Shown here piece after piece: positions 1 to 64,000 of a DNA stretch of 64,000 nucleotides. Within the stretch, counting starts at the first letter, position 1. Every line of letters begins with the position of its first letter. A program made the position numbers and the translations under genes. The stretch is from Mycolicibacterium alvei (lineage in GTDB: Bacteria; Actinomycetota; Actinomycetes; Mycobacteriales; Mycobacteriaceae). Location of the stretch: assembly GCF_010727325.1 (NCBI RefSeq), contig NZ_AP022565.1, positions 2,604,001 to 2,668,000 on the forward strand. The letters are read 5' to 3'. The notes beneath the pieces are model-generated. The model saw only the letters and a program-made list of their open reading frames with translations. It made no database searches and was not told the origin of the DNA.

Positions 1-3000
1 CCCAGGTCTTCCAACCGCTCGTCTCGGTCATCGACGGCGAGCACGGCCTGTGGCGGGTCGGACGTGGTGCGGACGCCGGCGGTGACGGTGACGCTTCCGT
101 CTACATATGCCCAGCACATGTCGGACCCGGCCGCTTCAAACGGCGTTGATCCGTCCAGCGTCGCCAACGCCGCCGCGGTGACCTCGTCAACATCAGACTT
201 CACCCTGTTGTCACTGCGGACGAACAAGTACGGCATCCACTTGCTGAAGTGTCGCCAGGCGTCGATGTCGGGAGTCACCATGAACTCGAGCAGTTGCGAT
301 ACCGGGTCTTTGGCTTGCAGCCGAACCAAACCCGGTTGAACATGGAACCGGCTGGTGACGAAGCTAGTGGCCTTTTGATCGAACCAAGCCGGCTCGATCG
401 ACTCCCCAGATTTGAACCGCTGCAGATCCTCATGTCCGAAGACCCACACCAGATAGCCCGCGGCCCGCAATGCGGCACGTTTGTCGGCGTCGTCGGCGAC
501 GCGGTTGCGGTCTCCGGTCCCCGCGTGAAATGCGCGACCGTCGGCGAAGATCGCGACGCGGGGGATGTCCGGGTCGGCGGTCTGCAACACAAAGTCGGGT
601 TTCACGAAGTCCAGCGAAACCTGCGGTCGCAGTGACCATTTCCGCGCCTTGCTGCCCTGCAGGGTGATGGTGGCCGACGGACCGTAGGTTCCCGGCTTCT
701 CCACGACGGCGGCACCCATCAACTTGAGCCGCTCGATGAACGAGCAGTAGTAGTCGCGTTCCAGGAACGACTCGTCGCTGAGCGGCGTGCTGGGCGGTGC
801 CTGCTCGGTCACGTCGGCGGTCCAGGCATCCAGCTCGGGCGTGCCGTGGGCGCCGACCTCGAGGATGCCGTCGAGCAGATTCAACGCGGTCAGCCGTGAC
901 ACCTTGTCCATCTCGTAAGGCGCAGCGAACGGCAGCAGGCAGCGGTGGCAGGCCAGCCGATCCTCGTCCCGGCACGGGCATTCCCGCAGAATCTGCCGGG
1001 CCGCCGCCAGCACCGCGAAAACCTTGGTGTGGTCAGCGAATTCGGCGAGGTATCCGGTCCCGCCGGGAACCGTGTCGTGGATCAGCAGCGCGCGTCGGTC
1101 GGGCGCCCAGAGCGCATCGCTGATGGTGGCGACGTCGAGATGCTCGGGTGATCCGCCGATCACCTCGCGCAGGCCGAGCAGGATCGCGGCGGCCAGGCTG
1201 GGGTGGGCGAAGTTGTCGTACTCCATCTGCGGAGGCAGGTGTAGCAGCACGCCCTGAGTGCGTAGTCGTCGCGCCAGCGCGATGTCACGGACGTCCTCGG
1301 CCGCCGAGCCCCGCAGGCGACACCAGGTGCGGTGCTCGTATCGACTGTTGCGCCCGGCCTCCCGGTCGAGTTGCCCACACGACGCGCAGACCCGGAACAG
1401 GCCGCTGGCCGATTCCTGCCCGGCAATCATCCGAGTCTTGCCCTTGGACGCCCGCCCGCCGAGATTGATCCAACGAATATCCAAGCGCCGCAGGTATTCC
1501 GCACCGAACGACGAGCTGGAGCGGAACCAGGTGCGCCCCACCTGGGTGGGGTCGACGTCGGCGGCGGTCACCACGGTGAACGGTTCCTGTGCGCGGTTGT
1601 CGCGCAGGTCGTTAATGGTGGCCTCATCCCGGCGCACTTCCGCCGAAACGCGGGTCATCTCGACGACCGACAGGTGCTGACTCACGTCGGCGATGCCTGA
1701 GCTGTGGCAGCGCGGGCAGCTCGACACGGGATCAGGTCCCGCAGCGGACGCGCTGCTGCGCACCCACCCGCACTGTGGGCAGACTTGCCAGTCGTGGATG
1801 TTGGATTCACCGGTGCCCAGGTCGACCGCGTCGATGGTGACCGCGAGGCCTTGGGCGTAGAAGGTGGCGCCCGGCGCGAGCTCGGTGAGCGCAACCCGGG
1901 AGCCGCGTTGATAGCTGAGTTGCTCGCCCATGTAGTCGTTGCTGTCCGGGTCGATCCAGGTCACGCCGACATCCAGGGTCACCGCGTCGTCGAGGAGCGT
2001 GTAGTTGGGCAGCACGCCGTAGCGTTCGAGCACCGAGATCCAGTAGTCGCGAGTCAGCGAGGTGATCTGGGCGCCAAGCAGTTTGCGTGAACCCTTGGCG
2101 ATCTTGAAGGCCCGACGGTCGTCGTCGGTGGCGGCCGGGGAGGTGGCCCGGCGTTCGAACTCGGGAAGATCCGCGTCGACGGTAGCCTGCCGTTCGGTGA
2201 GTTCTTTGAGGTCGAGTTGCCATTGGTAGGCCGCGGCCATCAGGCGCTGGGTGAGGCCACTGGGTCCGCCCTGCGGTGGCGCGCTCGCCCAGGATCGCAG
2301 GGCGTCGACGGCATCGGAGCTGAGATGTTCCCCGAACTGGGCCAGGAAGCGGTCCAGCAGCGCGTCGGCGTCGGTGGCGGCGGTCTCCATCAACCGAGCC
2401 AGCCAGCTGTCCGCCCCGTTGTCTCCGAGCACCGACCGTGCATCCTTGGGCGCCGCCAGCTGCGGGTCACGGGCGAACTGGTCGACGATGTGCGCAATGT
2501 ACTGGCGTTGCAGGATCTCCTCGGCGCTGAGGAACGTCGCCGGCGGGCGTACATCCCCCTGGATCACCGACAGCGGCTCGAACAGCTTGGGCAGATGTTC
2601 GCCACGGCCGCGAACGTAGGCCAGCACCAACGAGTTTCCGGTGAGCCGGCCGGCGCGCCCCACACGCTGCAGGTAGGACGACACCGATCGGGGCAGCGAC
2701 CCGAGCATGACGGTGGACAGGTCACCGATGTCGATGCCCATCTCCAGGGTCGGGGTCGCGACGAGCACGTTGGGTGCTTGCGGGTCGGTACCGCCGCGTT
2801 TGAAGGCAGTCTCATATTCGAGGCGGGTCTTGGTCGGCAGCAGGCCGGTGTGTTCCCGTGCGACGACACGTTTCATCTCCGTGGAGTCGTAGAGACGCCG
2901 GTAGAAGTTGTCGGTCTTCGCGCTACGACGCAGCCGCCCGGGGCAGCGGATCAACGTGCAGGGTGCCCCGTCCAGTTCGTCGACGGTGGTGGCACTGCCC

Positions 3001-5993
3001 GGCACCGGGGTTTGGCAGATGTCACAGGCCAGCAGGTGCCGCGCGTCGACGAGCGCTTCCAGCGTAGGAGCGCTGACCTGGACGGTGGCCGGCGACAATC
3101 CGTAGACGGTGGAGCCGGTCTCGGTGGTGATGGTGGACAGCAGCATCTGCTCGGCGAGTTCGGCGAACAGCGCCTTGGCCAGGAAGGTGCCGTCGTGGGG
3201 GCTGACGTCCAGGCATCGCGACGTCCATTGCGCGTACCAGGAAGACGGGGCCGTGATCGGGTCGAATCCCTCTGGCAGGGCACCGGTTCCGGACTTGAGG
3301 GCCGGAAAGGCCGGGGCGGGGCGACCTTTCGGGAAGGCTGGCATGCCCTGTCCGCGTGGGCGCCCACCCCACACGTGGTAGCGGTTGGCGTTCTTCTCGA
3401 GGTAAGGCCGCAGCCAGTCGTGGTGAATGGCGCCGCGGGTACGGATCCGTTCGACCGTGCCCCGCACCCACTGGGCCAGTGCTGCATCGGAGACCCCGGT
3501 CAACGGAAACTGGGCGGGGTCGGCCTTGTCGAGGGCACGCTTCCCGATGATCGGTGCCTTGTGTGCGGCCCCCAGGTAGACCTCGGCGGCGACGCTGCCG
3601 GTGAGTTCCAGGGTGCGGCCGGTGCGGGACTGCAAACCGAATTCGAGGTCGACGTCGAACCGCAGCCGGCGCTTGGCCTTGTTTTCCGCCGCCCGCCGCG
3701 AGTTGGGATGCACGTCGGGCTTCCAGAACGCCACGAACTCGTCGCGGTCAACGATGTCCGGCGGCAGCAGCTGGTAGCGCAGCATCGGATCGTTTCCGGC
3801 TCGGTCGATGACGGCTCGGGCGAGCTCGTCGAGGTCGAGTTCGGCGTCACCGAGCGCTCCGCGCAGCGCCGTGCGCAGGCTGAGGCTGTGGGAGCGTGCC
3901 TGCACGAAGCCTGCGCGGTGCGCGGCGTCCTGCACGCTGTCGGTGAACATCAACGCCTTCTTCTCGGCGGCGTCGAGATCCTTGTCGCCGAACAGGTTCG
4001 ACAGGGTCACCGACAGCTGAGTGGCCACCGCGCTGCCGAGGAACCGGATGCCGTCGGCGGCTCCGCAGGCCGGGCAGACGTCGTTCTTGGATTGCTCGTC
4101 GGCGTCGGGCCCGATCAGGGTGAGCACCGGCAGCACCCGGCCGTCGACAACATCCGGGCTCTGCGGGTCCGGTGTGGCATCGAGGAGTTCACGCTGGTCG
4201 AGGTGGAACCACCGCAGACCGTGGACCTTGTCGGCGACCTGCGCTTCGGCGGGCGCCGAGATGAGCGCACGGAATCGGGAGGCGCCGGCGGCGTGGTCGG
4301 CGCGGATTGCCTCGTCGGTGACGTCGAGGGCGCTTCCGGTCGGTGCCAGCCGTGCACCCCAGCCCGAGCGTCCGCAGTGCCGGCAGTACACCGCGGGCAG
4401 ATACAGCTCGTCGTCGACGGAGGTCCCGTCGTCGGACCAGCGGTATTCGGTGGCGGCCCGCACGGCGCGGTCGACACGGCTGAGTTCCCGGATCCACAGG
4501 TGCACATCGACCCCGAGCGCCGCCCGGCCGGTCTCGGCCCGGACGTGCGAGAGCATCGCAACAACGAACTCCAGGAACCGAATACGGATGTCGCGGGTGC
4601 GGGTGGCATCGCGATCGACGGGGACCGCCGGAAACACCTGCTCGGCCAGGTCGGGCAGCGACACCGCGTCGACGGCGTTCTCCAACACCGCCTGGATGAA
4701 GCGGTGCCGCTTGAGCTGATCGAGCATCTCCTCGGCGTCCAGGTCCGACGCAGTGGCGGGATCACCTGCATGTCCTGACTTCTCAAAGAGGTCAGATTGG
4801 ACGGGCTGCTCGAAAAGTTCAGACTGGGTGGGCTTCGCAAAGCGATCAGATTGGAACATCGTCTCGAAGAGCTCGGCGAATACCGCAGTGGCGATGGCAT
4901 GGTTGTCGCCGTCGCCTCGATCGAGGGCGGTGATCCGGTCGAGCGCGTCGGGCAGCGCCGGTTCGATCGGCTTCCAGGCATGGTCGTGGCTGCCCAATCG
5001 GGCTTTGCGCCATTCGCCGGGGTTCAGCCGGGTTTCCTCGATCACTGCGTCGGCGCCGAACGGTTCCCCGAACACGGTGTACGCGAAATCGAGCATGGCG
5101 GCTGGGGCGGAACGTGAGCCCAGGGTCGCCGACGTCGCGACCGGGGTCACCTTGCCGAGCGGACGGGCACGGTCGCCGTCGGTGACCCGCGACGTGGCAG
5201 TCCAGTGAGCTTTGAGGGTGAGACCAAGCCGACGCAGCAGCATCGCGACATCGGTGCCCTGCGCGCCGTCGTAGGTGTGGAATTCATCGAGCACCAGGTA
5301 TTGCAGCGATTCGGCTGACAACTGCCACATATCGGCGCGGTCGGGGCGCAACAGCATATGGTCGAGCATCTTGTAGTTGGTGAGCAGGATGTCGGGCGGC
5401 GAGTCGTGCATGAGGGAGCGATCCGTGATCAAGCCGTCCGCCGAAACCCGAGTGCGCCCACCGCCGCTCTGCTCACCGGTGTAAATACCCGCAGTGACTG
5501 CGCCAAGGGCTGGATCCCCGGAGATCAGCTTGGCCAGTCGCTCGGCCTGATCGTTGGCGAGCGCGTTCATCGGGTACAGGATCAGCGCCTTCATCCCGGT
5601 GACACCGGACTTCTTGGCGCGCAACACGTGATCGAGGATCGGGTACAGGAAAGCCTCGGTCTTGCCCGACCCGGTGCCGGTGGTGACCAACGTGGGCTGC
5701 GGCCGTTCCTGGTGATGGGTGGAGAGCCGCTCGAACGCCCGCGCCTGATGCCCGTACGGTGTGAAATCGGCTGGCCACCAATCCAGGTCGTCACGCCAGT
5801 CGTCACTGGCCGGGGCGAACGGCAGCCGCAGCCGCACATACGGCCCCTTGAACATCCCGTTGACGGGATCACCGATGAAGTCGGTCAGAACCGCCTGGGC
5901 GTCGGGGTCGGTCAACGCGAATGTCGTTGCCAGGTAATCGGTCAAGCCCTCCCGCAAGTGTGTCGCTTGCAGGGTAGGAAGTAGTGCGCCCAT
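1..5993 (-). CDS. Giant DUF1998/MZB SF2 helicase with nuclease-like C-terminus (3' end outside window)
   Basis: The reading frame is open from ATG at 5993 to the window edge, giving at least 1997 residues with no stop. Walker A TGTGSGKT lies at residues 105-112 and a DEFH box near 235. A second RecA-like lobe ends with an LQRVGRAGR motif. A cysteine cluster CPCR...CHRC near 1670-1690 fits the MZB zinc site of MrfA/DUF1998 helicases. Around 1795-1850 come KPDFVL, DGRAFH and a following D-K helix, resembling a Vsr/PD-(D/E)XK fold. Size and order resemble DruE of Druantia, but no other Druantia gene is visible, so no symbol is given. The start overlaps the stop of the 81-residue gene upstream as TGATG, so it is probably the last gene of the long defence operon. 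Likely role is DNA unwinding, and perhaps cleavage, of foreign DNA (inference). Confidence 0.85.
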   Translation of the reverse strand, partial: MGALLPTLQATHLREGLTDYLATTFALTDPDAQAVLTDFIGDPVNGMFKGPYVRLRLPFAPASDDWRDDLDWWPADFTPYGHQARAFERLSTHHQERPQPTLVTTGTGSGKTEAFLYPILDHVLRAKKSGVTGMKALILYPMNALANDQAERLAKLISGDPALGAVTAGIYTGEQSGGGRTRVSADGLITDRSLMHDSPPDILLTNYKMLDHMLLRPDRADMWQLSAESLQYLVLDEFHTYDGAQGTDVAMLLRRLGLTLKAHWTATSRVTDGDRARPLGKVTPVATSATLGSRSAPAAMLDFAYTVFGEPFGADAVIEETRLNPGEWRKARLGSHDHAWKPIEPALPDALDRITALDRGDGDNHAIATAVFAELFETMFQSDRFAKPTQSELFEQPVQSDLFEKSGHAGDPATASDLDAEEMLDQLKRHRFIQAVLENAVDAVSLPDLAEQVFPAVPVDRDATRTRDIRIRFLEFVVAMLSHVRAETGRAALGVDVHLWIRELSRVDRAVRAATEYRWSDDGTSVDDELYLPAVYCRHCGRSGWGARLAPTGSALDVTDEAIRADHAAGASRFRALISAPAEAQVADKVHGLRWFHLDQRELLDATPDPQSPDVVDGRVLPVLTLIGPDADEQSKNDVCPACGAADGIRFLGSAVATQLSVTLSNLFGDKDLDAAEKKALMFTDSVQDAAHRAGFVQARSHSLSLRTALRGALGDAELDLDELARAVIDRAGNDPMLRYQLLPPDIVDRDEFVAFWKPDVHPNSRRAAENKAKRRLRFDVDLEFGLQSRTGRTLELTGSVAAEVYLGAAHKAPIIGKRALDKADPAQFPLTGVSDAALAQWVRGTVERIRTRGAIHHDWLRPYLEKNANRYHVWGGRPRGQGMPAFPKGRPAPAFPALKSGTGALPEGFDPITAPSSWYAQWTSRCLDVSPHDGTFLAKALFAELAEQMLLSTITTETGSTVYGLSPATVQVSAPTLEALVDARHLLACDICQTPVPGSATTVDELDGAPCTLIRCPGRLRRSAKTDNFYRRLYDSTEMKRVVAREHTGLLPTKTRLEYETAFKRGGTDPQAPNVLVATPTLEMGIDIGDLSTVMLGSLPRSVSSYLQRVGRAGRLTGNSLVLAYVRGRGEHLPKLFEPLSVIQGDVRPPATFLSAEEILQRQYIAHIVDQFARDPQLAAPKDARSVLGDNGADSWLARLMETAATDADALLDRFLAQFGEHLSSDAVDALRSWASAPPQGGPSGLTQRLMAAAYQWQLDLKELTERQATVDADLPEFERRATSPAATDDDRRAFKIAKGSRKLLGAQITSLTRDYWISVLERYGVLPNYTLLDDAVTLDVGVTWIDPDSNDYMGEQLSYQRGSRVALTELAPGATFYAQGLAVTIDAVDLGTGESNIHDWQVCPQCGWVRSSASAAGPDPVSSCPRCHSSGIADVSQHLSVVEMTRVSAEVRRDEATINDLRDNRAQEPFTVVTAADVDPTQVGRTWFRSSSSFGAEYLRRLDIRWINLGGRASKGKTRMIAGQESASGLFRVCASCGQLDREAGRNSRYEHRTWCRLRGSAAEDVRDIALARRLRTQGVLLHLPPQMEYDNFAHPSLAAAILLGLREVIGGSPEHLDVATISDALWAPDRRALLIHDTVPGGTGYLAEFADHTKVFAVLAAARQILRECPCRDEDRLACHRCLLPFAAPYEMDKVSRLTALNLLDGILEVGAHGTPELDAWTADVTEQAPPSTPLSDESFLERDYYCSFIERLKLMGAAVVEKPGTYGPSATITLQGSKARKWSLRPQVSLDFVKPDFVLQTADPDIPRVAIFADGRAFHAGTGDRNRVADDADKRAALRAAGYLVWVFGHEDLQRFKSGESIEPAWFDQKATSFVTSRFHVQPGLVRLQAKDPVSQLLEFMVTPDIDAWRHFSKWMPYLFVRSDNRVKSDVDEVTAAALATLDGSTPFEAAGSDMCWAYVDGSVTVTAGVRTTSDPPQAVLAVDDRDERLEDL

Positions 5994-6238
5994 CAGATTG
6001 CCTCCGTCTGCGCGCTCAAGCACTGGTGACCACGCCTATGTTTCCAAACGACGTTGTTCGTGTCATGGCAATGTGCAGGCGCGGCGCCCGATCTGATTCG
6101 CGCCAGGTCGTTCTCGGCGCGAGGTTCTCCAGACGTGTCACTTCGTGCACTGATATGCACTCTCTGGCCAGATTGTTGCTGCGCCCACGAGCCGAGTGCG
6201 TCGAGCGCTGGCACGAGCTTCGGATGCTTAATCGTCAT
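5993..6238 (-). CDS. Small 81-residue unknown protein coupled to gajB and the giant helicase
   Basis: The ATG at 6238 lies inside the last codons of gajB (11-base overlap), and the TGA shares a base with the ATG of the next gene (TGATG). Double coupling is the main evidence that this is a gene and not chance. The protein begins MTIKHPKLVPALDALG and is hydrophilic, with no membrane segment. It contains three histidines and two cysteines near the C-terminus but no motif I recognise. A TTG two codons upstream is an alternative start. It could be a regulator or bridging subunit; this is unproven. Confidence 0.5.
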   Translation of the reverse strand: MTIKHPKLVPALDALGSWAQQQSGQRVHISARSDTSGEPRAENDLARIRSGAAPAHCHDTNNVVWKHRRGHQCLSAQTEAI

Positions 6239-7889
6239 GAGCAAAATTCAGTAACTTGTCGTATGCCACTCGCTTCTCTGGCCATTGCCATGCCGGTATC
6301 TCAGCCGGTCGATCCCGATGAGCGGCGTAGGTCAGCACTAGGTGATGTTTCGCACGCGATATTGCGACGAAGAACTCGGACATGGCGACGGTGGGATCGC
6401 CCCGGAACAGTTGTCGGTCCACACCAAGGACGACGACCTTTTCAAACTCCAGGCCTTTGCATTTGTGGATGGTGAGGAATCGTATTGCCTCTTCATCCGA
6501 CAGACGCCGGAGGGCCTGGACTGGGTCACCGTCCAGCGTTAACTCGCGTCCGAATGCGTCGAGTGCTTGCTGGATCAGTTCGTCTAGATACGTGCCATGC
6601 TGGTACCCGGGAGACAATGCGGTGAGCACCGGTCGCGACACCATCTCCAGGAATTCGTTGACGAGCGTTCGCCAAGCTCCGATCTCGGCTAATTCGAAGT
6701 CGGGACTGCGCACTTCTGCTCGCGCTTTAAGGAGCATTCGCTTCATGCGGCTGTCGAAACGAGCGGCCTCTTCCTCGGAACTGCTGGCACGGTTAGCGAT
6801 TCGCATCACTTCGGTGTAGGCGTCGGGTTGCCTGTCGTCGGCGATGACGCGAATAAAATTGAGAACGAGCGCGGATGCTGGTTCGGCCACCAGGTCCTGA
6901 CTCTCTTGCTCATTACGGAACGGGATGCCGCACTCGGTCAGTTCGCGGCCGAGCACGGCTGCGACCAGGTGAGGTTGCTGGCGCACCAGGACAGCGATCT
7001 CTGTCGGCGCGACTCCAGCTTGGAGCCAGTCTTCGATGTAGCCCGACACCGACTCGGCTTCCTCAGCCTCATTGTCGAAGTTGCGCCTGTCGATGATGCC
7101 ATCACCACCGATAAGCTGCTCGGCGGGACTGACCGCTCCGGGGTCCATTTCTGCGATCATCCGATTCTGCATCCGCCTTAATCGCGGGGCGGAGCGGAAG
7201 TTCTGATACAGGGGGAGCGGAAGTGCCGAAAAGTCTTCCGCAAACGTCTGTAGCACTCCGTCCAGGGCGCCAGCCCACACCATAATCCGCTGTTTCGTAT
7301 CGCCGACGGCCGTCAAGACTTGCGACGCCTGACCGAACGCCAGTTTGATCATCTCGTACTGCGGTTTCGTACAGTCCTGAAACTCATCGAGAAACACATG
7401 GCTGAAGGTTTGGCGGGTTCCTCCAACGGCGTACGCGTTGGATTCGAGAATTTCCAATGCCAGAGGCACCAGGTCGTTGAAGGTTATTTGCTCACGCGCT
7501 ATACGAGTAGTGAAGTCGACGCGGTAGTCCGGATCGAGAGCGTTCTGCCCCGTCAAAGCTTGTCGGAAGTTGTCGATCAGTCGTTTGGCGAAAGCGTGGA
7601 AAGTGAAGCTGTCGAACCTCGCCGCCAGGTGAGCTCCAGAACGGCTGCGAACTCGGTCCCTCAGGTTTCGAGCCGCGTCGACTTTGACACTCAGGGCCAA
7701 GATTCGGCGCGGATAGTTACATTGACCCGTGCGGAGCAGAAAATCCGCCCGCTGAGCCAACAACTCGGTCTTTCCCGCACCCGGCCCCGCAGCGACCACC
7801 ACGTTCTGGTCCGCCATCGTCGCAGCCTTCAAGGCGTTTGGTTCGAGGATGAAACCGTCGATGGGTTGCCACTGGTCGGGGAGAATCAT
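6228..7889 (-). CDS. gajB: Gabija protein GajB, UvrD-like SF1A helicase
   Basis: 553 residues. Walker A AAGPGAGKTELL lies near residues 33-44, followed by SVKVDAARNLRDRV (motif Ia region). The Walker B box is FLDEFQDC, a GDTKQRI motif III follows, and FLTIHKCKGLEFEKVVVLG with a final VAISRAKHHLVLTYA gives motifs V and VI. It is a little longer than the roughly 490-residue Bacillus GajB. The start ATG overlaps the GajA stop by 4 bases (ATGA), the usual gajA-gajB arrangement. In Gabija, GajB is an ATPase/helicase-like partner that senses DNA ends and forms a complex with the GajA nuclease. The gene looks less G+C rich than the DISARM genes around it, consistent with separate acquisition. Confidence 0.88.
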   Translation of the reverse strand: MILPDQWQPIDGFILEPNALKAATMADQNVVVAAGPGAGKTELLAQRADFLLRTGQCNYPRRILALSVKVDAARNLRDRVRSRSGAHLAARFDSFTFHAFAKRLIDNFRQALTGQNALDPDYRVDFTTRIAREQITFNDLVPLALEILESNAYAVGGTRQTFSHVFLDEFQDCTKPQYEMIKLAFGQASQVLTAVGDTKQRIMVWAGALDGVLQTFAEDFSALPLPLYQNFRSAPRLRRMQNRMIAEMDPGAVSPAEQLIGGDGIIDRRNFDNEAEEAESVSGYIEDWLQAGVAPTEIAVLVRQQPHLVAAVLGRELTECGIPFRNEQESQDLVAEPASALVLNFIRVIADDRQPDAYTEVMRIANRASSSEEEAARFDSRMKRMLLKARAEVRSPDFELAEIGAWRTLVNEFLEMVSRPVLTALSPGYQHGTYLDELIQQALDAFGRELTLDGDPVQALRRLSDEEAIRFLTIHKCKGLEFEKVVVLGVDRQLFRGDPTVAMSEFFVAISRAKHHLVLTYAAHRDRPAEIPAWQWPEKRVAYDKLLNFAHDD

Positions 7890-9874
7890 TCTGGAAGCCC
7901 GGCAAGTTTCTTGCGCACATCTGCGACCAAGCGACTCAACGTGCTCGGCAGGCCGTCCAGAAGCTGCTTGTCGCTTAGCTCCGCCAATGCAGTCAAGTGT
8001 GCCGCGGGTTTGCTACCCAGATCAAATTTCTGATGGTAATCATCAAACAATCGGAGAAGATTATCGGGCAGGCGTCCTTCGTTCACATGGCTTTTTCCGA
8101 GCACAGCCACGATCGCATCATCATCGGCCTCAGACGGCACGACCCCGTAAGCATCGGGATAGGCGGCCATCATCATCAGATCGAGATCGACTGGGTCGGA
8201 GAAGTAGACGCCATGCTCCTCAAGCACCGCAACGGGCCCGCGGCCCTCGTCAAAGTTCCGGTCCGGGTCGATGAAAGCCGGAAAGTCTTGATCGTCGTTC
8301 CACTTAGGAAGCTCGTCAACCTTTGCCTTCGCGAACGTGTCTGAGCGAACGGCATTGATCTGCTTCAGAGCGTTGCGCACTCGACCCCAGCCACCGTGAT
8401 AGCGACCAGCATCGAGGTCAAGCAAAGTGACGTGAGGAATCTGCAATTCGTTGAGTAAACGCCAAAAGTGGTTGACGTGCCGCCCGCCGAGCGGCACCAC
8501 CAGCACGGAAGCATCTTCCTCAGCGATGCCGGCAGCAGCCAAAAAACGTGGCAACACGACCTGCTCACTGTCGCCCTCGCCGAGCACGACGAATCGAGAG
8601 AAGTACAACTCTGGATAGGCCTGGACGGCTTCCCGTACGTACTTGGCGGCCATCTCGCCGTCCTCCGGTAGGACGATGCGCTTGACGATGGTCTCCCTCA
8701 CATCGTTCAATCGCAAGAATCGGATCGCGTCTGGATCCACGCGACGCAGCAGCGTTGGTGCGTGTGTCGCGATGAGTGACTGAACATCGCCCAAATCACA
8801 TGCAGCTCGCAGCTGACGGATGATTCGGCCGAGATACTGTGGCGAGAGGCTGTTTTCTGGCTCTTCCAGTGCAATGACCGTATGTACGGGCGGGCGCAAC
8901 CGGTCAGCATCCAACGTCGACTCCTCGCCGCTGAGCACTCGTCTGGCGAGAGCCTGCCAGGCAAGGACGAGCGAGATGTAGAGCAAAGACTTCTGACCGT
9001 CACTTAACCTCTCGAATGGCAGTGGCACAGTGTCATGCGAGGGCGAGAACGTCACAGTAATCTGACGCAGCACGCCCTCAAAATCACCTCGCCCGAATGC
9101 AATTGACGGATCCTTGAAGTACATGCCTCCGTGAAGCCCTTGCCATTCGTCTGTCAAACGCAAACCTATGCTGCCCACCGCAGCATTTCCTACAAGCGAG
9201 GTCGTGATTTGTGCTGAAAGATCACCAATATCTACCCGCTCTTTCGTCCAATCTGCAGCTCGCAAACACCGGCCGATTAGCGAGGCCGTCGTGTATGAGA
9301 TGTGGTCAGCTGGGTCGCGGCGCGCAGGCAGGTAGTGCACTTCAATATGTCCGCGATCGTAACGAGACATGTCGGCACGACGAGTTGGATTGCCGAATTC
9401 GTCTGTCTCCAATACATACTCAATCTTCTCGTCGATGAAGCCGTCGAGGGCGAGCGTCGCGGTCAGGCGTACACGGATCCGCGGCACCCCCTCTGCGCTA
9501 TCGATCGCCATGTGCGCGAAGTTTGGTGGGACCGATCCATGTTGTGCGCCGTCGCGGGTTTCCGGGAACTCGACATCCACCTCAAGCCAAAGGGTCTGCC
9601 CGTCGGCTCTAATATCGGCCGGCGACTTGTCGATTGGCACATGGAAGTCTTCGACACGAATTCTCCGTTGAGTCTGCGACGGGCCGAACATTCGCGAAAG
9701 CGCTTCCAGCACAGCGGTCTTGCCAGTACCGTTCGGCCCAAGTATATAGGTCATACCAGCGAGACCAATATCCGTCGACTTGGGACCAAAACATTGAAAG
9801 TTGCTGACCCGGAGCGTCGTTATTTTCACAGAAGTATCGCCGTCTTTCTTGAGGTACTGATGCCTACACTGCAT
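7886..9874 (-). CDS. gajA: Gabija protein GajA, OLD-family ATPase with TOPRIM nuclease
   Basis: 662 residues. An N-terminal ABC-type ATPase shows Walker A GPNGTGKTAVLEAL, signature LSDGQKSLLYISL and Walker B VIALEEPENSLSP. The C-terminal half carries the TOPRIM glutamate in VVLGEGDSEQVVLPRF and the acidic pair in TLLDLDAGR, so the nuclease centre looks intact. In known Gabija systems GajA nicks DNA and is released from inhibition when phage replication depletes nucleotides. The upstream ATG 9874 is used here; GTG at 9829 gives VKITTLRVSNFQCFG, which matches the usual OLD N-terminus better and may be the true start. It lies 166 bases after drmMI on the same strand. The sequence is visibly more A+T rich than its flanks. 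Confidence 0.88.
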   Translation of the reverse strand: MQCRHQYLKKDGDTSVKITTLRVSNFQCFGPKSTDIGLAGMTYILGPNGTGKTAVLEALSRMFGPSQTQRRIRVEDFHVPIDKSPADIRADGQTLWLEVDVEFPETRDGAQHGSVPPNFAHMAIDSAEGVPRIRVRLTATLALDGFIDEKIEYVLETDEFGNPTRRADMSRYDRGHIEVHYLPARRDPADHISYTTASLIGRCLRAADWTKERVDIGDLSAQITTSLVGNAAVGSIGLRLTDEWQGLHGGMYFKDPSIAFGRGDFEGVLRQITVTFSPSHDTVPLPFERLSDGQKSLLYISLVLAWQALARRVLSGEESTLDADRLRPPVHTVIALEEPENSLSPQYLGRIIRQLRAACDLGDVQSLIATHAPTLLRRVDPDAIRFLRLNDVRETIVKRIVLPEDGEMAAKYVREAVQAYPELYFSRFVVLGEGDSEQVVLPRFLAAAGIAEEDASVLVVPLGGRHVNHFWRLLNELQIPHVTLLDLDAGRYHGGWGRVRNALKQINAVRSDTFAKAKVDELPKWNDDQDFPAFIDPDRNFDEGRGPVAVLEEHGVYFSDPVDLDLMMMAAYPDAYGVVPSEADDDAIVAVLGKSHVNEGRLPDNLLRLFDDYHQKFDLGSKPAAHLTALAELSDKQLLDGLPSTLSRLVADVRKKLAGLPE

Positions 9875-10040
9875 GAAAGTTTCAATCCAACAGAACCCCC
9901 AACTGACGCGTCGGCAGCACAGGCACGGCAGTTAAGCGCCGGAGTTGCATCAACATCAGGGACACTGATCCTGTAAGCCCATCTGTCACTCAGGCCGGCC
10001 GCCAGTCGCAACATCGCGCGCAGCCGCGCAACTCTTTGAT

Positions 10041-13000
10041 TCATTCGCCCGCAATATCGCTGAAATGCTTGTGCGCCAACTCCATGTCGCGCTCCCGATC
10101 CACCCCGACAAACGGCTCGACGTAGGTAACACCGTCAACTGTGAGGTCGTCGGGCTTCAACGAGCCTCTCTTGCGGTACTCGGATGCCAACTTGCCGGGC
10201 AGTTGTCGGCCGTTTGCGTCGTAAAGCGCGTCACGCTCGTACTTCTGCAGCACCGGGAACTGAGTGCGGTAGATCGTCCGCAGTTCCTCAGCGGTGATGC
10301 CGAGCATGATCGCGACGATCGCGTCATTCTCCACCAACGCCTGCCGGCGGTCTGCCGCTCTACGCAGCGGCGTAGCCCACGCCCATTTCTTGTCGACGGC
10401 ACCCAACAACCCACGGTCTGCAAAATCGACCCCAACATGTGGAGCCCACGAATCCTGCTGCCACGCAGTGTCGTACAGATCCTCCCACAGCGGGGCGTAA
10501 GGCCGGACCAGGCAGTTTAGGCGAAGTGTCCGTACCACTAGTTGGCCCTCAAGAGGATGGTGCCGGACGTGCGGAGTCCTACCGAGGACTTCGGATGAGA
10601 TATTCGCGAGGCCCGTCGCCTTGATTAGAAAGTCGGCGACAAGTGAACTACTGAATCCCGCTGCGACAGCGAGATCGACCGAATCCGTCGTTGTGAGCGA
10701 CAGTAAGCCATGGACATGGCATGGGCCTGGTGCAATCAGCGCAGAGTGCAGTGTGCGGACAATAGCGGTGTCTGCCATCTTTCTCCACGCCAGGCGGAAA
10801 TACCCCGAACTGGGTTCGCCGCGCCATTTGGAGTAGGCGGCAATATACTCGGAGTATGGCTTCGCGACTTGGTAGTTCGTGCGGGGAATGAAGTCTTCGT
10901 CAATCGATTCGAGGTCGATCAGCGTAGTATCTTGCCGGTTCCTCGGGTTCGGGTTGGGTTGCTGGTACAGCGGAGTAGCAACGGTTAGATGTGGCCCCTG
11001 GAGGATGGCGTAATCCCATAGTTCGGGAACCGCAGAGGCCGAGTCAAGCAATCCGAGCTTCCTATCTGTGGTCTCGTTCCACCCATACGTCCACTCGAAA
11101 CCGATGTCCCCTAGGCGCGGTGCCGCAGCTATCCTGACGAGCGCCTCGGCACTGGCTCGATTCACCGGATATAGCATCCGGGCCTCGGTGGGCCGAACGC
11201 CAGACTCATCTATTAGAGCTGCCCACCCTGCGAGGACTGATTCGTCAACTCGGACGATTCGCTCGGCATGCGGCCGCATATCCCAGTTATCGTCGGCATC
11301 GCGGACGCCTGGGGCTTGCCCAGAACCGTCATGATGGAAGGACCGTTCGAGAACACTGGGGTGATATATCCACCCAGCTTGCAGAAAGTCAATGGTGCCG
11401 GTGCTGACACCGTAGACGTGGACACCGAAATCGCGCTTGTGGCTGATTTCACGGAAGACATAGGCGTTATTCTTGAATTGCCAATGTCGCCGAAGTCGCT
11501 CATACGCTGCCCGGCGAAGATTCTTCGCTCGTAACTCGGTGAAGTGGCTTTCCGGGTGGATGAGAGCAACAATTCCGCGTGCGGCCATCGACCGCCAGGA
11601 GCGCTCCATGAAGCAGCGGTAAAGATCAGTCCGAAGCCCAGTCAGTATGGGTCTGTCGACATCCGAACCAAGATGCTCGGTAATTCCTGCCTGCGCGGCC
11701 CGTTCGTCCAGATAGCCGTCCACCGAACCTAATTGCGTCAACGTCTCGTCCCGTTTCTGCAACTTCACCGCTTCGGAGGGTTCGTCATTGAGCTGCCACC
11801 AAGGGTCGAATTCGGCGAGCACTCCGGCCTCATCCCAGTCAGGGCGCACCCATGGCGGATTACCGACCTGCAAGTCGAATCCTCCGCTGGCGAACACCGG
11901 CGCGAAGTCCAGCTCCCAGTGGAAGAAGCCCTGCATCTCGGCGATGGACTGGCTGACCGCCAACCAGGGGAAGCCGTCGAGCACCTTCTCGATCGGAAGT
12001 GCTTGCGAAAAGGTGCGATCAGTGTCCTCGGCGAGATCAAGCTCGTGCCAACTCAGATCACCCGCAAGGCTGGTTTGGCCGTACTTCTCGAATTTGCCAG
12101 CCTTCGGCGGCACGCCGAGGAGCGCCTCCAGCGCGCCGACCCACCGATCCCAATCGGGCGGCTCGATGTCGGTGGTCAGCGGCCAGGACCACAGCGCACA
12201 CCAGGCGTCCATTACCCGACGCAGCCGACGGTAGGCACCATTCTCGTCGTGGAGTACCGCTTCGATCTGCTCGCGGGTCACCACAGCACCCGACCGATCA
12301 TCCGAATGGAGACTCCACACGTCGATGTCGCGGCGGATCTCCGATTCTGCGATGGTCAGCCGGCGCAGAGTCAGCTCCCACAAAGTCTCCACCCGCCGTG
12401 CCAGCGCGGCCAGTCGCTTCTTGATCGCCGGGCTCGGATTGGCGCGAATACTGTTGCGCCACACCCGGAGTTCCTCACGCTTGTTCGCAGCGTAGGTTTT
12501 GGCCTCGGCAGTATCGATGACCGCACCCCACCCCTCGGATGGCAGCAAAAAATGGTGAATGTCCGCACCTATCTCGTCTCCGAGCGGAACATCCTTGGGT
12601 ACCTCCTTCAGCCATGCCTTCTTGGCCAGCAGCGTCGGCGCATACACCGCTCGCCGGGCACCGATCAACGAGTTGCCGCGCCGGAGGTGCAACCCGAACC
12701 ACGGTGCCTGCAACCCGGCGACCATGGTGTCGAGCCACAGCGAGATCTCGGCCAGCTCCACCGCGGTCGCATTCAGGTCCACCCCGTACACCTGGTGCAG
12801 GGCGAGGTATGCCTTCACCTTCTGCAGCTCGACCTGGTACTGGTCGGCGTCGATGACCTTTCCGCGATCCTCCTGCTGACGCTTGAGGTACTCGGCGGCC
12901 AGTTGGCGCACCGCCTCGATCGCGAACGCACCGGACCCCAGCGCAGGCTCGCAGATGGTCAGCTGCAGAATCTGTTCCGGCGTGGTGCGCTCGCCGTTCT

Positions 13001-14636
13001 GGTCCAGCAATTCTTCGAGGGCCTGGGAAACAACGAATTTCGTCAACACCTCGGGCGTGTAGTACGAGGCTGATTGTTGGCGTTCCCGGCCAGCGAGCCG
13101 GAACACAAAGGTGCCCTGACGGTGAAGCACCGGAATCTTTTCGCCGGTAGCCTCGTCCTCCGTCGTCACGAAATCTGACTCCGAGAGGTGATCGGCGCGC
13201 GTCACCGGAACCACCCACGACCCCTTTTCCGGGTCACCGTTCTTGGCGACCTCGTAGAGGTCTTCGTCGGCGAAGAAGCCGGTGTAGGACATCAGACCCT
13301 CGTATACGGCACCGAGCTGGTTGATGCCGAGCTCGGCATACGAGATGAACCCTCGGTCAGCGCCTTTACGTCCCTTGGACTCTTTGGACAGGAGCAAGTG
13401 TTGCAGTACTCGCTGCGTCGCCTCGTTGCTGAGCCCGACCTCGTCGATGAGTGCGGTGGCGGCGGGTGCGAACAGGTCGGCGCGTAGTTCGTTGAACTCC
13501 AAACCGGGTGCCGGATCGTCGGTTCCATCGCCCACCTCGGGTGTGTGCGGGTGATGACCGCCGTCGACGAGATCGAACAGCTTGGCCAGCGACTCGTACA
13601 GGTGCGTACCGAATTTCGCAGCGGGCGAAACCAATTCGGTCAGCGTCAGCTCACGCAGCCGATCCAGGCCGTACCCCTCACCGTATTCGGGGGCTCCCGA
13701 GGGCAGCACTCGCATCTCCGGGGAGGCTTCGGCGTAGAGCAGGAACAGGATGCGGTAGAGGAATCGCAGCGAGTGCTTGGCGAGTTGTTGGGCGTCGATC
13801 TCATCCAGCGGCAGGCCCTGCTCGGCGCGGCGGCCCACCACGTCGTTGGCGATGATCTCGATGGAGAGTCGGATGCCTTCACGCAGATCCTTGGACACCC
13901 CGACGGTGTGTTTGACCGAATCTTCGAGAACACCTGCCCACCAGATGTTTCCGTCAGCGTCGGGCAGCAAGGCCTGGCGCCCGAGGATCGCGGCGGCCCG
14001 GTCAAGTTCACCGCCGCGCTTGTCATCGCGACGTTCGGTGACCACCAGCAGGTCGACGGCCAGGTACCGTCCTTCAGCCCACCGCTGCCCCTCGGCCAGC
14101 AGCATCCACTGGCCAGCCTGCACCACAATGAACGTGGGGGGTTCATCGGCGCGGAACGCGGCCGACACCGCCTTGGTCACCGAGTCGATGCGCTTGCCGT
14201 CCTCCTCCCCCGCGTCGAGCAGCAGCCCGGTTTCGGGGTCAAGCAGGTCGTCAACCGATTCGACCGGGCGGGCCTGCAGCAACAACATGCTCGTCACACC
14301 GGGCGGCCGGGCGTTGGGCAACCGTAGCTCGGTGCCGGCACGCTCGCCGGTGTAGTCGGTAAGCGTCTCGGGAAACCCGAGAACGGTCCGAATCGTGGCG
14401 TGTGCGCCGGGCGCCCCGTCTGGGTTCTCGGCCAGGGTCGACAACTCGGTCTGCAATTCGCCGGCAGCGGCCAACAGCCGTCGTTGCACCGTGTCCCGGC
14501 CCTCCGCCGCTTCGGCGTCCCACTGCTTGCGCAGCTCGATCACCTTGCCCTGGAAGGATTCCTTGGTGGAGTCGGTGGTGAAGTAGTGCTCGCTGATCCA
14601 GTCCTCGCCGACGACGATGGAATCGTAGGACGGCAT
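10041..14636 (-). CDS. drmMI: Class 1 DISARM N6-adenine DNA methylase DrmMI
   Basis: 1531 residues. A SAM-binding motif I, CEPALGSGAFAIEAVRQLA, lies near residue 560, and the catalytic amino-methylase motif NPPW (VGNPPWVRPDWD) near 924. Long N- and C-terminal regions presumably hold target recognition and partner contacts. ATG at 14636 begins 3 bases after the TGA of drmD, so the two are translationally coupled. In class 1 DISARM this adenine methylase marks host DNA. The pairing with a SNF2 helicase directly upstream supports DrmMI over PglX or a type IIG enzyme, though Eco57I-like methylases share the motifs. The middle part (about 10500-11700) looks less G+C rich than the ends. Confidence 0.85.
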   Translation of the reverse strand: MPSYDSIVVGEDWISEHYFTTDSTKESFQGKVIELRKQWDAEAAEGRDTVQRRLLAAAGELQTELSTLAENPDGAPGAHATIRTVLGFPETLTDYTGERAGTELRLPNARPPGVTSMLLLQARPVESVDDLLDPETGLLLDAGEEDGKRIDSVTKAVSAAFRADEPPTFIVVQAGQWMLLAEGQRWAEGRYLAVDLLVVTERRDDKRGGELDRAAAILGRQALLPDADGNIWWAGVLEDSVKHTVGVSKDLREGIRLSIEIIANDVVGRRAEQGLPLDEIDAQQLAKHSLRFLYRILFLLYAEASPEMRVLPSGAPEYGEGYGLDRLRELTLTELVSPAAKFGTHLYESLAKLFDLVDGGHHPHTPEVGDGTDDPAPGLEFNELRADLFAPAATALIDEVGLSNEATQRVLQHLLLSKESKGRKGADRGFISYAELGINQLGAVYEGLMSYTGFFADEDLYEVAKNGDPEKGSWVVPVTRADHLSESDFVTTEDEATGEKIPVLHRQGTFVFRLAGRERQQSASYYTPEVLTKFVVSQALEELLDQNGERTTPEQILQLTICEPALGSGAFAIEAVRQLAAEYLKRQQEDRGKVIDADQYQVELQKVKAYLALHQVYGVDLNATAVELAEISLWLDTMVAGLQAPWFGLHLRRGNSLIGARRAVYAPTLLAKKAWLKEVPKDVPLGDEIGADIHHFLLPSEGWGAVIDTAEAKTYAANKREELRVWRNSIRANPSPAIKKRLAALARRVETLWELTLRRLTIAESEIRRDIDVWSLHSDDRSGAVVTREQIEAVLHDENGAYRRLRRVMDAWCALWSWPLTTDIEPPDWDRWVGALEALLGVPPKAGKFEKYGQTSLAGDLSWHELDLAEDTDRTFSQALPIEKVLDGFPWLAVSQSIAEMQGFFHWELDFAPVFASGGFDLQVGNPPWVRPDWDEAGVLAEFDPWWQLNDEPSEAVKLQKRDETLTQLGSVDGYLDERAAQAGITEHLGSDVDRPILTGLRTDLYRCFMERSWRSMAARGIVALIHPESHFTELRAKNLRRAAYERLRRHWQFKNNAYVFREISHKRDFGVHVYGVSTGTIDFLQAGWIYHPSVLERSFHHDGSGQAPGVRDADDNWDMRPHAERIVRVDESVLAGWAALIDESGVRPTEARMLYPVNRASAEALVRIAAAPRLGDIGFEWTYGWNETTDRKLGLLDSASAVPELWDYAILQGPHLTVATPLYQQPNPNPRNRQDTTLIDLESIDEDFIPRTNYQVAKPYSEYIAAYSKWRGEPSSGYFRLAWRKMADTAIVRTLHSALIAPGPCHVHGLLSLTTTDSVDLAVAAGFSSSLVADFLIKATGLANISSEVLGRTPHVRHHPLEGQLVVRTLRLNCLVRPYAPLWEDLYDTAWQQDSWAPHVGVDFADRGLLGAVDKKWAWATPLRRAADRRQALVENDAIVAIMLGITAEELRTIYRTQFPVLQKYERDALYDANGRQLPGKLASEYRKRGSLKPDDLTVDGVTYVEPFVGVDRERDMELAHKHFSDIAGE

Positions 14637-14639
14637 GGC

Positions 14640-17600
14640 TCAGAGTTCCTTTCCGGCGACGGGGATGTCGGTGGGCACGATGATCAGCAGCGGGCGGACC
14701 AGCTGCTGGGTGGGGGCCAGCAGGTCGGCCAGGCGCTGCTCGTCGTTGATGCGCTGCCCGAGCTTGCTCACCTTTGAGCGCTGCGCCCCGAAGAGTTCGA
14801 GTTGTTCGGCATCGTCGTGCCAGCGCTGCGCCCGCATGCGCCACTGGGCCAGGCGTTCGGTGGTGGCTGCTTCTTGTGCAGTGAGTACCGTGCGCATCTG
14901 GAGTCGGGCACGCTCGACGGCGATCGGGATCAGCGCCTGGTAGCGCTCGGGTCCGGCGATCGGTCCCGGATTGGACGCGCCCGGTTTGAGACCGGTTTGC
15001 GAGGTGAGGAAGCTGATGTCTTCGAGAGGTTCGACCATGCAGAAGTCAGGGTTGGCCGGTTTGCGGAACACCGCGGTGGAGAACACCCGCGAGATCAGCT
15101 GTCCCCGTTTGTTGCTCAAGGTGCCCATGAGCAACACCGTGGGGGCGTCGACGTCGCCCCGGATCGCGAACACCTGATTGCGGCCCAGCGCTGTCAGCGC
15201 GCGGTCACTGGCCCAGTCCAGCACGGGGTGTAGCGGACCCAGGTAGTGCGCCTCGGGCCAGGTTGTGTTGTTGATGCCCTTGCCTTCTCGCGCGATGCGC
15301 AACTGGGCGGTGCCGACCGTCGGGTTGGTGGCGAGCTTGAGCCGCTCCAGTACCCGGCCGTGCTGCAGATAGTTCTGTGGAAGCTGCGCGAGCCGTTGCC
15401 GAAGATCGCGGGGCGGGGACAGTTCGGCAATGCCGTGCGGCGCACTGACCGTCCAGCCGATACCGCCCTGCTCGGGTTTGGCGTGCGGCTTGTCGTGGAA
15501 TGCCGCGTGCAGCGCCTCGTCGAGGAAGGTCAGGTCATCGGGATAGAGGCTTTGGCGCGGAGATGCTGGCAACGGCGTCGCAGTCGCCTCAACGGCATCG
15601 AATTCTGCGAAGAACGCATCGAGGTCCTCCCCGGCAGCGACCTCGGCAGCGGTACGAACCGCGTCGTCGAGCTCAGACCCCTTGGCGAGCACATCGCGGA
15701 TCACGTTCTCTTCCTCGGTGACGCTGTGCTTGCCCATCAGCGAGGCCACATCGCCGAGCGTTTCGTGGGCCTGGTTCTCCCGTTCTAGCAACCGCGACAG
15801 CACCCGCAGGTCGCCGGAGAACTCGGGGTCGGAGGGCTCGAGGATCAGCGAGGACATCACCGGCGGATGCTTCTGCCCGTAGCGGTCGATACGACCGTTG
15901 CGCTGCTCGATGCGGATCAGGCTCCACGGGATGTCGTAGTGGATCAGGTGATGACACTGCGCGTGCAGGTTCACGCCTTCGGAGGCGACGTCACCGGTCA
16001 CCAGCACTCGGATCGGCGAGGTCTCCAGTTTGAAGCTGTCGACGAGTTCTTGCTGCTCGACGTCGGACAGCCCGCCATGCAGCATGGCGATGTTCTCGCT
16101 TTTCAGACCGAGCGCCGCGGGCAGGTTGTTTCGCAGCCAGGTCAGCGTGGCGATCCGCTCGGCGAACACCACCGCACGGGTCTCTGATCCCTTGCCGACA
16201 CCAATCTGCTTGAGGCGCTTGACCAATGCGGCGAACTTGCCGGCCTGATCGCCCAGGGCTACTTCGTTGAGCTCGTCGAGGGTGTTGAGGGCTTTGAGCT
16301 CGGCCCGCTGCTTGGCATCGTTCTGGTCGAGCTTGGCGCGGCGCTGCTTGATCGACTCGGCCAACGCGGCCGGCGACGACAGGAACGCCTTGGCCAGCGT
16401 CCACGGGAACAGCGCCTTGGTGTCGCCGGAGTAGGGGGAGCTGCCGGACGCGGGGTGCAGCCAGGTCGTCGACAGCTCCGCGGCGACCGCGTCCTCGGCC
16501 GCGGATGGTTTGACAAGCAGGTGTACCGGCTCGGCACGTTCGGCCCAATCACTGCCGACCTCGGCGGCGACGTCTGGGCTGTGCCGATGCCGGCGGATCA
16601 GCAGCGACTCGACGTCCCGTTTTGTGAAGCCACCGTCGGCGTGCACCACTGTCGGGTCCAGCAGCCGCAGCAGTTCGGCGAAGGATTCTTCCTTGCCGTT
16701 GTGCGGGGTGGCAGAGGCCAGGATGAGCGCCTCGGTGTTGGGGGCCAGGACGCGGGCGAGCTCATTGTTCTGAGTGCCGGTGTTGGTGAGGTTGTGGGAC
16801 TCGTCGATGACCACGGCGTCCCACTGCTGGCGTTCCAGGTGAGCCTTGTAGCGAGGGCTCTTGAGGGTGTCGATGGAGATGATGGCCCGCTTGAAATAGG
16901 TGAACGGGTTGCGGGTGGCCGGCAGCTTCTGGCGGACCTTCTGGATGCCAATCGAGTCGAGGCGGACGAACGGCAGCGCGAAGCGGCACCACAACTCGTG
17001 CTGCATCTGCTCCAAGACGTGCTTGGGCGTGACGATCAAGATGCGTTCACCACGGCCACGTCGCACCAGCTCCGACAGGATCATGCCGATCTCCAGCGTC
17101 TTGCCCAGCCCGACAGCGTCGGCGAGCAAGATACGCGGGCGGATGTGCTGCGGGTCGAGCGCCTTGGTGACCGCCGCCCGCTGGTAAGCCAGGGCATCGG
17201 CGAGCATGTGGGTCGAGACGGTCAGGTTTTGGTCCCCGTAAGGAACTGGCGTCTTTCTGATCAGTGCCTCCAGCCACAGTCGGGAGTCGCGGTAGCCCGA
17301 CGAGCCGTCGGGGACCACTTTCGCTTTCTTAGGATCCTGCACTTGGATCTTGTCGAGACTGGAGTAGAAAGCGGCGGTGGTTTCGGCCACCAACTCGGAG
17401 AGGCCACGCACCCGGACCAGCCAGCCGTCGGCTCCCTGCTCGGCCGAGGTGACCAGCCATTCCTCGTCGCGAATGACGACGATCGAGCCGGGAGCGACGT
17501 TGAGGTCGGCAGGGTTGGTTTCGACGGCGGTGATCACTTGTTCTCCGGGCTTTGTTGCAGTGGACTTTGGAATTGTGGTGGGCGGTCTCGGCTTCGGTGT

Positions 17601-17993
17601 CGCGACCGCGGGCGGTTCGGGCCCGGGCGGCTCGGACTCGATTTCACCGCGGTCGATGAACGCCTGCAGGACCACGGTTCGCAGAGTCTTGGCATTCCTC
17701 AGCTCGCGCAGATACTCCATCTGGGCTCTGCGGTTGGTGATCTGACCATTCTCATGGCGGATTTCCCGCAGGTCCGCGACGACACGTTCGCGCGACTCCT
17801 TATCGTGCTCCAGCCAGGCCTCGCGCAGCACATCCCAGGCTTCGGCGGCGAAGTCTTCCTTCGGGCGGGCACCGTAGGCGTCATATAGCACGTCGGCCGG
17901 GTCGAACCCGTCGCAGTCGTCGAACAGGCCGTTGCAGAGCTCGTCGAGGAGGTCTGCGGGCAGGTTTGACCAGTGGAACCTGTACTTAGGCAC
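14640..17993 (-). CDS. drmD: Class 1 DISARM SNF2-like helicase DrmD
   Basis: 1117 residues from GTG at 17993. A helical N-terminus of about 170 residues precedes a proline-rich linker. The SNF2/RapA-type core has LLADAVGLGKTLEIG (Walker A, about 287-300), a VVIDESHNLTN box near 393, ILASATPHNGK, and EQRNGRIDRYGQKH as motif VI near 700. A C-terminal region of about 350 residues has no recognised domain. DrmD together with DrmMI defines class 1 DISARM, and the gene is 3 bases upstream of drmMI. A gap of 177 bases separates it from the RecD-like gene upstream, large enough for a secondary promoter, though I see no clear one. RapA-family remodelling is the structural alternative; the operon context favours DrmD. 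Confidence 0.85.
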   Translation of the reverse strand: MPKYRFHWSNLPADLLDELCNGLFDDCDGFDPADVLYDAYGARPKEDFAAEAWDVLREAWLEHDKESRERVVADLREIRHENGQITNRRAQMEYLRELRNAKTLRTVVLQAFIDRGEIESEPPGPEPPAVATPKPRPPTTIPKSTATKPGEQVITAVETNPADLNVAPGSIVVIRDEEWLVTSAEQGADGWLVRVRGLSELVAETTAAFYSSLDKIQVQDPKKAKVVPDGSSGYRDSRLWLEALIRKTPVPYGDQNLTVSTHMLADALAYQRAAVTKALDPQHIRPRILLADAVGLGKTLEIGMILSELVRRGRGERILIVTPKHVLEQMQHELWCRFALPFVRLDSIGIQKVRQKLPATRNPFTYFKRAIISIDTLKSPRYKAHLERQQWDAVVIDESHNLTNTGTQNNELARVLAPNTEALILASATPHNGKEESFAELLRLLDPTVVHADGGFTKRDVESLLIRRHRHSPDVAAEVGSDWAERAEPVHLLVKPSAAEDAVAAELSTTWLHPASGSSPYSGDTKALFPWTLAKAFLSSPAALAESIKQRRAKLDQNDAKQRAELKALNTLDELNEVALGDQAGKFAALVKRLKQIGVGKGSETRAVVFAERIATLTWLRNNLPAALGLKSENIAMLHGGLSDVEQQELVDSFKLETSPIRVLVTGDVASEGVNLHAQCHHLIHYDIPWSLIRIEQRNGRIDRYGQKHPPVMSSLILEPSDPEFSGDLRVLSRLLERENQAHETLGDVASLMGKHSVTEEENVIRDVLAKGSELDDAVRTAAEVAAGEDLDAFFAEFDAVEATATPLPASPRQSLYPDDLTFLDEALHAAFHDKPHAKPEQGGIGWTVSAPHGIAELSPPRDLRQRLAQLPQNYLQHGRVLERLKLATNPTVGTAQLRIAREGKGINNTTWPEAHYLGPLHPVLDWASDRALTALGRNQVFAIRGDVDAPTVLLMGTLSNKRGQLISRVFSTAVFRKPANPDFCMVEPLEDISFLTSQTGLKPGASNPGPIAGPERYQALIPIAVERARLQMRTVLTAQEAATTERLAQWRMRAQRWHDDAEQLELFGAQRSKVSKLGQRINDEQRLADLLAPTQQLVRPLLIIVPTDIPVAGKEL

Positions 17994-18170
17994 TACACGG
18001 CCCTCGCTGGAATGCCGGTCCAGATCGGGTTGGCGTCAGGCGGGGCACCTGGACACTCCTTCCGTAGTCTCGGCCTTCTTCGAGACAGCCTTCCAGCCTC
18101 GCACGGGCCACCGACAAATATTCCGATACACATGGCTTCGCCATGAGAGTCGGCGCTGTCCCTTTGGGCT

Positions 18171-21100
18171 CTATTTGGCGCGCTTCGGCGGTGCCTTCTT
18201 GGCCACGCGCCGCTTGCCCACGCCGCCGCCCGATGCCGGTTCAGCGGCCTGCACGCCGAACACACTTGATGCCAGCTCCAGCCAGGCCTGCGCATCCGCG
18301 CCCCTCAGGTCATCTGTCCACATCAGGACGGCGTCACCGGCGCGGCCGTCGTCGAACGGAAACACACCATTCTCCGCGTACCAGGCTTTCTTGAGTTCCC
18401 ACTTCGCCGCGTAGTCCGACCGATCGAGCATCCCGGCATGCTCCCAGTACACTTTGCGGCCGCCGGCCGTGTGGATCGTGAAGTCCGGCAGGACCTCTCG
18501 ACCGTCCGCACCCCGGAAGGGTTCCTCGTAGCTCCACTGACCTGGCATGAGGCGGTCGAGCAACCCGGCGATGATGACCTCGTTCTTACTCGCCATCGGC
18601 GTCCCGTTCGCCGAGACATGAATCAGCCGCCGTTCGTAGCGCCGGCGCGCTCCGCGGATCTCGACCGACACCGGACTCGGCGCAGCGAACAGATCAGTGA
18701 GCCGCCGCGCCGTCTCGGACCGCCACGATTCCGCCAGCCCTCGCAGATCGGCAAGCGTCCCCTCATGAAGGATGATCACCCTGTCCTTTTGCCTCGTCAG
18801 CGCGGTGTACATCAGCTCGCGCGAAACGTTCGCCCGCGCCGGCAGTACGAGCAGCGTCGTAGCGAACTCGGAGCCCTGCGACTTGTGAACTGTTACCGCC
18901 CAGGCGAGTTCGAGAGGCGGATCCTCCCCTGACGACGGCCAGTAGCCATATTGGAACCCAGGCTGCGAGGAGAACTCCACGTTCAACGGCAGGTTGGCCT
19001 TCTTGCGCTTGTAGCTTGGCACGATCCTGCCGATCGCCACCCCTATCTCACCGTTCGCGACATAGTTCATGGCGCCCTCCGCCGGGTACGCCTTCGACTT
19101 CTTGTTGACGGTCTGCATGACCTTGTCGCCACGCACGATCAGCTCCGGACCGATCGGCCTTGGAATATTGGCCTTGGCATTGCGTTGCCCGAACTCCGTG
19201 TCGCTTGCCCGGTAGGTGCGTTTGATGTGCCGATTCAGTTCACCCGTTCCGAATGCCCGTGACCGGGTAGGCGAGAGAATCTGCCAGTCCTCCGCATGCC
19301 TGCCGGCCCCCGCTTCCCAGTTCAGGTAGGGCTCGTTCAGCGTGGCCCCGTACGTGAGGGCGAACGCCCAATCAGGCTTCTCATGCACATCCAGCGGCAG
19401 CTCATCGGAGAGCGCCTCGAGCAATGCCTCGGCGACACTTCTGTCTCCCCATTGGAGGTAGCGGACAGTAGGCCGATTCGGTTCCTCAGCGAGTTCGGAC
19501 CAGATGGCTTCGTCGCCGGCGCCACGGGTACCTCCGCCGAACCAGGCGGCAAGCTCCAGATCATGACGCGTCCCGTGACCACCCTCGGGGAGTTGTCGAC
19601 GGGTCACCTGCAGTTCGACATAGCCGGGGCAGACGTGTGTCCATTTGTCGAATGAATCAGGGTGCTTGGCGTCGACGAGATCAACGAATGGCCGACCGGC
19701 ACCGATCGGAGGAAGCTGACGTGGATCGCCTACAAGGACGATGCGCCGAACCCCGGTGAACGCGTCGAGTGTTGCCGCCAACATCTCCTCGGTGAGCATC
19801 GACGCCTCATCAATGACAACCAGGCCATGACTCTGACGCGGCTGTTGATCACCCCAGACCAGGTATCGGCCGGACTCACCGTCGTACCGGCGCGACGAGG
19901 AAAGGTAACTGGCGAGCGTCTTCGCGGGTAGACCGATCTTGGTCTCCAGCTGGACCCGCGCCTTACCAGTGGGCGCCAGCAGCAGGACTCCACCATCTGC
20001 GACACCGGGATATTCCACGAGTGCCCGCAGGAGGGTGGTCTTGCCGGTGCCGGCAGGTCCGATGAGCACCGACAACGGTGAATCGTGCAGCTCGCTGAGC
20101 CCCGCCGCCTTCTCGGTTCGGGCACGGTCCTCGAGTTCGTCGAACGCGGCACCATCGCTATCGACATTCTGATTCCGTGCCAACGCCGTATCCAGCACCT
20201 CCCGCGCATCATCCAGGTGCCCGAGGTTCGGCATGGACTCCTGATCTTTCACCCAGTTTCGGATGAATTCGGCTACCTCCACAAACCGGGTCAACTTGAT
20301 CGCAGGGGATCCGTCGGCCAATGCGATGCTGGTGAGCGGTGACCACTCCTCCTGATCGAGGAGTCCATCACGATCTAGGTCGAGCCCTTCGAGCACGATG
20401 TGAGCCAAGTTGGGCGGCCGGCTGAGCGCAAAGTCATTGGCGAAGTCGATGGCCTCGTACTCGGGTAGCAAGGTGTCCCCTTGCACCGCCTGCCGCTCCA
20501 ACACATCTGTCAGTAGGGCTTCCACCCGTCGACGGTCGAGATGGTCACAGATGTCAACGTCGGGGGGCAAAGGTGGCGACCACTTGACATGGGTGGGTGG
20601 AAAGAGCGCCCGGTCCACGGTTAGGAAAGGCACATGGAGCTCCGAGCCATACGTGCAGGTACTCGCGAAATAGGGGTTGTCGAGCAGTTCTTGCGGCGAG
20701 CATTCGACTTCGGCATCACCACTCATCAGCATCTCCAGCTGCTCAGGTGAGATGTCGAATGCCGAAAGCAGCTGTAGTGCATTCTGTTTCTCCGCCTCCA
20801 GCTTTGCCCAGATCCTTCGGACCGTCGACGTCAGGTGACGGTCGAGCGCACCGGGAACCGGCCGATGCCCATTGAGCATCTCGCGCAACACACCCCACGT
20901 CACGGCGTCCGCGACCTCGTCCATTACGGCGCGTGTGGCAACGTACGGCTGTTCGACCCGCAGGAATGCGAGAACGGCCGCCAGGCCCGGCACAGGGCCG
21001 CGCAGTTCCCACAGCCGCTCTGTCTGCTCGGTCAGCCAGGCCAGCGCAGCGTGAGGGACCTCCACGCCGAGCGCACGAGCACCTTCGGCGGCGTTCTTGA

Positions 21101-21947
21101 GCGATGCCAGGGCATCAATGGCGGCATCGTCGGTGAGATGCTCAGTCACATAACTGAATTCAGTTGTACGACCTTCAGGTGCCCACGCCAGCGCCCCATC
21201 GATATCCACACCTTGGTCGAGAAGACTCACGAGTTCTTGGTATGGGAGCAACACGCCGTCCCGCATGTCGGGCCTCAGGCTGTGCTCAACGACCGTTTCC
21301 CACATGCACGAGTCAAATGGCGGCTTGCCCTCTTGGTTCCACATCGGGGGCCGTTGAACCCCGGTGACACGGGCTGCCCCGACAATCAGGCGATCAGTAC
21401 GCACCTCCTGCAGCGGCGAATGCTTGAGGTAGATGAAAACGAGGGACTCGCCCGGTGCGACCGAGGCGAAAAACTCATCCATGATGGCCCGCTGGTTGTC
21501 ACCGTCCATGACCCACGAGGCACCGTCGCGGAAACCGAGCACCTGGTCGACGTCGTCTTCGGCTGTCGGGTTGTAATCGGGGACACGGGCGAAGCCGACA
21601 TCCTCATTCAGCGATTTGCGGTTCAGCCAGCGGAACGGGATCGCCTCGAACGCATAGCCCGGCAACAAAACCCGGGTCGGCCGCAGCGAATCTTTCAGCG
21701 CCTGATGCCACGCGAACGGGTGGGTCTTCGTAACCGTATAGCCGATCGGAGACATGAACATGCCTCGTTCGCTGAGGCATGGCAAGCGGCTTGTGTCGAG
21801 TGTGTCGGTGCTCGCTGAAGCATTCTCGGCCTCGTACAGATCCTGTCGATTCGGACCGATGTTGGCGAGCAACGTGCACGACGAGTTGCCCAGCGGATCG
21901 TCGCATATGGATGCGTCCCACGGCCTGTCCCGCCACGGCACTCGCAT
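18171..21947 (-). CDS. RecD-like SF1B helicase with C-terminal nuclease-like domain
   Basis: About 1258 residues from ATG 21947 (TTG at 21983 would add 12). The first roughly 600 residues match nothing I recognise. A RecD-type core follows: GPAGTGKTTLLRAL near 630, VVIDEASM near 710, LVGDPRQLPPIG, and AVTVHKSQGSEF before ALTRQKDRVIIL. The C-terminus (about 1125-1185) has VLPDFTIH, VYWEHAGM and a downstream K, a pattern like PD-(D/E)XK nucleases fused to helicases, with H where K is canonical. The gene sits between the drmB-side genes and drmD, so it is embedded in the DISARM operon, where no RecD-like member is part of the described core. A dedicated end-processing enzyme is a reasonable guess. 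Confidence 0.8.
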   Translation of the reverse strand: MRVPWRDRPWDASICDDPLGNSSCTLLANIGPNRQDLYEAENASASTDTLDTSRLPCLSERGMFMSPIGYTVTKTHPFAWHQALKDSLRPTRVLLPGYAFEAIPFRWLNRKSLNEDVGFARVPDYNPTAEDDVDQVLGFRDGASWVMDGDNQRAIMDEFFASVAPGESLVFIYLKHSPLQEVRTDRLIVGAARVTGVQRPPMWNQEGKPPFDSCMWETVVEHSLRPDMRDGVLLPYQELVSLLDQGVDIDGALAWAPEGRTTEFSYVTEHLTDDAAIDALASLKNAAEGARALGVEVPHAALAWLTEQTERLWELRGPVPGLAAVLAFLRVEQPYVATRAVMDEVADAVTWGVLREMLNGHRPVPGALDRHLTSTVRRIWAKLEAEKQNALQLLSAFDISPEQLEMLMSGDAEVECSPQELLDNPYFASTCTYGSELHVPFLTVDRALFPPTHVKWSPPLPPDVDICDHLDRRRVEALLTDVLERQAVQGDTLLPEYEAIDFANDFALSRPPNLAHIVLEGLDLDRDGLLDQEEWSPLTSIALADGSPAIKLTRFVEVAEFIRNWVKDQESMPNLGHLDDAREVLDTALARNQNVDSDGAAFDELEDRARTEKAAGLSELHDSPLSVLIGPAGTGKTTLLRALVEYPGVADGGVLLLAPTGKARVQLETKIGLPAKTLASYLSSSRRYDGESGRYLVWGDQQPRQSHGLVVIDEASMLTEEMLAATLDAFTGVRRIVLVGDPRQLPPIGAGRPFVDLVDAKHPDSFDKWTHVCPGYVELQVTRRQLPEGGHGTRHDLELAAWFGGGTRGAGDEAIWSELAEEPNRPTVRYLQWGDRSVAEALLEALSDELPLDVHEKPDWAFALTYGATLNEPYLNWEAGAGRHAEDWQILSPTRSRAFGTGELNRHIKRTYRASDTEFGQRNAKANIPRPIGPELIVRGDKVMQTVNKKSKAYPAEGAMNYVANGEIGVAIGRIVPSYKRKKANLPLNVEFSSQPGFQYGYWPSSGEDPPLELAWAVTVHKSQGSEFATTLLVLPARANVSRELMYTALTRQKDRVIILHEGTLADLRGLAESWRSETARRLTDLFAAPSPVSVEIRGARRRYERRLIHVSANGTPMASKNEVIIAGLLDRLMPGQWSYEEPFRGADGREVLPDFTIHTAGGRKVYWEHAGMLDRSDYAAKWELKKAWYAENGVFPFDDGRAGDAVLMWTDDLRGADAQAWLELASSVFGVQAAEPASGGGVGKRRVAKKAPPKRAK

Positions 21948-22092
21948 GGAAAGGTGCTGGATACCAATCACGCTACGGTCCAATCTGTCTGCGTCGGAAC
22001 TACCTTCTATTCAGCTCGCCGGGGTAGCGGCCGCGCGCGAACCACAGCGAGTTCACGATTCGACCGTGGTGAGCGCGGTGTACAGCGGTCGT

Positions 22093-22464
22093 TCATAGTT
22101 GCTCGGGCAGGACTGTGAAACCGTTCTCGGCGTAGTACTCCTGCAGCCGCTCGGCGACGATTCGCGGCAGATCGCGGTACTTCACCGGCCCCAAGTCGCG
22201 GGTATTGCGCCAACGGTAATCGAGGTCACGCTCACCTTCTGAGCCGTCGTCGAGCAGCTGGGGACCCCACACCCTCACCTGCACGAGCACACCGTCGGTC
22301 CAGTCAGCCGTGAAGTAAGTCGGACGGAAGTCCCTGACCCGACGAATGCCCTTCGCCTCGTCGGTGACCGCGCCGCATCTCATGTCGCGCAGCTCCCCGT
22401 ACTTGAGCGGGAACCGTTGATGATGTTTGCCTTTCACTACGTGCCACAACCTTTCCTGACTCAC
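22093..22464 (-). CDS. Unknown 123-residue protein of the DISARM operon
   Basis: GTG at 22464 is preceded by a GAGG ribosome site about 8 bases upstream and lies 23 bases after the drmB stop; a TTG at 22482 is an alternative. The protein begins VSQERLWHVVKGKHH and ends ENGFTVLPEQL. It is hydrophilic and mixed in charge, with repeated tryptophan/tyrosine-containing segments (TADWTDGVLVQVRVWG, LDYRWRNTRDLG) that suggest a small beta-rich fold. There is no cysteine pair or membrane segment. No HxKxxxxD phospholipase motif is present, so it is not DrmC. It is in the position where DrmC would be expected in many DISARM loci. Confidence 0.65.
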   Translation of the reverse strand: MSQERLWHVVKGKHHQRFPLKYGELRDMRCGAVTDEAKGIRRVRDFRPTYFTADWTDGVLVQVRVWGPQLLDDGSEGERDLDYRWRNTRDLGPVKYRDLPRIVAERLQEYYAENGFTVLPEQL

Positions 22465-22487
22465 TTGCCGGCCTCGCCCCAAACTGA

Positions 22488-24221
22488 TCAGAGCGCCTTC
22501 TCGACCAGCTCACAGAACAACCCCGCATCCTCACAGCCCTCGTCATGGGTGCCGAACAGCAGGGCTCGGTCCAGATATGAGTTGTTCATCTCACATGACG
22601 TCTCCGGTGCGAGGACGCATGCATGACAGGCTGCGAGATTCAGTCCATCGGCGCCCGAGCCCGCCGACTCGATGCACACCGGGTCGGACGAACACCAGGA
22701 CAGGCGTTGCAGACCTTCCCTGAGTGCCGCCCCAAGGTGCTCTGTCTCTGCCATCGAGGCGACTCCGCCCAGGCTTCCGGCCGAGTCTGAGCTTGCCGTG
22801 TAGATCAATAGCCCTGCCACCTTGTCGTTCACGAAGAGCCGTTCTCGAAGCGCTGATGCCGGATACCCGGCGTCGAGGGACAACTGATCAATGATGATGT
22901 GCGACAACGTGTGTATCGCAACCTTGATAATGTCGACAGGCGCTGGCGGGCGTCCGTAATCTGCGGCCGCTCGGTCGGCTGCCTTCTGCAATATCCGCCG
23001 TCGCCTTTGTGCGAACTCACCGCCGGCCCACTCCTCGAGCGCGTCGCGCCGAAACGCGAGGAAGACACCCTCGCCGATCACTTCGATCGCCGGCAACCAG
23101 TGCTCATGTTTGGGCGAGAGAGCACACAGTTTCTGCGCGGGACCGGATGGATCGGGCGCACCATCCAGACGGGTAAACCCTTGCAGTGCACGCACTTCCC
23201 GGAGTCTGGTCACCTTCCGAACGTCAGAGATCAGGGATTCGAACCCGTCCGGGACATCGCGGCGCAGGCAGACGAAGTCCGAGTCGAGGCTTTCCTCCTC
23301 ACGTCCCTCGACCAGCGCCTTGTATTCATCGGCGCGGAGCTTGGCCTCCGAGATCTCTTCGTCGCCTTCCGCCTCACCGCGACGGCGTTCGATCTCACGG
23401 GTGATCTGGTCGACGCTGAACCGGCCCTTGGACATGGCAGCCAGGCCGGCGAGCACGGGCGGGATCACGGCGGCAGGATCTTTGACCATTTCCCAGTGCT
23501 TGTCCACGAACTTCGCGATGGCTATCGAATAGGGCGGTATCGAGATCGAGGACCGCACGGCCGGGAACCAGACGTTCGAGGCACCGCGTTGCACCGCGCG
23601 CGGATATTCGTCGCATTCCTCATTCGTGTCAGGTCCCAACCATGGCCGCAGACCCTTGCACTTACCAAAGTCAATGAGTGAACCCGCACCGATGGCACCG
23701 TCAAGGCTCCGACTCTGGACGCCGCAGCTGCACTCCAGGACAAGGTCAGCCAGAGATGACGTCCGTCCGAGCACGTTGAGTTCCATTCTGTGCTCATCGC
23801 CGCTGCTCTTGTCATATTGGCCCTTGTGTAACCACGAGAAGACGGGGAATTCGCTCACATGACCGTTTCGACATGCGCTCATCAGACGAAACGGGGTCAG
23901 GTCGATGTTGTCTTCCTTGCACCTCGCCTCGTTCGGATCCTTGGACAGATCCCTCAGCGAACCGATACGTCGACACTTCGGACACACCTGCGTGTAGGGG
24001 TAGCGGATGACCGGCACATCCCGCTTGCCGCCTGCCGGCGGGGCCTTGAGCTCCGCGACCCCAAGCGCCCGGGCCAACCGCGGCTCCGCGATGTGCTCGG
24101 CTCTCTTCGGATCCCATTCATGAAGACCAGCAATCATGAAGCTCGTTGACTCAGACGGGAACAGACCGCCCACCCCGTATGTGCTCAATAACTGGCTGCG
24201 CCGAGCCTTCGCACCGTTCAT
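22488..24221 (-). CDS. drmB: DISARM protein DrmB (DUF1998)
   Basis: 577 residues. The N-terminus LLSTYGVGGLFP is typical of DrmB. Two cysteine clusters follow: CPKCRR...CKED near residues 80-110 and LECSCG...GKCKG near 165-190. The C-terminal DUF1998/MZB-type cluster reads C...ACHACVLAPETSCEMNN and is followed by LDRALLFG. ATG 24221 overlaps the drmA stop by 4 bases (ATGA), the usual drmA-drmB coupling. In the described system DrmA and DrmB form a DNA-binding complex that recognises unmodified incoming phage DNA with a 5' overhang. All expected cysteines are present. Confidence 0.92.
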   Translation of the reverse strand: MNGAKARRSQLLSTYGVGGLFPSESTSFMIAGLHEWDPKRAEHIAEPRLARALGVAELKAPPAGGKRDVPVIRYPYTQVCPKCRRIGSLRDLSKDPNEARCKEDNIDLTPFRLMSACRNGHVSEFPVFSWLHKGQYDKSSGDEHRMELNVLGRTSSLADLVLECSCGVQSRSLDGAIGAGSLIDFGKCKGLRPWLGPDTNEECDEYPRAVQRGASNVWFPAVRSSISIPPYSIAIAKFVDKHWEMVKDPAAVIPPVLAGLAAMSKGRFSVDQITREIERRRGEAEGDEEISEAKLRADEYKALVEGREEESLDSDFVCLRRDVPDGFESLISDVRKVTRLREVRALQGFTRLDGAPDPSGPAQKLCALSPKHEHWLPAIEVIGEGVFLAFRRDALEEWAGGEFAQRRRRILQKAADRAAADYGRPPAPVDIIKVAIHTLSHIIIDQLSLDAGYPASALRERLFVNDKVAGLLIYTASSDSAGSLGGVASMAETEHLGAALREGLQRLSWCSSDPVCIESAGSGADGLNLAACHACVLAPETSCEMNNSYLDRALLFGTHDEGCEDAGLFCELVEKAL

Positions 24222-27200
24222 CGGGGCACCTTCCTTTCAGATATCCGAAACAGCGTGCTTTCGGCGTCGACGTCCCGCATGCTCTGCAGGGTCGGCCACG
24301 GTGTCTCTCGGGTGGAGTACTCGATGTCGTCTTTGGTCAACGCCACATCGGAGGGTACGAGCAGCGAATCGTCGTAGTCGTTGCCGCTGTTCCTGTACTG
24401 CATCTCCGGGCGAGATTCTGCGGCCTCGGCCCACACCTCGAGAAGCTCCCCGAGCTGTTTCTTGGTGTCTTCGGCTTCCTCCGGATCGGTGACGGCCTGC
24501 GCACGCTGCTCCAAAAACTCCGCCAGCTGGGTGATCTCGTCGTACCGAACGGTGGCCTTGTGGGCCGACTCGTTGGCCCCAAGGTCCTTCACCAAAAGCC
24601 GGGCGAGCGAGACCAGCACGCCGTGCAGGGCACGGTCACGAGCGCGGGCGGTAAACGGTGTCGCACTGGTCGCCTCGACGGCACGGTACAGCGCCTGGTG
24701 GTACGGGACGAAGTTCTCGTAATGCGACCTGTCACGGGAACGGGCAGCGTTGAATATCGTCACGACCAATCCGGGATGCTGACGACCGACCCGGCTGGTG
24801 GCCTGGATGTACTCGGCGCTGGATTGAGGTTGGCCCATCACCGCCATCAGCCCCAGCCTGTCGATGTCCACACCCACCGAGATCATGTTGGTGGCCAGGA
24901 CCACGTCGTTCGCTGCACCCGACGTGAAATCTCTTTCAAGACTTTTCAGGATCCGGGGGATATTCGCAGAGGGCTCCCGGCTCGTCAGCTCAACTGGCGG
25001 TCTCGGGTCTCGCGGCGAAGCCTGTTTGCGGCGGGCGACCAACTGAAGGCGGTCCCTCACGTCCCCCTGCACCTGGAGACTGGCGCTGCCGAGCACCCTG
25101 AGGCTGTTGAAGTACCCCAGGAGCGTCCAATATGGATCCCTGGTCTCGGGGGCACCGGGCAGATCTTGCGCGGCCTGCAAGATGGCGGCATAGACCCGGA
25201 CCATGAGCGTGGCGTGGCTGGTTCCCGGTGCCATCACCCCGACGTACTCGCGCGTGCCGTAGTCCTCGCGGGGCGCGGGTTCTGCAAAGAACGACTCATC
25301 GGGGTCGATGCCGGGAGGCGGGAACTGCTCGGCACGACGGTTGAAGACGGCACGGATCTGACGGTCGGCACGGCGGATGGTCGCCGTCGAGGCAATGACC
25401 TTCGGCCGCCCGTCGATGACACCTTCCGAGGTCAGCCGCCCGCAAGCGGCATCGATGGCGGCTTCGTATAGTCCGACGATCGAGCCGAGCGGCCCGGAGA
25501 TCAGATGCAACTCGTCCTGGATGATCAGCGACGGTGGGGTTCCGATTCCGTCCCGTGCGAACAGGTTTCGAACTTTCTCGTTCCACGCCATCTGTGCGAA
25601 CTTGTCGACCGTTCCGAGAACGAGCTCTGGACGAACTCGGTAGATGTCCTGGTCTACGACGTACGCCGGCAGGCCGTCTCGGAAGTCACACGAACTGTTC
25701 CCACACGCGATCCTCAGCCGCTCGTCGGCTGATTTGACCACAGCGTAGTGGGTTTCGTTCAGATCCTGACCGCACCAGGGGCACTGCGTCAGCTGAACCG
25801 GGTTCTTCTCGTTGAGTTCTCTGCCGTCGGCAATGTCCCGGAGTGACTTGCGTGCTTCGACCAGTGTGTTCGGTGTCGCTGCTTGGCCCACCCACAGACC
25901 GATCGAGAACGGGCGGTTCCCCAGGTCGTTCTCACGCTGCCGCAGCCGCTCCAGCGAGCAAAGCAACATAGTTGCACGCTCGAACTGTTGAATCGTCAGC
26001 AGCCGCAGGGTGTACCGCATGATCACCGCCACCCCGAGGGTTTCGGGATCCTTGATCCTGCGGTGAAAGATCGTGAAGGCGACGAGACCCAGGTATGCCT
26101 CGGTCTTGCCACCACCGGTGGGGAACCACAGAAGGTCCGCGATGTCCCTGTCCTCGTGATCGGCGTCCGCAAGGCCCGGAAGGTTCAGCAGTATGTAGGC
26201 GATCTGGAACGGGCGCCATGTCTGCTCGGCGCCGTCGCCGACCGGTCCAACAGCGCCTTTGCGGACCCAGTCCTGACGTGCGCGCTGCATCTGCATCGCC
26301 GCGTTCGCAAGCCGAAATGCGCGTCCTGCAACGGGATCGGTCACGAGCAGGTCGATACCGTTCTGTATTCGTTCGGCCGCAGTCCGGGCACGCGCGACAT
26401 GTTCCTCTGCGACGACTTTCAGGCCGTCCTCGACATCCGCGTCGCCACGTTGAACACTCGTGCTCAACCGGTCGATCCACTCGCGATACTCGGTGACCAG
26501 CTGCCCCAGGTTCTCCGCCAACTCTCCATCGGTGGCGTTGGCCAGGAACGACATCCGCAGGTTGACAGCGTCGCTGACCCCACCAGGTTTCGCCCTGGAG
26601 ATCTCCTGCTGAGGGGTGAACGTGGTTGTCACCCGTCCCACGTGAGGTGAAGTGCCCTCGCGATCCCAGGTGGCGGCGCAGCCGTGGCCGATCGCGAAGA
26701 CCCGCGCGTTGCGGTACAGCAAGGCGGCCGAGCGCAAGTCAGAATCGTCGCTGAGGACACCGTACGAGGATCGGTCGACGATGGCCTCCTGGGGCGACCG
26801 CACCTCTAATCCGACCTGGAACCAGGAATATGCGTCGCGGAATTCTTTCTTGGGGGGCACCTGCGTGTTACGCAGCGCCACCGACACCGCCACGCGGCCG
26901 TCTTTCGGCACGCGGGTGTACACGTACAGCTGAAGACCCGGGACGACGTCGACCTTCTTGGCCCCGGGCGTCGCGACATCCCACTCGACGGGCTCGACGA
27001 CCTGTTGGTGGCGGACCCACGAGTCCGGTTTCACCTTCTGATTCCGCCGACTCGAACGTTGATCGGACGACTCACCGCTTCCCGCGGTACCCGATGGAAT
27101 GTACTTGGCCGCTTCGATCGCAATATGAATCGACTTGGCCCTCGTCAGGTCGACGGAGAACGTGATCCCCATCGAGGTCGGGTAACGCATCAGAGCCTGC

Positions 27201-27424
27201 GAGATCGGGCTGTCGACGGAGTCGTTCTCTTCGGACTCGCCGCTGTCGGGTTCTGCAGCCTCCTGCAGTAGATCATCTGCAGGCCAGAGAACACCGGCGA
27301 TGTACCGGTCCAGCGGAAGATCGCTGACGACCTCGTCCGGCCCCTCTGCCGGCCCGACCAGATCCTTGATCAATTCATCGACGATGTCGTCGCGAAAACC
27401 ATACTGCTCAGCAAGATTCGCCAT
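24218..27424 (-). CDS. drmA: DISARM helicase DrmA
   Basis: 1068 residues from ATG 27424 (TTG at 27436 is possible but adds only four residues). Walker A FPTGGGKTEAYLGL near 430-443 is characteristic of DrmA. Walker B is IIQDELHLISGPLG near 630, a SAT motif follows, and ATSRVGRQHPGLVVTIFN provides motif VI near 870. A small four-cysteine site (CPWCGQ...CGNSSC) lies near 555-585. DrmA is the ATP-dependent translocase of DISARM and acts with DrmB. It starts 16 bases after the stop of the UvrD-like gene and overlaps drmB, so all are likely on one transcript. Confidence 0.93.
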   Translation of the reverse strand: MANLAEQYGFRDDIVDELIKDLVGPAEGPDEVVSDLPLDRYIAGVLWPADDLLQEAAEPDSGESEENDSVDSPISQALMRYPTSMGITFSVDLTRAKSIHIAIEAAKYIPSGTAGSGESSDQRSSRRNQKVKPDSWVRHQQVVEPVEWDVATPGAKKVDVVPGLQLYVYTRVPKDGRVAVSVALRNTQVPPKKEFRDAYSWFQVGLEVRSPQEAIVDRSSYGVLSDDSDLRSAALLYRNARVFAIGHGCAATWDREGTSPHVGRVTTTFTPQQEISRAKPGGVSDAVNLRMSFLANATDGELAENLGQLVTEYREWIDRLSTSVQRGDADVEDGLKVVAEEHVARARTAAERIQNGIDLLVTDPVAGRAFRLANAAMQMQRARQDWVRKGAVGPVGDGAEQTWRPFQIAYILLNLPGLADADHEDRDIADLLWFPTGGGKTEAYLGLVAFTIFHRRIKDPETLGVAVIMRYTLRLLTIQQFERATMLLCSLERLRQRENDLGNRPFSIGLWVGQAATPNTLVEARKSLRDIADGRELNEKNPVQLTQCPWCGQDLNETHYAVVKSADERLRIACGNSSCDFRDGLPAYVVDQDIYRVRPELVLGTVDKFAQMAWNEKVRNLFARDGIGTPPSLIIQDELHLISGPLGSIVGLYEAAIDAACGRLTSEGVIDGRPKVIASTATIRRADRQIRAVFNRRAEQFPPPGIDPDESFFAEPAPREDYGTREYVGVMAPGTSHATLMVRVYAAILQAAQDLPGAPETRDPYWTLLGYFNSLRVLGSASLQVQGDVRDRLQLVARRKQASPRDPRPPVELTSREPSANIPRILKSLERDFTSGAANDVVLATNMISVGVDIDRLGLMAVMGQPQSSAEYIQATSRVGRQHPGLVVTIFNAARSRDRSHYENFVPYHQALYRAVEATSATPFTARARDRALHGVLVSLARLLVKDLGANESAHKATVRYDEITQLAEFLEQRAQAVTDPEEAEDTKKQLGELLEVWAEAAESRPEMQYRNSGNDYDDSLLVPSDVALTKDDIEYSTRETPWPTLQSMRDVDAESTLFRISERKVPR

Positions 27425-27439
27425 CGCGAACTGCAACTC

Positions 27440-29254
27440 CTATGTTGTGGTCAAGTCCGGGCGGGCCAGACCCGTTATGCGCGGCACCAACCAGAATCCT
27501 GAGCTTCCGAGACCGGCCTTCTCCGACTCGCGATAGTCACCCGCGACCGTCTCGATCGACACCAGAGACAGACCGTCGATGACCGTCGGACGATTCTTCA
27601 ACCAACCGAACGCCTTCTGGAACGCGTGGTTGAACGCAGGGCTTGTGCGTCCCAACGGCTGCAGGTCTTGTGTCACCAACAGGTAGGACGGCGATTCGGC
27701 GGTGGACTCGGCCTCGTCGAGTTCTGCGTAAATCCTCACGCCGACCTGACCGATTGATTGCAGCGTCTGCTGTAGGCGCTGGGCATCGACGGTGTGTGAC
27801 GCGACGGGGTACGCGGTCTCCACGTCGCTGTAGAGGAATTCGAATGCCCTCGTCCACGTCGCACCGCGCTTCTTCTTACTCCAAACCTCCTCCTTGAACC
27901 GTCCCAGCCGGTCGTCGGCTTTGATCACGGATTTCGATTGCGGCAACCTGCACGTGAAGATTTCATCGCGCGCTCGACTCAACGCCACGTACTCACGACG
28001 CATCCTCGTCCAAATGTCCTCGTCTTCCGGCAACCATCCAGGTTCGACGATGAAGACGGAGTCGAACTCCAAGCCTTTCGCCCGATGGACCGTCGACACG
28101 ATCACCGAACTGAGGTCGGGCTCGGTGAGCGGAAGCGGCAACGCCCGCGCCTTGACCAGACGGCTCATCCGATGAAGGTCCAGCGAGTCGTATTCACTGC
28201 TGCGCCCTTCGGCAGACTTGAGTTCGTTCCACTTCTCTTCCACGTCGCGCTCGGCGAGCAGCCGCTCGAGCGCGGCTTCGACCTCGGATCGCCGTTCCTT
28301 CGGGCCCGGCAACGGGCCGAGCGCACCCGCGATCCACCGTGCGGCACCGAAATCCTGTGCCTGCCTGCGGACAGCGTGCGCGACGGATTTTTCGTTGAGA
28401 TACCGCGACACCCGGAGCACGTCCGCGTTGGTCGTGCAGAGTATCGCCGTCTTCTTGCCCGCGGACGGCGTGACAAGGTCGTACCAATCCTCGATCTCGC
28501 CGCGATAAGGCAGCTCGTAAGCCAGATCTACCAGTAGGTCCTCCGCCTCGTCGCTGTCGGCGGTGGCACGGAGCTTCTCACCCAAGGCGACAACCGCTTT
28601 CGGGTACTTACCCCTGGCGCGGTAATTCCTGCCCAGACCGACGGTTTCACAACCGAACGATCCCTTGAGTGAGTCGAAGAAATCCTCAGCCGTCGTCTTG
28701 CTGAGCGAATCCTCAAGCTGAAAGTCGTACACACCCTGCAACGGGTCACCGAGGGCGGTGATACCGGCGTCGTCATCGAGCCAATTCAGGATGGCCAGCA
28801 CGAAATCGGATCGGTCACCGACGAGGTCCTGCACCTCGTCGAGGACAACATGACGCAGGGGCTCGATCTCGTCGGGCGCTTTGTCCGCCTCCTTCAGCAG
28901 CTGCGTCGCACGCCGAATACGGGCGTCGAAGCTGCCCTCGGGTTGAATATCGGCTCCGAGCAGCAAGATGCTCGCAAATGAGTCGAATGTCCGAACGTTT
29001 GGCGCGGCAGCGTCCCTCATCTCCAGCCGGGTCCGGACAGCCGATACCGCGGCTCGAGAGAAGCTCAGAACGAGAATTTCGTCGGAGGCCGTCAGACCCT
29101 CGTCGCGCACCAGGCTGTTGATCCGACTGACGACGACTTCGGTCTTGCCTTGCCCAGCCCCCGCGATCACCAGCAATCGCGCATCCGCGGACGCGTCGAC
29201 CACGTCGAGTTGTTGCTCGTTGAGCTCTATTTCATGCCGACCTTCATCCGACAT
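27440..29254 (-). CDS. UvrD/Rep-like SF1A helicase upstream of drmA
   Basis: 604 residues from ATG 29254, which overlaps the end of the GHKL-helicase gene by 11 bases (GTG 29272 is an alternative). Motifs: LVIAGAGQGKTEVVVSR near 30-45, VLSFSRAAVSAVRTRL, VLDEVQDLVGDR, ALGDPLQGVYDF, STVHRAKGLEFDSVFI and VALSRARDEIF. It lacks nuclease motifs and is about the size of GajB, to which its core is distantly alike. Its coupling to the GHKL-helicase gene on one side and drmA on the other suggests a pair-wise role with the GHKL protein, analogous to a GajA/GajB-type ATPase plus helicase unit (inference). A stand-alone repair helicase is less likely given the context. Confidence 0.85.
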   Translation of the reverse strand: MSDEGRHEIELNEQQLDVVDASADARLLVIAGAGQGKTEVVVSRINSLVRDEGLTASDEILVLSFSRAAVSAVRTRLEMRDAAAPNVRTFDSFASILLLGADIQPEGSFDARIRRATQLLKEADKAPDEIEPLRHVVLDEVQDLVGDRSDFVLAILNWLDDDAGITALGDPLQGVYDFQLEDSLSKTTAEDFFDSLKGSFGCETVGLGRNYRARGKYPKAVVALGEKLRATADSDEAEDLLVDLAYELPYRGEIEDWYDLVTPSAGKKTAILCTTNADVLRVSRYLNEKSVAHAVRRQAQDFGAARWIAGALGPLPGPKERRSEVEAALERLLAERDVEEKWNELKSAEGRSSEYDSLDLHRMSRLVKARALPLPLTEPDLSSVIVSTVHRAKGLEFDSVFIVEPGWLPEDEDIWTRMRREYVALSRARDEIFTCRLPQSKSVIKADDRLGRFKEEVWSKKKRGATWTRAFEFLYSDVETAYPVASHTVDAQRLQQTLQSIGQVGVRIYAELDEAESTAESPSYLLVTQDLQPLGRTSPAFNHAFQKAFGWLKNRPTVIDGLSLVSIETVAGDYRESEKAGLGSSGFWLVPRITGLARPDLTTT

Positions 29255-32200
29255 CGGCAGGCTCCTCTTCACGTTCTGATTCGAAGATGTCTTTCACCTT
29301 GTGGTACTCGATGCTGTCACCGAACTCAACGATGTTGTCGAGCATGTTGACAATCAAGACCTCTTCGGTACCACCATTTTTCGGTCCACGAAGACCGCGG
29401 CCTACCATCTGCAGGTAACGGACCTCGCTACTGGTCGGACGGGTGATGTATACGGCGTCGGTCTTCGGCGCATCGAAGCCCTGGGACAACACCGCGTAAT
29501 TTGTCAGTACCTTCAAATCGCCTGACTTGAACCGTTCGATCGCCACGCGCCGGTCTTCGGGGCTGGTGTCCTGGTCTATGGAAGCAGCCGGGCGTCCGTG
29601 GAGCGTCAACAAGGTGGCCAAGGTCTGGGCATTCTCGACCGAAGCGGCGAAGACCACGATCTGCCAGCTCTCGGGCTTGCTCAGGATCGAATCCACGATC
29701 GTGCGGGTACGGTCTTCATCCCGACCGATCCGGATCTCGGCACTCTTGGACAGCCAGCCCTTTGACTTGAAATCTTGGAGTTCGTAGTCCGACAGATCGA
29801 TGGACACACCACCGATAATTTCCAGGCTGGCGCGGGCGAGAACTCGGTCTCGCTGCAACCTGACCTGTGGGAGTTCGTCGCCGAATACCCCCTCGTCCAA
29901 GCGGTTATCGTCGAATCGAGCCAACAGGCGTTCCGTTTCCGCACTGTCGCGGCGACCCCGAAACGGTGTTGCCGTCAGCCCGATCAGGGGTTTGTCCCGC
30001 TGGCGCGTGCCGCGGCCCAGCCACTCCAAGATCGTGGTGTAGGACGGGGTGTAGGCGCCGTGCGCCTCGTCGATAATGACGATCGGCGCCTCGGCCAACC
30101 AGGCGTAATCCGCGTTGTCGACGGCAGCGGCCTTGATCTTCTGCCATGTCGCCACCACGACCTGCACGCCCGCCAATTCCTCTTCCATGTCGTAGTTCGA
30201 CCAGAATCGGCTGAGGATCAGCTGGGTGTCCTGCCGGCCGAGGGCCCGCCACAAATATGACCACGCGTCGATCGCCTGCTCACAGAGTTCTTCTCCGTCG
30301 GCCAACCACAGGATGGGTCCAGAGAAGGAAGTGCCATAGGCCAATCCGTCGAGACTGCCGTCGCGGATCGACTGGATGACAGTCTGTACGGCAACGCGGG
30401 TCTTTCCGGCACCTGTGGGCAACGAAACGATTCCTCGCCGGGGCCCAACTCCGCGCAGCAGGTCGGCGAGGCGCTGGGAAACCACCTGCTGGTAGTCGTG
30501 GAGCTCGTCGAGTTGGGTTGGGCCGTCGATGTATTCCGTCGGCTTGTTACGCTGCCTTGCCTTCTGGCCCGCCCATTCCTCGCCGAACCCCAGTCGTTTC
30601 ACCCAGGCCCGAGTATTGAACGATCCCGCCCAAGTCGACGGAGCGGGAACCGGCAGCCCACTGGCACCCACTCTGCACGCGCGTTCCAATGCACGGACAC
30701 CGAGCATCGTCACGCAGAGTTTGGCGAGGTCGAGACCATGCGGTTCCAGCAAGCCGTCGTTGACGAGGTAGGTGAGCGCATCCTTCGGGACCAGCGTCCT
30801 CAGACGCTCCTCTCCCGCGAACATGAGGAGGCGTTCGGCATCGGTGGACGCATTCCTGATCGCCCGAACAAGTTCCGAATTACGGCGCTGCTCCATGTCC
30901 TGGAGCAAAAGGTCGACGCGTCTGTCGGAATTGTCGTGAAGCAGGCATTCGAGCGCTTGCTTCAGAATCTCTCGGTCGGTGGTGCCGGTCACGAGGATTC
31001 TGTTCGCTTCTCGGCCCGACGTGCAAGCCACCTGTACGGCGGGCTGGCCGGGGACAGCCGCCACCTTGCTGATGGACAGGCACTTCTGCAGGACCAGACC
31101 TTCGAGCTCATCAGCGCCGGGGAGCGTGTCGAGCACCGGGAACACCTCAGTGAGCCGTTCCGGCTCCGCACTCGTCTCGTAGGAATAGGTGACGGGGAGG
31201 GCGCGACCCTCTAGACAGCCCCACCACTCACTCAGCGTGTGGACGTCATCGATACTGTCGACGAGGATGCAAGGGATGCCGAACTCGTCGAGTTCGTCGT
31301 ATGACTTCTTGCCGTGGACAACCGCGACGGACTTCCGGTCCTCCTCCGCCCACTGACCATCACGGCGCACCCACACTCGATCGGGCGGCTCGACCTCTTT
31401 GTGCGTCCAACACCACCAGGCGTAAGTCTGACCTACCCGCAGAGTGTCATCGCGCTTGACGTGAACCTGCACAAGCGAATTGAATCCTGACGGGTCGAGG
31501 TCTCCCATCTCGCGCTTGAGCCCCAAGACCCGTTCGGCATCGGAGCTGATCACGATCTGGCTCACACACGGGATGAGACCCTCAGCAACACCCTGCACCT
31601 CTGCGACGAATGCATCGGCCACCGGCACGGCTCCCAACGTGGTTTGCAACAGCCCATGTTGGCGAACCCACCAGAGTTCCGGCGCAACGTAGCGGGCCGT
31701 CTTGGGGACGTTGGGATGGGTCACCCGCACCCGCGGAACGTCGACGTCGTTGATGACCGCGGCACTCAGTGCCACCTTGTTCGTGACACTGAGGTCCGGC
31801 AAGCATTCCAAAGGCCCGAGGACCGCATTGATGCCGTCGATCTCGATACCCTGTCGCGCCTGGAGTCCCAGTCCCAATTCATCTCCGAGCCGTTCGCGAA
31901 CGGTGCTTTGGTACCGCGCCACCCATTTCTCATTCGAGGCAGCTGCCGATCGCGTTGGCCTCGATCTCACACCCAGCAAGAACAGGATTTCGTGGTCGGC
32001 GGCGTGATAATCGCCGTCAACGAGGTATGCACCGTCCTCCTTCAAAGGCTTGAGACACTCCCCTGCGAAATACAAACCTTCGGCAAGCACCCAGCGGCCG
32101 TGACCATTTCGCACCTGGATCACCTTGGTGGCTTTGCCGTCCAACACTCCGTCGAAAGCCTCGTGCACCTGCTGAACGCCTGAGCCGCGCATCGCGATCC

Positions 32201-33956
32201 ACAGCTCGTCCCAGTCGACCTTCCCGGTGTGTCTGAGCTCGGTGAGTAGCTGCAGCATCTCACCACCGTCTTCGTACGCGGTGATGCCCAGGTATTTCAG
32301 TGCATCGGCGATGGCCGGACGCCCGGCCACAGTCTCGTTGACAAAGGAGGTTCCATTCTGCCCCGGATTGGTACGCAGGAAGCACCGACCACGTACTGGT
32401 TGCGCAAGAGACCCGTTCTCCAACAACACGATCCGCGCATCGCGCACGTCCTTCTCGGTGTTGCCGCCTGTGCGTACCAGCTCCGCGGCCAGCTCGATTG
32501 CCGCGGCGGATTGTTCAGGTTTCGGGTCGGCCACCACCGACTGCAGCCAGTGCAGAACCCGACCCGGGGATTTCTCCCTGTCATCCTCTTGCAGGAGACG
32601 ATCGACTTTGGAGCGTCGATCGGTTCTGCTGGTGCAGTCGGGGTGCACCCATGCCCCACGGTTGCCGGTGACGGTCAACCATCGACCCGCTAGTTCAACG
32701 ACGTCGTTGGGAATACGTTGTAGCGCACTAGGTGCCCGCAGCTGTCCATCAAGATCCGGCAGGCAGCGAGATTCCCGGAGAGCTCGAAAAACGGGCTCAT
32801 TCAAGACCGTGTCGGCCCAACTACGGGACTCCTTCCCACGCGCGGGCAAGACGTCGATGTAACGACCGAATGCGCGGTCAGCGATCAGATCCTTGCGCGC
32901 GGCGACCACCAGCTTCGGCACCACCTGGGTCAGAATCTCGTAGTTGAACTCACACTCGATCACGTTGATGCGATCGTCGGACAGCTTCCACGGGGCATTC
33001 ACCCGGCCGCTCAGGGTCAAATCAGATTTGACCGGGAAGAAGGCGGACAGCTGACCCACACCGACTGCCCCCGTCAACGGCAGTGCCCAACTCACCGTCA
33101 CAGAGTCGCGCCGGGCTGCGTGACCAGCCGATTCCAACGCTTTGGCGGACGGCTTGTGCTCAGTAGATACGACCAACCAATCTCGATCGCCGTCCTCGGT
33201 CGTGAGGATGACCCGGTTTCCACTTTTTGCCGCCTTGAAATGGCGCTCACGGCCCCCGACCCGGTCGACGAGGTCGAGGATCCGCACATGGGGGGCAAAG
33301 AGATTGAACGACTCGTCGAACTCGTTGATCTCGGCGGACAGCTGAGCTGCCGCCCCGTTCTTCAACGGCACCTTGACGACGGTCGTAGCCCACTCGGCGA
33401 GGTCGGCAAGGACAGCATCCGCGCGAAACTCGGACATTGGGTTGAGCGACCAGGCCAGCCGCAACGCCGGGACGTCGGCAGGTTCATGATGGCGTCCCAG
33501 TTCGTCGGACAGCTTTTCGGCTGCCTGGTGTCGGCTGAACTCGAACGAAACCGAGCGGCTGAAGATCTGCGGGCTGTCGGAGATGCCGCTGATCGACTTG
33601 AATCCCAACCCGAAGCGGCCGATCTCGGTACCGGTCTTGTTCGACAGGTGCGTGTACAGCAGTGCACGGACGCCTGAGTCCTCGAACGGATGGCCCTCGT
33701 TCGCCACGTAGAGCGCATCACTCGTCAGGGTGACCTGGATACGCCCGGGCGCCCCTTTGAGCGCGTCCGCAGAGTTCTGGACGAGTTCCTGGATCTGTTT
33801 CCGCCCGTACCCGCCTTCGGCGATGCCACGCTCTTTGCCGGCGTCTTCCTCGACCCGGTTCGGATCCTCTTTGTAGACCCGAATACACCTCTCGCGGAAC
33901 TCGTTGACCAGCCGTTCCAGCCCACGATCCGGGTCAGACCACCCCATGGCCACCAT
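29244..33956 (-). CDS. GHKL (Hsp90/MutL-type) ATPase fused to SF2 helicase
   Basis: About 1570 residues. Near the N-terminus a Bergerat-fold ATPase shows the N box ELVQNSADAL, the G1-like NEGHPF and the G2-like GRFGLGFKS, all within residues 55-125. The next 1000 residues are unassigned. An SF2 helicase closes the protein: SLPTGAGKTRVAVQ near 1180, VIIDEAHGAY near 1293, GLTATPFRGR and QMVGRGLRGPK near 1515. ATG 33956 is used; a GGGGAGG just upstream is spaced better for GTG 33953, and ATG 33947 or GTG 33968 are also possible. This is the first gene of the minus-strand operon. GHKL ATPases are known in restriction-type systems (prokaryotic MORC relatives), but this fusion heading a DISARM operon is not part of the described core. 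Confidence 0.85.
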   Translation of the reverse strand: MVAMGWSDPDRGLERLVNEFRERCIRVYKEDPNRVEEDAGKERGIAEGGYGRKQIQELVQNSADALKGAPGRIQVTLTSDALYVANEGHPFEDSGVRALLYTHLSNKTGTEIGRFGLGFKSISGISDSPQIFSRSVSFEFSRHQAAEKLSDELGRHHEPADVPALRLAWSLNPMSEFRADAVLADLAEWATTVVKVPLKNGAAAQLSAEINEFDESFNLFAPHVRILDLVDRVGGRERHFKAAKSGNRVILTTEDGDRDWLVVSTEHKPSAKALESAGHAARRDSVTVSWALPLTGAVGVGQLSAFFPVKSDLTLSGRVNAPWKLSDDRINVIECEFNYEILTQVVPKLVVAARKDLIADRAFGRYIDVLPARGKESRSWADTVLNEPVFRALRESRCLPDLDGQLRAPSALQRIPNDVVELAGRWLTVTGNRGAWVHPDCTSRTDRRSKVDRLLQEDDREKSPGRVLHWLQSVVADPKPEQSAAAIELAAELVRTGGNTEKDVRDARIVLLENGSLAQPVRGRCFLRTNPGQNGTSFVNETVAGRPAIADALKYLGITAYEDGGEMLQLLTELRHTGKVDWDELWIAMRGSGVQQVHEAFDGVLDGKATKVIQVRNGHGRWVLAEGLYFAGECLKPLKEDGAYLVDGDYHAADHEILFLLGVRSRPTRSAAASNEKWVARYQSTVRERLGDELGLGLQARQGIEIDGINAVLGPLECLPDLSVTNKVALSAAVINDVDVPRVRVTHPNVPKTARYVAPELWWVRQHGLLQTTLGAVPVADAFVAEVQGVAEGLIPCVSQIVISSDAERVLGLKREMGDLDPSGFNSLVQVHVKRDDTLRVGQTYAWWCWTHKEVEPPDRVWVRRDGQWAEEDRKSVAVVHGKKSYDELDEFGIPCILVDSIDDVHTLSEWWGCLEGRALPVTYSYETSAEPERLTEVFPVLDTLPGADELEGLVLQKCLSISKVAAVPGQPAVQVACTSGREANRILVTGTTDREILKQALECLLHDNSDRRVDLLLQDMEQRRNSELVRAIRNASTDAERLLMFAGEERLRTLVPKDALTYLVNDGLLEPHGLDLAKLCVTMLGVRALERACRVGASGLPVPAPSTWAGSFNTRAWVKRLGFGEEWAGQKARQRNKPTEYIDGPTQLDELHDYQQVVSQRLADLLRGVGPRRGIVSLPTGAGKTRVAVQTVIQSIRDGSLDGLAYGTSFSGPILWLADGEELCEQAIDAWSYLWRALGRQDTQLILSRFWSNYDMEEELAGVQVVVATWQKIKAAAVDNADYAWLAEAPIVIIDEAHGAYTPSYTTILEWLGRGTRQRDKPLIGLTATPFRGRRDSAETERLLARFDDNRLDEGVFGDELPQVRLQRDRVLARASLEIIGGVSIDLSDYELQDFKSKGWLSKSAEIRIGRDEDRTRTIVDSILSKPESWQIVVFAASVENAQTLATLLTLHGRPAASIDQDTSPEDRRVAIERFKSGDLKVLTNYAVLSQGFDAPKTDAVYITRPTSSEVRYLQMVGRGLRGPKNGGTEEVLIVNMLDNIVEFGDSIEYHKVKDIFESEREEEPADVG

Positions 33957-34171
33957 CAGCCTCCCCACACGTCAACGGCAGCAACTCCGCTTGTTTGCGG
34001 AACCATCGTCCGCGTTCCCCGAGTTTGTATCATTCGCCACCGTCAAATATTGGCTAGTCCTGCGAAGTGGTTGTTGCGTCGCGCAAGCGGAACCGGGCCG
34101 GGCAGCAGTCGACTGAGCGGGTTCGGCCGCGCTGCACCGGCAGATCACGAGCGGCCGGCTAGCATCAACCC
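33957..34171. promoter_or_regulatory. Divergent intergenic region, likely promoters of both operons
   Basis: This is the only divergent gap between the minus-strand defence operon and the C5 methyltransferase. It contains a distinctly A+T-rich stretch at about 34018-34062 (with TTTGTATCATT and TCAAATATTGG), which contrasts with the surrounding G+C-rich coding DNA. No clean -35/-10 pair at 16-18 spacing is visible, so only the position is proposed. The methyltransferase lacks a good ribosome site and might be leaderless. Confidence 0.4.
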
Positions 34172-35281
34172 ATGCCATCCGAGCCAGGAGAGACAGGTCC
34201 CAAGCCCCGGATCATCGACCTGTTTGCGGGCCCGGGAGGGCTCGACGTCGGCGCGACATGGCTAGGCATCCCCACAACCGGGATCGAGCTCGACGCCAAC
34301 GCCTGTGCGACCCGAACCGCTGCCGAGCTGAAGACAGTGCCTGACGACGTCCGGGCGTACGGGCCATCGGACTTCCCCGAAGCGAACGTCCTCACCGGAG
34401 GGCCACCGTGCCAAACATTCACCGTCGCAGGTACAGGTTCCGGAAGGCATGCGTTGGATGACGTCGTTCGACGCGTGACGGAGATGGCAGAAAGCCCGAA
34501 GGCTGAACACACGCTCGGCGGGTTCGCCGACGAACGAACAGGACTCGTCCTGGAGCCGATGAGGTGGGCGTTGAGTGCACTTCGCGCAGGTGCCCCATTT
34601 CAAGCGATCGTTCTGGAGCAGGTTCCAGCCGTACTACCGGTTTGGGCGGCGTTTCGCGCCGTGCTCGAGCGTTTCGGATACCAGGTCGCTCACGGCGTGC
34701 TCCGAACCGAGGAGTTCGGGGTCCCACAGACCCGCCGCCGTGCCATCCTGATCGCGCGATTGGGCACCCACGGCATCAGCCTGCCTGCACCGACCCACCA
34801 CGGGTTCCGCAAGGGAGGACCTGAGCAGACCGCGTTCGATCTCGAGCCCTGGGTCTCGATGGGCGAGGCACTCGGTCACGACGTCGACTTCACCGTGGTC
34901 TCGAACTACGGCAGCGGTGGCGACCCACGTAACCGGGGCGTCCGTCATTCTGACGAGCCGTCAGCCACGGTGACGGGGAAGATCATGAGGAATCGGCTCC
35001 GCTTTCCTGACGGCGATTGGCGCCGCCTGTCACACCAAGAGGCCGGCGTTCTGCAGACCTTCCCCCGCGACTACCCGTGGTCGGGAAAGGACATCGGCCA
35101 ACAGATCGGCAATGCCATTCCACCTCGCCTTGCCGTGCACGTGCTGGCCCAGGCTATCGGCGTCACCTTTGACGGCGCGAAACTCGACCAGGTGGTCACT
35201 GCCCGATGGGAAGACAGTCGCCTCGGACCTCTAGCTGCCCAGCCCGCGGAGCTTCGAGATCTCGCGAGCACCCTTGACTGA
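34172..35281 (+). CDS. C5-cytosine DNA methyltransferase (Dcm/DrmMII-like)
   Basis: 369 residues. Motif I is IIDLFAGPGGLDVG near 10-23, motif IV TGGPPCQTFT near 75 with the catalytic cysteine, and motif VI LEQVP (Q in place of the usual N of ENV). Motif VIII is RRRAILIAR, with SATVTGKI and QIGNAIPPRLA as motifs IX and X. Motifs are complete, so the enzyme is probably active; the sequence recognised cannot be read from the protein. It is divergent from the DISARM operon and converges on vsr with 6 bases between stops. Class 2 DISARM uses a C5 methylase (DrmMII), but here the operon already has DrmMI. It may therefore be a companion or an independent modification gene paired with Vsr. Confidence 0.92.
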   Translation: MPSEPGETGPKPRIIDLFAGPGGLDVGATWLGIPTTGIELDANACATRTAAELKTVPDDVRAYGPSDFPEANVLTGGPPCQTFTVAGTGSGRHALDDVVRRVTEMAESPKAEHTLGGFADERTGLVLEPMRWALSALRAGAPFQAIVLEQVPAVLPVWAAFRAVLERFGYQVAHGVLRTEEFGVPQTRRRAILIARLGTHGISLPAPTHHGFRKGGPEQTAFDLEPWVSMGEALGHDVDFTVVSNYGSGGDPRNRGVRHSDEPSATVTGKIMRNRLRFPDGDWRRLSHQEAGVLQTFPRDYPWSGKDIGQQIGNAIPPRLAVHVLAQAIGVTFDGAKLDQVVTARWEDSRLGPLAAQPAELRDLASTLD

Positions 35282-35287
35282 TCCGCT

Positions 35288-35752
35288 TCAGCCACACCCG
35301 GCCCGGAGCGCCTCGATCTGATGGCAAATGGCGTCGGCGACAGCCTCTGGGTCTTCGTGCTCCCAGAAACGGAGCACTGTCCACCCACGTTCTGACAGTT
35401 CGCCGTCGGTTCGACGGTCCCTCTGAACGTTCCCTGCCAGCTTCAGCGCCCACCACTCCTCATTCGCCTTCGGGCTGGTCTTGTGGTCAGGACAGCCGTG
35501 CCAGAAGCAACCATCGATGAACACAGCGAGGCGGATGCCCTTCCAGCTGAGGTCAGCCTTGCACCTGAGATCAGCTTCCGGGCGCGCATCCACGCGATAA
35601 CGAATGCCGCGTGAGTGAAGAATTTTCCGGACCAGCAGCTCTGGTTGCGTATCTCGGCGTCGCTGCTTGCTCATACGCGAGCGGACCACACGAGACGACG
35701 CCGCCGGCCGTCGCGTCACCGAATCTCCATCGGCAATCTCCCTGCTCACCAC
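35288..35752 (-). CDS. vsr: Very short patch repair endonuclease Vsr
   Basis: About 154 residues from GTG 35752; an in-frame ATG at 35830 would add 26 residues that do not resemble the family. Family features: RRRDTQPELLVRKIL at the start, KADLSWKGIRLAVFIDGCFWHGCPDH in two segments as the catalytic core with the nickase aspartate, a K-N-RD helix (KLAGNVQRDRR), and GWTVLRFWEHE near the end. Vsr nicks beside T:G mismatches that arise when 5-methylcytosine deaminates, which fits the adjacent convergent C5 methyltransferase. It is transcribed toward the methyltransferase, so expression is likely separate from it. Confidence 0.9.
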   Translation of the reverse strand: MVSREIADGDSVTRRPAASSRVVRSRMSKQRRRDTQPELLVRKILHSRGIRYRVDARPEADLRCKADLSWKGIRLAVFIDGCFWHGCPDHKTSPKANEEWWALKLAGNVQRDRRTDGELSERGWTVLRFWEHEDPEAVADAICHQIEALRAGCG

Positions 35753-36236
35753 GTCGAATCCACCCGCCACGAGCTTAGATGGAACGCGAATCCCGAGTAT
35801 TGGGTGATCGAATCTCGGCCAAGCGATCACTGCGCTTTCTCAAGAAGACCAAACGTCTGATCACACGGCGCAACTCACCGGAAACCCGGACGTCGAAGTT
35901 CACCACGGGCAAGATCTCCGGCCCGACCCACACGCTTGCGCTAGGCAAGTCCGAACCTTCTTCGTTCCACGTACCAGCGACCCTCGACAGGCCTATCCTG
36001 CTGCTTGTTCGATGTCGAGCAGTTCGGCGCCCTCCGGCCCCAACGACCGGAGCCAACGCGTTGACCACCCCACCGGTCGCCATGTCGGTCCTCGTGAGTA
36101 TGGTTCGCGCAACCGCTCGATATTGACGCGGCCGCATAGGGCGATTCGAGGTTAGGCCGGGGGTGGTCAGGGTGCACGCAGTTCGTTGCCTCGTGGCGCA
36201 GCCGCCGTTGCGGGCGCGCATTACTTCAGCCTGCCC
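35753..36236. other. Intergenic region with weak minus-strand coding signal
   Basis: 484 bases between vsr and the DinG-RecQ gene. Two minus-strand stretches look coding-like. One (about 36146-35994, 50 codons, no ATG) includes PTWRPVGWSTRWLRSLG and ends ELLDIEQAAG. The other (36083-35775, 102 codons from ATG) ends with VNFDVRVSGELRRVIRR followed by a basic tail, and stops 22 bases before the vsr GTG. They overlap in different frames, so at most one is a gene, or they are remains of a decayed one. It should also hold the promoters for vsr and the plus-strand operon, but no clear boxes are seen. Confidence 0.3.
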
Positions 36237-39200
36237 ATGAGTACGCCAGAACGCCCGCTGCCTCCCGCGATCGAGGCGGCGCACCGCATCCTCGCTCAGC
36301 TCGGGCCACTTGTTGCCACCGACTTGAGGGAACGGCTGAGCGCAGAGGGTTTCAATCAGCCGCTGGAGCGGCTGCAACTGTTGCCCGATCGATTTCCGCG
36401 CCGGTTTGGCGTTACAGCAGACGGGCTGATCAGAGTAGCGATTGCCGGCTTCGAGAGCGGCAACGAACAGTCGGAAGGCCCCGCGGCCGATGACGACTGG
36501 TACGTCCCGAACACGACGCGCATTCCGTACGGCCGCGTGGCGGTGCTCGATATCGAGACGACGGGTCTGAACCGAACCACGGACTTCATCACCGAGATTG
36601 CCCTGATTCGCCTCGATGGCACGGTACTGGCAGACATCGCAGTGGCCACGCCCGATGATGATTTGCGTCCGGCAATGCCCTTTGCCGATGCAGTGGCCAC
36701 ACTGACCACTGCTCTGCAGGACGTCGACCTCCTCATCGGTCACAACCTGCTCGCGTTCCACCTGCCGTTCCTCAAGGACGCCGCGAAGGCCGCCGGCATC
36801 GAGAGCCCGCCGTTCCCTCAATCTGCCGACACCTTGCACCTGTCCTTGCTCGTCGATGTGGCGATGCCGAATCGCCAACTCGCGGACCTGACCCAGCACT
36901 ACGGGATCCGCAACGACGAGCCTCATCGCGCGCTGTCGGACGCCACGGCGACCGCCGCGGTTGCCCGCGAGATGCTGGCCGCCGTCGACATGAACGACCC
37001 CAGTTGGCCGCTCGCCATCGCCACACTGGAAACCCACAGCAGTCCACTGGCCTTGCTGCTGCCCGCATTGCAAGCAGCACCGGACATCGAAACGTTGACT
37101 CGCCCGCCCGATCCACTCCTCGTCCCGTCTGGCCACGCGACCACCGATGCATGGTCGGCCACTCGGGACAATTTCCCGGTGTTGCGCGAGCGCCGCAACC
37201 TCCGCCCTCGTCCTGCACAACAGGAGATGGCCCACGCTGTCGCCCAGGTGCTGGATGCCGGCGGGAGGCTTGCCGTTGAGGCACCGACCGGTACCGGCAA
37301 GTCGCTGGGATACCTGCTGCCGGCGCTCGGCCGCGCATCACGCCCCCGTCAACCGGTCGTTGTCGCCACAGCAACGAAAGCGCTCCAAAGCCAGCTGCGC
37401 GATGAAGCCAAACGGCTCCAATACGAAAAGCTGCTGACTGCCCCGTTCCGGCAGATCCAGGGCGTGAGCAACTATGTCTGCGCACGCGAACTCGAAGATG
37501 CGTTGCCGGACAAGGAAATCTCTGGGCTGGCAGCCGCGGTGGCGCTCCGCACCATCGCTGAATCACCCACCGGCACTTGGGATGACGTCACCGATGAAGT
37601 GATCCGTCGCCCCGACACTCGCTATGCCCGCACCCGGGCCCGACTGCGCACCAATGCGGCAGGTTGCGACCGTGCGTCATGCAAGTGGTCTTCGATCTGC
37701 CCATTGATGCAGCAGATCGAAGACCTCGACAAGTCGCCTGGCGTGCTGTCCGTCAACCATGCACTCATTGCCAGCTGGGTGAGAGTCGGACGGAGTCCGG
37801 GCAATGTCCTCGACGAGGGCCGAGCCGACCTGATCTTCGACGAGGCGCACACCCTCGAAGATTCGTTGACCGCGGCGTGGACGGAACGCGTCGACGCGAT
37901 CGAGCTCGAGATCCTGGTCAACGTCTTGTCTCGTCGTTCGCGACTCCTGCGTGATATCCGGTCGAAAGCCGGTGGAGGCCCGACGGTCGGTGAAGCCGTT
38001 CAGGCCGTCACCACTGCATCTAGCCAGATCCGTTCTGCTGGTGATGAATTCGCCCGAGCAATCGACACCTACCTACACGAGTATGCGGGTAAGGCCGACG
38101 CGGCGGTCCTTCAGTCAGGGGTTGTCACCAACCGACCCGAATTCCGAACGCTTCGACAAACCGGCGCGTCTGTGCGCTACGCACTGATTCAGCTCGCCAA
38201 AGCGGTCGCCGCCCTGAGAAGTGCACTCACCGATACGAGTGGGCTGAACTCCGCAAAACAACGCCTACGCGGATATGCAGAACGCATCGACAATGCGATC
38301 GACTTGCTCGGCACCCTGGGCACATTGCCCGACAGCCATCTTTGGGTCTACCGGCTCGCGGCCGACGAAGACGACCCCGCCGCATGGGCATTCGAACGCC
38401 TCCCGATACATGTGTTCCCCGAGTTCCAGCAGCACGTGGTCGATCGGACCCACTCGACGGTTCTGTGCTCGGCAACGTTGACCGTCGAGCATCGCTTCGA
38501 TTACCTCGCCTCCCGGCTGGGCATCAGCATCAACCCTGACCCGGTCGAAGGCTCCTTCCGTGGGCTGACGCTGCGCTCCCCTTTCGACTACAAGCAACAG
38601 TCGAAAGTCATTCTCACCAACCATCTCCCGATCCCGATCCCCGTGAACGAACGAGAATTCTGCGAGGAGATGACCGCCGACCAGGCCGGCTTCCTCTCAC
38701 TGGCGGGCGGCAAGACGCTCACCCTCTTCGCAGCCCGTTCACGGATGGAAACCGTCGCCGACGGCGTCCGAACGAAGTCTGCCGAGCTGGCCGAACGCGG
38801 CGTCGAACTTCTCGTACAAGGTGAGCAGGGCCGGACGCAGATTGCGCATCGGTTCAGGTCCGAACCAGGGACCGCACTATACGGACTGAAGTCATACTGG
38901 GAAGGCTTCGACGCTCCCGGCGAAACCCTGTCGTATCTGTTCATCGAAAAGCCGCCCTACCCGCACCCCGACGATCCTCTCGTGTCCGCTCGCCAGCGGG
39001 CCATCGCCGAGCGCGGTGGGGATCCGTTCCTGGAATACATCCTGCCCATGACGGCCATTCAGTTCACCCAGGGGTTCGGTCGGCTCATCCGTTCCGAAAC
39101 CGACAAGGGCGCTGCCCTGGTGTGCGACCGCCGACTGCACTCACCGACGCAGGCCCAGCGGGTTCTCCTCGGATCACTGCCCGGGCCCAGCCTCCACGAG

Positions 39201-41450
39201 GCCACAGACCGCGATGATGCCTGGACCACCGCCATCGAGTTCGTCACCGGTGCGGCACCCGACCTGTCGTCCGCGATCACGTTCGGTCGTGACGACGTGA
39301 CCCAGATGCTGGAGGAGCTGCGACTCGTCGAGGGGGAGGATCCCACCGCGAAGTTCATCGAAGCCGCCGAAAAGCTTTTCGGGATAACCAATCTCCACCC
39401 CAAGCAGCTGGAAGTCATGCTTGCCATCGCCCAAGGCAAAGACATTCTGGCCGTGCTGCCTACTGGGTTCGGCAAATCGTTGTGCTTCCAGCTACCCGCA
39501 CTGCTCGCTCCACAGGCGCGCGCCACCGTCGTCGTCTCCCCGTTGATCGCGCTGATCAAAGATCAGGTGAACGATCTACGTGGACGCCGCGGCATTCGAC
39601 CTGTTCAGGGCATCACCGGAACGACATCACGTGTAGTGCAGAGCGAGATTCTTCGCGACACCGCCAATGGAAAGGTTCGGCTGCTATATGTCTCGCCCGA
39701 ACGACTTGCCCGAGATCCGGTGCTGCGTCGCGCATTAGGACGCCAACAACTCAACGGTGTCGTTGTCGACGAGGCCCACTGTGTCTCGGTATGGGGGCAC
39801 GACTTTCGCCCAGAATTCCGTCAGGTCCCCACCTCGGTCGCCAGCTTTGACACACGTCCACCGCGTGCAGGCCTGACGGCGACCGCCACCCCCGAGGTCG
39901 CGACCGACATCGTCGGTGCGATGGACATGCACGATCCGACGACGGTACGTGAGCCCAGCGACCGTCCGAACCTGCGGTTCCGGGTGATCGAATGCGGCAA
40001 CGAGCGAGAGCGTGTTCGAGAACTGTTGCGGTTCGTCACCTGGTCGGGCGACACCCCGGGCATCGTCTACGTGTCGAAACGCTCATTGGCCGAGGAGATC
40101 GCCGCCATGCTGCGCCGTGCGGGCCATCCTGCACGGCCCTACCACGCCGGTATGGTTCCCGAACAACGCGACGCCGCCCAAGAGGACTTCGATTCGGACA
40201 CGACCCGAATCATTGTGGCAACCAAGGCTTTCGGTATGGGCATTAACAAACCCAACATCGGCTGGGTTGCTCACTACGACCTGCCCGACTCACTCGACGG
40301 ATACGCACAGGAGGCCGGCCGAGCGGCGCGGGCTCCGAATATCACCGGCGAGTGCCTGCTGCTGTACACCAAGGCCGATCTCGGTCGACGGAATCGCCTC
40401 ATCAGCGCCCACGAATCGAAAGCCGATGCGGCGATCACGCAACGCCTGCTGACGGCGCTGTGGGAATGCCCCGATCGCGGTGACAGCAGGGTTTTCGATA
40501 TCGATGAACTGGCTGACCGACTCGAGATCGAGGACGACGAGATCAACGTCCACCTTGCTCAACTCGAGCGTGTGGGCGCCCTCAAGCTCGGCCTCGACTG
40601 CTCAGCGAGAGGCACCGTCGATGTCGGCTTCCACCAACCCGACGACGAGGCCGAGCGTCGGCTCTTCCGCGAGTTGTTCTACAAGAAGTTCCGGGCACGC
40701 CCAAATGTCCGTCTCCAACTCGACTTCCAACAGCTCAAAGACAAACACGGCTATGACCCTGACGCACTGGAGGAACAACTGATCGCCTGGTCACTCGACA
40801 GGCTGATCACGTTCTCCAGCTCGCGCAGGCTCCGGCGGGTAAAACTGCTCTCGACCCACGCTTCGCAGGAGGCGCTGGAGCGCGAATCGGCACGTTGGAA
40901 ACACTGGCAACAGCGCCGGTTGCAGGCCATCATCGATTACGCCACAAACCAATCCGACTGCCGTCGCATCGTCGTCGGGCGTCACTTCGGGGACACTGTC
41001 GGCAACTGCACCAGCCGTGACATAGCGGAGTGCGACCACTGCAGTGGCGGATCGGCGCCATGGGCATCACTGGCCGACCATCTGGTCGCCGACCCCGAAC
41101 TGCTCGTCAACGCCGAGCTGACCGTGCTGCAGGCAGTCGCTTGGTCATCGGCCTATCGCAAGGGCTTCTATGGGGAAGCCAGCTTGAGCGCCGCGGTCCT
41201 CGGCAAAGACTCCCTCGGTGAAGGGCGGCCACTCGGGGCAGGCGTCCTCAGCTGTCCTCAGTTCGGTGCACTCCGTCACGTCCGCAACGGCCAAAAGCGT
41301 TGGGAAGATGCGGTCGCCAAGCTCTTGCGAGACGGTCTCATCGAACGGAAATCGGTGCAGCGTGAGGGCGCGCGGACCCCGTATCAATCTCTGGTGCTCA
41401 CTTCTCTCGGCGCGCAGACACTCGGAATGACGGTGAAGAACGATGATTGA
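36237..41450 (+). CDS. DEDDh exonuclease - XPD/DinG helicase - RecQ helicase triple fusion
   Basis: 1737 residues from ATG 36237 (a TTG 51 bases upstream is possible). A short N-terminal helical domain precedes a DEDDh exonuclease: VLDIETTGL near 102, [10 protein letters not shown] near 165 and HRALSDA near 230. A DinG/XPD helicase follows: [15 protein letters not shown] near 348, candidate Fe-S cysteines near 415 and in CDRASC...C near 477-486, [11 protein letters not shown] near 533 and [12 protein letters not shown] near 945. A complete RecQ unit ends the protein: [15 protein letters not shown] near 1075, [18 protein letters not shown] near 1177, [11 protein letters not shown] and a Cys4 zinc site (C...C...CDHC) near 1580-1605. 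DinG with an exonuclease is known; the added RecQ is unusual. The stop overlaps the next gene by 8 bases, indicating one operon. Confidence 0.9.
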
Positions 41451-44400
41451 GAAACGAATCACTCAGCAGCTGCTGGAAGCCGGCGAGCTCACACTCACCG
41501 AACGTGAGGCCGCGGATCTGGCGCTGCCGCAACACAGCACCACGCTCAGCTTCGAACTGGAAGGCGAGCCCTTCCACGTGCAATGGAGTGGACGTTCAAG
41601 ACAACTCACCGGCGACCTGTTGACCGAGCGGTTGCAGGATTACGGCCAAGACCGGGGTCTTCTCCGACTGCGCCAGGTCGGCGAAGTGTACCGGCTGTTG
41701 CTGCTACCGCCTGGAACGTCACCAATCACGCCCCCAGTGCACCCACCCGTGGTGGTGGTCCCCAAGCTAAAAGTGTCCAAGGTGGAGCGGCGGCGAACGG
41801 TGGACCGACAGTTCCACGCCGACTCCGAATACGATTGGAAGTCCAGCCCCGGCAACTCCATCGGGTTTCTCAAGGAGGCGCGCAAACTTCTTGGTGAGCA
41901 ACTGAAGGCCGCCGGATTTGATCCGCTCGAAATCGTCGAACTTCGCCTGCAGGGCGAAGAGCTGGCCACCCTTGACGATTTTGATGAGCTTCTCGCCGTC
42001 GATGTGGCCAATGTCGATCGAATGCCCCATCAGGAAGCCGTTGCCCGCCACGCGCTGTCGCGCCTACGTGGACGCGCGGTTCTAGCCGACGAGGTCGGCC
42101 TGGGCAAGACGATCGAAGCCGGTCTGGCCATCAAAGAACTGACGCTTCGGGGCTTGGCGAAGCGGGTCCTCATCCTGTGCCCTGCTCCCCTGCGCGAACA
42201 GTGGCGCGAAGAGATGAACCACAAGTTCGACCTCACATTTGATGTCGCGCTCAATAGTCGGGAGGTCGGGAAGCAAGACAAGTTGATCCTCACCCTGAAT
42301 TTGGGCACTCGGGCCATCGACAAACTTACTGCGAAACCGTGGGACATCGTTATCGTCGATGAGGCTCACCGCGCAGCGGGGAAGAACGCTAAGAAGACGC
42401 GCGAGCTGATCACCGCTTTGACGACCGCCTGCCGGTACGCATTCTTCCTGACGGCAACACCGGTCCAGAACGACTTACTTGAGCTATACCGACTGGTGGA
42501 GCTGCTGCGACCGGGCACATTCACGTCGGTGAACGACTTCAAACGACAGTTCATGAAGTCGTCCGACCCGCGCACGCCCAATGACCCGGCAGCGCTGCGC
42601 CGGTTGATCAGCAGCGCCATGATCCGCACCACTCGTGCCCAAGCCGGCGTTGACCGGGTGCAACGAGTCGCAGTCGACGTACCCGTCGATCTCGGTCCCC
42701 GTGAACGCGAGTTGTATGCGCTGAGCACTGATCTGCTCCGAAATGTCATGCGCGACAGCGGAGACACCATGCGTCGACGCAGCCTGGCGCTGCGACTGAC
42801 GGCCAGCCCCTTCTCGATGGGGACCACTGCGATGCGCATGGCTGAGCGCCATCCCAATCCTCGGGTCCGTTCTGTCCTGAGTGAAGTCGGCCACCTCGCC
42901 ATGGACATCCAGGGATCAGCCCGCGAGAACAAGGCCCTTGAGATCACCCGCGGCTGGGTACGCGAGCACGGACGCGTCCTCATCTTCACCCAGCACACAG
43001 ATACGGTCACTGGGCTGTTACGCCGGATGGATGCCGAGGGGCTGCACGCGCGTTCGTTCCACGGATCGATGTCCCCGAGCGAGCGAGCCAAGACCATCGC
43101 TGCCTTCAGGTCGGGCGAAGCACCGGTCATGATCTCGACCGACGCCGGCGCCGAAGGTCAGAACCTGCAGTTCTGCAACTGTGTGCTGAACTTCGACCTC
43201 CCGTGGAACCCGATGCGCATCGAGCAACGCATCGGCCGTGTCGACCGTCTGACACAGCCGAAAGACGAAGTCTTCGTCGCAAATCTCTACGCACGGGGAA
43301 CCATCGACGAGAGTGTCTATCAGTTGCTGGCCTTGAAGCTGAGGATGTTCGAGCTACTGTTCGGACAAGTCACCACGATCCTCGGCGAGCTCGACGACTC
43401 GAAATCAGCATCCTTCGAAACACGGGTCATGGAAGCACTTTTCGCCGACAACGACTCTAAAATGCAAGGGCTGCTCACCCAGCTGGGCACCGAGCTCGCC
43501 CAAGCGCGCGACCGTGCGTCCACGCTTATCGCCACCGACAGCGGCCTGAGCAACTGGATGGCGTCGGCGTTTGAGCATCGAAAAGATCTGACCAAGGCCG
43601 GTAGCAGCGAATTGGCGCCCGCTGTGAGCGAGCGTGCGCGGATGCGTCAGCGGCGCGTACAGAAGTGGGCACGCAAGGTCCTCAAGGCACTGGATGCAAG
43701 GCTGCTCCATGACACCGGCGAAGGCGACGGCGCCTTCCTCACCGCCGAGTTCGACGAGGAGTTCGAAGAGGAACTCGGCGGTCGGACCGTCATGCATCTC
43801 GCATTCGACCGGATGGGGCTCGAACAGCATCCAGACGCGGAGCTCTGTGCAGTTGGCTCACCGGTCTTCGACGAACTGCTCGGCCTTCTGCGGATGCGTG
43901 GCGACATGCATGCGACAGTCCCGGTCATTCCCGACGACATCGGGCCTAGCCCATACAAACACGCTTCAACACTGACGCTCGTACGGCGCAGGCTTATTCC
44001 GTCGGGCTCGTGGAGCGGCCAAGCGACCTTCCGCGCGACTATCGGTGAAGCCGAAACGTCCGAGCATCTGATCACCGCTGATATCAATGGCCACAACAAA
44101 CAACGGCTGCCCCGCCGTCCGCTGCAGGACGGCGAAACGCTCCCCGCCGTGTTCAACACGCCATCGGAAGTTGTTGACCAGTTCGAGAAGTCGGCGGCCG
44201 GCCAACTTGAATCGCTACGTCGTGACAGAGAAAAACAGGTAACGAAAGACCAAGCCCACGAGCTGAAACGAATTGCCAAGGGCTACAGCGCACAGATCGA
44301 TGAAGCCACCTACGAGGACAAAGCACGGCTCACCAAGGCGCTGCGTTCCGAGGAGAAGCGTCTGAGTCGACAGCCCGACATCCGTGCCAGGGCGAAAGTA

Positions 44401-47400
44401 CTTGCCGTGACGCTGGAGGAGGACGATTGGATTGTCGAGGAGACGTGGGCCGGCCCCAGTGGTGACGAGCGAGAGCTGACGTACGAGTGGGGTCTGCCTG
44501 CTCCAGTCGTCGAGAGTGACGTATCTGGCAAGCCGATCAAGGTGCTGGCCCACTGCTCCGGAGCGCACTGGATCGATGAATCAGAGTCAACCCATTGCGG
44601 ATCTTGCGATAAGTACCTGTGCACAGAGTGTGGTGACGACGCCGTCTTCGCCGATTGCCCGATATGCGGCACGGCCACCTGCCGCGCATGTCGCACCAAG
44701 ACCAGCGGATTGTGCAGCGGATGTGCGACACCGGTTCGCGCGCCGCAGCTAGACGAGGAATATGCGGTCGCCTGGACGTTGAGCCATGGGGCGACATTGT
44801 TGGTCGGTGGGCGAGTAGCGCAACTGATCCGCCCCAGCGGATGGACGGAAACTCTGCTCTCGAAGGAAGACATCGCCGATCGCGAGCGAGCGCGAATCCG
44901 TTCGTACGCTGCACAAAACAAGCTTCCGTTCGACTGCGGACTGGCCTTTCGCGACCTCACACATGAGCCCCCTCACTCAGACGAAACGCGAGTCAGGATA
45001 GGCACGGCGACCGCCGTCGACATCGAATTCTCTCTCGCTGACACTGTGGGCACGGCTATCGACAGCAAGGCTGTTGCTGACCTACCCAAGTATTCGGACA
45101 CGCCTGTCCGAACCGAGCAGGAATTCCGGCTCGAATCCGTGCTTCAAAATCTTCGGCGCAACGTTCCGCCGCCGGCTCCCCCTACGATCCTCGTCACCCG
45201 CCGTTCGAGGTTCACCGACTTTTACCTGGAAGCCGACCGCATGGTGAAGGAAGTCACGTCGGTCGACAATGATGGTTCGTTCACGACGAATACGGTTGAA
45301 TATTCTCAACTTCAATGGCGTGGTCACGCCGAGAAGACGTCCACGCTCGCCACGGCGGCGTTGGAGCCCGTACGCCTGTCAATTCAGGCACGGAACGAAG
45401 CAATATTGGTGAGCATTCGAAAGCCCAGCTACTTGGGTAGCGAACAGGAATGGCTCGCCGGCCCCGATGAGACCTCCCTGCCACATCAACTAGGCTCCTT
45501 CGCTTATCTTGATTCACGTGGCAAGCCCGGAGGACGGCTCGGCAAGCGCCTCGATGAGGCGCAGTCCATCAAGGGCCCCTTCCCGGCGCCAACCGAATGC
45601 ACCCTGGTGTCGCGCGATATCCAACCGGTCGTCGAACACGTCGGAATTGAATCCGATTTCAACGCGATTGCCGCCGACATCGCAACATTGGCGACATTCG
45701 GTGTGCAACCGAACCAACGTGCTGCACATCGTATGGCGCGACTACCAGATGTACTGAAGCAAGCGTTCCTGAGCCGGGCGCAGCGACCGTTTACGGACCT
45801 GCTTTGCAACGGGTTCGAGGTGACCGAAACGTGGCAGGGCCATAGCCGGGCGATATACAAGTACCGCAGTTTCGACGGCGAACCGGTCTTTCCCAAACTC
45901 GACGACATCGGCATCCATGAAACCGATTTCGGTGTCTGCCGTGACGGTCACTTCTACGCTGCCGGCACGGCAGAACGATGCGAAGCGTGCGATTCCTGGG
46001 CATGCAGGGCCTGCGATTCGGTCGGGGGCCTTGCCGCGATCAAATGCACCGGCTGTTCAGCCTCAGTGTGCCGACGGTGTTCGATCTCCGTCCACACTGT
46101 CTCCCGAGACCACTGCCTGCTATGCAACAACCTCGCCTGTTCAGACTGTGGTAGAGATCCCCAGGTTTCCAGCTGTCCTGTGTGCAAACGCAATACGTGC
46201 GGCGCATGCCGAGTCGGCGAAGTATGCCCAGCCTGCTCTGACCTGCACGTGGCGACACGACAGGAAATGGAAGGCTTGCCGGTGGAGCTGGCCGCGGTGG
46301 GCGCCTCCGTCCTCATCGGAACAGACGCGGATGCCACAGTAGTAGTAATGACTCGCGGTGGCGCCGCCGAACAGGCGCTCATTCGACACGGATCGATTGC
46401 GCAGTGGTTTGCCTTCGGCCGGAACATGATTGACTTCGACTACCGGTTGAGGCTGGCGGCTAGCGCAAAGTACAGGACCCAGATGGTGCCCATCCACGAG
46501 GTACTCGTACCCGAAACGGCGCTCCCAGATCCTCATCTCGTGTTGGAAACCGAACGCACCTTCCACGCCACCTGGTCTAGCTCCGAGCTTCAGGTTGCCG
46601 AGCGAAGCGCAACGGTGTTCACAAGACCTGATCAGAACCTTGCGTCGTTGGCGGTCGACGAATTGCCATCTGCCGCGACACTTCCCGACACCATCCCCCG
46701 CACGCCACCTGCCGTTGCGCAGATCCTCAAGGGTTTGCAGGAACCCACCGCGACGAGTCTGCGTCTCCGATGGGAGCGGCACGGCCACGACGTCGCGATA
46801 ACACCGGCAGGCATCCTCGAAGTGACAGTGGACGGATCTGGTGCTCATCGCCAGATGGCCGCATGGAGTCGAGGTCATCATGCAGCCCTACCGACGTGGG
46901 TAGCCGAAGCATGGCAACCGGCGCCGCGCTTGTATGCCTATGCAATCGGGCAGCATGCCGAGGCGGCGATCTTCGGCCTGGCGTCGCTGCGAGTCCTTGG
47001 GGTTCGGCGCGCGGCGCAAGTCGACTGGTACGTGATCAGGCCGTCGGAGAATGCCGCCGCGGCAACAGCGCTGTCGCGTTCGATGGGACTTGGTGACGCA
47101 GACGGTGTCTCGGCGTTCACCGACCCGGCGAAGCTCCGACTCTCCACTGTCACGAACGCCGCATCATCGCCTACGCTCAACGTTGATCCCGTAGGAGCGC
47201 TGACAGCGGGACCCCGTATGGGGGCGGACACCACATGGGCAGCACTAGCGGCTTGGACGCCGACGGCAAGCGTCGTAACACCTGACGCTCAGCCGCTCTC
47301 GGCCCGGCTCGCCGCTGCTCTCGAGCAGACATTGGGCGCCGTGGGTCCTCAGACCACGCTCACCATCGGCGCTCAACTCAAGCAACTTGTAACAGTTTAC

Positions 47401-47904
47401 GGCGGCCAAGAATGGCACTACGATCGCCAACTCGCGGCCGGCCAACGAGACGCGCGGCGAGTCAGTAAAGCCACCGGTCATGCGATGGACGTCGGCATGA
47501 TCGATCGCGAGGGCCATTTTGGGGTGGACAGCCCACCGTGTGAATACTGCGGCGGCCGGACCTGCGCAGAGTGTGTCGACCGAATGCTGCTGTGTACATG
47601 CTGCACGATGCCGATCTGCAAGCGATGCGCGCGAGGGACCACCGGCGAGCTTTCGCTGTGCCCCGCATGCATCACGACGCGGTCGCCCACGCGCAAAGAA
47701 GCGCGTGAACACGGCCGACTCTTCATGACCCGTCGAATGCTCATCGGCACCGATCCGCAACACACCGTAGTGTTCGAGCTATCCAAGGATCAGTGGACGC
47801 GCCACGTGCCCGATAAGGACGGACAAATCGTTACCCACGCCGCAAGCGCGGCATTCTTGAACGAAAGGTTGGCTGGTTCTGGGTCAACTCCACCGAATGA
47901 GTAG
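41443..47904 (+). CDS. SNF2/RapA-like helicase with three cysteine-cluster modules (2153 residues)
   Basis: Begins inside the end of the DinG-RecQ gene (8-base overlap). Residues 1-650 hold a SNF2 motor: [14 protein letters not shown] near 213, [11 protein letters not shown] near 305, [10 protein letters not shown], and [13 protein letters not shown] near 594. The remaining 1500 residues contain three cysteine-rich clusters near 1037-1096, 1498-1600 and 2033-2076, with about 11, 19 and 11 cysteines in CxxC pairs resembling RING or treble-clef knuckles. Each is followed by a related segment such as [15 protein letters not shown] or [14 protein letters not shown], so the tail looks like a threefold repeat. 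The core resembles DrmD and RapA but the tail matches no family I know. Likely a DNA remodeller acting with the upstream exonuclease-helicase (inference). Confidence 0.85.
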
Positions 47905-48168
47905 CGGTGGTTTGACACCATGCCGGCCATCACGGATCCCCGAGACCACAAGCACCGCAACAGTACCTGGCCGCCCGTTCGCATCGGCATAGCGCGATCA
48001 GTGCCAGGTTTGAGTGTGAGTAGATCGTCATGTCGAGGTGAGCCCGTCGCAGTGGTCCAGTTGATCTGTCCCCTCACAGCTCCAGCTTCCATCAGTATGG
48101 GCTCGCTCGGTGATTACTCGTCGGGTCGGCGAACCGTGCAACTTATCTGAATACCTCGGATCGTAACG
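47905..48168. other. Non-coding junction at right end of the defence island
   Basis: 264 bases between convergent genes. No convincing reading frame, no tRNA and no direct repeat that would mark an attachment site was found. No strong stem with a T-run was seen that would serve as a shared terminator. Confidence 0.4.
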
Positions 48169-48951
48169 CTACGTGAGATCGAATCGTCCGTCGCGCAACC
48201 GTTCCGGAGCCCGCGAGTCCAGCAACTCCGTCCGATCCTCGGGATGCCGCCAATAGTGCCGAACTAACCAATACAGTGACACACCCGTCGGGACGTAGAG
48301 GCTCAGGCCGCCGATCACCTTCTCGCTGCCATCACGTAGGCACAACACCACCGAACTGCCAGCCTTCTTACCGTCCTTGGTTTCGGAATGATCCTTGACG
48401 TCGACAATGTCATCCCATTCCACGGTCCCCGTTTTGAGCACGTCGGCGATCTCAACCATTGCCGGGTTGAATTTGAGGTATCCGACTCCGCCGCGCCGCA
48501 TCCAGCTAATTAGACCGATGACCGCGAACACCGCAGCCGCTATGAACAGCGCAGGGGAGAAGATTTGGAGCCCTCGCGACATGGGAATGTCGATCAAACC
48601 GCGTGGTATGAAGAACGCGAGCAGCAGGGCGGAGGGGCCGATCGCCGCCAGTCCTATCAAGTACAGCATGCTCAACCGCTTATCCGGCCACACGGTGAGC
48701 CCCGTTGCGTCGCTGGAGGTCCGCGTCTGTGTCTTGCCGGCTGCCGCCAGCAGAAGCGCAGCCATCATCAGGACTGGAAACGTGATGAATCCGAGAATCA
48801 AAACCGTCGTCAAGTAGTTGCCGCGCAGTCCAGCCAGGATCCCCCGGACAACGAAGTAGACCATCCCCACGGACACGACGAATCCCGCCCACACCGCGTG
48901 CTTGCCTGCTTTGGCCCAGTTCGCTGGATCGGGGAGATTCAGTTCGGACAC
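48169..48951 (-). CDS. Membrane protein, tandem copy 2 (possible immunity protein)
   Basis: 260 residues from GTG 48951, preceded by GGGAGG. Four hydrophobic segments lie at roughly residues 17-37, 47-70, 95-115 and 130-148. A soluble C-terminal part of about 110 residues follows, with VEWDDIVDVKDHSETKDGKK and a PH-like strand pattern. It is a tandem duplicate of the gene at 49030-49812: same length, nearly identical C-terminus, more divergent membrane part. The position after a type VII effector candidate suggests an immunity role against a membrane-acting toxin, but the family is unknown to me. Confidence 0.75.
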   Translation of the reverse strand: MSELNLPDPANWAKAGKHAVWAGFVVSVGMVYFVVRGILAGLRGNYLTTVLILGFITFPVLMMAALLLAAAGKTQTRTSSDATGLTVWPDKRLSMLYLIGLAAIGPSALLLAFFIPRGLIDIPMSRGLQIFSPALFIAAAVFAVIGLISWMRRGGVGYLKFNPAMVEIADVLKTGTVEWDDIVDVKDHSETKDGKKAGSSVVLCLRDGSEKVIGGLSLYVPTGVSLYWLVRHYWRHPEDRTELLDSRAPERLRDGRFDLT

Positions 48952-49029
48952 AAAGCCTCCCCTACAAACTTGCCGATTTGTGCGCCACCGAAATCGCCGG
49001 GCCTCGGATACCGGTCAGCCTATGAATGC

Positions 49030-49812
49030 CTACCCGAGATCAAATCGTCCGTCGCGCAACCGTTCTGGAGCCCGCGAGTCCACCAACTCCGTCCGGTCCT
49101 CAGGGTGCCGCCAGTAGTGCCGGACTAACCAGTACAGCGCGACGCCCGTAGGGACATAGATATTCAGGCCGCCGATAACCTTCTCGCCGCCATCGCGCAG
49201 GCACAGAACCACTGATCTGCCGGCCTTTTTGCCGTCCTTGGTCTCCGAATGATCCTTGATGTCGACAATGTCATCCCACTCCACTGCCCTGGTTTTGATC
49301 GCATCAGCGATCTCGACCGATGCGGGTGTTAACTTGAGGTAGCCGACCCCTCCGCGCCGCCATCCGGCTATCAACCCGGCGATCGCAAACGCTACGCCCG
49401 CCATCATCAACGCGGGCGAGAAGATCTGCATCCCACGCGACATCGAAATGTCGACGGCGCCTCGCGGCACAAAGATCGCGAAGAGAACTCCCGATGGAAC
49501 CAGCAGCGTCAGTCCGGAGAAGTACAACACGCTGAACCGCTTGTCGGGCCACAGGGTGAATCCGGTCCCGTCGCTGGTTGTTCGAGCTCTCGTCCGCCCA
49601 GCCGATGCCAGCAGCAACGCTAAGCACAACAGCGCCGGAAACGCGAGCAGTCCGAAGACGACAACAGATGTCAAGTAACTACCGCGAATCGTGGCCAGAA
49701 CGCCCTGAACAACCATGAAAACGAGAACTGCAATAGCGCCCACGATCGCCCACACAGGTAGCCGACCAGCCTTCGCCCAGCTCGTCGGCTCGGGAAGGTT
49801 CAGTTCGGACAC
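49030..49812 (-). CDS. Membrane protein, tandem copy 1 (possible immunity protein)
   Basis: 260 residues from GTG 49812 with GGGGAGG just upstream. The gene start overlaps the stop of the 456-residue effector candidate by 13 bases, so it is translated from the same message. The N-terminus SELNLPEPTSWAKAG is shared with the downstream copy. Four membrane segments and a charged C-terminal domain ending RAPERLRDGRFDLG are seen. Coupling to the effector favours a cognate immunity or accessory role; this is inference from context. Confidence 0.78.
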   Translation of the reverse strand: MSELNLPEPTSWAKAGRLPVWAIVGAIAVLVFMVVQGVLATIRGSYLTSVVVFGLLAFPALLCLALLLASAGRTRARTTSDGTGFTLWPDKRFSVLYFSGLTLLVPSGVLFAIFVPRGAVDISMSRGMQIFSPALMMAGVAFAIAGLIAGWRRGGVGYLKLTPASVEIADAIKTRAVEWDDIVDIKDHSETKDGKKAGRSVVLCLRDGGEKVIGGLNIYVPTGVALYWLVRHYWRHPEDRTELVDSRAPERLRDGRFDLG

Positions 49813-51170
49813 AGGACCTCCCCGACGAACTTACCCATTCCGGAGCCGCCGAGTCCTCCGGCAAGACCGAAAACTACAGCGCCAACCGGGACTGTGACAG
49901 GTGCAGCGGGCCCGCCGAAAGCACCGATCGCCGCGCCGACTTCCGCCATCCCCCAAGCACCACCACCACCTGCGGCGCCCGCGACGAGAGCGATGCATCT
50001 GTCCTTGTCCGACTCTGCCATCGCGAAATCGAACACCGTAGTCGCCACCGACAACGCCGGACCACCGAACTTCATGGTCTTGCCGATGCTCTCGACTGAT
50101 TCCGCAGTGACCATTGGCAACGAACCACCGTGTCCGATGTGCTTTTCCAACCCAGACATCCCCGCGCCGGTGACCAGCGACACTCTGTCGATCAAGTCGA
50201 CCGGCACCTTACTCGGTTGCCCCGCCGGCGGGGTGAAGCTAGCACTCCGGTGCCCGGACGAGTCCCTGGACATCAAGAGATTCGATTGATTTGCATAGGT
50301 GATCGACGTGTAGTCGGTGTCGGTACCCGCATCGCGCCAGGAACTCGTCGTCGCCACCCGCTCACCGTTCTTGTCGAACTCCTCGATCTGGTAGAAGTTC
50401 TGTTTGCTCGGCCAATCGAAGGGATCCATTCGCGTGGTCACCGCCTTGCTGCCGTCCTGTTTGATGACCGTCTTCGTCTCCTCGCCGTTCTTGTTGGTCG
50501 ATTCGATGATTTCGCGGACATGCATCTGCTCATCGGCAGACCGGATCGCCTCCTGACCCATCACACCCGGCACGGTCCTCGGGTCAGGTACCTGATCGGG
50601 GGGCCGTTGAGCCGTTGGAAGCAGCAACCCGCCGAGATCAGTTGCCGGCCTTGGCTCGATGTACCCGAACTCGTGGCCCGCCGCCACCACAGCGTTTGCA
50701 GTCGCATCGTCAGCGTCACCGACCGCGATCAGCATGCGGTTGATAACTCCCTGCTCCTCTAACGCCAGCGCCTGCAGCTTGGCCATCTCCTCCTCTGACA
50801 TGAACGCCGGGTCAACAAGTACCACCCACTGATCAGACACATTCAGCGGCCCGGAGTCGACCTCATCAGCCTTCGCAATCAACGTGCTGCGCGCACTCCC
50901 GATCGATTCCGCGCCGCCGCTAAGCGCAGCCGCCACAGCGTTGGCGTATCCAGAAAACTTGACGGCATCACGCTCTGCACGGGTGAACATCGCAGCGGCC
51001 GCTTCATGGGAACGGCCCGACCATGACTTCATCGCGGGCATTTCCTGGCACGATTGATTGATTCCCTTTACCGCACCCGAGACGGATCCCGCAGCCGACT
51101 TGATCGCAGCTGCGGACGTGGTCAAGGAGTCTGGATTCCAACCAATCAAGGTGGGACGAGACGGCAACAT
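49800..51170 (-). CDS. WXG100-type secretion effector candidate, 456 residues
   Basis: ATG 51170 starts 3 bases after the stop of the EspC-like gene. Residues 1-105 are helical and alanine-rich with a central WSG turn (KSWSGRSHEAA near 48-58), as in WXG100/LXG-like secretion domains. A mid-region (about 200-300) is hydrophilic with beta-like repeats. Residues about 385-450 are hydrophobic and glycine-rich (VAGAAGGGGAWG, VFGLAGGLGGSG), suggesting a membrane-inserting hairpin. No enzyme motif is seen. With the small EspC-like partner upstream and membrane proteins downstream it fits a type VII secreted toxin with immunity, but a structural secreted factor is also possible. Confidence 0.65.
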   Translation of the reverse strand: MLPSRPTLIGWNPDSLTTSAAAIKSAAGSVSGAVKGINQSCQEMPAMKSWSGRSHEAAAAMFTRAERDAVKFSGYANAVAAALSGGAESIGSARSTLIAKADEVDSGPLNVSDQWVVLVDPAFMSEEEMAKLQALALEEQGVINRMLIAVGDADDATANAVVAAGHEFGYIEPRPATDLGGLLLPTAQRPPDQVPDPRTVPGVMGQEAIRSADEQMHVREIIESTNKNGEETKTVIKQDGSKAVTTRMDPFDWPSKQNFYQIEEFDKNGERVATTSSWRDAGTDTDYTSITYANQSNLLMSRDSSGHRSASFTPPAGQPSKVPVDLIDRVSLVTGAGMSGLEKHIGHGGSLPMVTAESVESIGKTMKFGGPALSVATTVFDFAMAESDKDRCIALVAGAAGGGGAWGMAEVGAAIGAFGGPAAPVTVPVGAVVFGLAGGLGGSGMGKFVGEVLCPN

Positions 51171-51173
51171 CGG

Positions 51174-51458
51174 CTAGAACAATCCGTCGAAGTTGCTCGC
51201 GAGCGCGTCATCCGCCACCTCGAAAGCATCGCCCGCGCCACGGACAGCCTGCCCCATTTTGGTGACGTTGTCGGCGAGCTTGATGGCCGCATTCGAGAAG
51301 TGCTCACCGACGGTTCGTGCGGCCCACTGCGTGGTTGAACCTGGAAGGCCATCTGCCGCCGACGTTGCCTTGCTACCGACGTCTGCAGAAGAAATCGTCG
51401 AACTTGCGGCATCTGCCTGACTAGCCAAGGTCCTCAGGACCTCAGGATCCACCAGCAT
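51174..51458 (-). CDS. EspC-like (DUF2580) type VII secretion target
   Basis: 94 residues from ATG 51458 (MLVDPEVLRTLASQAD); an upstream ATG at 51524 would add 22 residues lacking the family pattern. The helical hairpin, the TTQWAARTVGEHF centre and the FEVADDALASNF end match the DUF2580/EspC-type family, whose members pair with a larger partner for export through ESX systems. It is immediately upstream of the 456-residue protein, its likely partner. Confidence 0.75.
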   Translation of the reverse strand: MLVDPEVLRTLASQADAASSTISSADVGSKATSAADGLPGSTTQWAARTVGEHFSNAAIKLADNVTKMGQAVRGAGDAFEVADDALASNFDGLF

Positions 51459-51685
51459 CATCGACCTCCCCGAATGCATGTGCCGATAGCCATTGTCACC
51501 GATGACGGCCACCGCGCTATGCACCAGTTTCCACCGGGCGAGCCCCCATGCTGCCGACGGCTGATCAGCTTTTCAGCTGCCGTTGACGAGCAGCGATTCG
51601 TACGTTCCCGGGTCCAAGGCTGGCGCACGGTGCGGTGACACAGCAGACGTCACTCAATGTCAGACCCTTCCACCAGAATCCGAAC

Positions 51686-52975
51686 ATGAGCCGCCGCAAC
51701 CGCCAAAAGCGCGCCGCCAAGCATAAGAGCCGCCGCGCAACGACCCACCAGAAACGCTGGCACACCGATCCCGAGCCCGACCGGGTCGTGATACTCGACC
51801 AGCTCATCGCAGGGTTGCACCACTACGCGATGTGTCCCGACCACGACGCGGAATTCCACGCCGCTGAGTTACTCGACGGGTTCTCTGGCCGGGCACACGA
51901 TCTTGACCTTGCCGCCGACGGCGCCATGACTGGCGCCATCAACAGGGCGTGGGAGGCGGGTTGGTCGCCGAATGACCTCCACGAGTTCGCGCGTCGCCGT
52001 TTCGACGCATCGGCTACCGATTATCTGGACGAGTCGGTCGTTCGCGAGTCCCAGCGCTATCCCGCGACCGCGCTGCACCCCCGATGGCGCGCCGAGCTCG
52101 CCGCGTTGTCCGCGAGGATCGATCACGGCACTCCGCAGATGTCGGACTGGGCCGACAGACATGCTGTCGACCATCGCGCAGCATTGACGGTCGTGTTGAA
52201 GCTACTGCGGCTTCTGGGAACCCTGCCGATCCTGGAACCGTTGCTGCCGCCGCCCGGCACGCACCAGCATTCCGCTGTCGCAGTGAGTACGGCCGACGCG
52301 AAAGCGCTCAGCCGGGTGCGCGGGCTGCTGGCCAAGGCAGAGGCCACCAAGTTTCCTGAAGAAGCTGAAGCCCTTTCGGCCAAGGCGCAAGAGCTGATGA
52401 GCAGGTATTCGTTGCACCACGCGATTCGAGATCACGAGCGTGGTCGCGCAGCGGAGGCCATCGCTCGGCGGATCTGGATCGACAGCCCCTACGTCAGCGC
52501 CAAGGCGGCACTGGTGCAGTCCGTGGCAACGGCCAACCGGTGCCGCATGGTGTGCGCGGAAAAGATCGGGTTCGTCGCCGTCGTCGGGGCCGAGTGCGAC
52601 CTAGAATTGGTTGAACTGCTCGCTACTTCGCTATTGGTCCAGGCCACCCGGGCGATGCTGCGCGCGGGCCGAGAAACCCGCCGCGGCGGACAGACCCGGA
52701 CACGCTCGTTTCGCCAATCGTTTCTGCTCTCCTACGCCACCCGCATCGGTGAACGCCTCACCGCCACCTCTGCGACGGTGGCCACCGAAGTGGATCGCGG
52801 AACGCTACTTCCGGTACTGGCAGCACGCAGCCAGGCCACCGATGACCTCACCAACCGGCTCTTTCCAGCGACGGTTCCCCGTGAAATGTTGGCTTCCAGC
52901 GGTGCTGGATGGGCGGCCGGACGAATTGCAGCAGACCGTGCGCAGCTGGATGTGCGTCGTCCGATCGCAGGGTGA
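51686..52975 (+). CDS. DUF2786 domain protein
   Basis: 429 residues from ATG 51686; the basic N-terminus MSRRNRQKRAAKHKSRR supports this start over an earlier in-frame codon at 51635. The diagnostic segment RGLLAKAEATKFPEEAEAL plus AKAQELMSRYSL lies near residues 210-240. The C-terminal half (about 270-410) is typical of actinobacterial DUF2786 proteins. Function is unknown; the basic tail suggests nucleic acid binding. Divergent from the EspC-like gene. Confidence 0.85.
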   Translation: MSRRNRQKRAAKHKSRRATTHQKRWHTDPEPDRVVILDQLIAGLHHYAMCPDHDAEFHAAELLDGFSGRAHDLDLAADGAMTGAINRAWEAGWSPNDLHEFARRRFDASATDYLDESVVRESQRYPATALHPRWRAELAALSARIDHGTPQMSDWADRHAVDHRAALTVVLKLLRLLGTLPILEPLLPPPGTHQHSAVAVSTADAKALSRVRGLLAKAEATKFPEEAEALSAKAQELMSRYSLHHAIRDHERGRAAEAIARRIWIDSPYVSAKAALVQSVATANRCRMVCAEKIGFVAVVGAECDLELVELLATSLLVQATRAMLRAGRETRRGGQTRTRSFRQSFLLSYATRIGERLTATSATVATEVDRGTLLPVLAARSQATDDLTNRLFPATVPREMLASSGAGWAAGRIAADRAQLDVRRPIAG

Positions 52976-53031
52976 TGCGTATTCACCTGTGAGACAACAG
53001 CGCAGTCCCGACCGAGAGGATGTTCGTCTGA

Positions 53032-53232
53032 CTCCGCGTGGAATGCCAGGCGTCATTCAACAACCTGTAGGACGTCAGCGTCGAAACCCGCGCTCCGGAA
53101 GCAAAACTCGCCTACGAAGACGCGAGTGGAGCATTGGCCTGGTGCCGGAACTACGGCTCTGATCGGAATCGTTGCTACGCGAAACTCATCGGCACGACTC
53201 ACGCCGTGTCCGGCAGCACTGCATTCAATTGA
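53032..53232 (+). pseudogene. Gene remnant with in-frame stop
   Basis: Two coding-like segments lie in one frame on either side of a TAG at 53068: VECQASFNNL before it and DVSVETRAPEAKLAYED...CRNYG...RCYAK after it, ending at TGA 53230. No start codon serves the second half, and a TGA closes the frame just upstream at 53029. The simplest reading is a truncated gene with a nonsense mutation; the family is not recognised. Confidence 0.45.
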
Positions 53233-53300
53233 TGTGGAATTCCCGTCACGACGTTCTCTCAGCCCCGGTTAGCATCAGGTGACCGACCTGAAGGGAAGCC

Positions 53301-54140
53301 ATGCCCGTCGATTCCGGCGCACCCGACGAACTGCGGGGCAGCCGCGATGACGACGCGATTGCCCGCCTCCGCCACCGCATCACCGAGATCGAGTCGTCCA
53401 GCCCGGTCGAAAAAGATGCGGCAGCTGCGGCACGGAAGGCCCGCAAGGAGAAGCCCAAACGGCCCGAACCGACGACCGATTATCTGGGGATGCCCGAAGG
53501 CGACGATTGGATGGACGACGTACCGGCCCAGTATCGGCACGGTGAGGACGGATTCGACCGGCGACTGATGCAGGATCTGGCCGCAGTCGGATTCCGTTGC
53601 TACACAGTCAATCAGCTGCCGCAGCGCACCGTTCCGAAGGCCATTCCGGTGCTTCTCGACTGGCTGGAGCATCTCGAGGAACGAATCCCCGGGCCGGAAA
53701 CCCGCCACCGTGAACTCATCCGTGGCCGGCTGCTCCACCGCCTCAACGACCCGGCAATCCGCGGAAACCAGCGCGTCATCGACGTGGCAACCGACCAGAT
53801 CCGTCGACGGCCACCTCGCGCATCGCCGTGTTCAGGCGCTGCGGGGCAGGTGCTGGCTCGCAGCGCGACAGTCCGCCACTTCGACCGGATCGTCGAGGTG
53901 TTCAGCGAACTCGACGACGGCAGCGACAAGTTCTTCCTGACCGCGTACTTCGGCAAAGTGAAAACGCCCCAGTCCCGCGACACCGTGCTGCCCTACCTTG
54001 ACCGCTGGGCGAACATCGTGATTCCGGCACTCATCAAGATGAACGCCTCCGGGGTACGCCACCTGATCGAACCCCACCTGAAGGACAGCTCTCCGGCCAC
54101 TCGCCGGTACGCGCGCCGCGCCATGGAACGCCTGACCTGA
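53301..54140 (+). CDS. Unknown 279-residue cytoplasmic protein
   Basis: ATG 53301 has AAGGGAAG about 5 bases upstream. The first 75 residues are charged and low in complexity (KDAAAAARKARKEKPKR). The remainder is helical, with repeated patterns such as AIPVLLDWLEHLEERIPG and TVLPYLDRWANIVIPALI that resemble short HEAT-like repeats and end HLKDSSPATRRYARRAMERL. No catalytic motif is apparent. This could be a scaffold or a type of immunity protein; I cannot assign it. Confidence 0.75.
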   Translation: MPVDSGAPDELRGSRDDDAIARLRHRITEIESSSPVEKDAAAAARKARKEKPKRPEPTTDYLGMPEGDDWMDDVPAQYRHGEDGFDRRLMQDLAAVGFRCYTVNQLPQRTVPKAIPVLLDWLEHLEERIPGPETRHRELIRGRLLHRLNDPAIRGNQRVIDVATDQIRRRPPRASPCSGAAGQVLARSATVRHFDRIVEVFSELDDGSDKFFLTAYFGKVKTPQSRDTVLPYLDRWANIVIPALIKMNASGVRHLIEPHLKDSSPATRRYARRAMERLT

Positions 54141-54149
54141 TCGGTGTGC

Positions 54150-54272
54150 TCACTCGGGCCTGCCCGCGTTGACGCTGCCGCGGGCAAAGAGACGCTCGAC
54201 GGTGTTGTGGCGAATGTGCAGGGTTTCCGCGTGGTTGCGCAATTCTGGCCGGAAGAGTTGCACGTTCGTCAC
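54150..54272 (-). pseudogene. C-terminal remnant of a PucR-like regulator
   Basis: A 40-codon frame ends RHNTVERLFARGSVNAGRPE and contains LRNHAETLHIRHNTVERLF, which resembles the helix-turn-helix of PucR/CdaR regulators (HTH_30). There is no upstream effector domain, so only the tail survives. A GTG at 54272 makes it formally translatable, but the size argues for a relic. Confidence 0.45.
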
Positions 54273-54344
54273 AGCGTCCCGAAGGGGATGCTGGACCTGA
54301 ACCGGCGGCAAACGATGACCCGTGTTCGACGGTGCAGATGCAGA

Positions 54345-54620
54345 TCCTCGCCCAATTCCCCCCGCACAATCGGGTCATAGACGCGCGCAGCACCATCCAC
54401 CAGATCCAGCGGTGCGTGGAAGCCTTCCTCGGCCAACCGGAGCTTGGTCGGGTGCGGGCGTTCATCGGTGATCCAGCCGGTGTCGACCGCGGTCATCAGA
54501 ATGCCGTCCTGTTCGAGCATCTCCCCCGCACTCGTGCGGGTCAGCATGTTCAACGCGGCCTTGGCCATGTTGGTGTGCGGATGGCCTGGCCCCTTGTAAC
54601 CGCGGCGAATTGGCCATCCA
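54345..54620 (-). pseudogene. Partial duplicate of the SDR gene 3' region
   Basis: This stretch matches 59736-60012 with about ten substitutions and a one-base deletion near 54605 (about 96% by eye). It encodes the same segments, for example [18 protein letters not shown] and [18 protein letters not shown], then diverges after GELGEDL. The surrounding open frame (54269-54880) is an accident of this fragment and has no family-like N-terminus. It is direct evidence of segmental duplication around the toxin cassette. Confidence 0.85.
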
Positions 54621-55020
54621 TCCGGATGATGAGGAGGCCCAGAGCATACTGAGCGTCGCACTGGCCTCGGCGCATCAGACGCCTCGGACTGCGGCCTTGG
54701 ACAGGCTGCACCGGACGTCGAGAGCGACTGCCCACTGGCGCAGAACGACTCCAACGCGTCGATCCGACAGTGGGCACGGCAACAGTGCGACCACATAGAT
54801 GCCCAGAGCAGCCTGTTCGATTGGCGCCCGATGGCCGGCCGCACTACGCATCTGCCCCCCGACGCCGCGTAGGAATACATCTACATTCGGGCCATATCCG
54901 TATAGCCTTTCCTACACGCACTATGCGCGGCTCGACGCCAAAGCAGTTCGTGAGCCACCCCCGTCCACGCGGTTTCTCCGCGGCGGCCATTGACGCAAGT
55001 GGAAACTAGCGCGCGCAGGT
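54621..55020. other. Decayed non-coding stretch
   Basis: 400 bases between the SDR fragment and the candidate immunity gene. Frames on both strands are open only briefly and none shows a start with a ribosome site or a recognisable motif. It looks like eroded coding DNA. Confidence 0.4.
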
Positions 55021-55434
55021 CTAAGGATTGCCGTACATCTCCAGAATCCCGGCATGCGCGCGTTCATAGTTATTCGCGATACGGTCGCGCACCCACTCCA
55101 GTGGATTCGAATATGATTCGTACTCCGCTCGCGCCGCCTGCATCAACTCCTCCAACGGCAGATCTGGACGTTTCGCGAAACGTGTGAAGTACTGCCACTT
55201 ATCCGCGCGCATCCCGAATTCGTTAGGGGCAGCCAAGGGAGCGATCATGCAGTTTACTTCGCCTTCCCTGGATGACGTGTATATCTGCACTTTGCAGTCT
55301 CCAGAACGGTAATAGACAATGTGCCGACTGCCACCTCTGTCAGGACTGTCATCGTATCCATCGAACGCGAAACCAAGTTCATCCAGCAGTGGGCCCACTG
55401 TAGCCTGAACTTGTTCACGAAAATTCGTCGTCAT
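55021..55434 (-). CDS. Candidate immunity protein for the split toxin
   Basis: 137 residues from ATG 55434, which overlaps the toxin stop by 4 bases (ATGA). Acidic, soluble, mixed alpha/beta, beginning MTTNFREQVQATVG and ending RAHAGILEMYGNP. It is noticeably more A+T rich than the flanking genes, as is the toxin tip, a common feature of exchangeable toxin-immunity ends. Family unknown. It is intact although the toxin is interrupted, consistent with loss of toxin being harmless. Confidence 0.7.
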   Translation of the reverse strand: MTTNFREQVQATVGPLLDELGFAFDGYDDSPDRGGSRHIVYYRSGDCKVQIYTSSREGEVNCMIAPLAAPNEFGMRADKWQYFTRFAKRPDLPLEELMQAARAEYESYSNPLEWVRDRIANNYERAHAGILEMYGNP

Positions 55435-56708
55435 CTTCCATCTTTCACGTACACCCAAGAGTCACCGACTCGTTGATACCCGTAAGACGCGGCATATTTA
55501 TTCAGGAATTCTACCTCCATTGCAGAGAACGAACCTGGGCGTTCGATTGCCATATCTTCAAGTGAGGAGTATTTTCCTCGGTCGAGAATGTAATCAATCC
55601 GGCCGACGTGGTTTTCCATCTGGCTGCGCAGGAACTGTTCATTGATCTGCCAGCCTAGAGCTTTCGACTGAGCCTCAGGGAGCCCGTGCTCAACCGCATC
55701 CCACGCCGCATCTCCTGTATCAAAGAAGGTGCCGCCGTGGTGTCTCGCTTCTCCGATGTAGCCACCGTCCTGCCCATCCCATTTACCTAGGACCACGCGG
55801 TCGGCGTCGCCGAATTGGTGTGTCGATAGGTCGGCGACCTGGCGGACGAGATCGGTTGTCGGATGCCCGTTCGCGAAAGCGCCGTTGAGTTGGGACGCGA
55901 CGTCGGGTGCTTCTGGCGCGTACGGGGTGGGCGCGCCAAGCGTGGACGGCTGATGATCACTACCCGTGGGCGTCACAGGGTTCCCTGGTGAATGTTGGTC
56001 GCCCGAAGCATGAGGCGCCTGGTGGTCACCTCCACCATGCGAAGCCCCTCCATGGTCACCACCGTGCGAACCGCCACCGGCGTGCGCCTCGGCCATCGCC
56101 TGCGGAGCCGGTGCCTCATGCGGAACCGAGCTACCCGGTGTGGATTCACCCGCCGACGCGTTCGCCGGCGCCTGTGGATGTGATCCATCGCCGTGTGGAG
56201 CGTCGGTCGTGGATCCACCGGGAGCATGCGCACCCGCTGGCGGCAATGCTTCTCCGCTGTGTGGCACGGCACCCGCCCCATGCGGTTCCCAGCCATGTGG
56301 TGACGCCCCCGGCCCATGCGAGGTGGGCACGGGCTCCCCGCCCGGCCGAGCGCCGGCGTCAACCGGGGCCTTCCCAGCACCAGCGTCCCCCGCCGCTCGG
56401 CCGTCAACCGCGGGATTCGCCCCCGGTGCTGGCCCCGAGTCCGCCGGCCGCGCCACCGGTTCAGCCTTGGGCGCCTCGACCGGCTTGGCACCCAACCCGT
56501 CGAGGTCCTTGCCGATCTTGCCGGCCTGGTCGGCGATCTCTTTACCACTGGTTTCGCCGAGCGCTCTCAGGCTTCCGCGGGCCGCAGCCCCCTCGGCGCG
56601 CGCTGCTCGGGCGCTTTCCTCCCCTACCTTCCCGGCTGTGACACCGGCCTTGGCTTCTCCCACCCCGGGGAGCAATACCTGCGCGATATTCCCGAGATTG
56701 TCGCCTAG
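55431..56708 (-). pseudogene. C-terminal part of IS-split polymorphic toxin
   Basis: This continues the frame of the segment ending at 57639. A basal linker comes first (GDNLGNIAQVLLPGVG), then about 220 residues rich in Pro, Gly, His and Ala, then a compact tip of about 140 residues (RVVLGKWDGQDGGYIGEA, GYQRVGDSWVYVKDGR). That layout is typical of polymorphic toxins in which the last domain is the toxic enzyme. The tip looks like a small nuclease- or NADase-sized domain, but I cannot name its family. After the insertion it has no natural start, so it is probably not made. Confidence 0.75.
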
Positions 56709-56722
56709 GTCGTGTCTGTTAA
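56705..56722. repeat. IS left end: CTAG target copy plus inverted repeat
   Basis: CTAG at 56705-56708 is followed by GTCGTGTCTGTTAA, which matches the reverse complement of the other end (GGCGTGTCTGCTTAA) apart from one substitution and one extra base. Confidence 0.85.
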
Positions 56723-57162
56723 TTGCGGACTCGGTGGAAGGTGATGATCGCGGCCAGGGTGACTCCGCCGAGGTATGAAAGGGCGTACTTGTCGTAGCGG
56801 GTGGCGATGGCTCGCCAGTGTTTGATGCGGTTGAAGCACCGCTCGATGGTGTTGCGATGCTTGTAGATTCGCCCGGCGAATGCTGGTGGCCGTCCGCCTT
56901 TGCTGCCCTTGGCTTTGCGGCGTTCGATCTGATCACTGCGTTCGGGGATGGTGTGCGCGATCTTCAGCTGGCGTAGCCGCGCCCGGGTCGAGTCGTGCGA
57001 ATAGGCCTTGTCGGCCAGCAGGCGGAACGTGTTGATATCGGTGTCGGCAAGCAGGTCCAGCAGTGGCCATAGCATCGGATTGTCGCCGGCCTGGCCAGCC
57101 GACAGCACCATGGCGACCGGACTGCATCGTTGGTCGGCCAGCGCATGGATCTTGGTGGTCAA
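56719..57162 (-). CDS. IS5-family transposase, C-terminal part
   Basis: 147 residues from TTG 57162. It carries the second aspartate of the DDE triad in LLADKAYSHDS and the glutamate in RNTIERCFNRIKHW, with the Y-K spacing usual for IS427-type enzymes. It should be joined to the upstream part by frameshifting. The connecting segment (KKYPDEPDDHAIGRSRAG) is in a third frame here, so the copy may be inactive. Confidence 0.85.
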   Translation of the reverse strand: MTTKIHALADQRCSPVAMVLSAGQAGDNPMLWPLLDLLADTDINTFRLLADKAYSHDSTRARLRQLKIAHTIPERSDQIERRKAKGSKGGRPPAFAGRIYKHRNTIERCFNRIKHWRAIATRYDKYALSYLGGVTLAAIITFHRVRN

Positions 57163-57192
57163 CCCGCCCGGGAACGTCCAATGGCGTGGTCG

Positions 57193-57588
57193 TCAGGCTC
57201 GTCGGGGTACTTCTTGTAATTCGATAGATCCCCCTGTGTGCCGCCCCGGGCGTGCACCAGCAGCATGCTGATGCACACGTACGCTGGTCGAATCCACCGA
57301 CAGCAGCAGTTCGGCCAGATCAGCGTCGGTGTCATCAATATCGTTAGCGATCGCTGCGAAGATCCGTGTGTAGGTCCCATCGGTGGACCAGCGCAGATGT
57401 CGTTCGGCTACCGACTGCCAGGCACCGAACTGCTCGGGTAGATCGCGCCACGGTGATCCGGTGCGGAAACGCCAGATAATGCCTTCCAGCGTCAGGCGAT
57501 GATCATTCCACGGGCGGCCCCGCCGTCGGGCGGAGGGCAGCTCGATCGCCGACCACAACTCATCAGAAATCACACCTGTACGTATCAC
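57193..57588 (-). CDS. IS5-family transposase, N-terminal part
   Basis: 131 residues starting VISDELWSAIELP after a short lead, with the DUF4096-type segment LEGIIWRFRTGSPWRDLP and the first DDE aspartate in VDSTSVRVHQHA. After that point the true protein leaves this frame; the last 20 residues here are out of frame with related transposases. Confidence 0.85.
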   Translation of the reverse strand: MIRTGVISDELWSAIELPSARRRGRPWNDHRLTLEGIIWRFRTGSPWRDLPEQFGAWQSVAERHLRWSTDGTYTRIFAAIANDIDDTDADLAELLLSVDSTSVRVHQHAAGARPGRHTGGSIELQEVPRRA

Positions 57589-57619
57589 CTAAACAGCATC
57601 AGTCACAACACTGTTCACA

Positions 57620-57638
57620 TTAAGCAGACACGCCCTAG
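57620..57638. repeat. IS right end: inverted repeat plus CTAG target copy
   Basis: TTAAGCAGACACGCC at 57620-57634 is followed by the second CTAG at 57635-57638. Together with the left end it delimits the element. Confidence 0.85.
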
Positions 57639-58859
57639 ACCGACCAAAGGGCGGTCGCTCGACCAATCCTTGTAATCCACAACACCTTTGACAGTATCGA
57701 GGAGGTGGTCGCCAGCCTCCTTCTGCCCTTGCCGATCGAACACCGGGCCCAGCGGATTGAAAAACTCCGCCAGATTCTTGTCGATGTCCCAGATGCCCTT
57801 CGCGGTGTCCACCGGGTGGGCGAGCATCGCCGGAACCGATTGCCCGACTTCCAGCCCCGACTTCACTACGCCCTCAGCGATTTGCGTGTGCGCGTTGACG
57901 GTGTTGGCGAGCGCGTTGCCGACGTCATTGCCGAAGAACCGGGTGAACTCCTTGCGGTCCCAAGCCTCGAATTCGCGGACCAGTCCGTCCATACCATCGA
58001 TGAGTGTCTGGAACCCCGAAGCGGCGGCGTCCAACTCGCGGCTCAGGGTGTGCAGGATCTCCGAGATGTCGTGGCCGATCGCCTTGAGATCGTCAATTGG
58101 GTTGTGTCCGCTGAAGATCTTCCCGATCTCGCTCAAAATTCCCGATGCACTCAACCGGTGCAGCAGATCTCGGATCGCGTCCTGCGAGCTTTGTACCTCG
58201 CCGGCGAAGGATTCCAGCTTTTCAGCCATCGAAGTGCATTTGCCGGCAAGATTTTTGGTGCCATTGGTCAACGTGTTCAGCGCATCGGTGATACTCGTCA
58301 ACTCGGGAATGTCATGGCCGGAAACACTCGATAGGCAGTCCCCGGCGTCGCCCGACGCCGTCGATATGGCAGTACCGAGCCCACGCCACGCAGCCGCGAC
58401 CTCGCACATGGTTTCCGGGTTACCGTTCGGCCAGGACTGACTCACGAATGGCTGGATCATCGACCACAAACTGGGTTCCGGGATTTCCGGCCCCGACTGT
58501 CCCGATACCCCGGATGCCGAGTACTTGGCCGGTTCGGTTGGAACCGGAATCGATTCGTGGCCACCGCCGACGGTCGAGGCTGCGTCGCCGACTGCATAGT
58601 TGTGCGCCGACACCTCCACTCCATAGCCGACATTACGGAGCGCATTCACCGCCGACTCGGCCGCCGAGATCACCGACTGCCCGCCCTTGCGGTAGTCGGC
58701 AAAGAACGCCATGCCCGCCGCGTCGGTACCGCACATCAAACCCGATCCCGACAATGCAGAATCGAACGCAGTCAGTGCTTTGATCAGCGCATCACCTTGC
58801 GCGCCAACAGTTTTGCCCGATACGGCCAATTGTGCCGGATCGACCTCATAACCGCCCAC
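57635..58859 (-). pseudogene. N-terminal part of IS-split type VII polymorphic toxin
   Basis: GTG 58859 starts 3 bases after the upstream WXG100 gene. The first 100 residues are a helical secretion-type domain (YEVDPAQLAVSGKTVG, NVGYGVEVSAHNYAVGD). The next 300 form a long helical pre-toxin region ending SSDRPLVGL at the IS junction. The frame runs a few codons into the IS and stops at 57615, so a truncated protein of 414 residues could be made. Joined to 55431-56708 without the IS it gives 833 codons including the stop. It was likely exported by an ESX system with the two WXG100 partners. Confidence 0.82.
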
Positions 58860-58862
58860 CGA

Positions 58863-59150
58863 CTAACCCCAGTTGCGCAGATTCAACTGCGCGGCACCGT
58901 GATAGTTCTCGTGCGCGCCCTCAGCTATCGTGCGCAAATCGGCCAACGCCCGTCGCATTTCGGCCGAGCCCTCGGTCCACTGCTGCTGAGCGCCGGCCTG
59001 CGCCTGCCCTCCCTCGCCATCCCACGTCGCACCCAACTGGTGCTCGATGGCCGCCAACTGCGCCAGTGTCTGTTCCATGTGCTGCTCGAACTGCGACATC
59101 CGATCGGCAGCGGCCAACAACACCGCCGGATCCACCTTGAATGCACCCAT
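58863..59150 (-). CDS. WXG100 family protein (EsxA/EsxB-like)
   Basis: 95 residues from ATG 59150, which follows the stop of the neighbouring WXG100 gene by 3 bases. Helix-turn-helix hairpin with the turn motif in GATWDGEGGQAQAG near 41-54. Length and pattern are standard for ESX substrates or chaperone-like partners that escort a larger toxin. No C-terminal YxxxD/E is obvious. Confidence 0.88.
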   Translation of the reverse strand: MGAFKVDPAVLLAAADRMSQFEQHMEQTLAQLAAIEHQLGATWDGEGGQAQAGAQQQWTEGSAEMRRALADLRTIAEGAHENYHGAAQLNLRNWG

Positions 59151-59153
59151 GCT

Positions 59154-59456
59154 CTAGATGCCCGCTCCTGCGATGGTCACGCCACCGTCTCGGTCAGTGC
59201 CCGAATACCGCGCTGCAGCCGACGCCAAGAGGTCCGACATCGCCGTCAACCCGTCAAGCACCTTCGACGAGCCCTCATGCCACTCACGCCACACCGCGTC
59301 GTAGGCCGACGCCGCACTGCCGGTCCAACTCGGCCCCAGCATCTGTGCGACCTCGCTGTCGAGCGATCCCAAACTCGCGTGTAGCTGCTGCGCTGCCGTC
59401 GCGAACTCCGTCGACACCTGTCGCAACGTTTCCGGTGTCACCTGCAGATCGGCCAT
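59154..59456 (-). CDS. WXG100 family protein (EsxA/EsxB-like)
   Basis: 100 residues from ATG 59456 with a strong ribosome site. Central motif GPSWTGSAASAYDAVW near 41-56. It heads the toxin cassette and probably forms a heterodimer with the second WXG100 protein. The last 15 residues form a short flexible tail. Confidence 0.9.
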   Translation of the reverse strand: MADLQVTPETLRQVSTEFATAAQQLHASLGSLDSEVAQMLGPSWTGSAASAYDAVWREWHEGSSKVLDGLTAMSDLLASAAARYSGTDRDGGVTIAGAGI

Positions 59457-59458
59457 CT

Positions 59459-59467
59459 CTCCCCCTC
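59459..59467 (-). promoter_or_regulatory. Strong ribosome-binding site of the toxin cassette
   Basis: Read on the minus strand, GAGGGGGAG lies 2 bases before ATG 59456, with its centre about 6 bases away, fixing that start. Confidence 0.6.
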
Positions 59468-59689
59468 AAGATGCTCTATCCATCAAGAGCCATGCCGGCC
59501 CATCGCACCTACAGCAATCATCTCAGGCACATCCTGGCGATCTCCTGTGAAGTTGCTGGACACCTGCTCAAAACCGACGCAGGTCCACGACACCGGACTA
59601 TTTCTCCTGGCTCGAAGCAACCGAAGATCGTCGCATCAGAAACAGAACGACCACGTGGGCGACCGGGGCGAAGAAGTTCGGGAGAGCCC

Positions 59690-61108
59690 CTACCAACTGG
59701 CCGGCGAATAATCCTTCAAGAAACACCCGTAGAGGTCCTCGCCCAATTCCCCCCGCACAATCGGGTCATAGACGCGCGCAGCACCATCCACCAGATCCAG
59801 CGGTGCGTGGAAGCCTTCCTCGGCCAGCCGCAGTTTGGTCGGGTGCGGGCGTTCGTCGGTGATCCAGCCGGTGTCGACGGCGGTCATCAGAATGCCGTCC
59901 TGTTCGAGCATCTCCCCCGCGCTCGTGCGGGTCAGCATGTTCAACGCGGCCTTGGCCATGTTGGTGTGCGGATGGCCGGGGCCCTTGTAGCCGCGGCCGA
60001 ATTGGCCTTCCATCGCCGACACGTTCACCACGTACTTGCGTCGGGCCGACGAGGCGGCCAGCGCCGGGCGCAGCCGGCTCACCAGAATGAACGGCGCCGT
60101 CTGGTTGCACAGCTGCACCTCGAGGAGCTCCATCGCGTCGACCTCGTGCACGCGCTGGGTCCAGCTGTTGACCGACGCGGTGTCGGGCAGCAGCCCACCT
60201 GCATCGATGGCAGTCCCGGCAGAGATTCGCTCCGGCGAGGCACTGCGCGCGGTCAGGGCCAGTTCGGTGAGCGCGTGCGCCGACGGGTGCTCGCCGAGGC
60301 TCCCGGCCAGGGCATGCGGGTGGGCGTCACTGACATGGTCGAAGGTGATCACGTCCACCAACGCCGGCGGAGGGGTGCGCTCGGCCTCGACCAGCGCGGC
60401 ATACGAGCCGGGCGGGCGGCGCACCGTCTGCGCCGCGTTGTTGATCAGGATGTCCAGCGGTCCCTGCGCAGCGACCTCGTCGGCAAGGGCAACCACCTGC
60501 GCAGGGTCACGCAGGTCGATACCCACCACCCGCAACCGGTGCAGCCAGTCCGCACTGTCCTCCATCGCGGCGAAGCGCCGCACCGCGTCGTTGGGGAACC
60601 GGGTGGTGATCGTGGTGTGCGCGCCGTCGCGCAACAGCCGCAGCGCGATGTACATGCCGATCTTCGCCCGCCCGCCGGTGAGCAGGGCTCGGCGCCCGGT
60701 CAAGTCGGTGCGGGCATCGCGCTTGGCCCGGTTGACCGCGGCGCAGTCCGGACAAAGCTGGTGGTAGAACGCGTCGACCACGGTGTGATGGTTCTTGCAG
60801 ATGTAGCAGGCCCGCGAGCGCAGCAGTGTGCCCGCACTGGCCCCGACCGCGGCGGACACCAGCGGCAGACCCTGGGTCTCGTCGTCGATCCGTCCCGGCG
60901 CACCCGTGGCGGTGGCGGCGATGACCGCACGGTCAGCGGCCGCGATCGCGTCACGTCTGGCGTCTCGGCGGGTCTTCTTCACCGCCTTGAACATCTTCGC
61001 AGTGGCCCGCCGCACAGCAACGGCATCGGGATGCTCGGGCGGCAGCGCCTCCACCTCGGACAGCACCCGCAGGCAGGTGCTGAGCTGGTCGGGATCGATC
61101 GCGTTCAC
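59690..61108 (-). CDS. SDR-family oxidoreductase with N-terminal zinc-knuckle
   Basis: 472 residues from ATG 61108. The N-terminal 110 residues are helical and end in a C..C-H...C..C site (CYICKNHH...LCPDC near 99-122). The Rossmann part has ALLTGGRAKIGMYIALRLL near 140-158 and LDILINNAAQTV near 205-216. At the usual YxxxK position the sequence is [10 protein letters not shown], so the catalytic tyrosine is replaced by threonine and classical dehydrogenase chemistry is doubtful. The product NAD(P)-dependent oxidoreductase is the family-level assignment. The 3' part is duplicated at 54345-54620. Confidence 0.85.
   Translation of the reverse strand: MNAIDPDQLSTCLRVLSEVEALPPEHPDAVAVRRATAKMFKAVKKTRRDARRDAIAAADRAVIAATATGAPGRIDDETQGLPLVSAAVGASAGTLLRSRACYICKNHHTVVDAFYHQLCPDCAAVNRAKRDARTDLTGRRALLTGGRAKIGMYIALRLLRDGAHTTITTRFPNDAVRRFAAMEDSADWLHRLRVVGIDLRDPAQVVALADEVAAQGPLDILINNAAQTVRRPPGSYAALVEAERTPPPALVDVITFDHVSDAHPHALAGSLGEHPSAHALTELALTARSASPERISAGTAIDAGGLLPDTASVNSWTQRVHEVDAMELLEVQLCNQTAPFILVSRLRPALAASSARRKYVVNVSAMEGQFGRGYKGPGHPHTNMAKAALNMLTRTSAGEMLEQDGILMTAVDTGWITDERPHPTKLRLAEEGFHAPLDLVDGAARVYDPIVRGELGEDLYGCFLKDYSPASW
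59736..60012. repeat. Direct repeat, SDR copy (partner at 54345-54620)
   Basis: About 276 bases, same orientation as the partner 5391 bases to the left. The pair brackets the whole toxin cassette and the IS element, leaving a ready substrate for recombination that would delete or duplicate it. Confidence 0.85.
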
Positions 61109-61180
61109 GATGAAAGGGTACGGGGGGTGTACATATTCCCTTATCGAGCGAACCGGCGACCGTGCGCGAACCGGTAGATA

Positions 61181-61609
61181 TCAGTCGTAGATGACGTCCA
61201 ACCCTCGCCGCCGAAGGTCAGCCAAGGTGTCCCGCATGCCTTGCAGCTGCTCGGGTGAATGCCCCACCCAGTCGGTGATCTCACCGACGACTCTCACCGG
61301 CTCGCGGGTCCGGTAGGAGCGGGTCGGATTTCCCGGAAGCTTCTTGTCGGTCACGTTCGGGTCGTCCTCCAGCGCACCCTCGGGTTCGACGATGTAGATG
61401 CGGCCCCGCCCCTCGCCAACGGCCATCTCCGCTCCCCACACCGCGGCATCCAAGGTGCGGGTGACGTACACATGGTTCATGATCCGGCCGGCTTCGTAAT
61501 TCGACTCGCGTCCGGGCATCAGGTAGTCACCCACCGCCAGGTCGGCCTTGGTGCCGTGCAACAGCGCACCGGACTCATGCACCTCAAACGGTGTCGGCCT
61601 GTTCGTCAC
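61181..61609 (-). CDS. arr: Rifampin ADP-ribosyltransferase Arr
   Basis: 142 residues from GTG 61609, chosen because GGAG lies 5 bases upstream and the protein then begins VTNRPTPFEVHESG like known Arr proteins. Family signatures: LLHGTKADLAVGDYL, SNYEAGRIMNHVYVT, GRGRIYIVEPEGA, DDPNVTDKKLPGNPTRSYR and GEITDWVGHSPEQL. The His, Tyr and Asp reported as important in Arr are present. It transfers ADP-ribose from NAD+ to rifamycins and is widespread in environmental mycobacteria. Divergent from the 170-residue gene. Confidence 0.94.
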   Translation of the reverse strand: MTNRPTPFEVHESGALLHGTKADLAVGDYLMPGRESNYEAGRIMNHVYVTRTLDAAVWGAEMAVGEGRGRIYIVEPEGALEDDPNVTDKKLPGNPTRSYRTREPVRVVGEITDWVGHSPEQLQGMRDTLADLRRRGLDVIYD

Positions 61610-61614
61610 AACAT

Positions 61615-61618
61615 CTCC
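61615..61618 (-). promoter_or_regulatory. Ribosome-binding site deciding the arr start
   Basis: GGAG on the minus strand, 5 bases before GTG 61609. No comparable site serves the longer upstream frame, whose extra residues are unlike Arr. Confidence 0.6.
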
Positions 61619-61633
61619 ATCTTCGCCGTGTAC

Positions 61634-61777
61634 ATGGACCCGACATGCACGTGCTGCACCATGCCGATATGCAAGCGTTGCGCCGACCACACTGGCCGCG
61701 ATCTTTGGGTGTGCCCGCATGTGTCACGATACGGCCGCCCACCCGGAAGGAGGAACAGCAATGTGCCCATCAACTGA
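61634..61777 (+). pseudogene. Fragment of a second copy of the SNF2/cysteine-cluster gene
   Basis: This encodes [13 protein letters not shown] followed by a related tail (GRDLWVCPH), the same residues as the third cysteine cluster of the giant protein (DNA at about 47594-47631). Over 38 bases there are five differences, all at third codon positions, so the relation was under protein-level selection and is not a chance repeat. The frame ends at TGA 61775 and overlaps the next gene. No ribosome site precedes the ATG at 61634, so it is most likely a relic, though a 47-residue cysteine-rich peptide cannot be excluded. Confidence 0.6.
61747..61753 (+). promoter_or_regulatory. Consensus ribosome-binding site of the 170-residue gene
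   Basis: AAGGAGG, 7 bases before ATG 61761, which decides this start over earlier in-frame codons that run through the arr leader. Confidence 0.75.
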
Positions 61778-62273
61778 TCCCACCCAGGCTGCGCACGAGT
61801 TCGCAGCCGGTGTGCTGCAAAAACTACTGCGGCACATCGCCGTTGAGAACGGCAAACACACCGGTGGCGACCAGCCGGGGCATCGCGTGTTTCGTGTTTC
61901 CCACGCCTGGACGGCCGGTCCGATGATCTACGTGGTGTATCAAGCGCCGCCGTTGAATATCACGTGGGGCTTGGTCCGCGACACCAGAGAATCCCCCATC
62001 GACACCGGTCGGTGGAACGACACTGACAACCCAGCGCTGTACTACTACATGCTCGATTTCGAGGAGGGATGGGCAGGACCGCTCTCACCGCAACCGGGTA
62101 AGGATCCAGGCATCATCCGCTGGCGCGGCGGCCAATCCGACGGTCTGCCGGAGGCCCTGTCCGATATTCCGGCGATCTACCGACACAACCCGACCTCGGT
62201 GCCGGCTGCCGAAGTACGCCACGACGGCGACCAGCCAACGGTTGAACCCCGTCGCTATGCGGATCCGCCGTAA
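61761..62273 (+). CDS. Unknown 170-residue soluble protein
   Basis: Begins MCPSTDPTQAAHEFAAG; near residues 52-75 it has AWTAGPMIYVVYQAPP, then aromatic-rich YYYMLDFEEGWAGPL. There is no signal peptide, membrane segment or catalytic motif. The WTAGPMIYVVYQ and IPAIYRHN patterns recall small mycobacterial proteins of unknown function near type VII toxins, but I cannot name the family. Divergent from arr and convergent with the calpain-like gene. Confidence 0.8.
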   Translation: MCPSTDPTQAAHEFAAGVLQKLLRHIAVENGKHTGGDQPGHRVFRVSHAWTAGPMIYVVYQAPPLNITWGLVRDTRESPIDTGRWNDTDNPALYYYMLDFEEGWAGPLSPQPGKDPGIIRWRGGQSDGLPEALSDIPAIYRHNPTSVPAAEVRHDGDQPTVEPRRYADPP

Positions 62274-62351
62274 ACCCAGCGCGCCGGCCCCTACTTTCGG
62301 TCATGAAGAACTGCCAGCCACGTTCCCGCGCTTACGAATCTGACATCGGCC

Positions 62352-63770
62352 TCATACCGCCACGCCGATGGCCGTGAAGTACCGCTGGAACGTACTGAAG
62401 TCGATGGCGAAAACCCCGTCATCGACGGAGAGATCCAGCGTTCGCGTGAACCCGATGTCCCGCAACGAAACCGAGTTGACCAACGGGTTGGTGCCCTCGG
62501 TGTCACCCCACGGATTGCGGAGAATCACGTAGTCCAGTTGGACCCTCAGGACCGGCCGCAGCGATCTACGGAACGGTAGAAGTAGAGGAGCGCCGACCCA
62601 GCCCAACACGGAATAGGCGTGGTTGGCAACGATATTCGCGTCAGCGTAATTCACACCTTCGGGTTCCGTCTGGTACGTCCACGCAGTCATCGGATCGACG
62701 GTGCGACCGTTGACACAATGCGATTTAACGAGGTTGGTGATCGCGGCGGTGGTCTGCCCAGCGGTAGCGGTGCGTTGCGGCCGCCGTCCGGTCAGCACTG
62801 CCGTCGCCACGTCCGGCCAGACGCTGCCGTTCAACGACGTCATGTCGGGGCGATCGTTCGTGGTCCCGGTGATCCACTTTGCGTACGCCTTCTCCAATTG
62901 CGCCGGCCACGTCTCGCCAGGCTCAGATGAGTGGGCATAGAGCGGTGTGGAGGTGCTTGCCCACACCGGGATCCGTTCGGTGGCCTCGACCAGGCTGGCC
63001 ACACCAGTGCTGGGATCGGTGAACCGGAATTGGTTCTTGAACTGCTGATTGTCCGTGCCCGTGGCCCGCGAGCGCTGGGCGAATGTGTAGGGCAATGTCC
63101 AGGCCACCGATGACAGTGCGGATATCAAACCGCAGTCGCCGAGGCTGCCCTGAATCGGATCGAAGTATTCGGCAGCCTCGTTGTAGAACCGACCAGTGTC
63201 GGTCCATTCGGCGCCGTCAGGCGTCCACCCGGTGACGAAAACGCCCAAGTTGATCAGCGCGTCGAGCATGCCATGGGTGAACACCTTGTCGATGAATATC
63301 CCGGAACCGTCCCGCGGCCCCGCGATCTCGACCATCCATCCCCCACCCCGGGTAGGAACAATCGACCGCAGGCGAACGGTGTCAAACCGACCGACCAGCG
63401 GTTCGATATCGCGCAGAACCCGGGGTACGAAATCCTCGCGGTTCTCCAATCGCTCCGAATCGCGCACTAGTGTAGGAGGTTCCGGCGCTGCAATGTCTTC
63501 AGGCCGAAGAATCCCGTCCACGTCAAGGCGAGATCCCAGAAACAGCGGCGACCCGTGCCGCGGATCGAACAGTTCGGCATAGGGCATCCCAAAGACGTCC
63601 TCGAGCACGCCTTTCCGGTCGTCGACAGTAGACCAGTCGATCGGATGTCCAACGGTGAACTCCGCGAGTGCGTAGGGGCTTCGGGCATTGGGCGCCAGCG
63701 CCGCAGGGGGCTGATCGGTTGGTTTCGTCCTGCGTCTCGTGATGGGTTTGTTGACCTCTGTGGTGGTCAT
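62352..63770 (-). CDS. Calpain-family (peptidase C2) cysteine protease
   Basis: 472 residues from ATG 63770. The catalytic cysteine lies in DPIQGSLGDCGLISALSSV near 212, the histidine in NIVANHAYSVLGW near 378 and the asparagine in VILRNPWGDTEG near 413, in the order of the C2 family. The first 150 residues are unassigned and have no signal peptide or membrane segment. Calpain-like enzymes occur sporadically in bacteria and cut cytosolic proteins. No inhibitor or partner is visible next to it. Activity is probable since all three residues are present. Confidence 0.85.
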   Translation of the reverse strand: MTTTEVNKPITRRRTKPTDQPPAALAPNARSPYALAEFTVGHPIDWSTVDDRKGVLEDVFGMPYAELFDPRHGSPLFLGSRLDVDGILRPEDIAAPEPPTLVRDSERLENREDFVPRVLRDIEPLVGRFDTVRLRSIVPTRGGGWMVEIAGPRDGSGIFIDKVFTHGMLDALINLGVFVTGWTPDGAEWTDTGRFYNEAAEYFDPIQGSLGDCGLISALSSVAWTLPYTFAQRSRATGTDNQQFKNQFRFTDPSTGVASLVEATERIPVWASTSTPLYAHSSEPGETWPAQLEKAYAKWITGTTNDRPDMTSLNGSVWPDVATAVLTGRRPQRTATAGQTTAAITNLVKSHCVNGRTVDPMTAWTYQTEPEGVNYADANIVANHAYSVLGWVGAPLLLPFRRSLRPVLRVQLDYVILRNPWGDTEGTNPLVNSVSLRDIGFTRTLDLSVDDGVFAIDFSTFQRYFTAIGVAV

Positions 63771-63928
63771 CGCAGTGCCTCCCCTGGTGCGACGGTGGGT
63801 TTCGCCATCCAGCCTCGACCGGGCGACCGGGCGATCGTGCTGGGCATGCGTAGCCGACTACCTCAATTGGTCGCCCACATGTCTGGGTGGACGCTCCCGG
63901 CTCGGAAGGTTCCAAGCAAGCGCACCGG

Positions 63929-64000
63929 TCAGAGCTGCGCGAGCAACCTGTCGACGAGACGGGTCAACCGTTCGAAATGTGCGCCGGCCCAGTAGATCTG
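63929..64000 (-). CDS. C-terminal end of an unidentified gene (5' end outside window)
   Basis: A minus-strand frame enters from the right edge and ends QIYWAGAHFERLTRLVDRLL and three more residues at TGA 63929. Codon use is typical of the genome. Too short to assign. Confidence 0.5.
   Translation of the reverse strand, partial: QIYWAGAHFERLTRLVDRLLAQL

What the first reader, a model, noticed from the sequence alone, without database searches (positions are those of the whole stretch)
1..33956. Eleven-gene, 34-kb minus-strand operon joining class 1 DISARM, Gabija and extra helicases
All genes are co-directional and most are overlapping or within 25 bases: GHKL-helicase/UvrD (11-base overlap), UvrD/drmA 15, drmA/drmB ATGA, drmB/123-aa 23, drmD/drmMI 3, gajA/gajB ATGA, gajB/81-aa 11-base overlap, 81-aa/DUF1998 helicase TGATG. 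DISARM and Gabija are established separate systems. Their arrangement in one transcript with four further large enzymes suggests a super-locus that may act as one layered defence. That they cooperate is inference.
Basis: partly seen in the sequence, partly recalled or inferred. Interest (0 to 1): 0.85.

Follow-up and report, generated by a model that had tools for sequence, protein, structure and literature searches.

The report
Gabija nested inside an ARMADA operon
A long run of bacterial anti-virus genes turns out to be a known kind of defence operon (ARMADA rather than DISARM) with another complete defence system, Gabija, slotted between two of its genes, at a junction where many related bacteria carry other, often defence-like, genes.

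Summary
The gene run is real: 12 co-directional minus-strand ORFs, continuing past the window edge into one more gene (armD). The naming needs correcting. The SNF2 helicase and methylase called drmD/drmMI group with ARMADA type II ArmA/ArmB, apart from class 1 DISARM; the DUF1998 helicase is ArmC; no DrmC was found. DrmA and DrmB, with a GHKL-helicase and a UvrD, form a module upstream of ARMADA, and this eight-gene order occurs uninterrupted in a same-genus genome (G224). Two cassettes are nested in it: a RecD-like helicase (PADLOC PDC-S68) before armA, and Gabija exactly between the armB stop and the armC start. In 111 other ARMADA loci the armB-armC junction holds 250 bp or more in 44 of 104 assessable (34 of 94 if only loci where armC was found are counted), against 1 of 99 at armA-armB and 4 of 79 at armC-armD. 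Cargo elsewhere includes GmrSD, a DRT reverse transcriptase, AbiU, AbiE and OLD/Septu-like genes; Gabija itself was in none. Embedding of defence systems is published; this ARMADA slot was not mentioned in what I read. One transcript and cooperation remain untested.

The parts
29244..33968 (-). ghkl: GHKL/sacsin-type N-terminus with a RadD-like SF2 helicase C-terminus, 1574 aa; first gene of the run
   Evidence: 76% identical gene heads the same run in G224
27440..29272 (-). uvrD: UvrD/Rep-type helicase, 610 aa
24218..27436 (-). drmA: DrmA helicase, 1072 aa
   Evidence: solved DrmA 7s9v, E 7e-169
22488..24221 (-). drmB: DrmB, MZB/DUF1998 protein, 577 aa
22093..22482 (-). orf129: small protein of unknown function; also in L018 and L020
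18171..21983 (-). Nested cassette 1: RecD-like helicase, PADLOC candidate PDC-S68, 1270 aa
   Evidence: absent from G224 and L020; 99.8% identical in L018
5994..10040 (-). Nested cassette 2: the armB-armC slot, from the armB stop to the armC ATG, holding Gabija here
7886..9874 (-). gajA: OLD-type ATPase with TOPRIM domain, 662 aa
6228..7889 (-). gajB: UvrD-like helicase, 553 aa
5993..6244 (-). Small ORF between gajB and armC; coding status uncertain (weak codon-position signal, no Pfam or PADLOC hit, no tblastn hit at E<=1e-10 in the other loci)
1..5993 (-). armC: YprA-like DEAD helicase with MZB domain; ATG at 5993; gene continues left to L007:19610, followed by armD at L007:17387-19609
34172..35281 (+). 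Divergent C5-cytosine methyltransferase, a recurrent neighbour of the DrmAB module (possible partner, not part of the minus-strand run)

Best explanation
This is an ARMADA type II operon (armA-armB-armC-armD) preceded by a DrmAB module (GHKL-helicase, UvrD, DrmA, DrmB), with two further defence cassettes nested at gene junctions: a PDC-S68 RecD-like helicase ahead of armA, and an intact-looking Gabija pair between armB and armC. Shown here: the anatomy, the ARMADA affiliation, the conserved core order, the gene-exact limits of the Gabija insert, and the repeated filling of the armB-armC junction with different genes in relatives. Most likely mechanism (inferred from homologues): ArmB methylates self DNA at a target set by its variable 3' third; ArmA, ArmC and ArmD and the DrmAB helicase process unmodified incoming DNA, with a probable Vsr-like nuclease at the ArmC C-terminus; Gabija acts as an independent backup when phages disable host DNA-end processing or deplete nucleotides. 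Sitting in the slot would give cargo the operon's expression, in some relatives with its last gene abutting or overlapping armC. Cargo is probably swapped by homologous recombination through the shared armB and armC flanks. One transcript and functional cooperation are inference.
For: ArmA and ArmB group with ARMADA (100/100) away from three class 1 DISARM sets (33-45% against 28-36% identity over shorter stretches). ArmC and ArmD match ARMADA counterparts over most of their length. G224 has the eight-gene order with both junctions empty. Against L018, L020, L021, L027 and L031 homology stops within 17 nt of the armB stop and resumes within 5 nt of the armC ATG (ATG). Junction counts over 111 loci: armB-armC 44 of 104, armA-armB 1 of 99, armC-armD 4 of 79. 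11 of 20 cargo proteins scanned reach 60 bits or more in PADLOC; none of 9 scanned right-flank proteins of the window other than the SNF2 protein had a hit. An ORF of 200 aa or more ends within -11 to +3 nt of the armC start in 8 of the 34 occupied loci where armC was seen. Insert GC 0.578 against 0.621 (armB) and 0.669 (armC part). Patchwork identity to L018.
Against: No expression data; the 166-nt gap before gajA could hold its own promoter (the simple scan showed no excess, but covers only sigma-70-like sites). Outside the close ArmB group only 17 of 73 assessable loci are occupied, and the five ARMADA plasmids from E. coli (2), Martelella, Aulosira and Microvirga that I looked at have no cargo there. 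In 10 of the 44 occupied loci armC was not reached in the stretch scored and might be lost. Nine of 20 scanned cargo proteins have weak or no PADLOC hit. Two ARMADA features, the ArmC Vsr-type nuclease and the ArmD RelE-like part, were not settled. Gabija in this slot was seen once.
Confidence: 0.75

Rival explanations
1. One reading: class 1 DISARM, Gabija and extra helicases form one super-locus selected to act as a single layered defence.
For: Co-directional genes with short spacings; the DrmAB-ARMADA part is conserved; ARMADA II and Druantia III are reported to be synergistic in E. coli (PMC12458937, part 4 read).
Against: DrmD/DrmMI are ArmA/ArmB and there is no DrmC; Gabija is in 0 of 111 other ARMADA loci; the three largest gaps flank the cassettes.
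Confidence: 0.2
2. Recombination-hotspot reading: the slot exists because the armB 3' end (target-recognition part) is exchanged or inverted often, and cargo merely hitchhikes.
For: Identity to L018 falls to 56-64% at 11743-10544, next to the slot. In G270, G026 and G018 the slot holds an inverted armB 3' copy and a tyrosine recombinase gene.
Against: The Gabija insert carries no recombinase ORF that Pfam recognises, and the last cargo gene abuts armC in 8 of 34 loci, more orderly than bare hitchhiking predicts. The two readings can both hold.
Confidence: 0.4
3. Mobile-element reading: integrating elements use the armB-armC junction as a target, and the defence genes are their cargo.
For: Several Nocardia inserts are 7.5 to over 18 kb and share genes with each other; tyrosine recombinases occur in three slots.
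Against: Short inserts in the close mycobacterial relatives are one or a few co-directional genes; no flanking repeat or tRNA target was found, though repeats at the slot limits of the window were not searched for specifically.
Confidence: 0.2
4. Ordinary defence-island accumulation: genes pile up by chance in a permissive region and the arrangement has no functional meaning.
For: Divergent defence-like genes lie next door; defence islands are common (established knowledge).
Against: Inserts concentrate at one of the three ARMADA junctions and respect gene ends in the close relatives.
Confidence: 0.12

Closest known systems
ARMADA type II (Bell et al. 2025, PMC12458937; parts 1-4 of 8 and passages read)
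   Same: Four genes in the order SNF2 helicase, PglX-like methylase, YprA-like helicase, UvrD helicase, homologous to the E. coli system on plasmids
   Different: The order is interrupted by Gabija between armB and armC, and a GHKL-helicase/UvrD/DrmA/DrmB module and a RecD-like helicase precede armA
DISARM class 1
   Same: DrmA and DrmB adjacent, with an SNF2 helicase and a methylase in the same run
   Different: The SNF2 helicase and methylase are of the ARMADA type, there is no DrmC, and the gene order differs from drmD-drmMI-drmA-drmB-drmC
Gabija
   Same: gajA (OLD ATPase with TOPRIM) and gajB (UvrD-like helicase) as an overlapping pair
   Different: Lies inside another system's operon; the relatives seen with sequence on both sides (G100, G272, G297) have no window-operon gene other than gaj within the 20 kb fetched
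Embedded defence genes ('guilt by embedding'; Payne et al. 2024 preprint, not held, seen only through citing passages in PMC12255303 and PMC12988326) and auxiliary modules in BREX loci (PMC12839542, section 35 first part read)
   Same: Complete defence genes between core genes of another system; GmrSD- and OLD-type modules recur in both
   Different: The host system here is ARMADA II with one preferred junction, which in three genomes holds an inverted methylase 3' copy with a recombinase

Membership tests
ARMADA type II | ArmA: BrxHII/RapA-like SNF2 helicase of the ARMADA clade | tested here: met
ARMADA type II | ArmB: PglX-like methylase with SAM and NPPW motifs, ARMADA clade | tested here: met
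ARMADA type II | ArmC: YprA-like helicase with MZB/DUF1998 domain | tested here: met
ARMADA type II | ArmC C-terminal Vsr-type nuclease | tested here: inconclusive
   Conserved PD...DG...H motif in 26 relatives, 5 of 26 match PF18741 and 1 of 26 Vsr weakly, HHalign to three Vsr proteins E 0.001 but probability 21%, no PDB hit
ARMADA type II | ArmD: GajB-like UvrD helicase | tested here: met
   L018 ArmD 33% to E. coli ArmD over nearly full length
ARMADA type II | ArmD N-terminal RelE-like domain | tested here: inconclusive
   No RelE hit in Pfam or PDB; the N-terminus does align with that of E. coli ArmD
ARMADA type II | Order armA-armB-armC-armD | tested here: met
   Order kept, but not contiguous: Gabija lies between armB and armC
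ARMADA type II | Anti-phage activity | not testable with these tools
   none
DISARM class 1 | DrmA and DrmB | tested here: met
   DrmA lies outside the clade of the three class 1 DISARM references (long branches noted there)
DISARM class 1 | DrmD and DrmMI | tested here: not met
DISARM class 1 | DrmC (PLD-family protein) | tested here: not met
   No PLD domain in the Pfam scans of the operon's proteins
Gabija | gajA with OLD ATPase and TOPRIM, overlapping gajB of UvrD type | tested here: met
Gabija | Anti-phage activity | not testable with these tools
   none
Embedded defence cassette | Lies between core genes of another system and is absent from relatives with the uninterrupted core | tested here: met

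The most novel reading that the evidence does not exclude
In actinobacterial ARMADA II the armB-armC junction is a standing dock: the operon takes up exchangeable effectors (Gabija, GmrSD, a DRT reverse transcriptase, AbiE, OLD types) between its recognition half (armA-armB) and its helicase-nuclease half (armC-armD), places them so that they are expressed with armC and act as backups when phages block the core, and in some lineages uses the same dock for a recombinase-driven switch of the methylase's target specificity.
Probability: 0.3. Interest if true: 0.8.

Novelty: new variant of a known kind. Interest (0 to 1): 0.6.

Why it matters
It gives a defined place to look for new defence genes: unknown cargo in the armB-armC slot (for example the 249-aa family in four loci, or the 568-aa and 917-aa proteins without a PADLOC hit) is a ready list of candidates. 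It warns that DISARM calls in mycobacteria may really be ARMADA with a DrmAB module. It also offers close natural pairs (same core, different cargo) in which the claim that nested systems cooperate can be tested by simple gene removal.

Tried and rejected
Considered and rejected. (a) The small ORF before armC as a displaced armB end: ArmB is complete to its C-terminus. (b) The same ORF as a remnant of the L018 cargo: no resemblance, compared by eye between printed sequences. (c) Druantia type III for the DUF1998 helicase: PADLOC's best is DruE3 at 286 bits, but the matches to ARMADA ArmC are longer and stronger than to E. coli DruE, and ArmD follows directly. (d) Promoter/terminator scan of 5500-25000: no excess over shuffles. 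Led nowhere: tRNA scans of the window and of the left 40 kb found none.

Limits. Of the family genomes with a large ArmB match 46 were fetched; G284 and G049, on contig ends, were not. Seven of 111 loci were unassessable at armB-armC. Ten of the 44 'occupied' loci were scored so because 3 kb or more followed armB without armC; without them the count is 34 of 94. Junction ends are extrapolated from alignments. Cargo proteins for PADLOC were chosen by size and position, not at random; hits to broad ATPase families (OLD, PtuA, AriA) name a type, not a proven system. A first gene caller missed cargo genes and was replaced. For the Nostoc DISARM methylase, split by an IS element, only the longer part was used in the tree. 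An earlier count said 9 of 36 coupled loci; recounted it is 8 of 34 with an ORF of 200 aa or more.

Full report
What is there. The window is G000:C1:2604001-2668000 of a 6.0-Mb genome. Genome G273 is labelled 'same genus' and its contig length, 707575, equals that of Mycolicibacterium iranicum L054, so the host is probably a Mycobacterium in the broad sense (inferred). From 33968 down to the left edge, 12 minus-strand ORFs run head to tail. Fetching the 20 kb to the left (L007) shows that the last one ends at L007:19610 and abuts a 740-aa UvrD helicase at L007:17387-19609.

Which system. PADLOC gives DrmA, DrmB, GajA and GajB strong matches. The SNF2 helicase scores 304 bits as DrmD, but the methylase scores 1353 as a type IIG-like enzyme and only 168 as DrmMI. 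On plasmids of E. coli (2), Martelella, Microvirga and Streptomyces (2) the same two proteins are followed directly by a large DEAD/DEAH helicase and a UvrD-type helicase; in Aulosira by hypothetical proteins of like size; in Cylindrospermopsis the order is different. Bell et al. 2025 (PMC12458937; parts 1-4 of 8 and passages read) name this four-gene system ARMADA type II and report that it restricts phages and needs all four genes. I compared the window with three class 1 DISARM sets (Sphingomonas, Deinococcus, Nostoc; drmC is annotated in the last two). The window's SNF2 and methylase join ARMADA with 100/100 support. No PLD-type DrmC was found in the Pfam scans of the operon's proteins. 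So 'class 1 DISARM' fails two of its defining features; DrmA and DrmB are present as part of another module. Against this filing stand two unsettled ARMADA features, the ArmC Vsr-type nuclease (suggestive only) and the ArmD RelE-like part.

The DrmAB module. G224, of the same genus, has ghkl-uvrD-drmA-drmB-armA-armB-armC-armD in one run, 76-86% identical to the window, with about 180 bp between drmB and armA and nothing between armB and armC. DrmA at 55% identity or more lies upstream of armA in 13 loci: L018, L020, L038, L062, L068, L091 and L094 of the 80 named loci (at most 10 kb upstream held), and G075, G143, G168, G211, G224 and G276 of the 20 non-duplicate family genomes whose upstream DNA I fetched. 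In nine of the 13 drmB ends within about 550 bp of armA; in L018 the RecD-like gene lies between them; in L038, L062 and L068 drmB is 3-4 kb away. In G001/L223 ghkl-uvrD-drmA-drmB is a separate operon some distance from ARMADA. It is a module that keeps company with ARMADA.

Two nested cassettes. Compared with G224 the window has gained (i) orf129 and a 1270-aa RecD-like helicase, PADLOC's PDC-S68, and (ii) Gabija. Blastn against L018, L020, L021, L027 and L031 ends within 17 nt of the armB stop and resumes within 5 nt of the armC ATG (the ATG is at 5993, read). The insert has GC 0.578 against 0.621 for armB and 0.669 for the armC part. In L018 the same place holds an unrelated 249-aa gene, also ending in a TGATG overlap with armC. 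The only gaps over 100 nt in the run (109, 177, 166) flank these cassettes. The RecD-like gene was found in 1 of the 111 other loci (L018, 99.8% identical).

Is the position special? I measured the three ARMADA junctions in 80 named loci and 46 family-genome loci, 111 after dropping 15 duplicates. Junctions of 250 bp or more: armB-armC 44 of 104 assessable (7 unassessable), armA-armB 1 of 99, armC-armD 4 of 79. In 10 of the 44, armC was not reached in the stretch scored; without them it is 34 of 94. In the 70 loci with all three junctions scored the counts are 19, 1 and 4. Occupancy is 27 of 31 assessable loci where ArmB is at least 60% identical to the window's, and 17 of 73 in the rest. Of the 60 empty junctions 46 have a computed gap of 0 or less.

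What sits there. PADLOC scans of 20 cargo proteins, 11 of them at 60 bits or more: GmrSD/HEC-06 (L027, 140; six relatives by clustering), HEC-05 (L057, 666), DRT UG17 reverse transcriptase (L022, 485), AbiEii (L026, 358), AbiU (L066, 347), PDC-S37 (L067, 189), AriA-like (G146, 121; L069, 119), OLD-like (G098, 107), RmrA (L060, 77), PtuA-like (L071, 75). The other nine are weak or without a hit: L018, L045, L063, L081, L085, L086, L090, G060, G210. Pfam adds a 5'-nucleotidase in L053, related to an ORF in G283. HEC-06 is said to have antiviral activity in assays (passage in PMC12988326). Gabija itself was in none of the 111 loci as far as fetched, and only 6 of 301 family genomes, own included, have a GajA at E<=1e-60. 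So the Gabija link looks recent and particular; the slot is general in this group. In 8 of 34 occupied loci with armC seen, an ORF of 200 aa or more ends within -11 to +3 nt of the armC start.

How it may change hands. Along the operon, 300-nt identity to L018 is 78-86% over the covered end of drmA and most of drmB, 87-91% to the end of orf129, 98-100% from 22243 to 17444 (recD and the armA start), 88-97% to 12644, falling through 77-83% to 56-64% at 11743-10544 (the likely target-recognition part), 77% at 10543-10244; then comes the cargo change, then 83-97% through armC and armD. This patchwork fits recombination in blocks, though fast divergence of the armB 3' part would look similar. In G270, G026 and G018 the slot holds an inverted second copy of the armB 3' part (inverted repeats 336 nt at 96%; 840 nt at 86% and 298 nt at 93%; 650 nt at 76%) and a tyrosine-recombinase gene: an invertible specificity switch is likely, but inversion was not seen.

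Function. Shown by sequence: NPPW and SAM motifs in ArmB, Walker A motifs in GajA, GajB, ArmD and RecD, a DEFH box in ArmC. Inferred: ArmB marks self; ArmA, ArmC, ArmD and DrmAB act on unmarked DNA; Gabija is a separate layer. A 2026 review says that Gabija acts where RecBCD is inhibited and prevents genome circularization (PMC12904381, passages); nucleotide depletion as a trigger I know from a reference title seen. This fits a backup against phages that disarm end-processing. Whether one layer depends on the other is untested.

What is known. Embedding one defence system in another is in print: DarTG2 in a type I restriction locus, with the remark that Septu sits in Hma systems (PMC12255303, passages); OLD, GmrSD and Schlafen modules within BREX loci (PMC12839542, section 35 first part); a second system in type I restriction loci of Pseudomonas islands (PMC12629846, passages). 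The Payne et al. 2024 preprint is not held. Bell et al. call the ARMADA II order strict and do not name Gabija in the main text. My searches on ARMADA with DISARM, with Druantia and with Gabija and on guilt-by-embedding showed no report of an armB-armC slot in the listings and passages I saw; supplementary files were not open to me. Verdict: a new variant of a known kind, with a cleanly defined slot that makes cooperation testable.

Noticed in passing
L150 (G270) 1-3420; L152 (G026) 2-4414; L213 (G018) 4115-11047: The armB-armC slot of three family genomes holds an inverted second copy of the armB 3' part and a tyrosine-recombinase gene: a likely invertible switch of methylase specificity.
   Followed up: partly
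18171-21983 against L018:2654-6463: The RecD-like gene and its borders (22243-17444) are 98-100% identical in DNA to M. peregrinum L018 while neighbouring drmA/drmB are 78-86%: a recent block exchange.
   Followed up: partly
36186-47904 (+): Divergent pair: a 1754-aa fusion of RNase T, DinG-like and DpdF/RecQ-like helicase parts, and a 2153-aa SNF2 protein. A similar pair (dinG 74%, snf2b 61-78%) lies divergent from armA in Mycolicibacterium iranicum (L054/G273).
   Followed up: partly
L018:14603-15352, L019:6209-6892, L021:8097-8804, L031:14523-15227: A family of 227-249 aa in the slot of four mycobacterial loci; the L018 member has no Pfam or PADLOC hit.
   Followed up: partly
L214, L219: UvrD-DrmA-DrmB followed by a NERD-domain protein in Azospirillum and Rhizobium plasmids, without DrmC, DrmD or DrmMI next to it: another DrmAB module; its DrmA is 40-42% identical to the window's, against 37-38% for DISARM.
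   Followed up: partly
G098, G210, G270: A 2.4-2.8 kb gap between armC and armD in three family genomes: possibly a second, rarer slot.
   Followed up: no
L016:2701-19374: Cylindrospermopsis plasmid with the large helicase and UvrD before the SNF2-methylase pair, a reversed ARMADA-like order.
   Followed up: no
L012, L017: E. coli plasmids (IncFIB, IncY) with zorA2, a two-gene Druantia III-like pair and ARMADA II side by side, as Bell et al. describe for chromosomal islands.
   Followed up: no
49800-58859 (-): Two WXG100-type genes (PF06013, PF25547) lie to the right of the defence genes.
   Followed up: no
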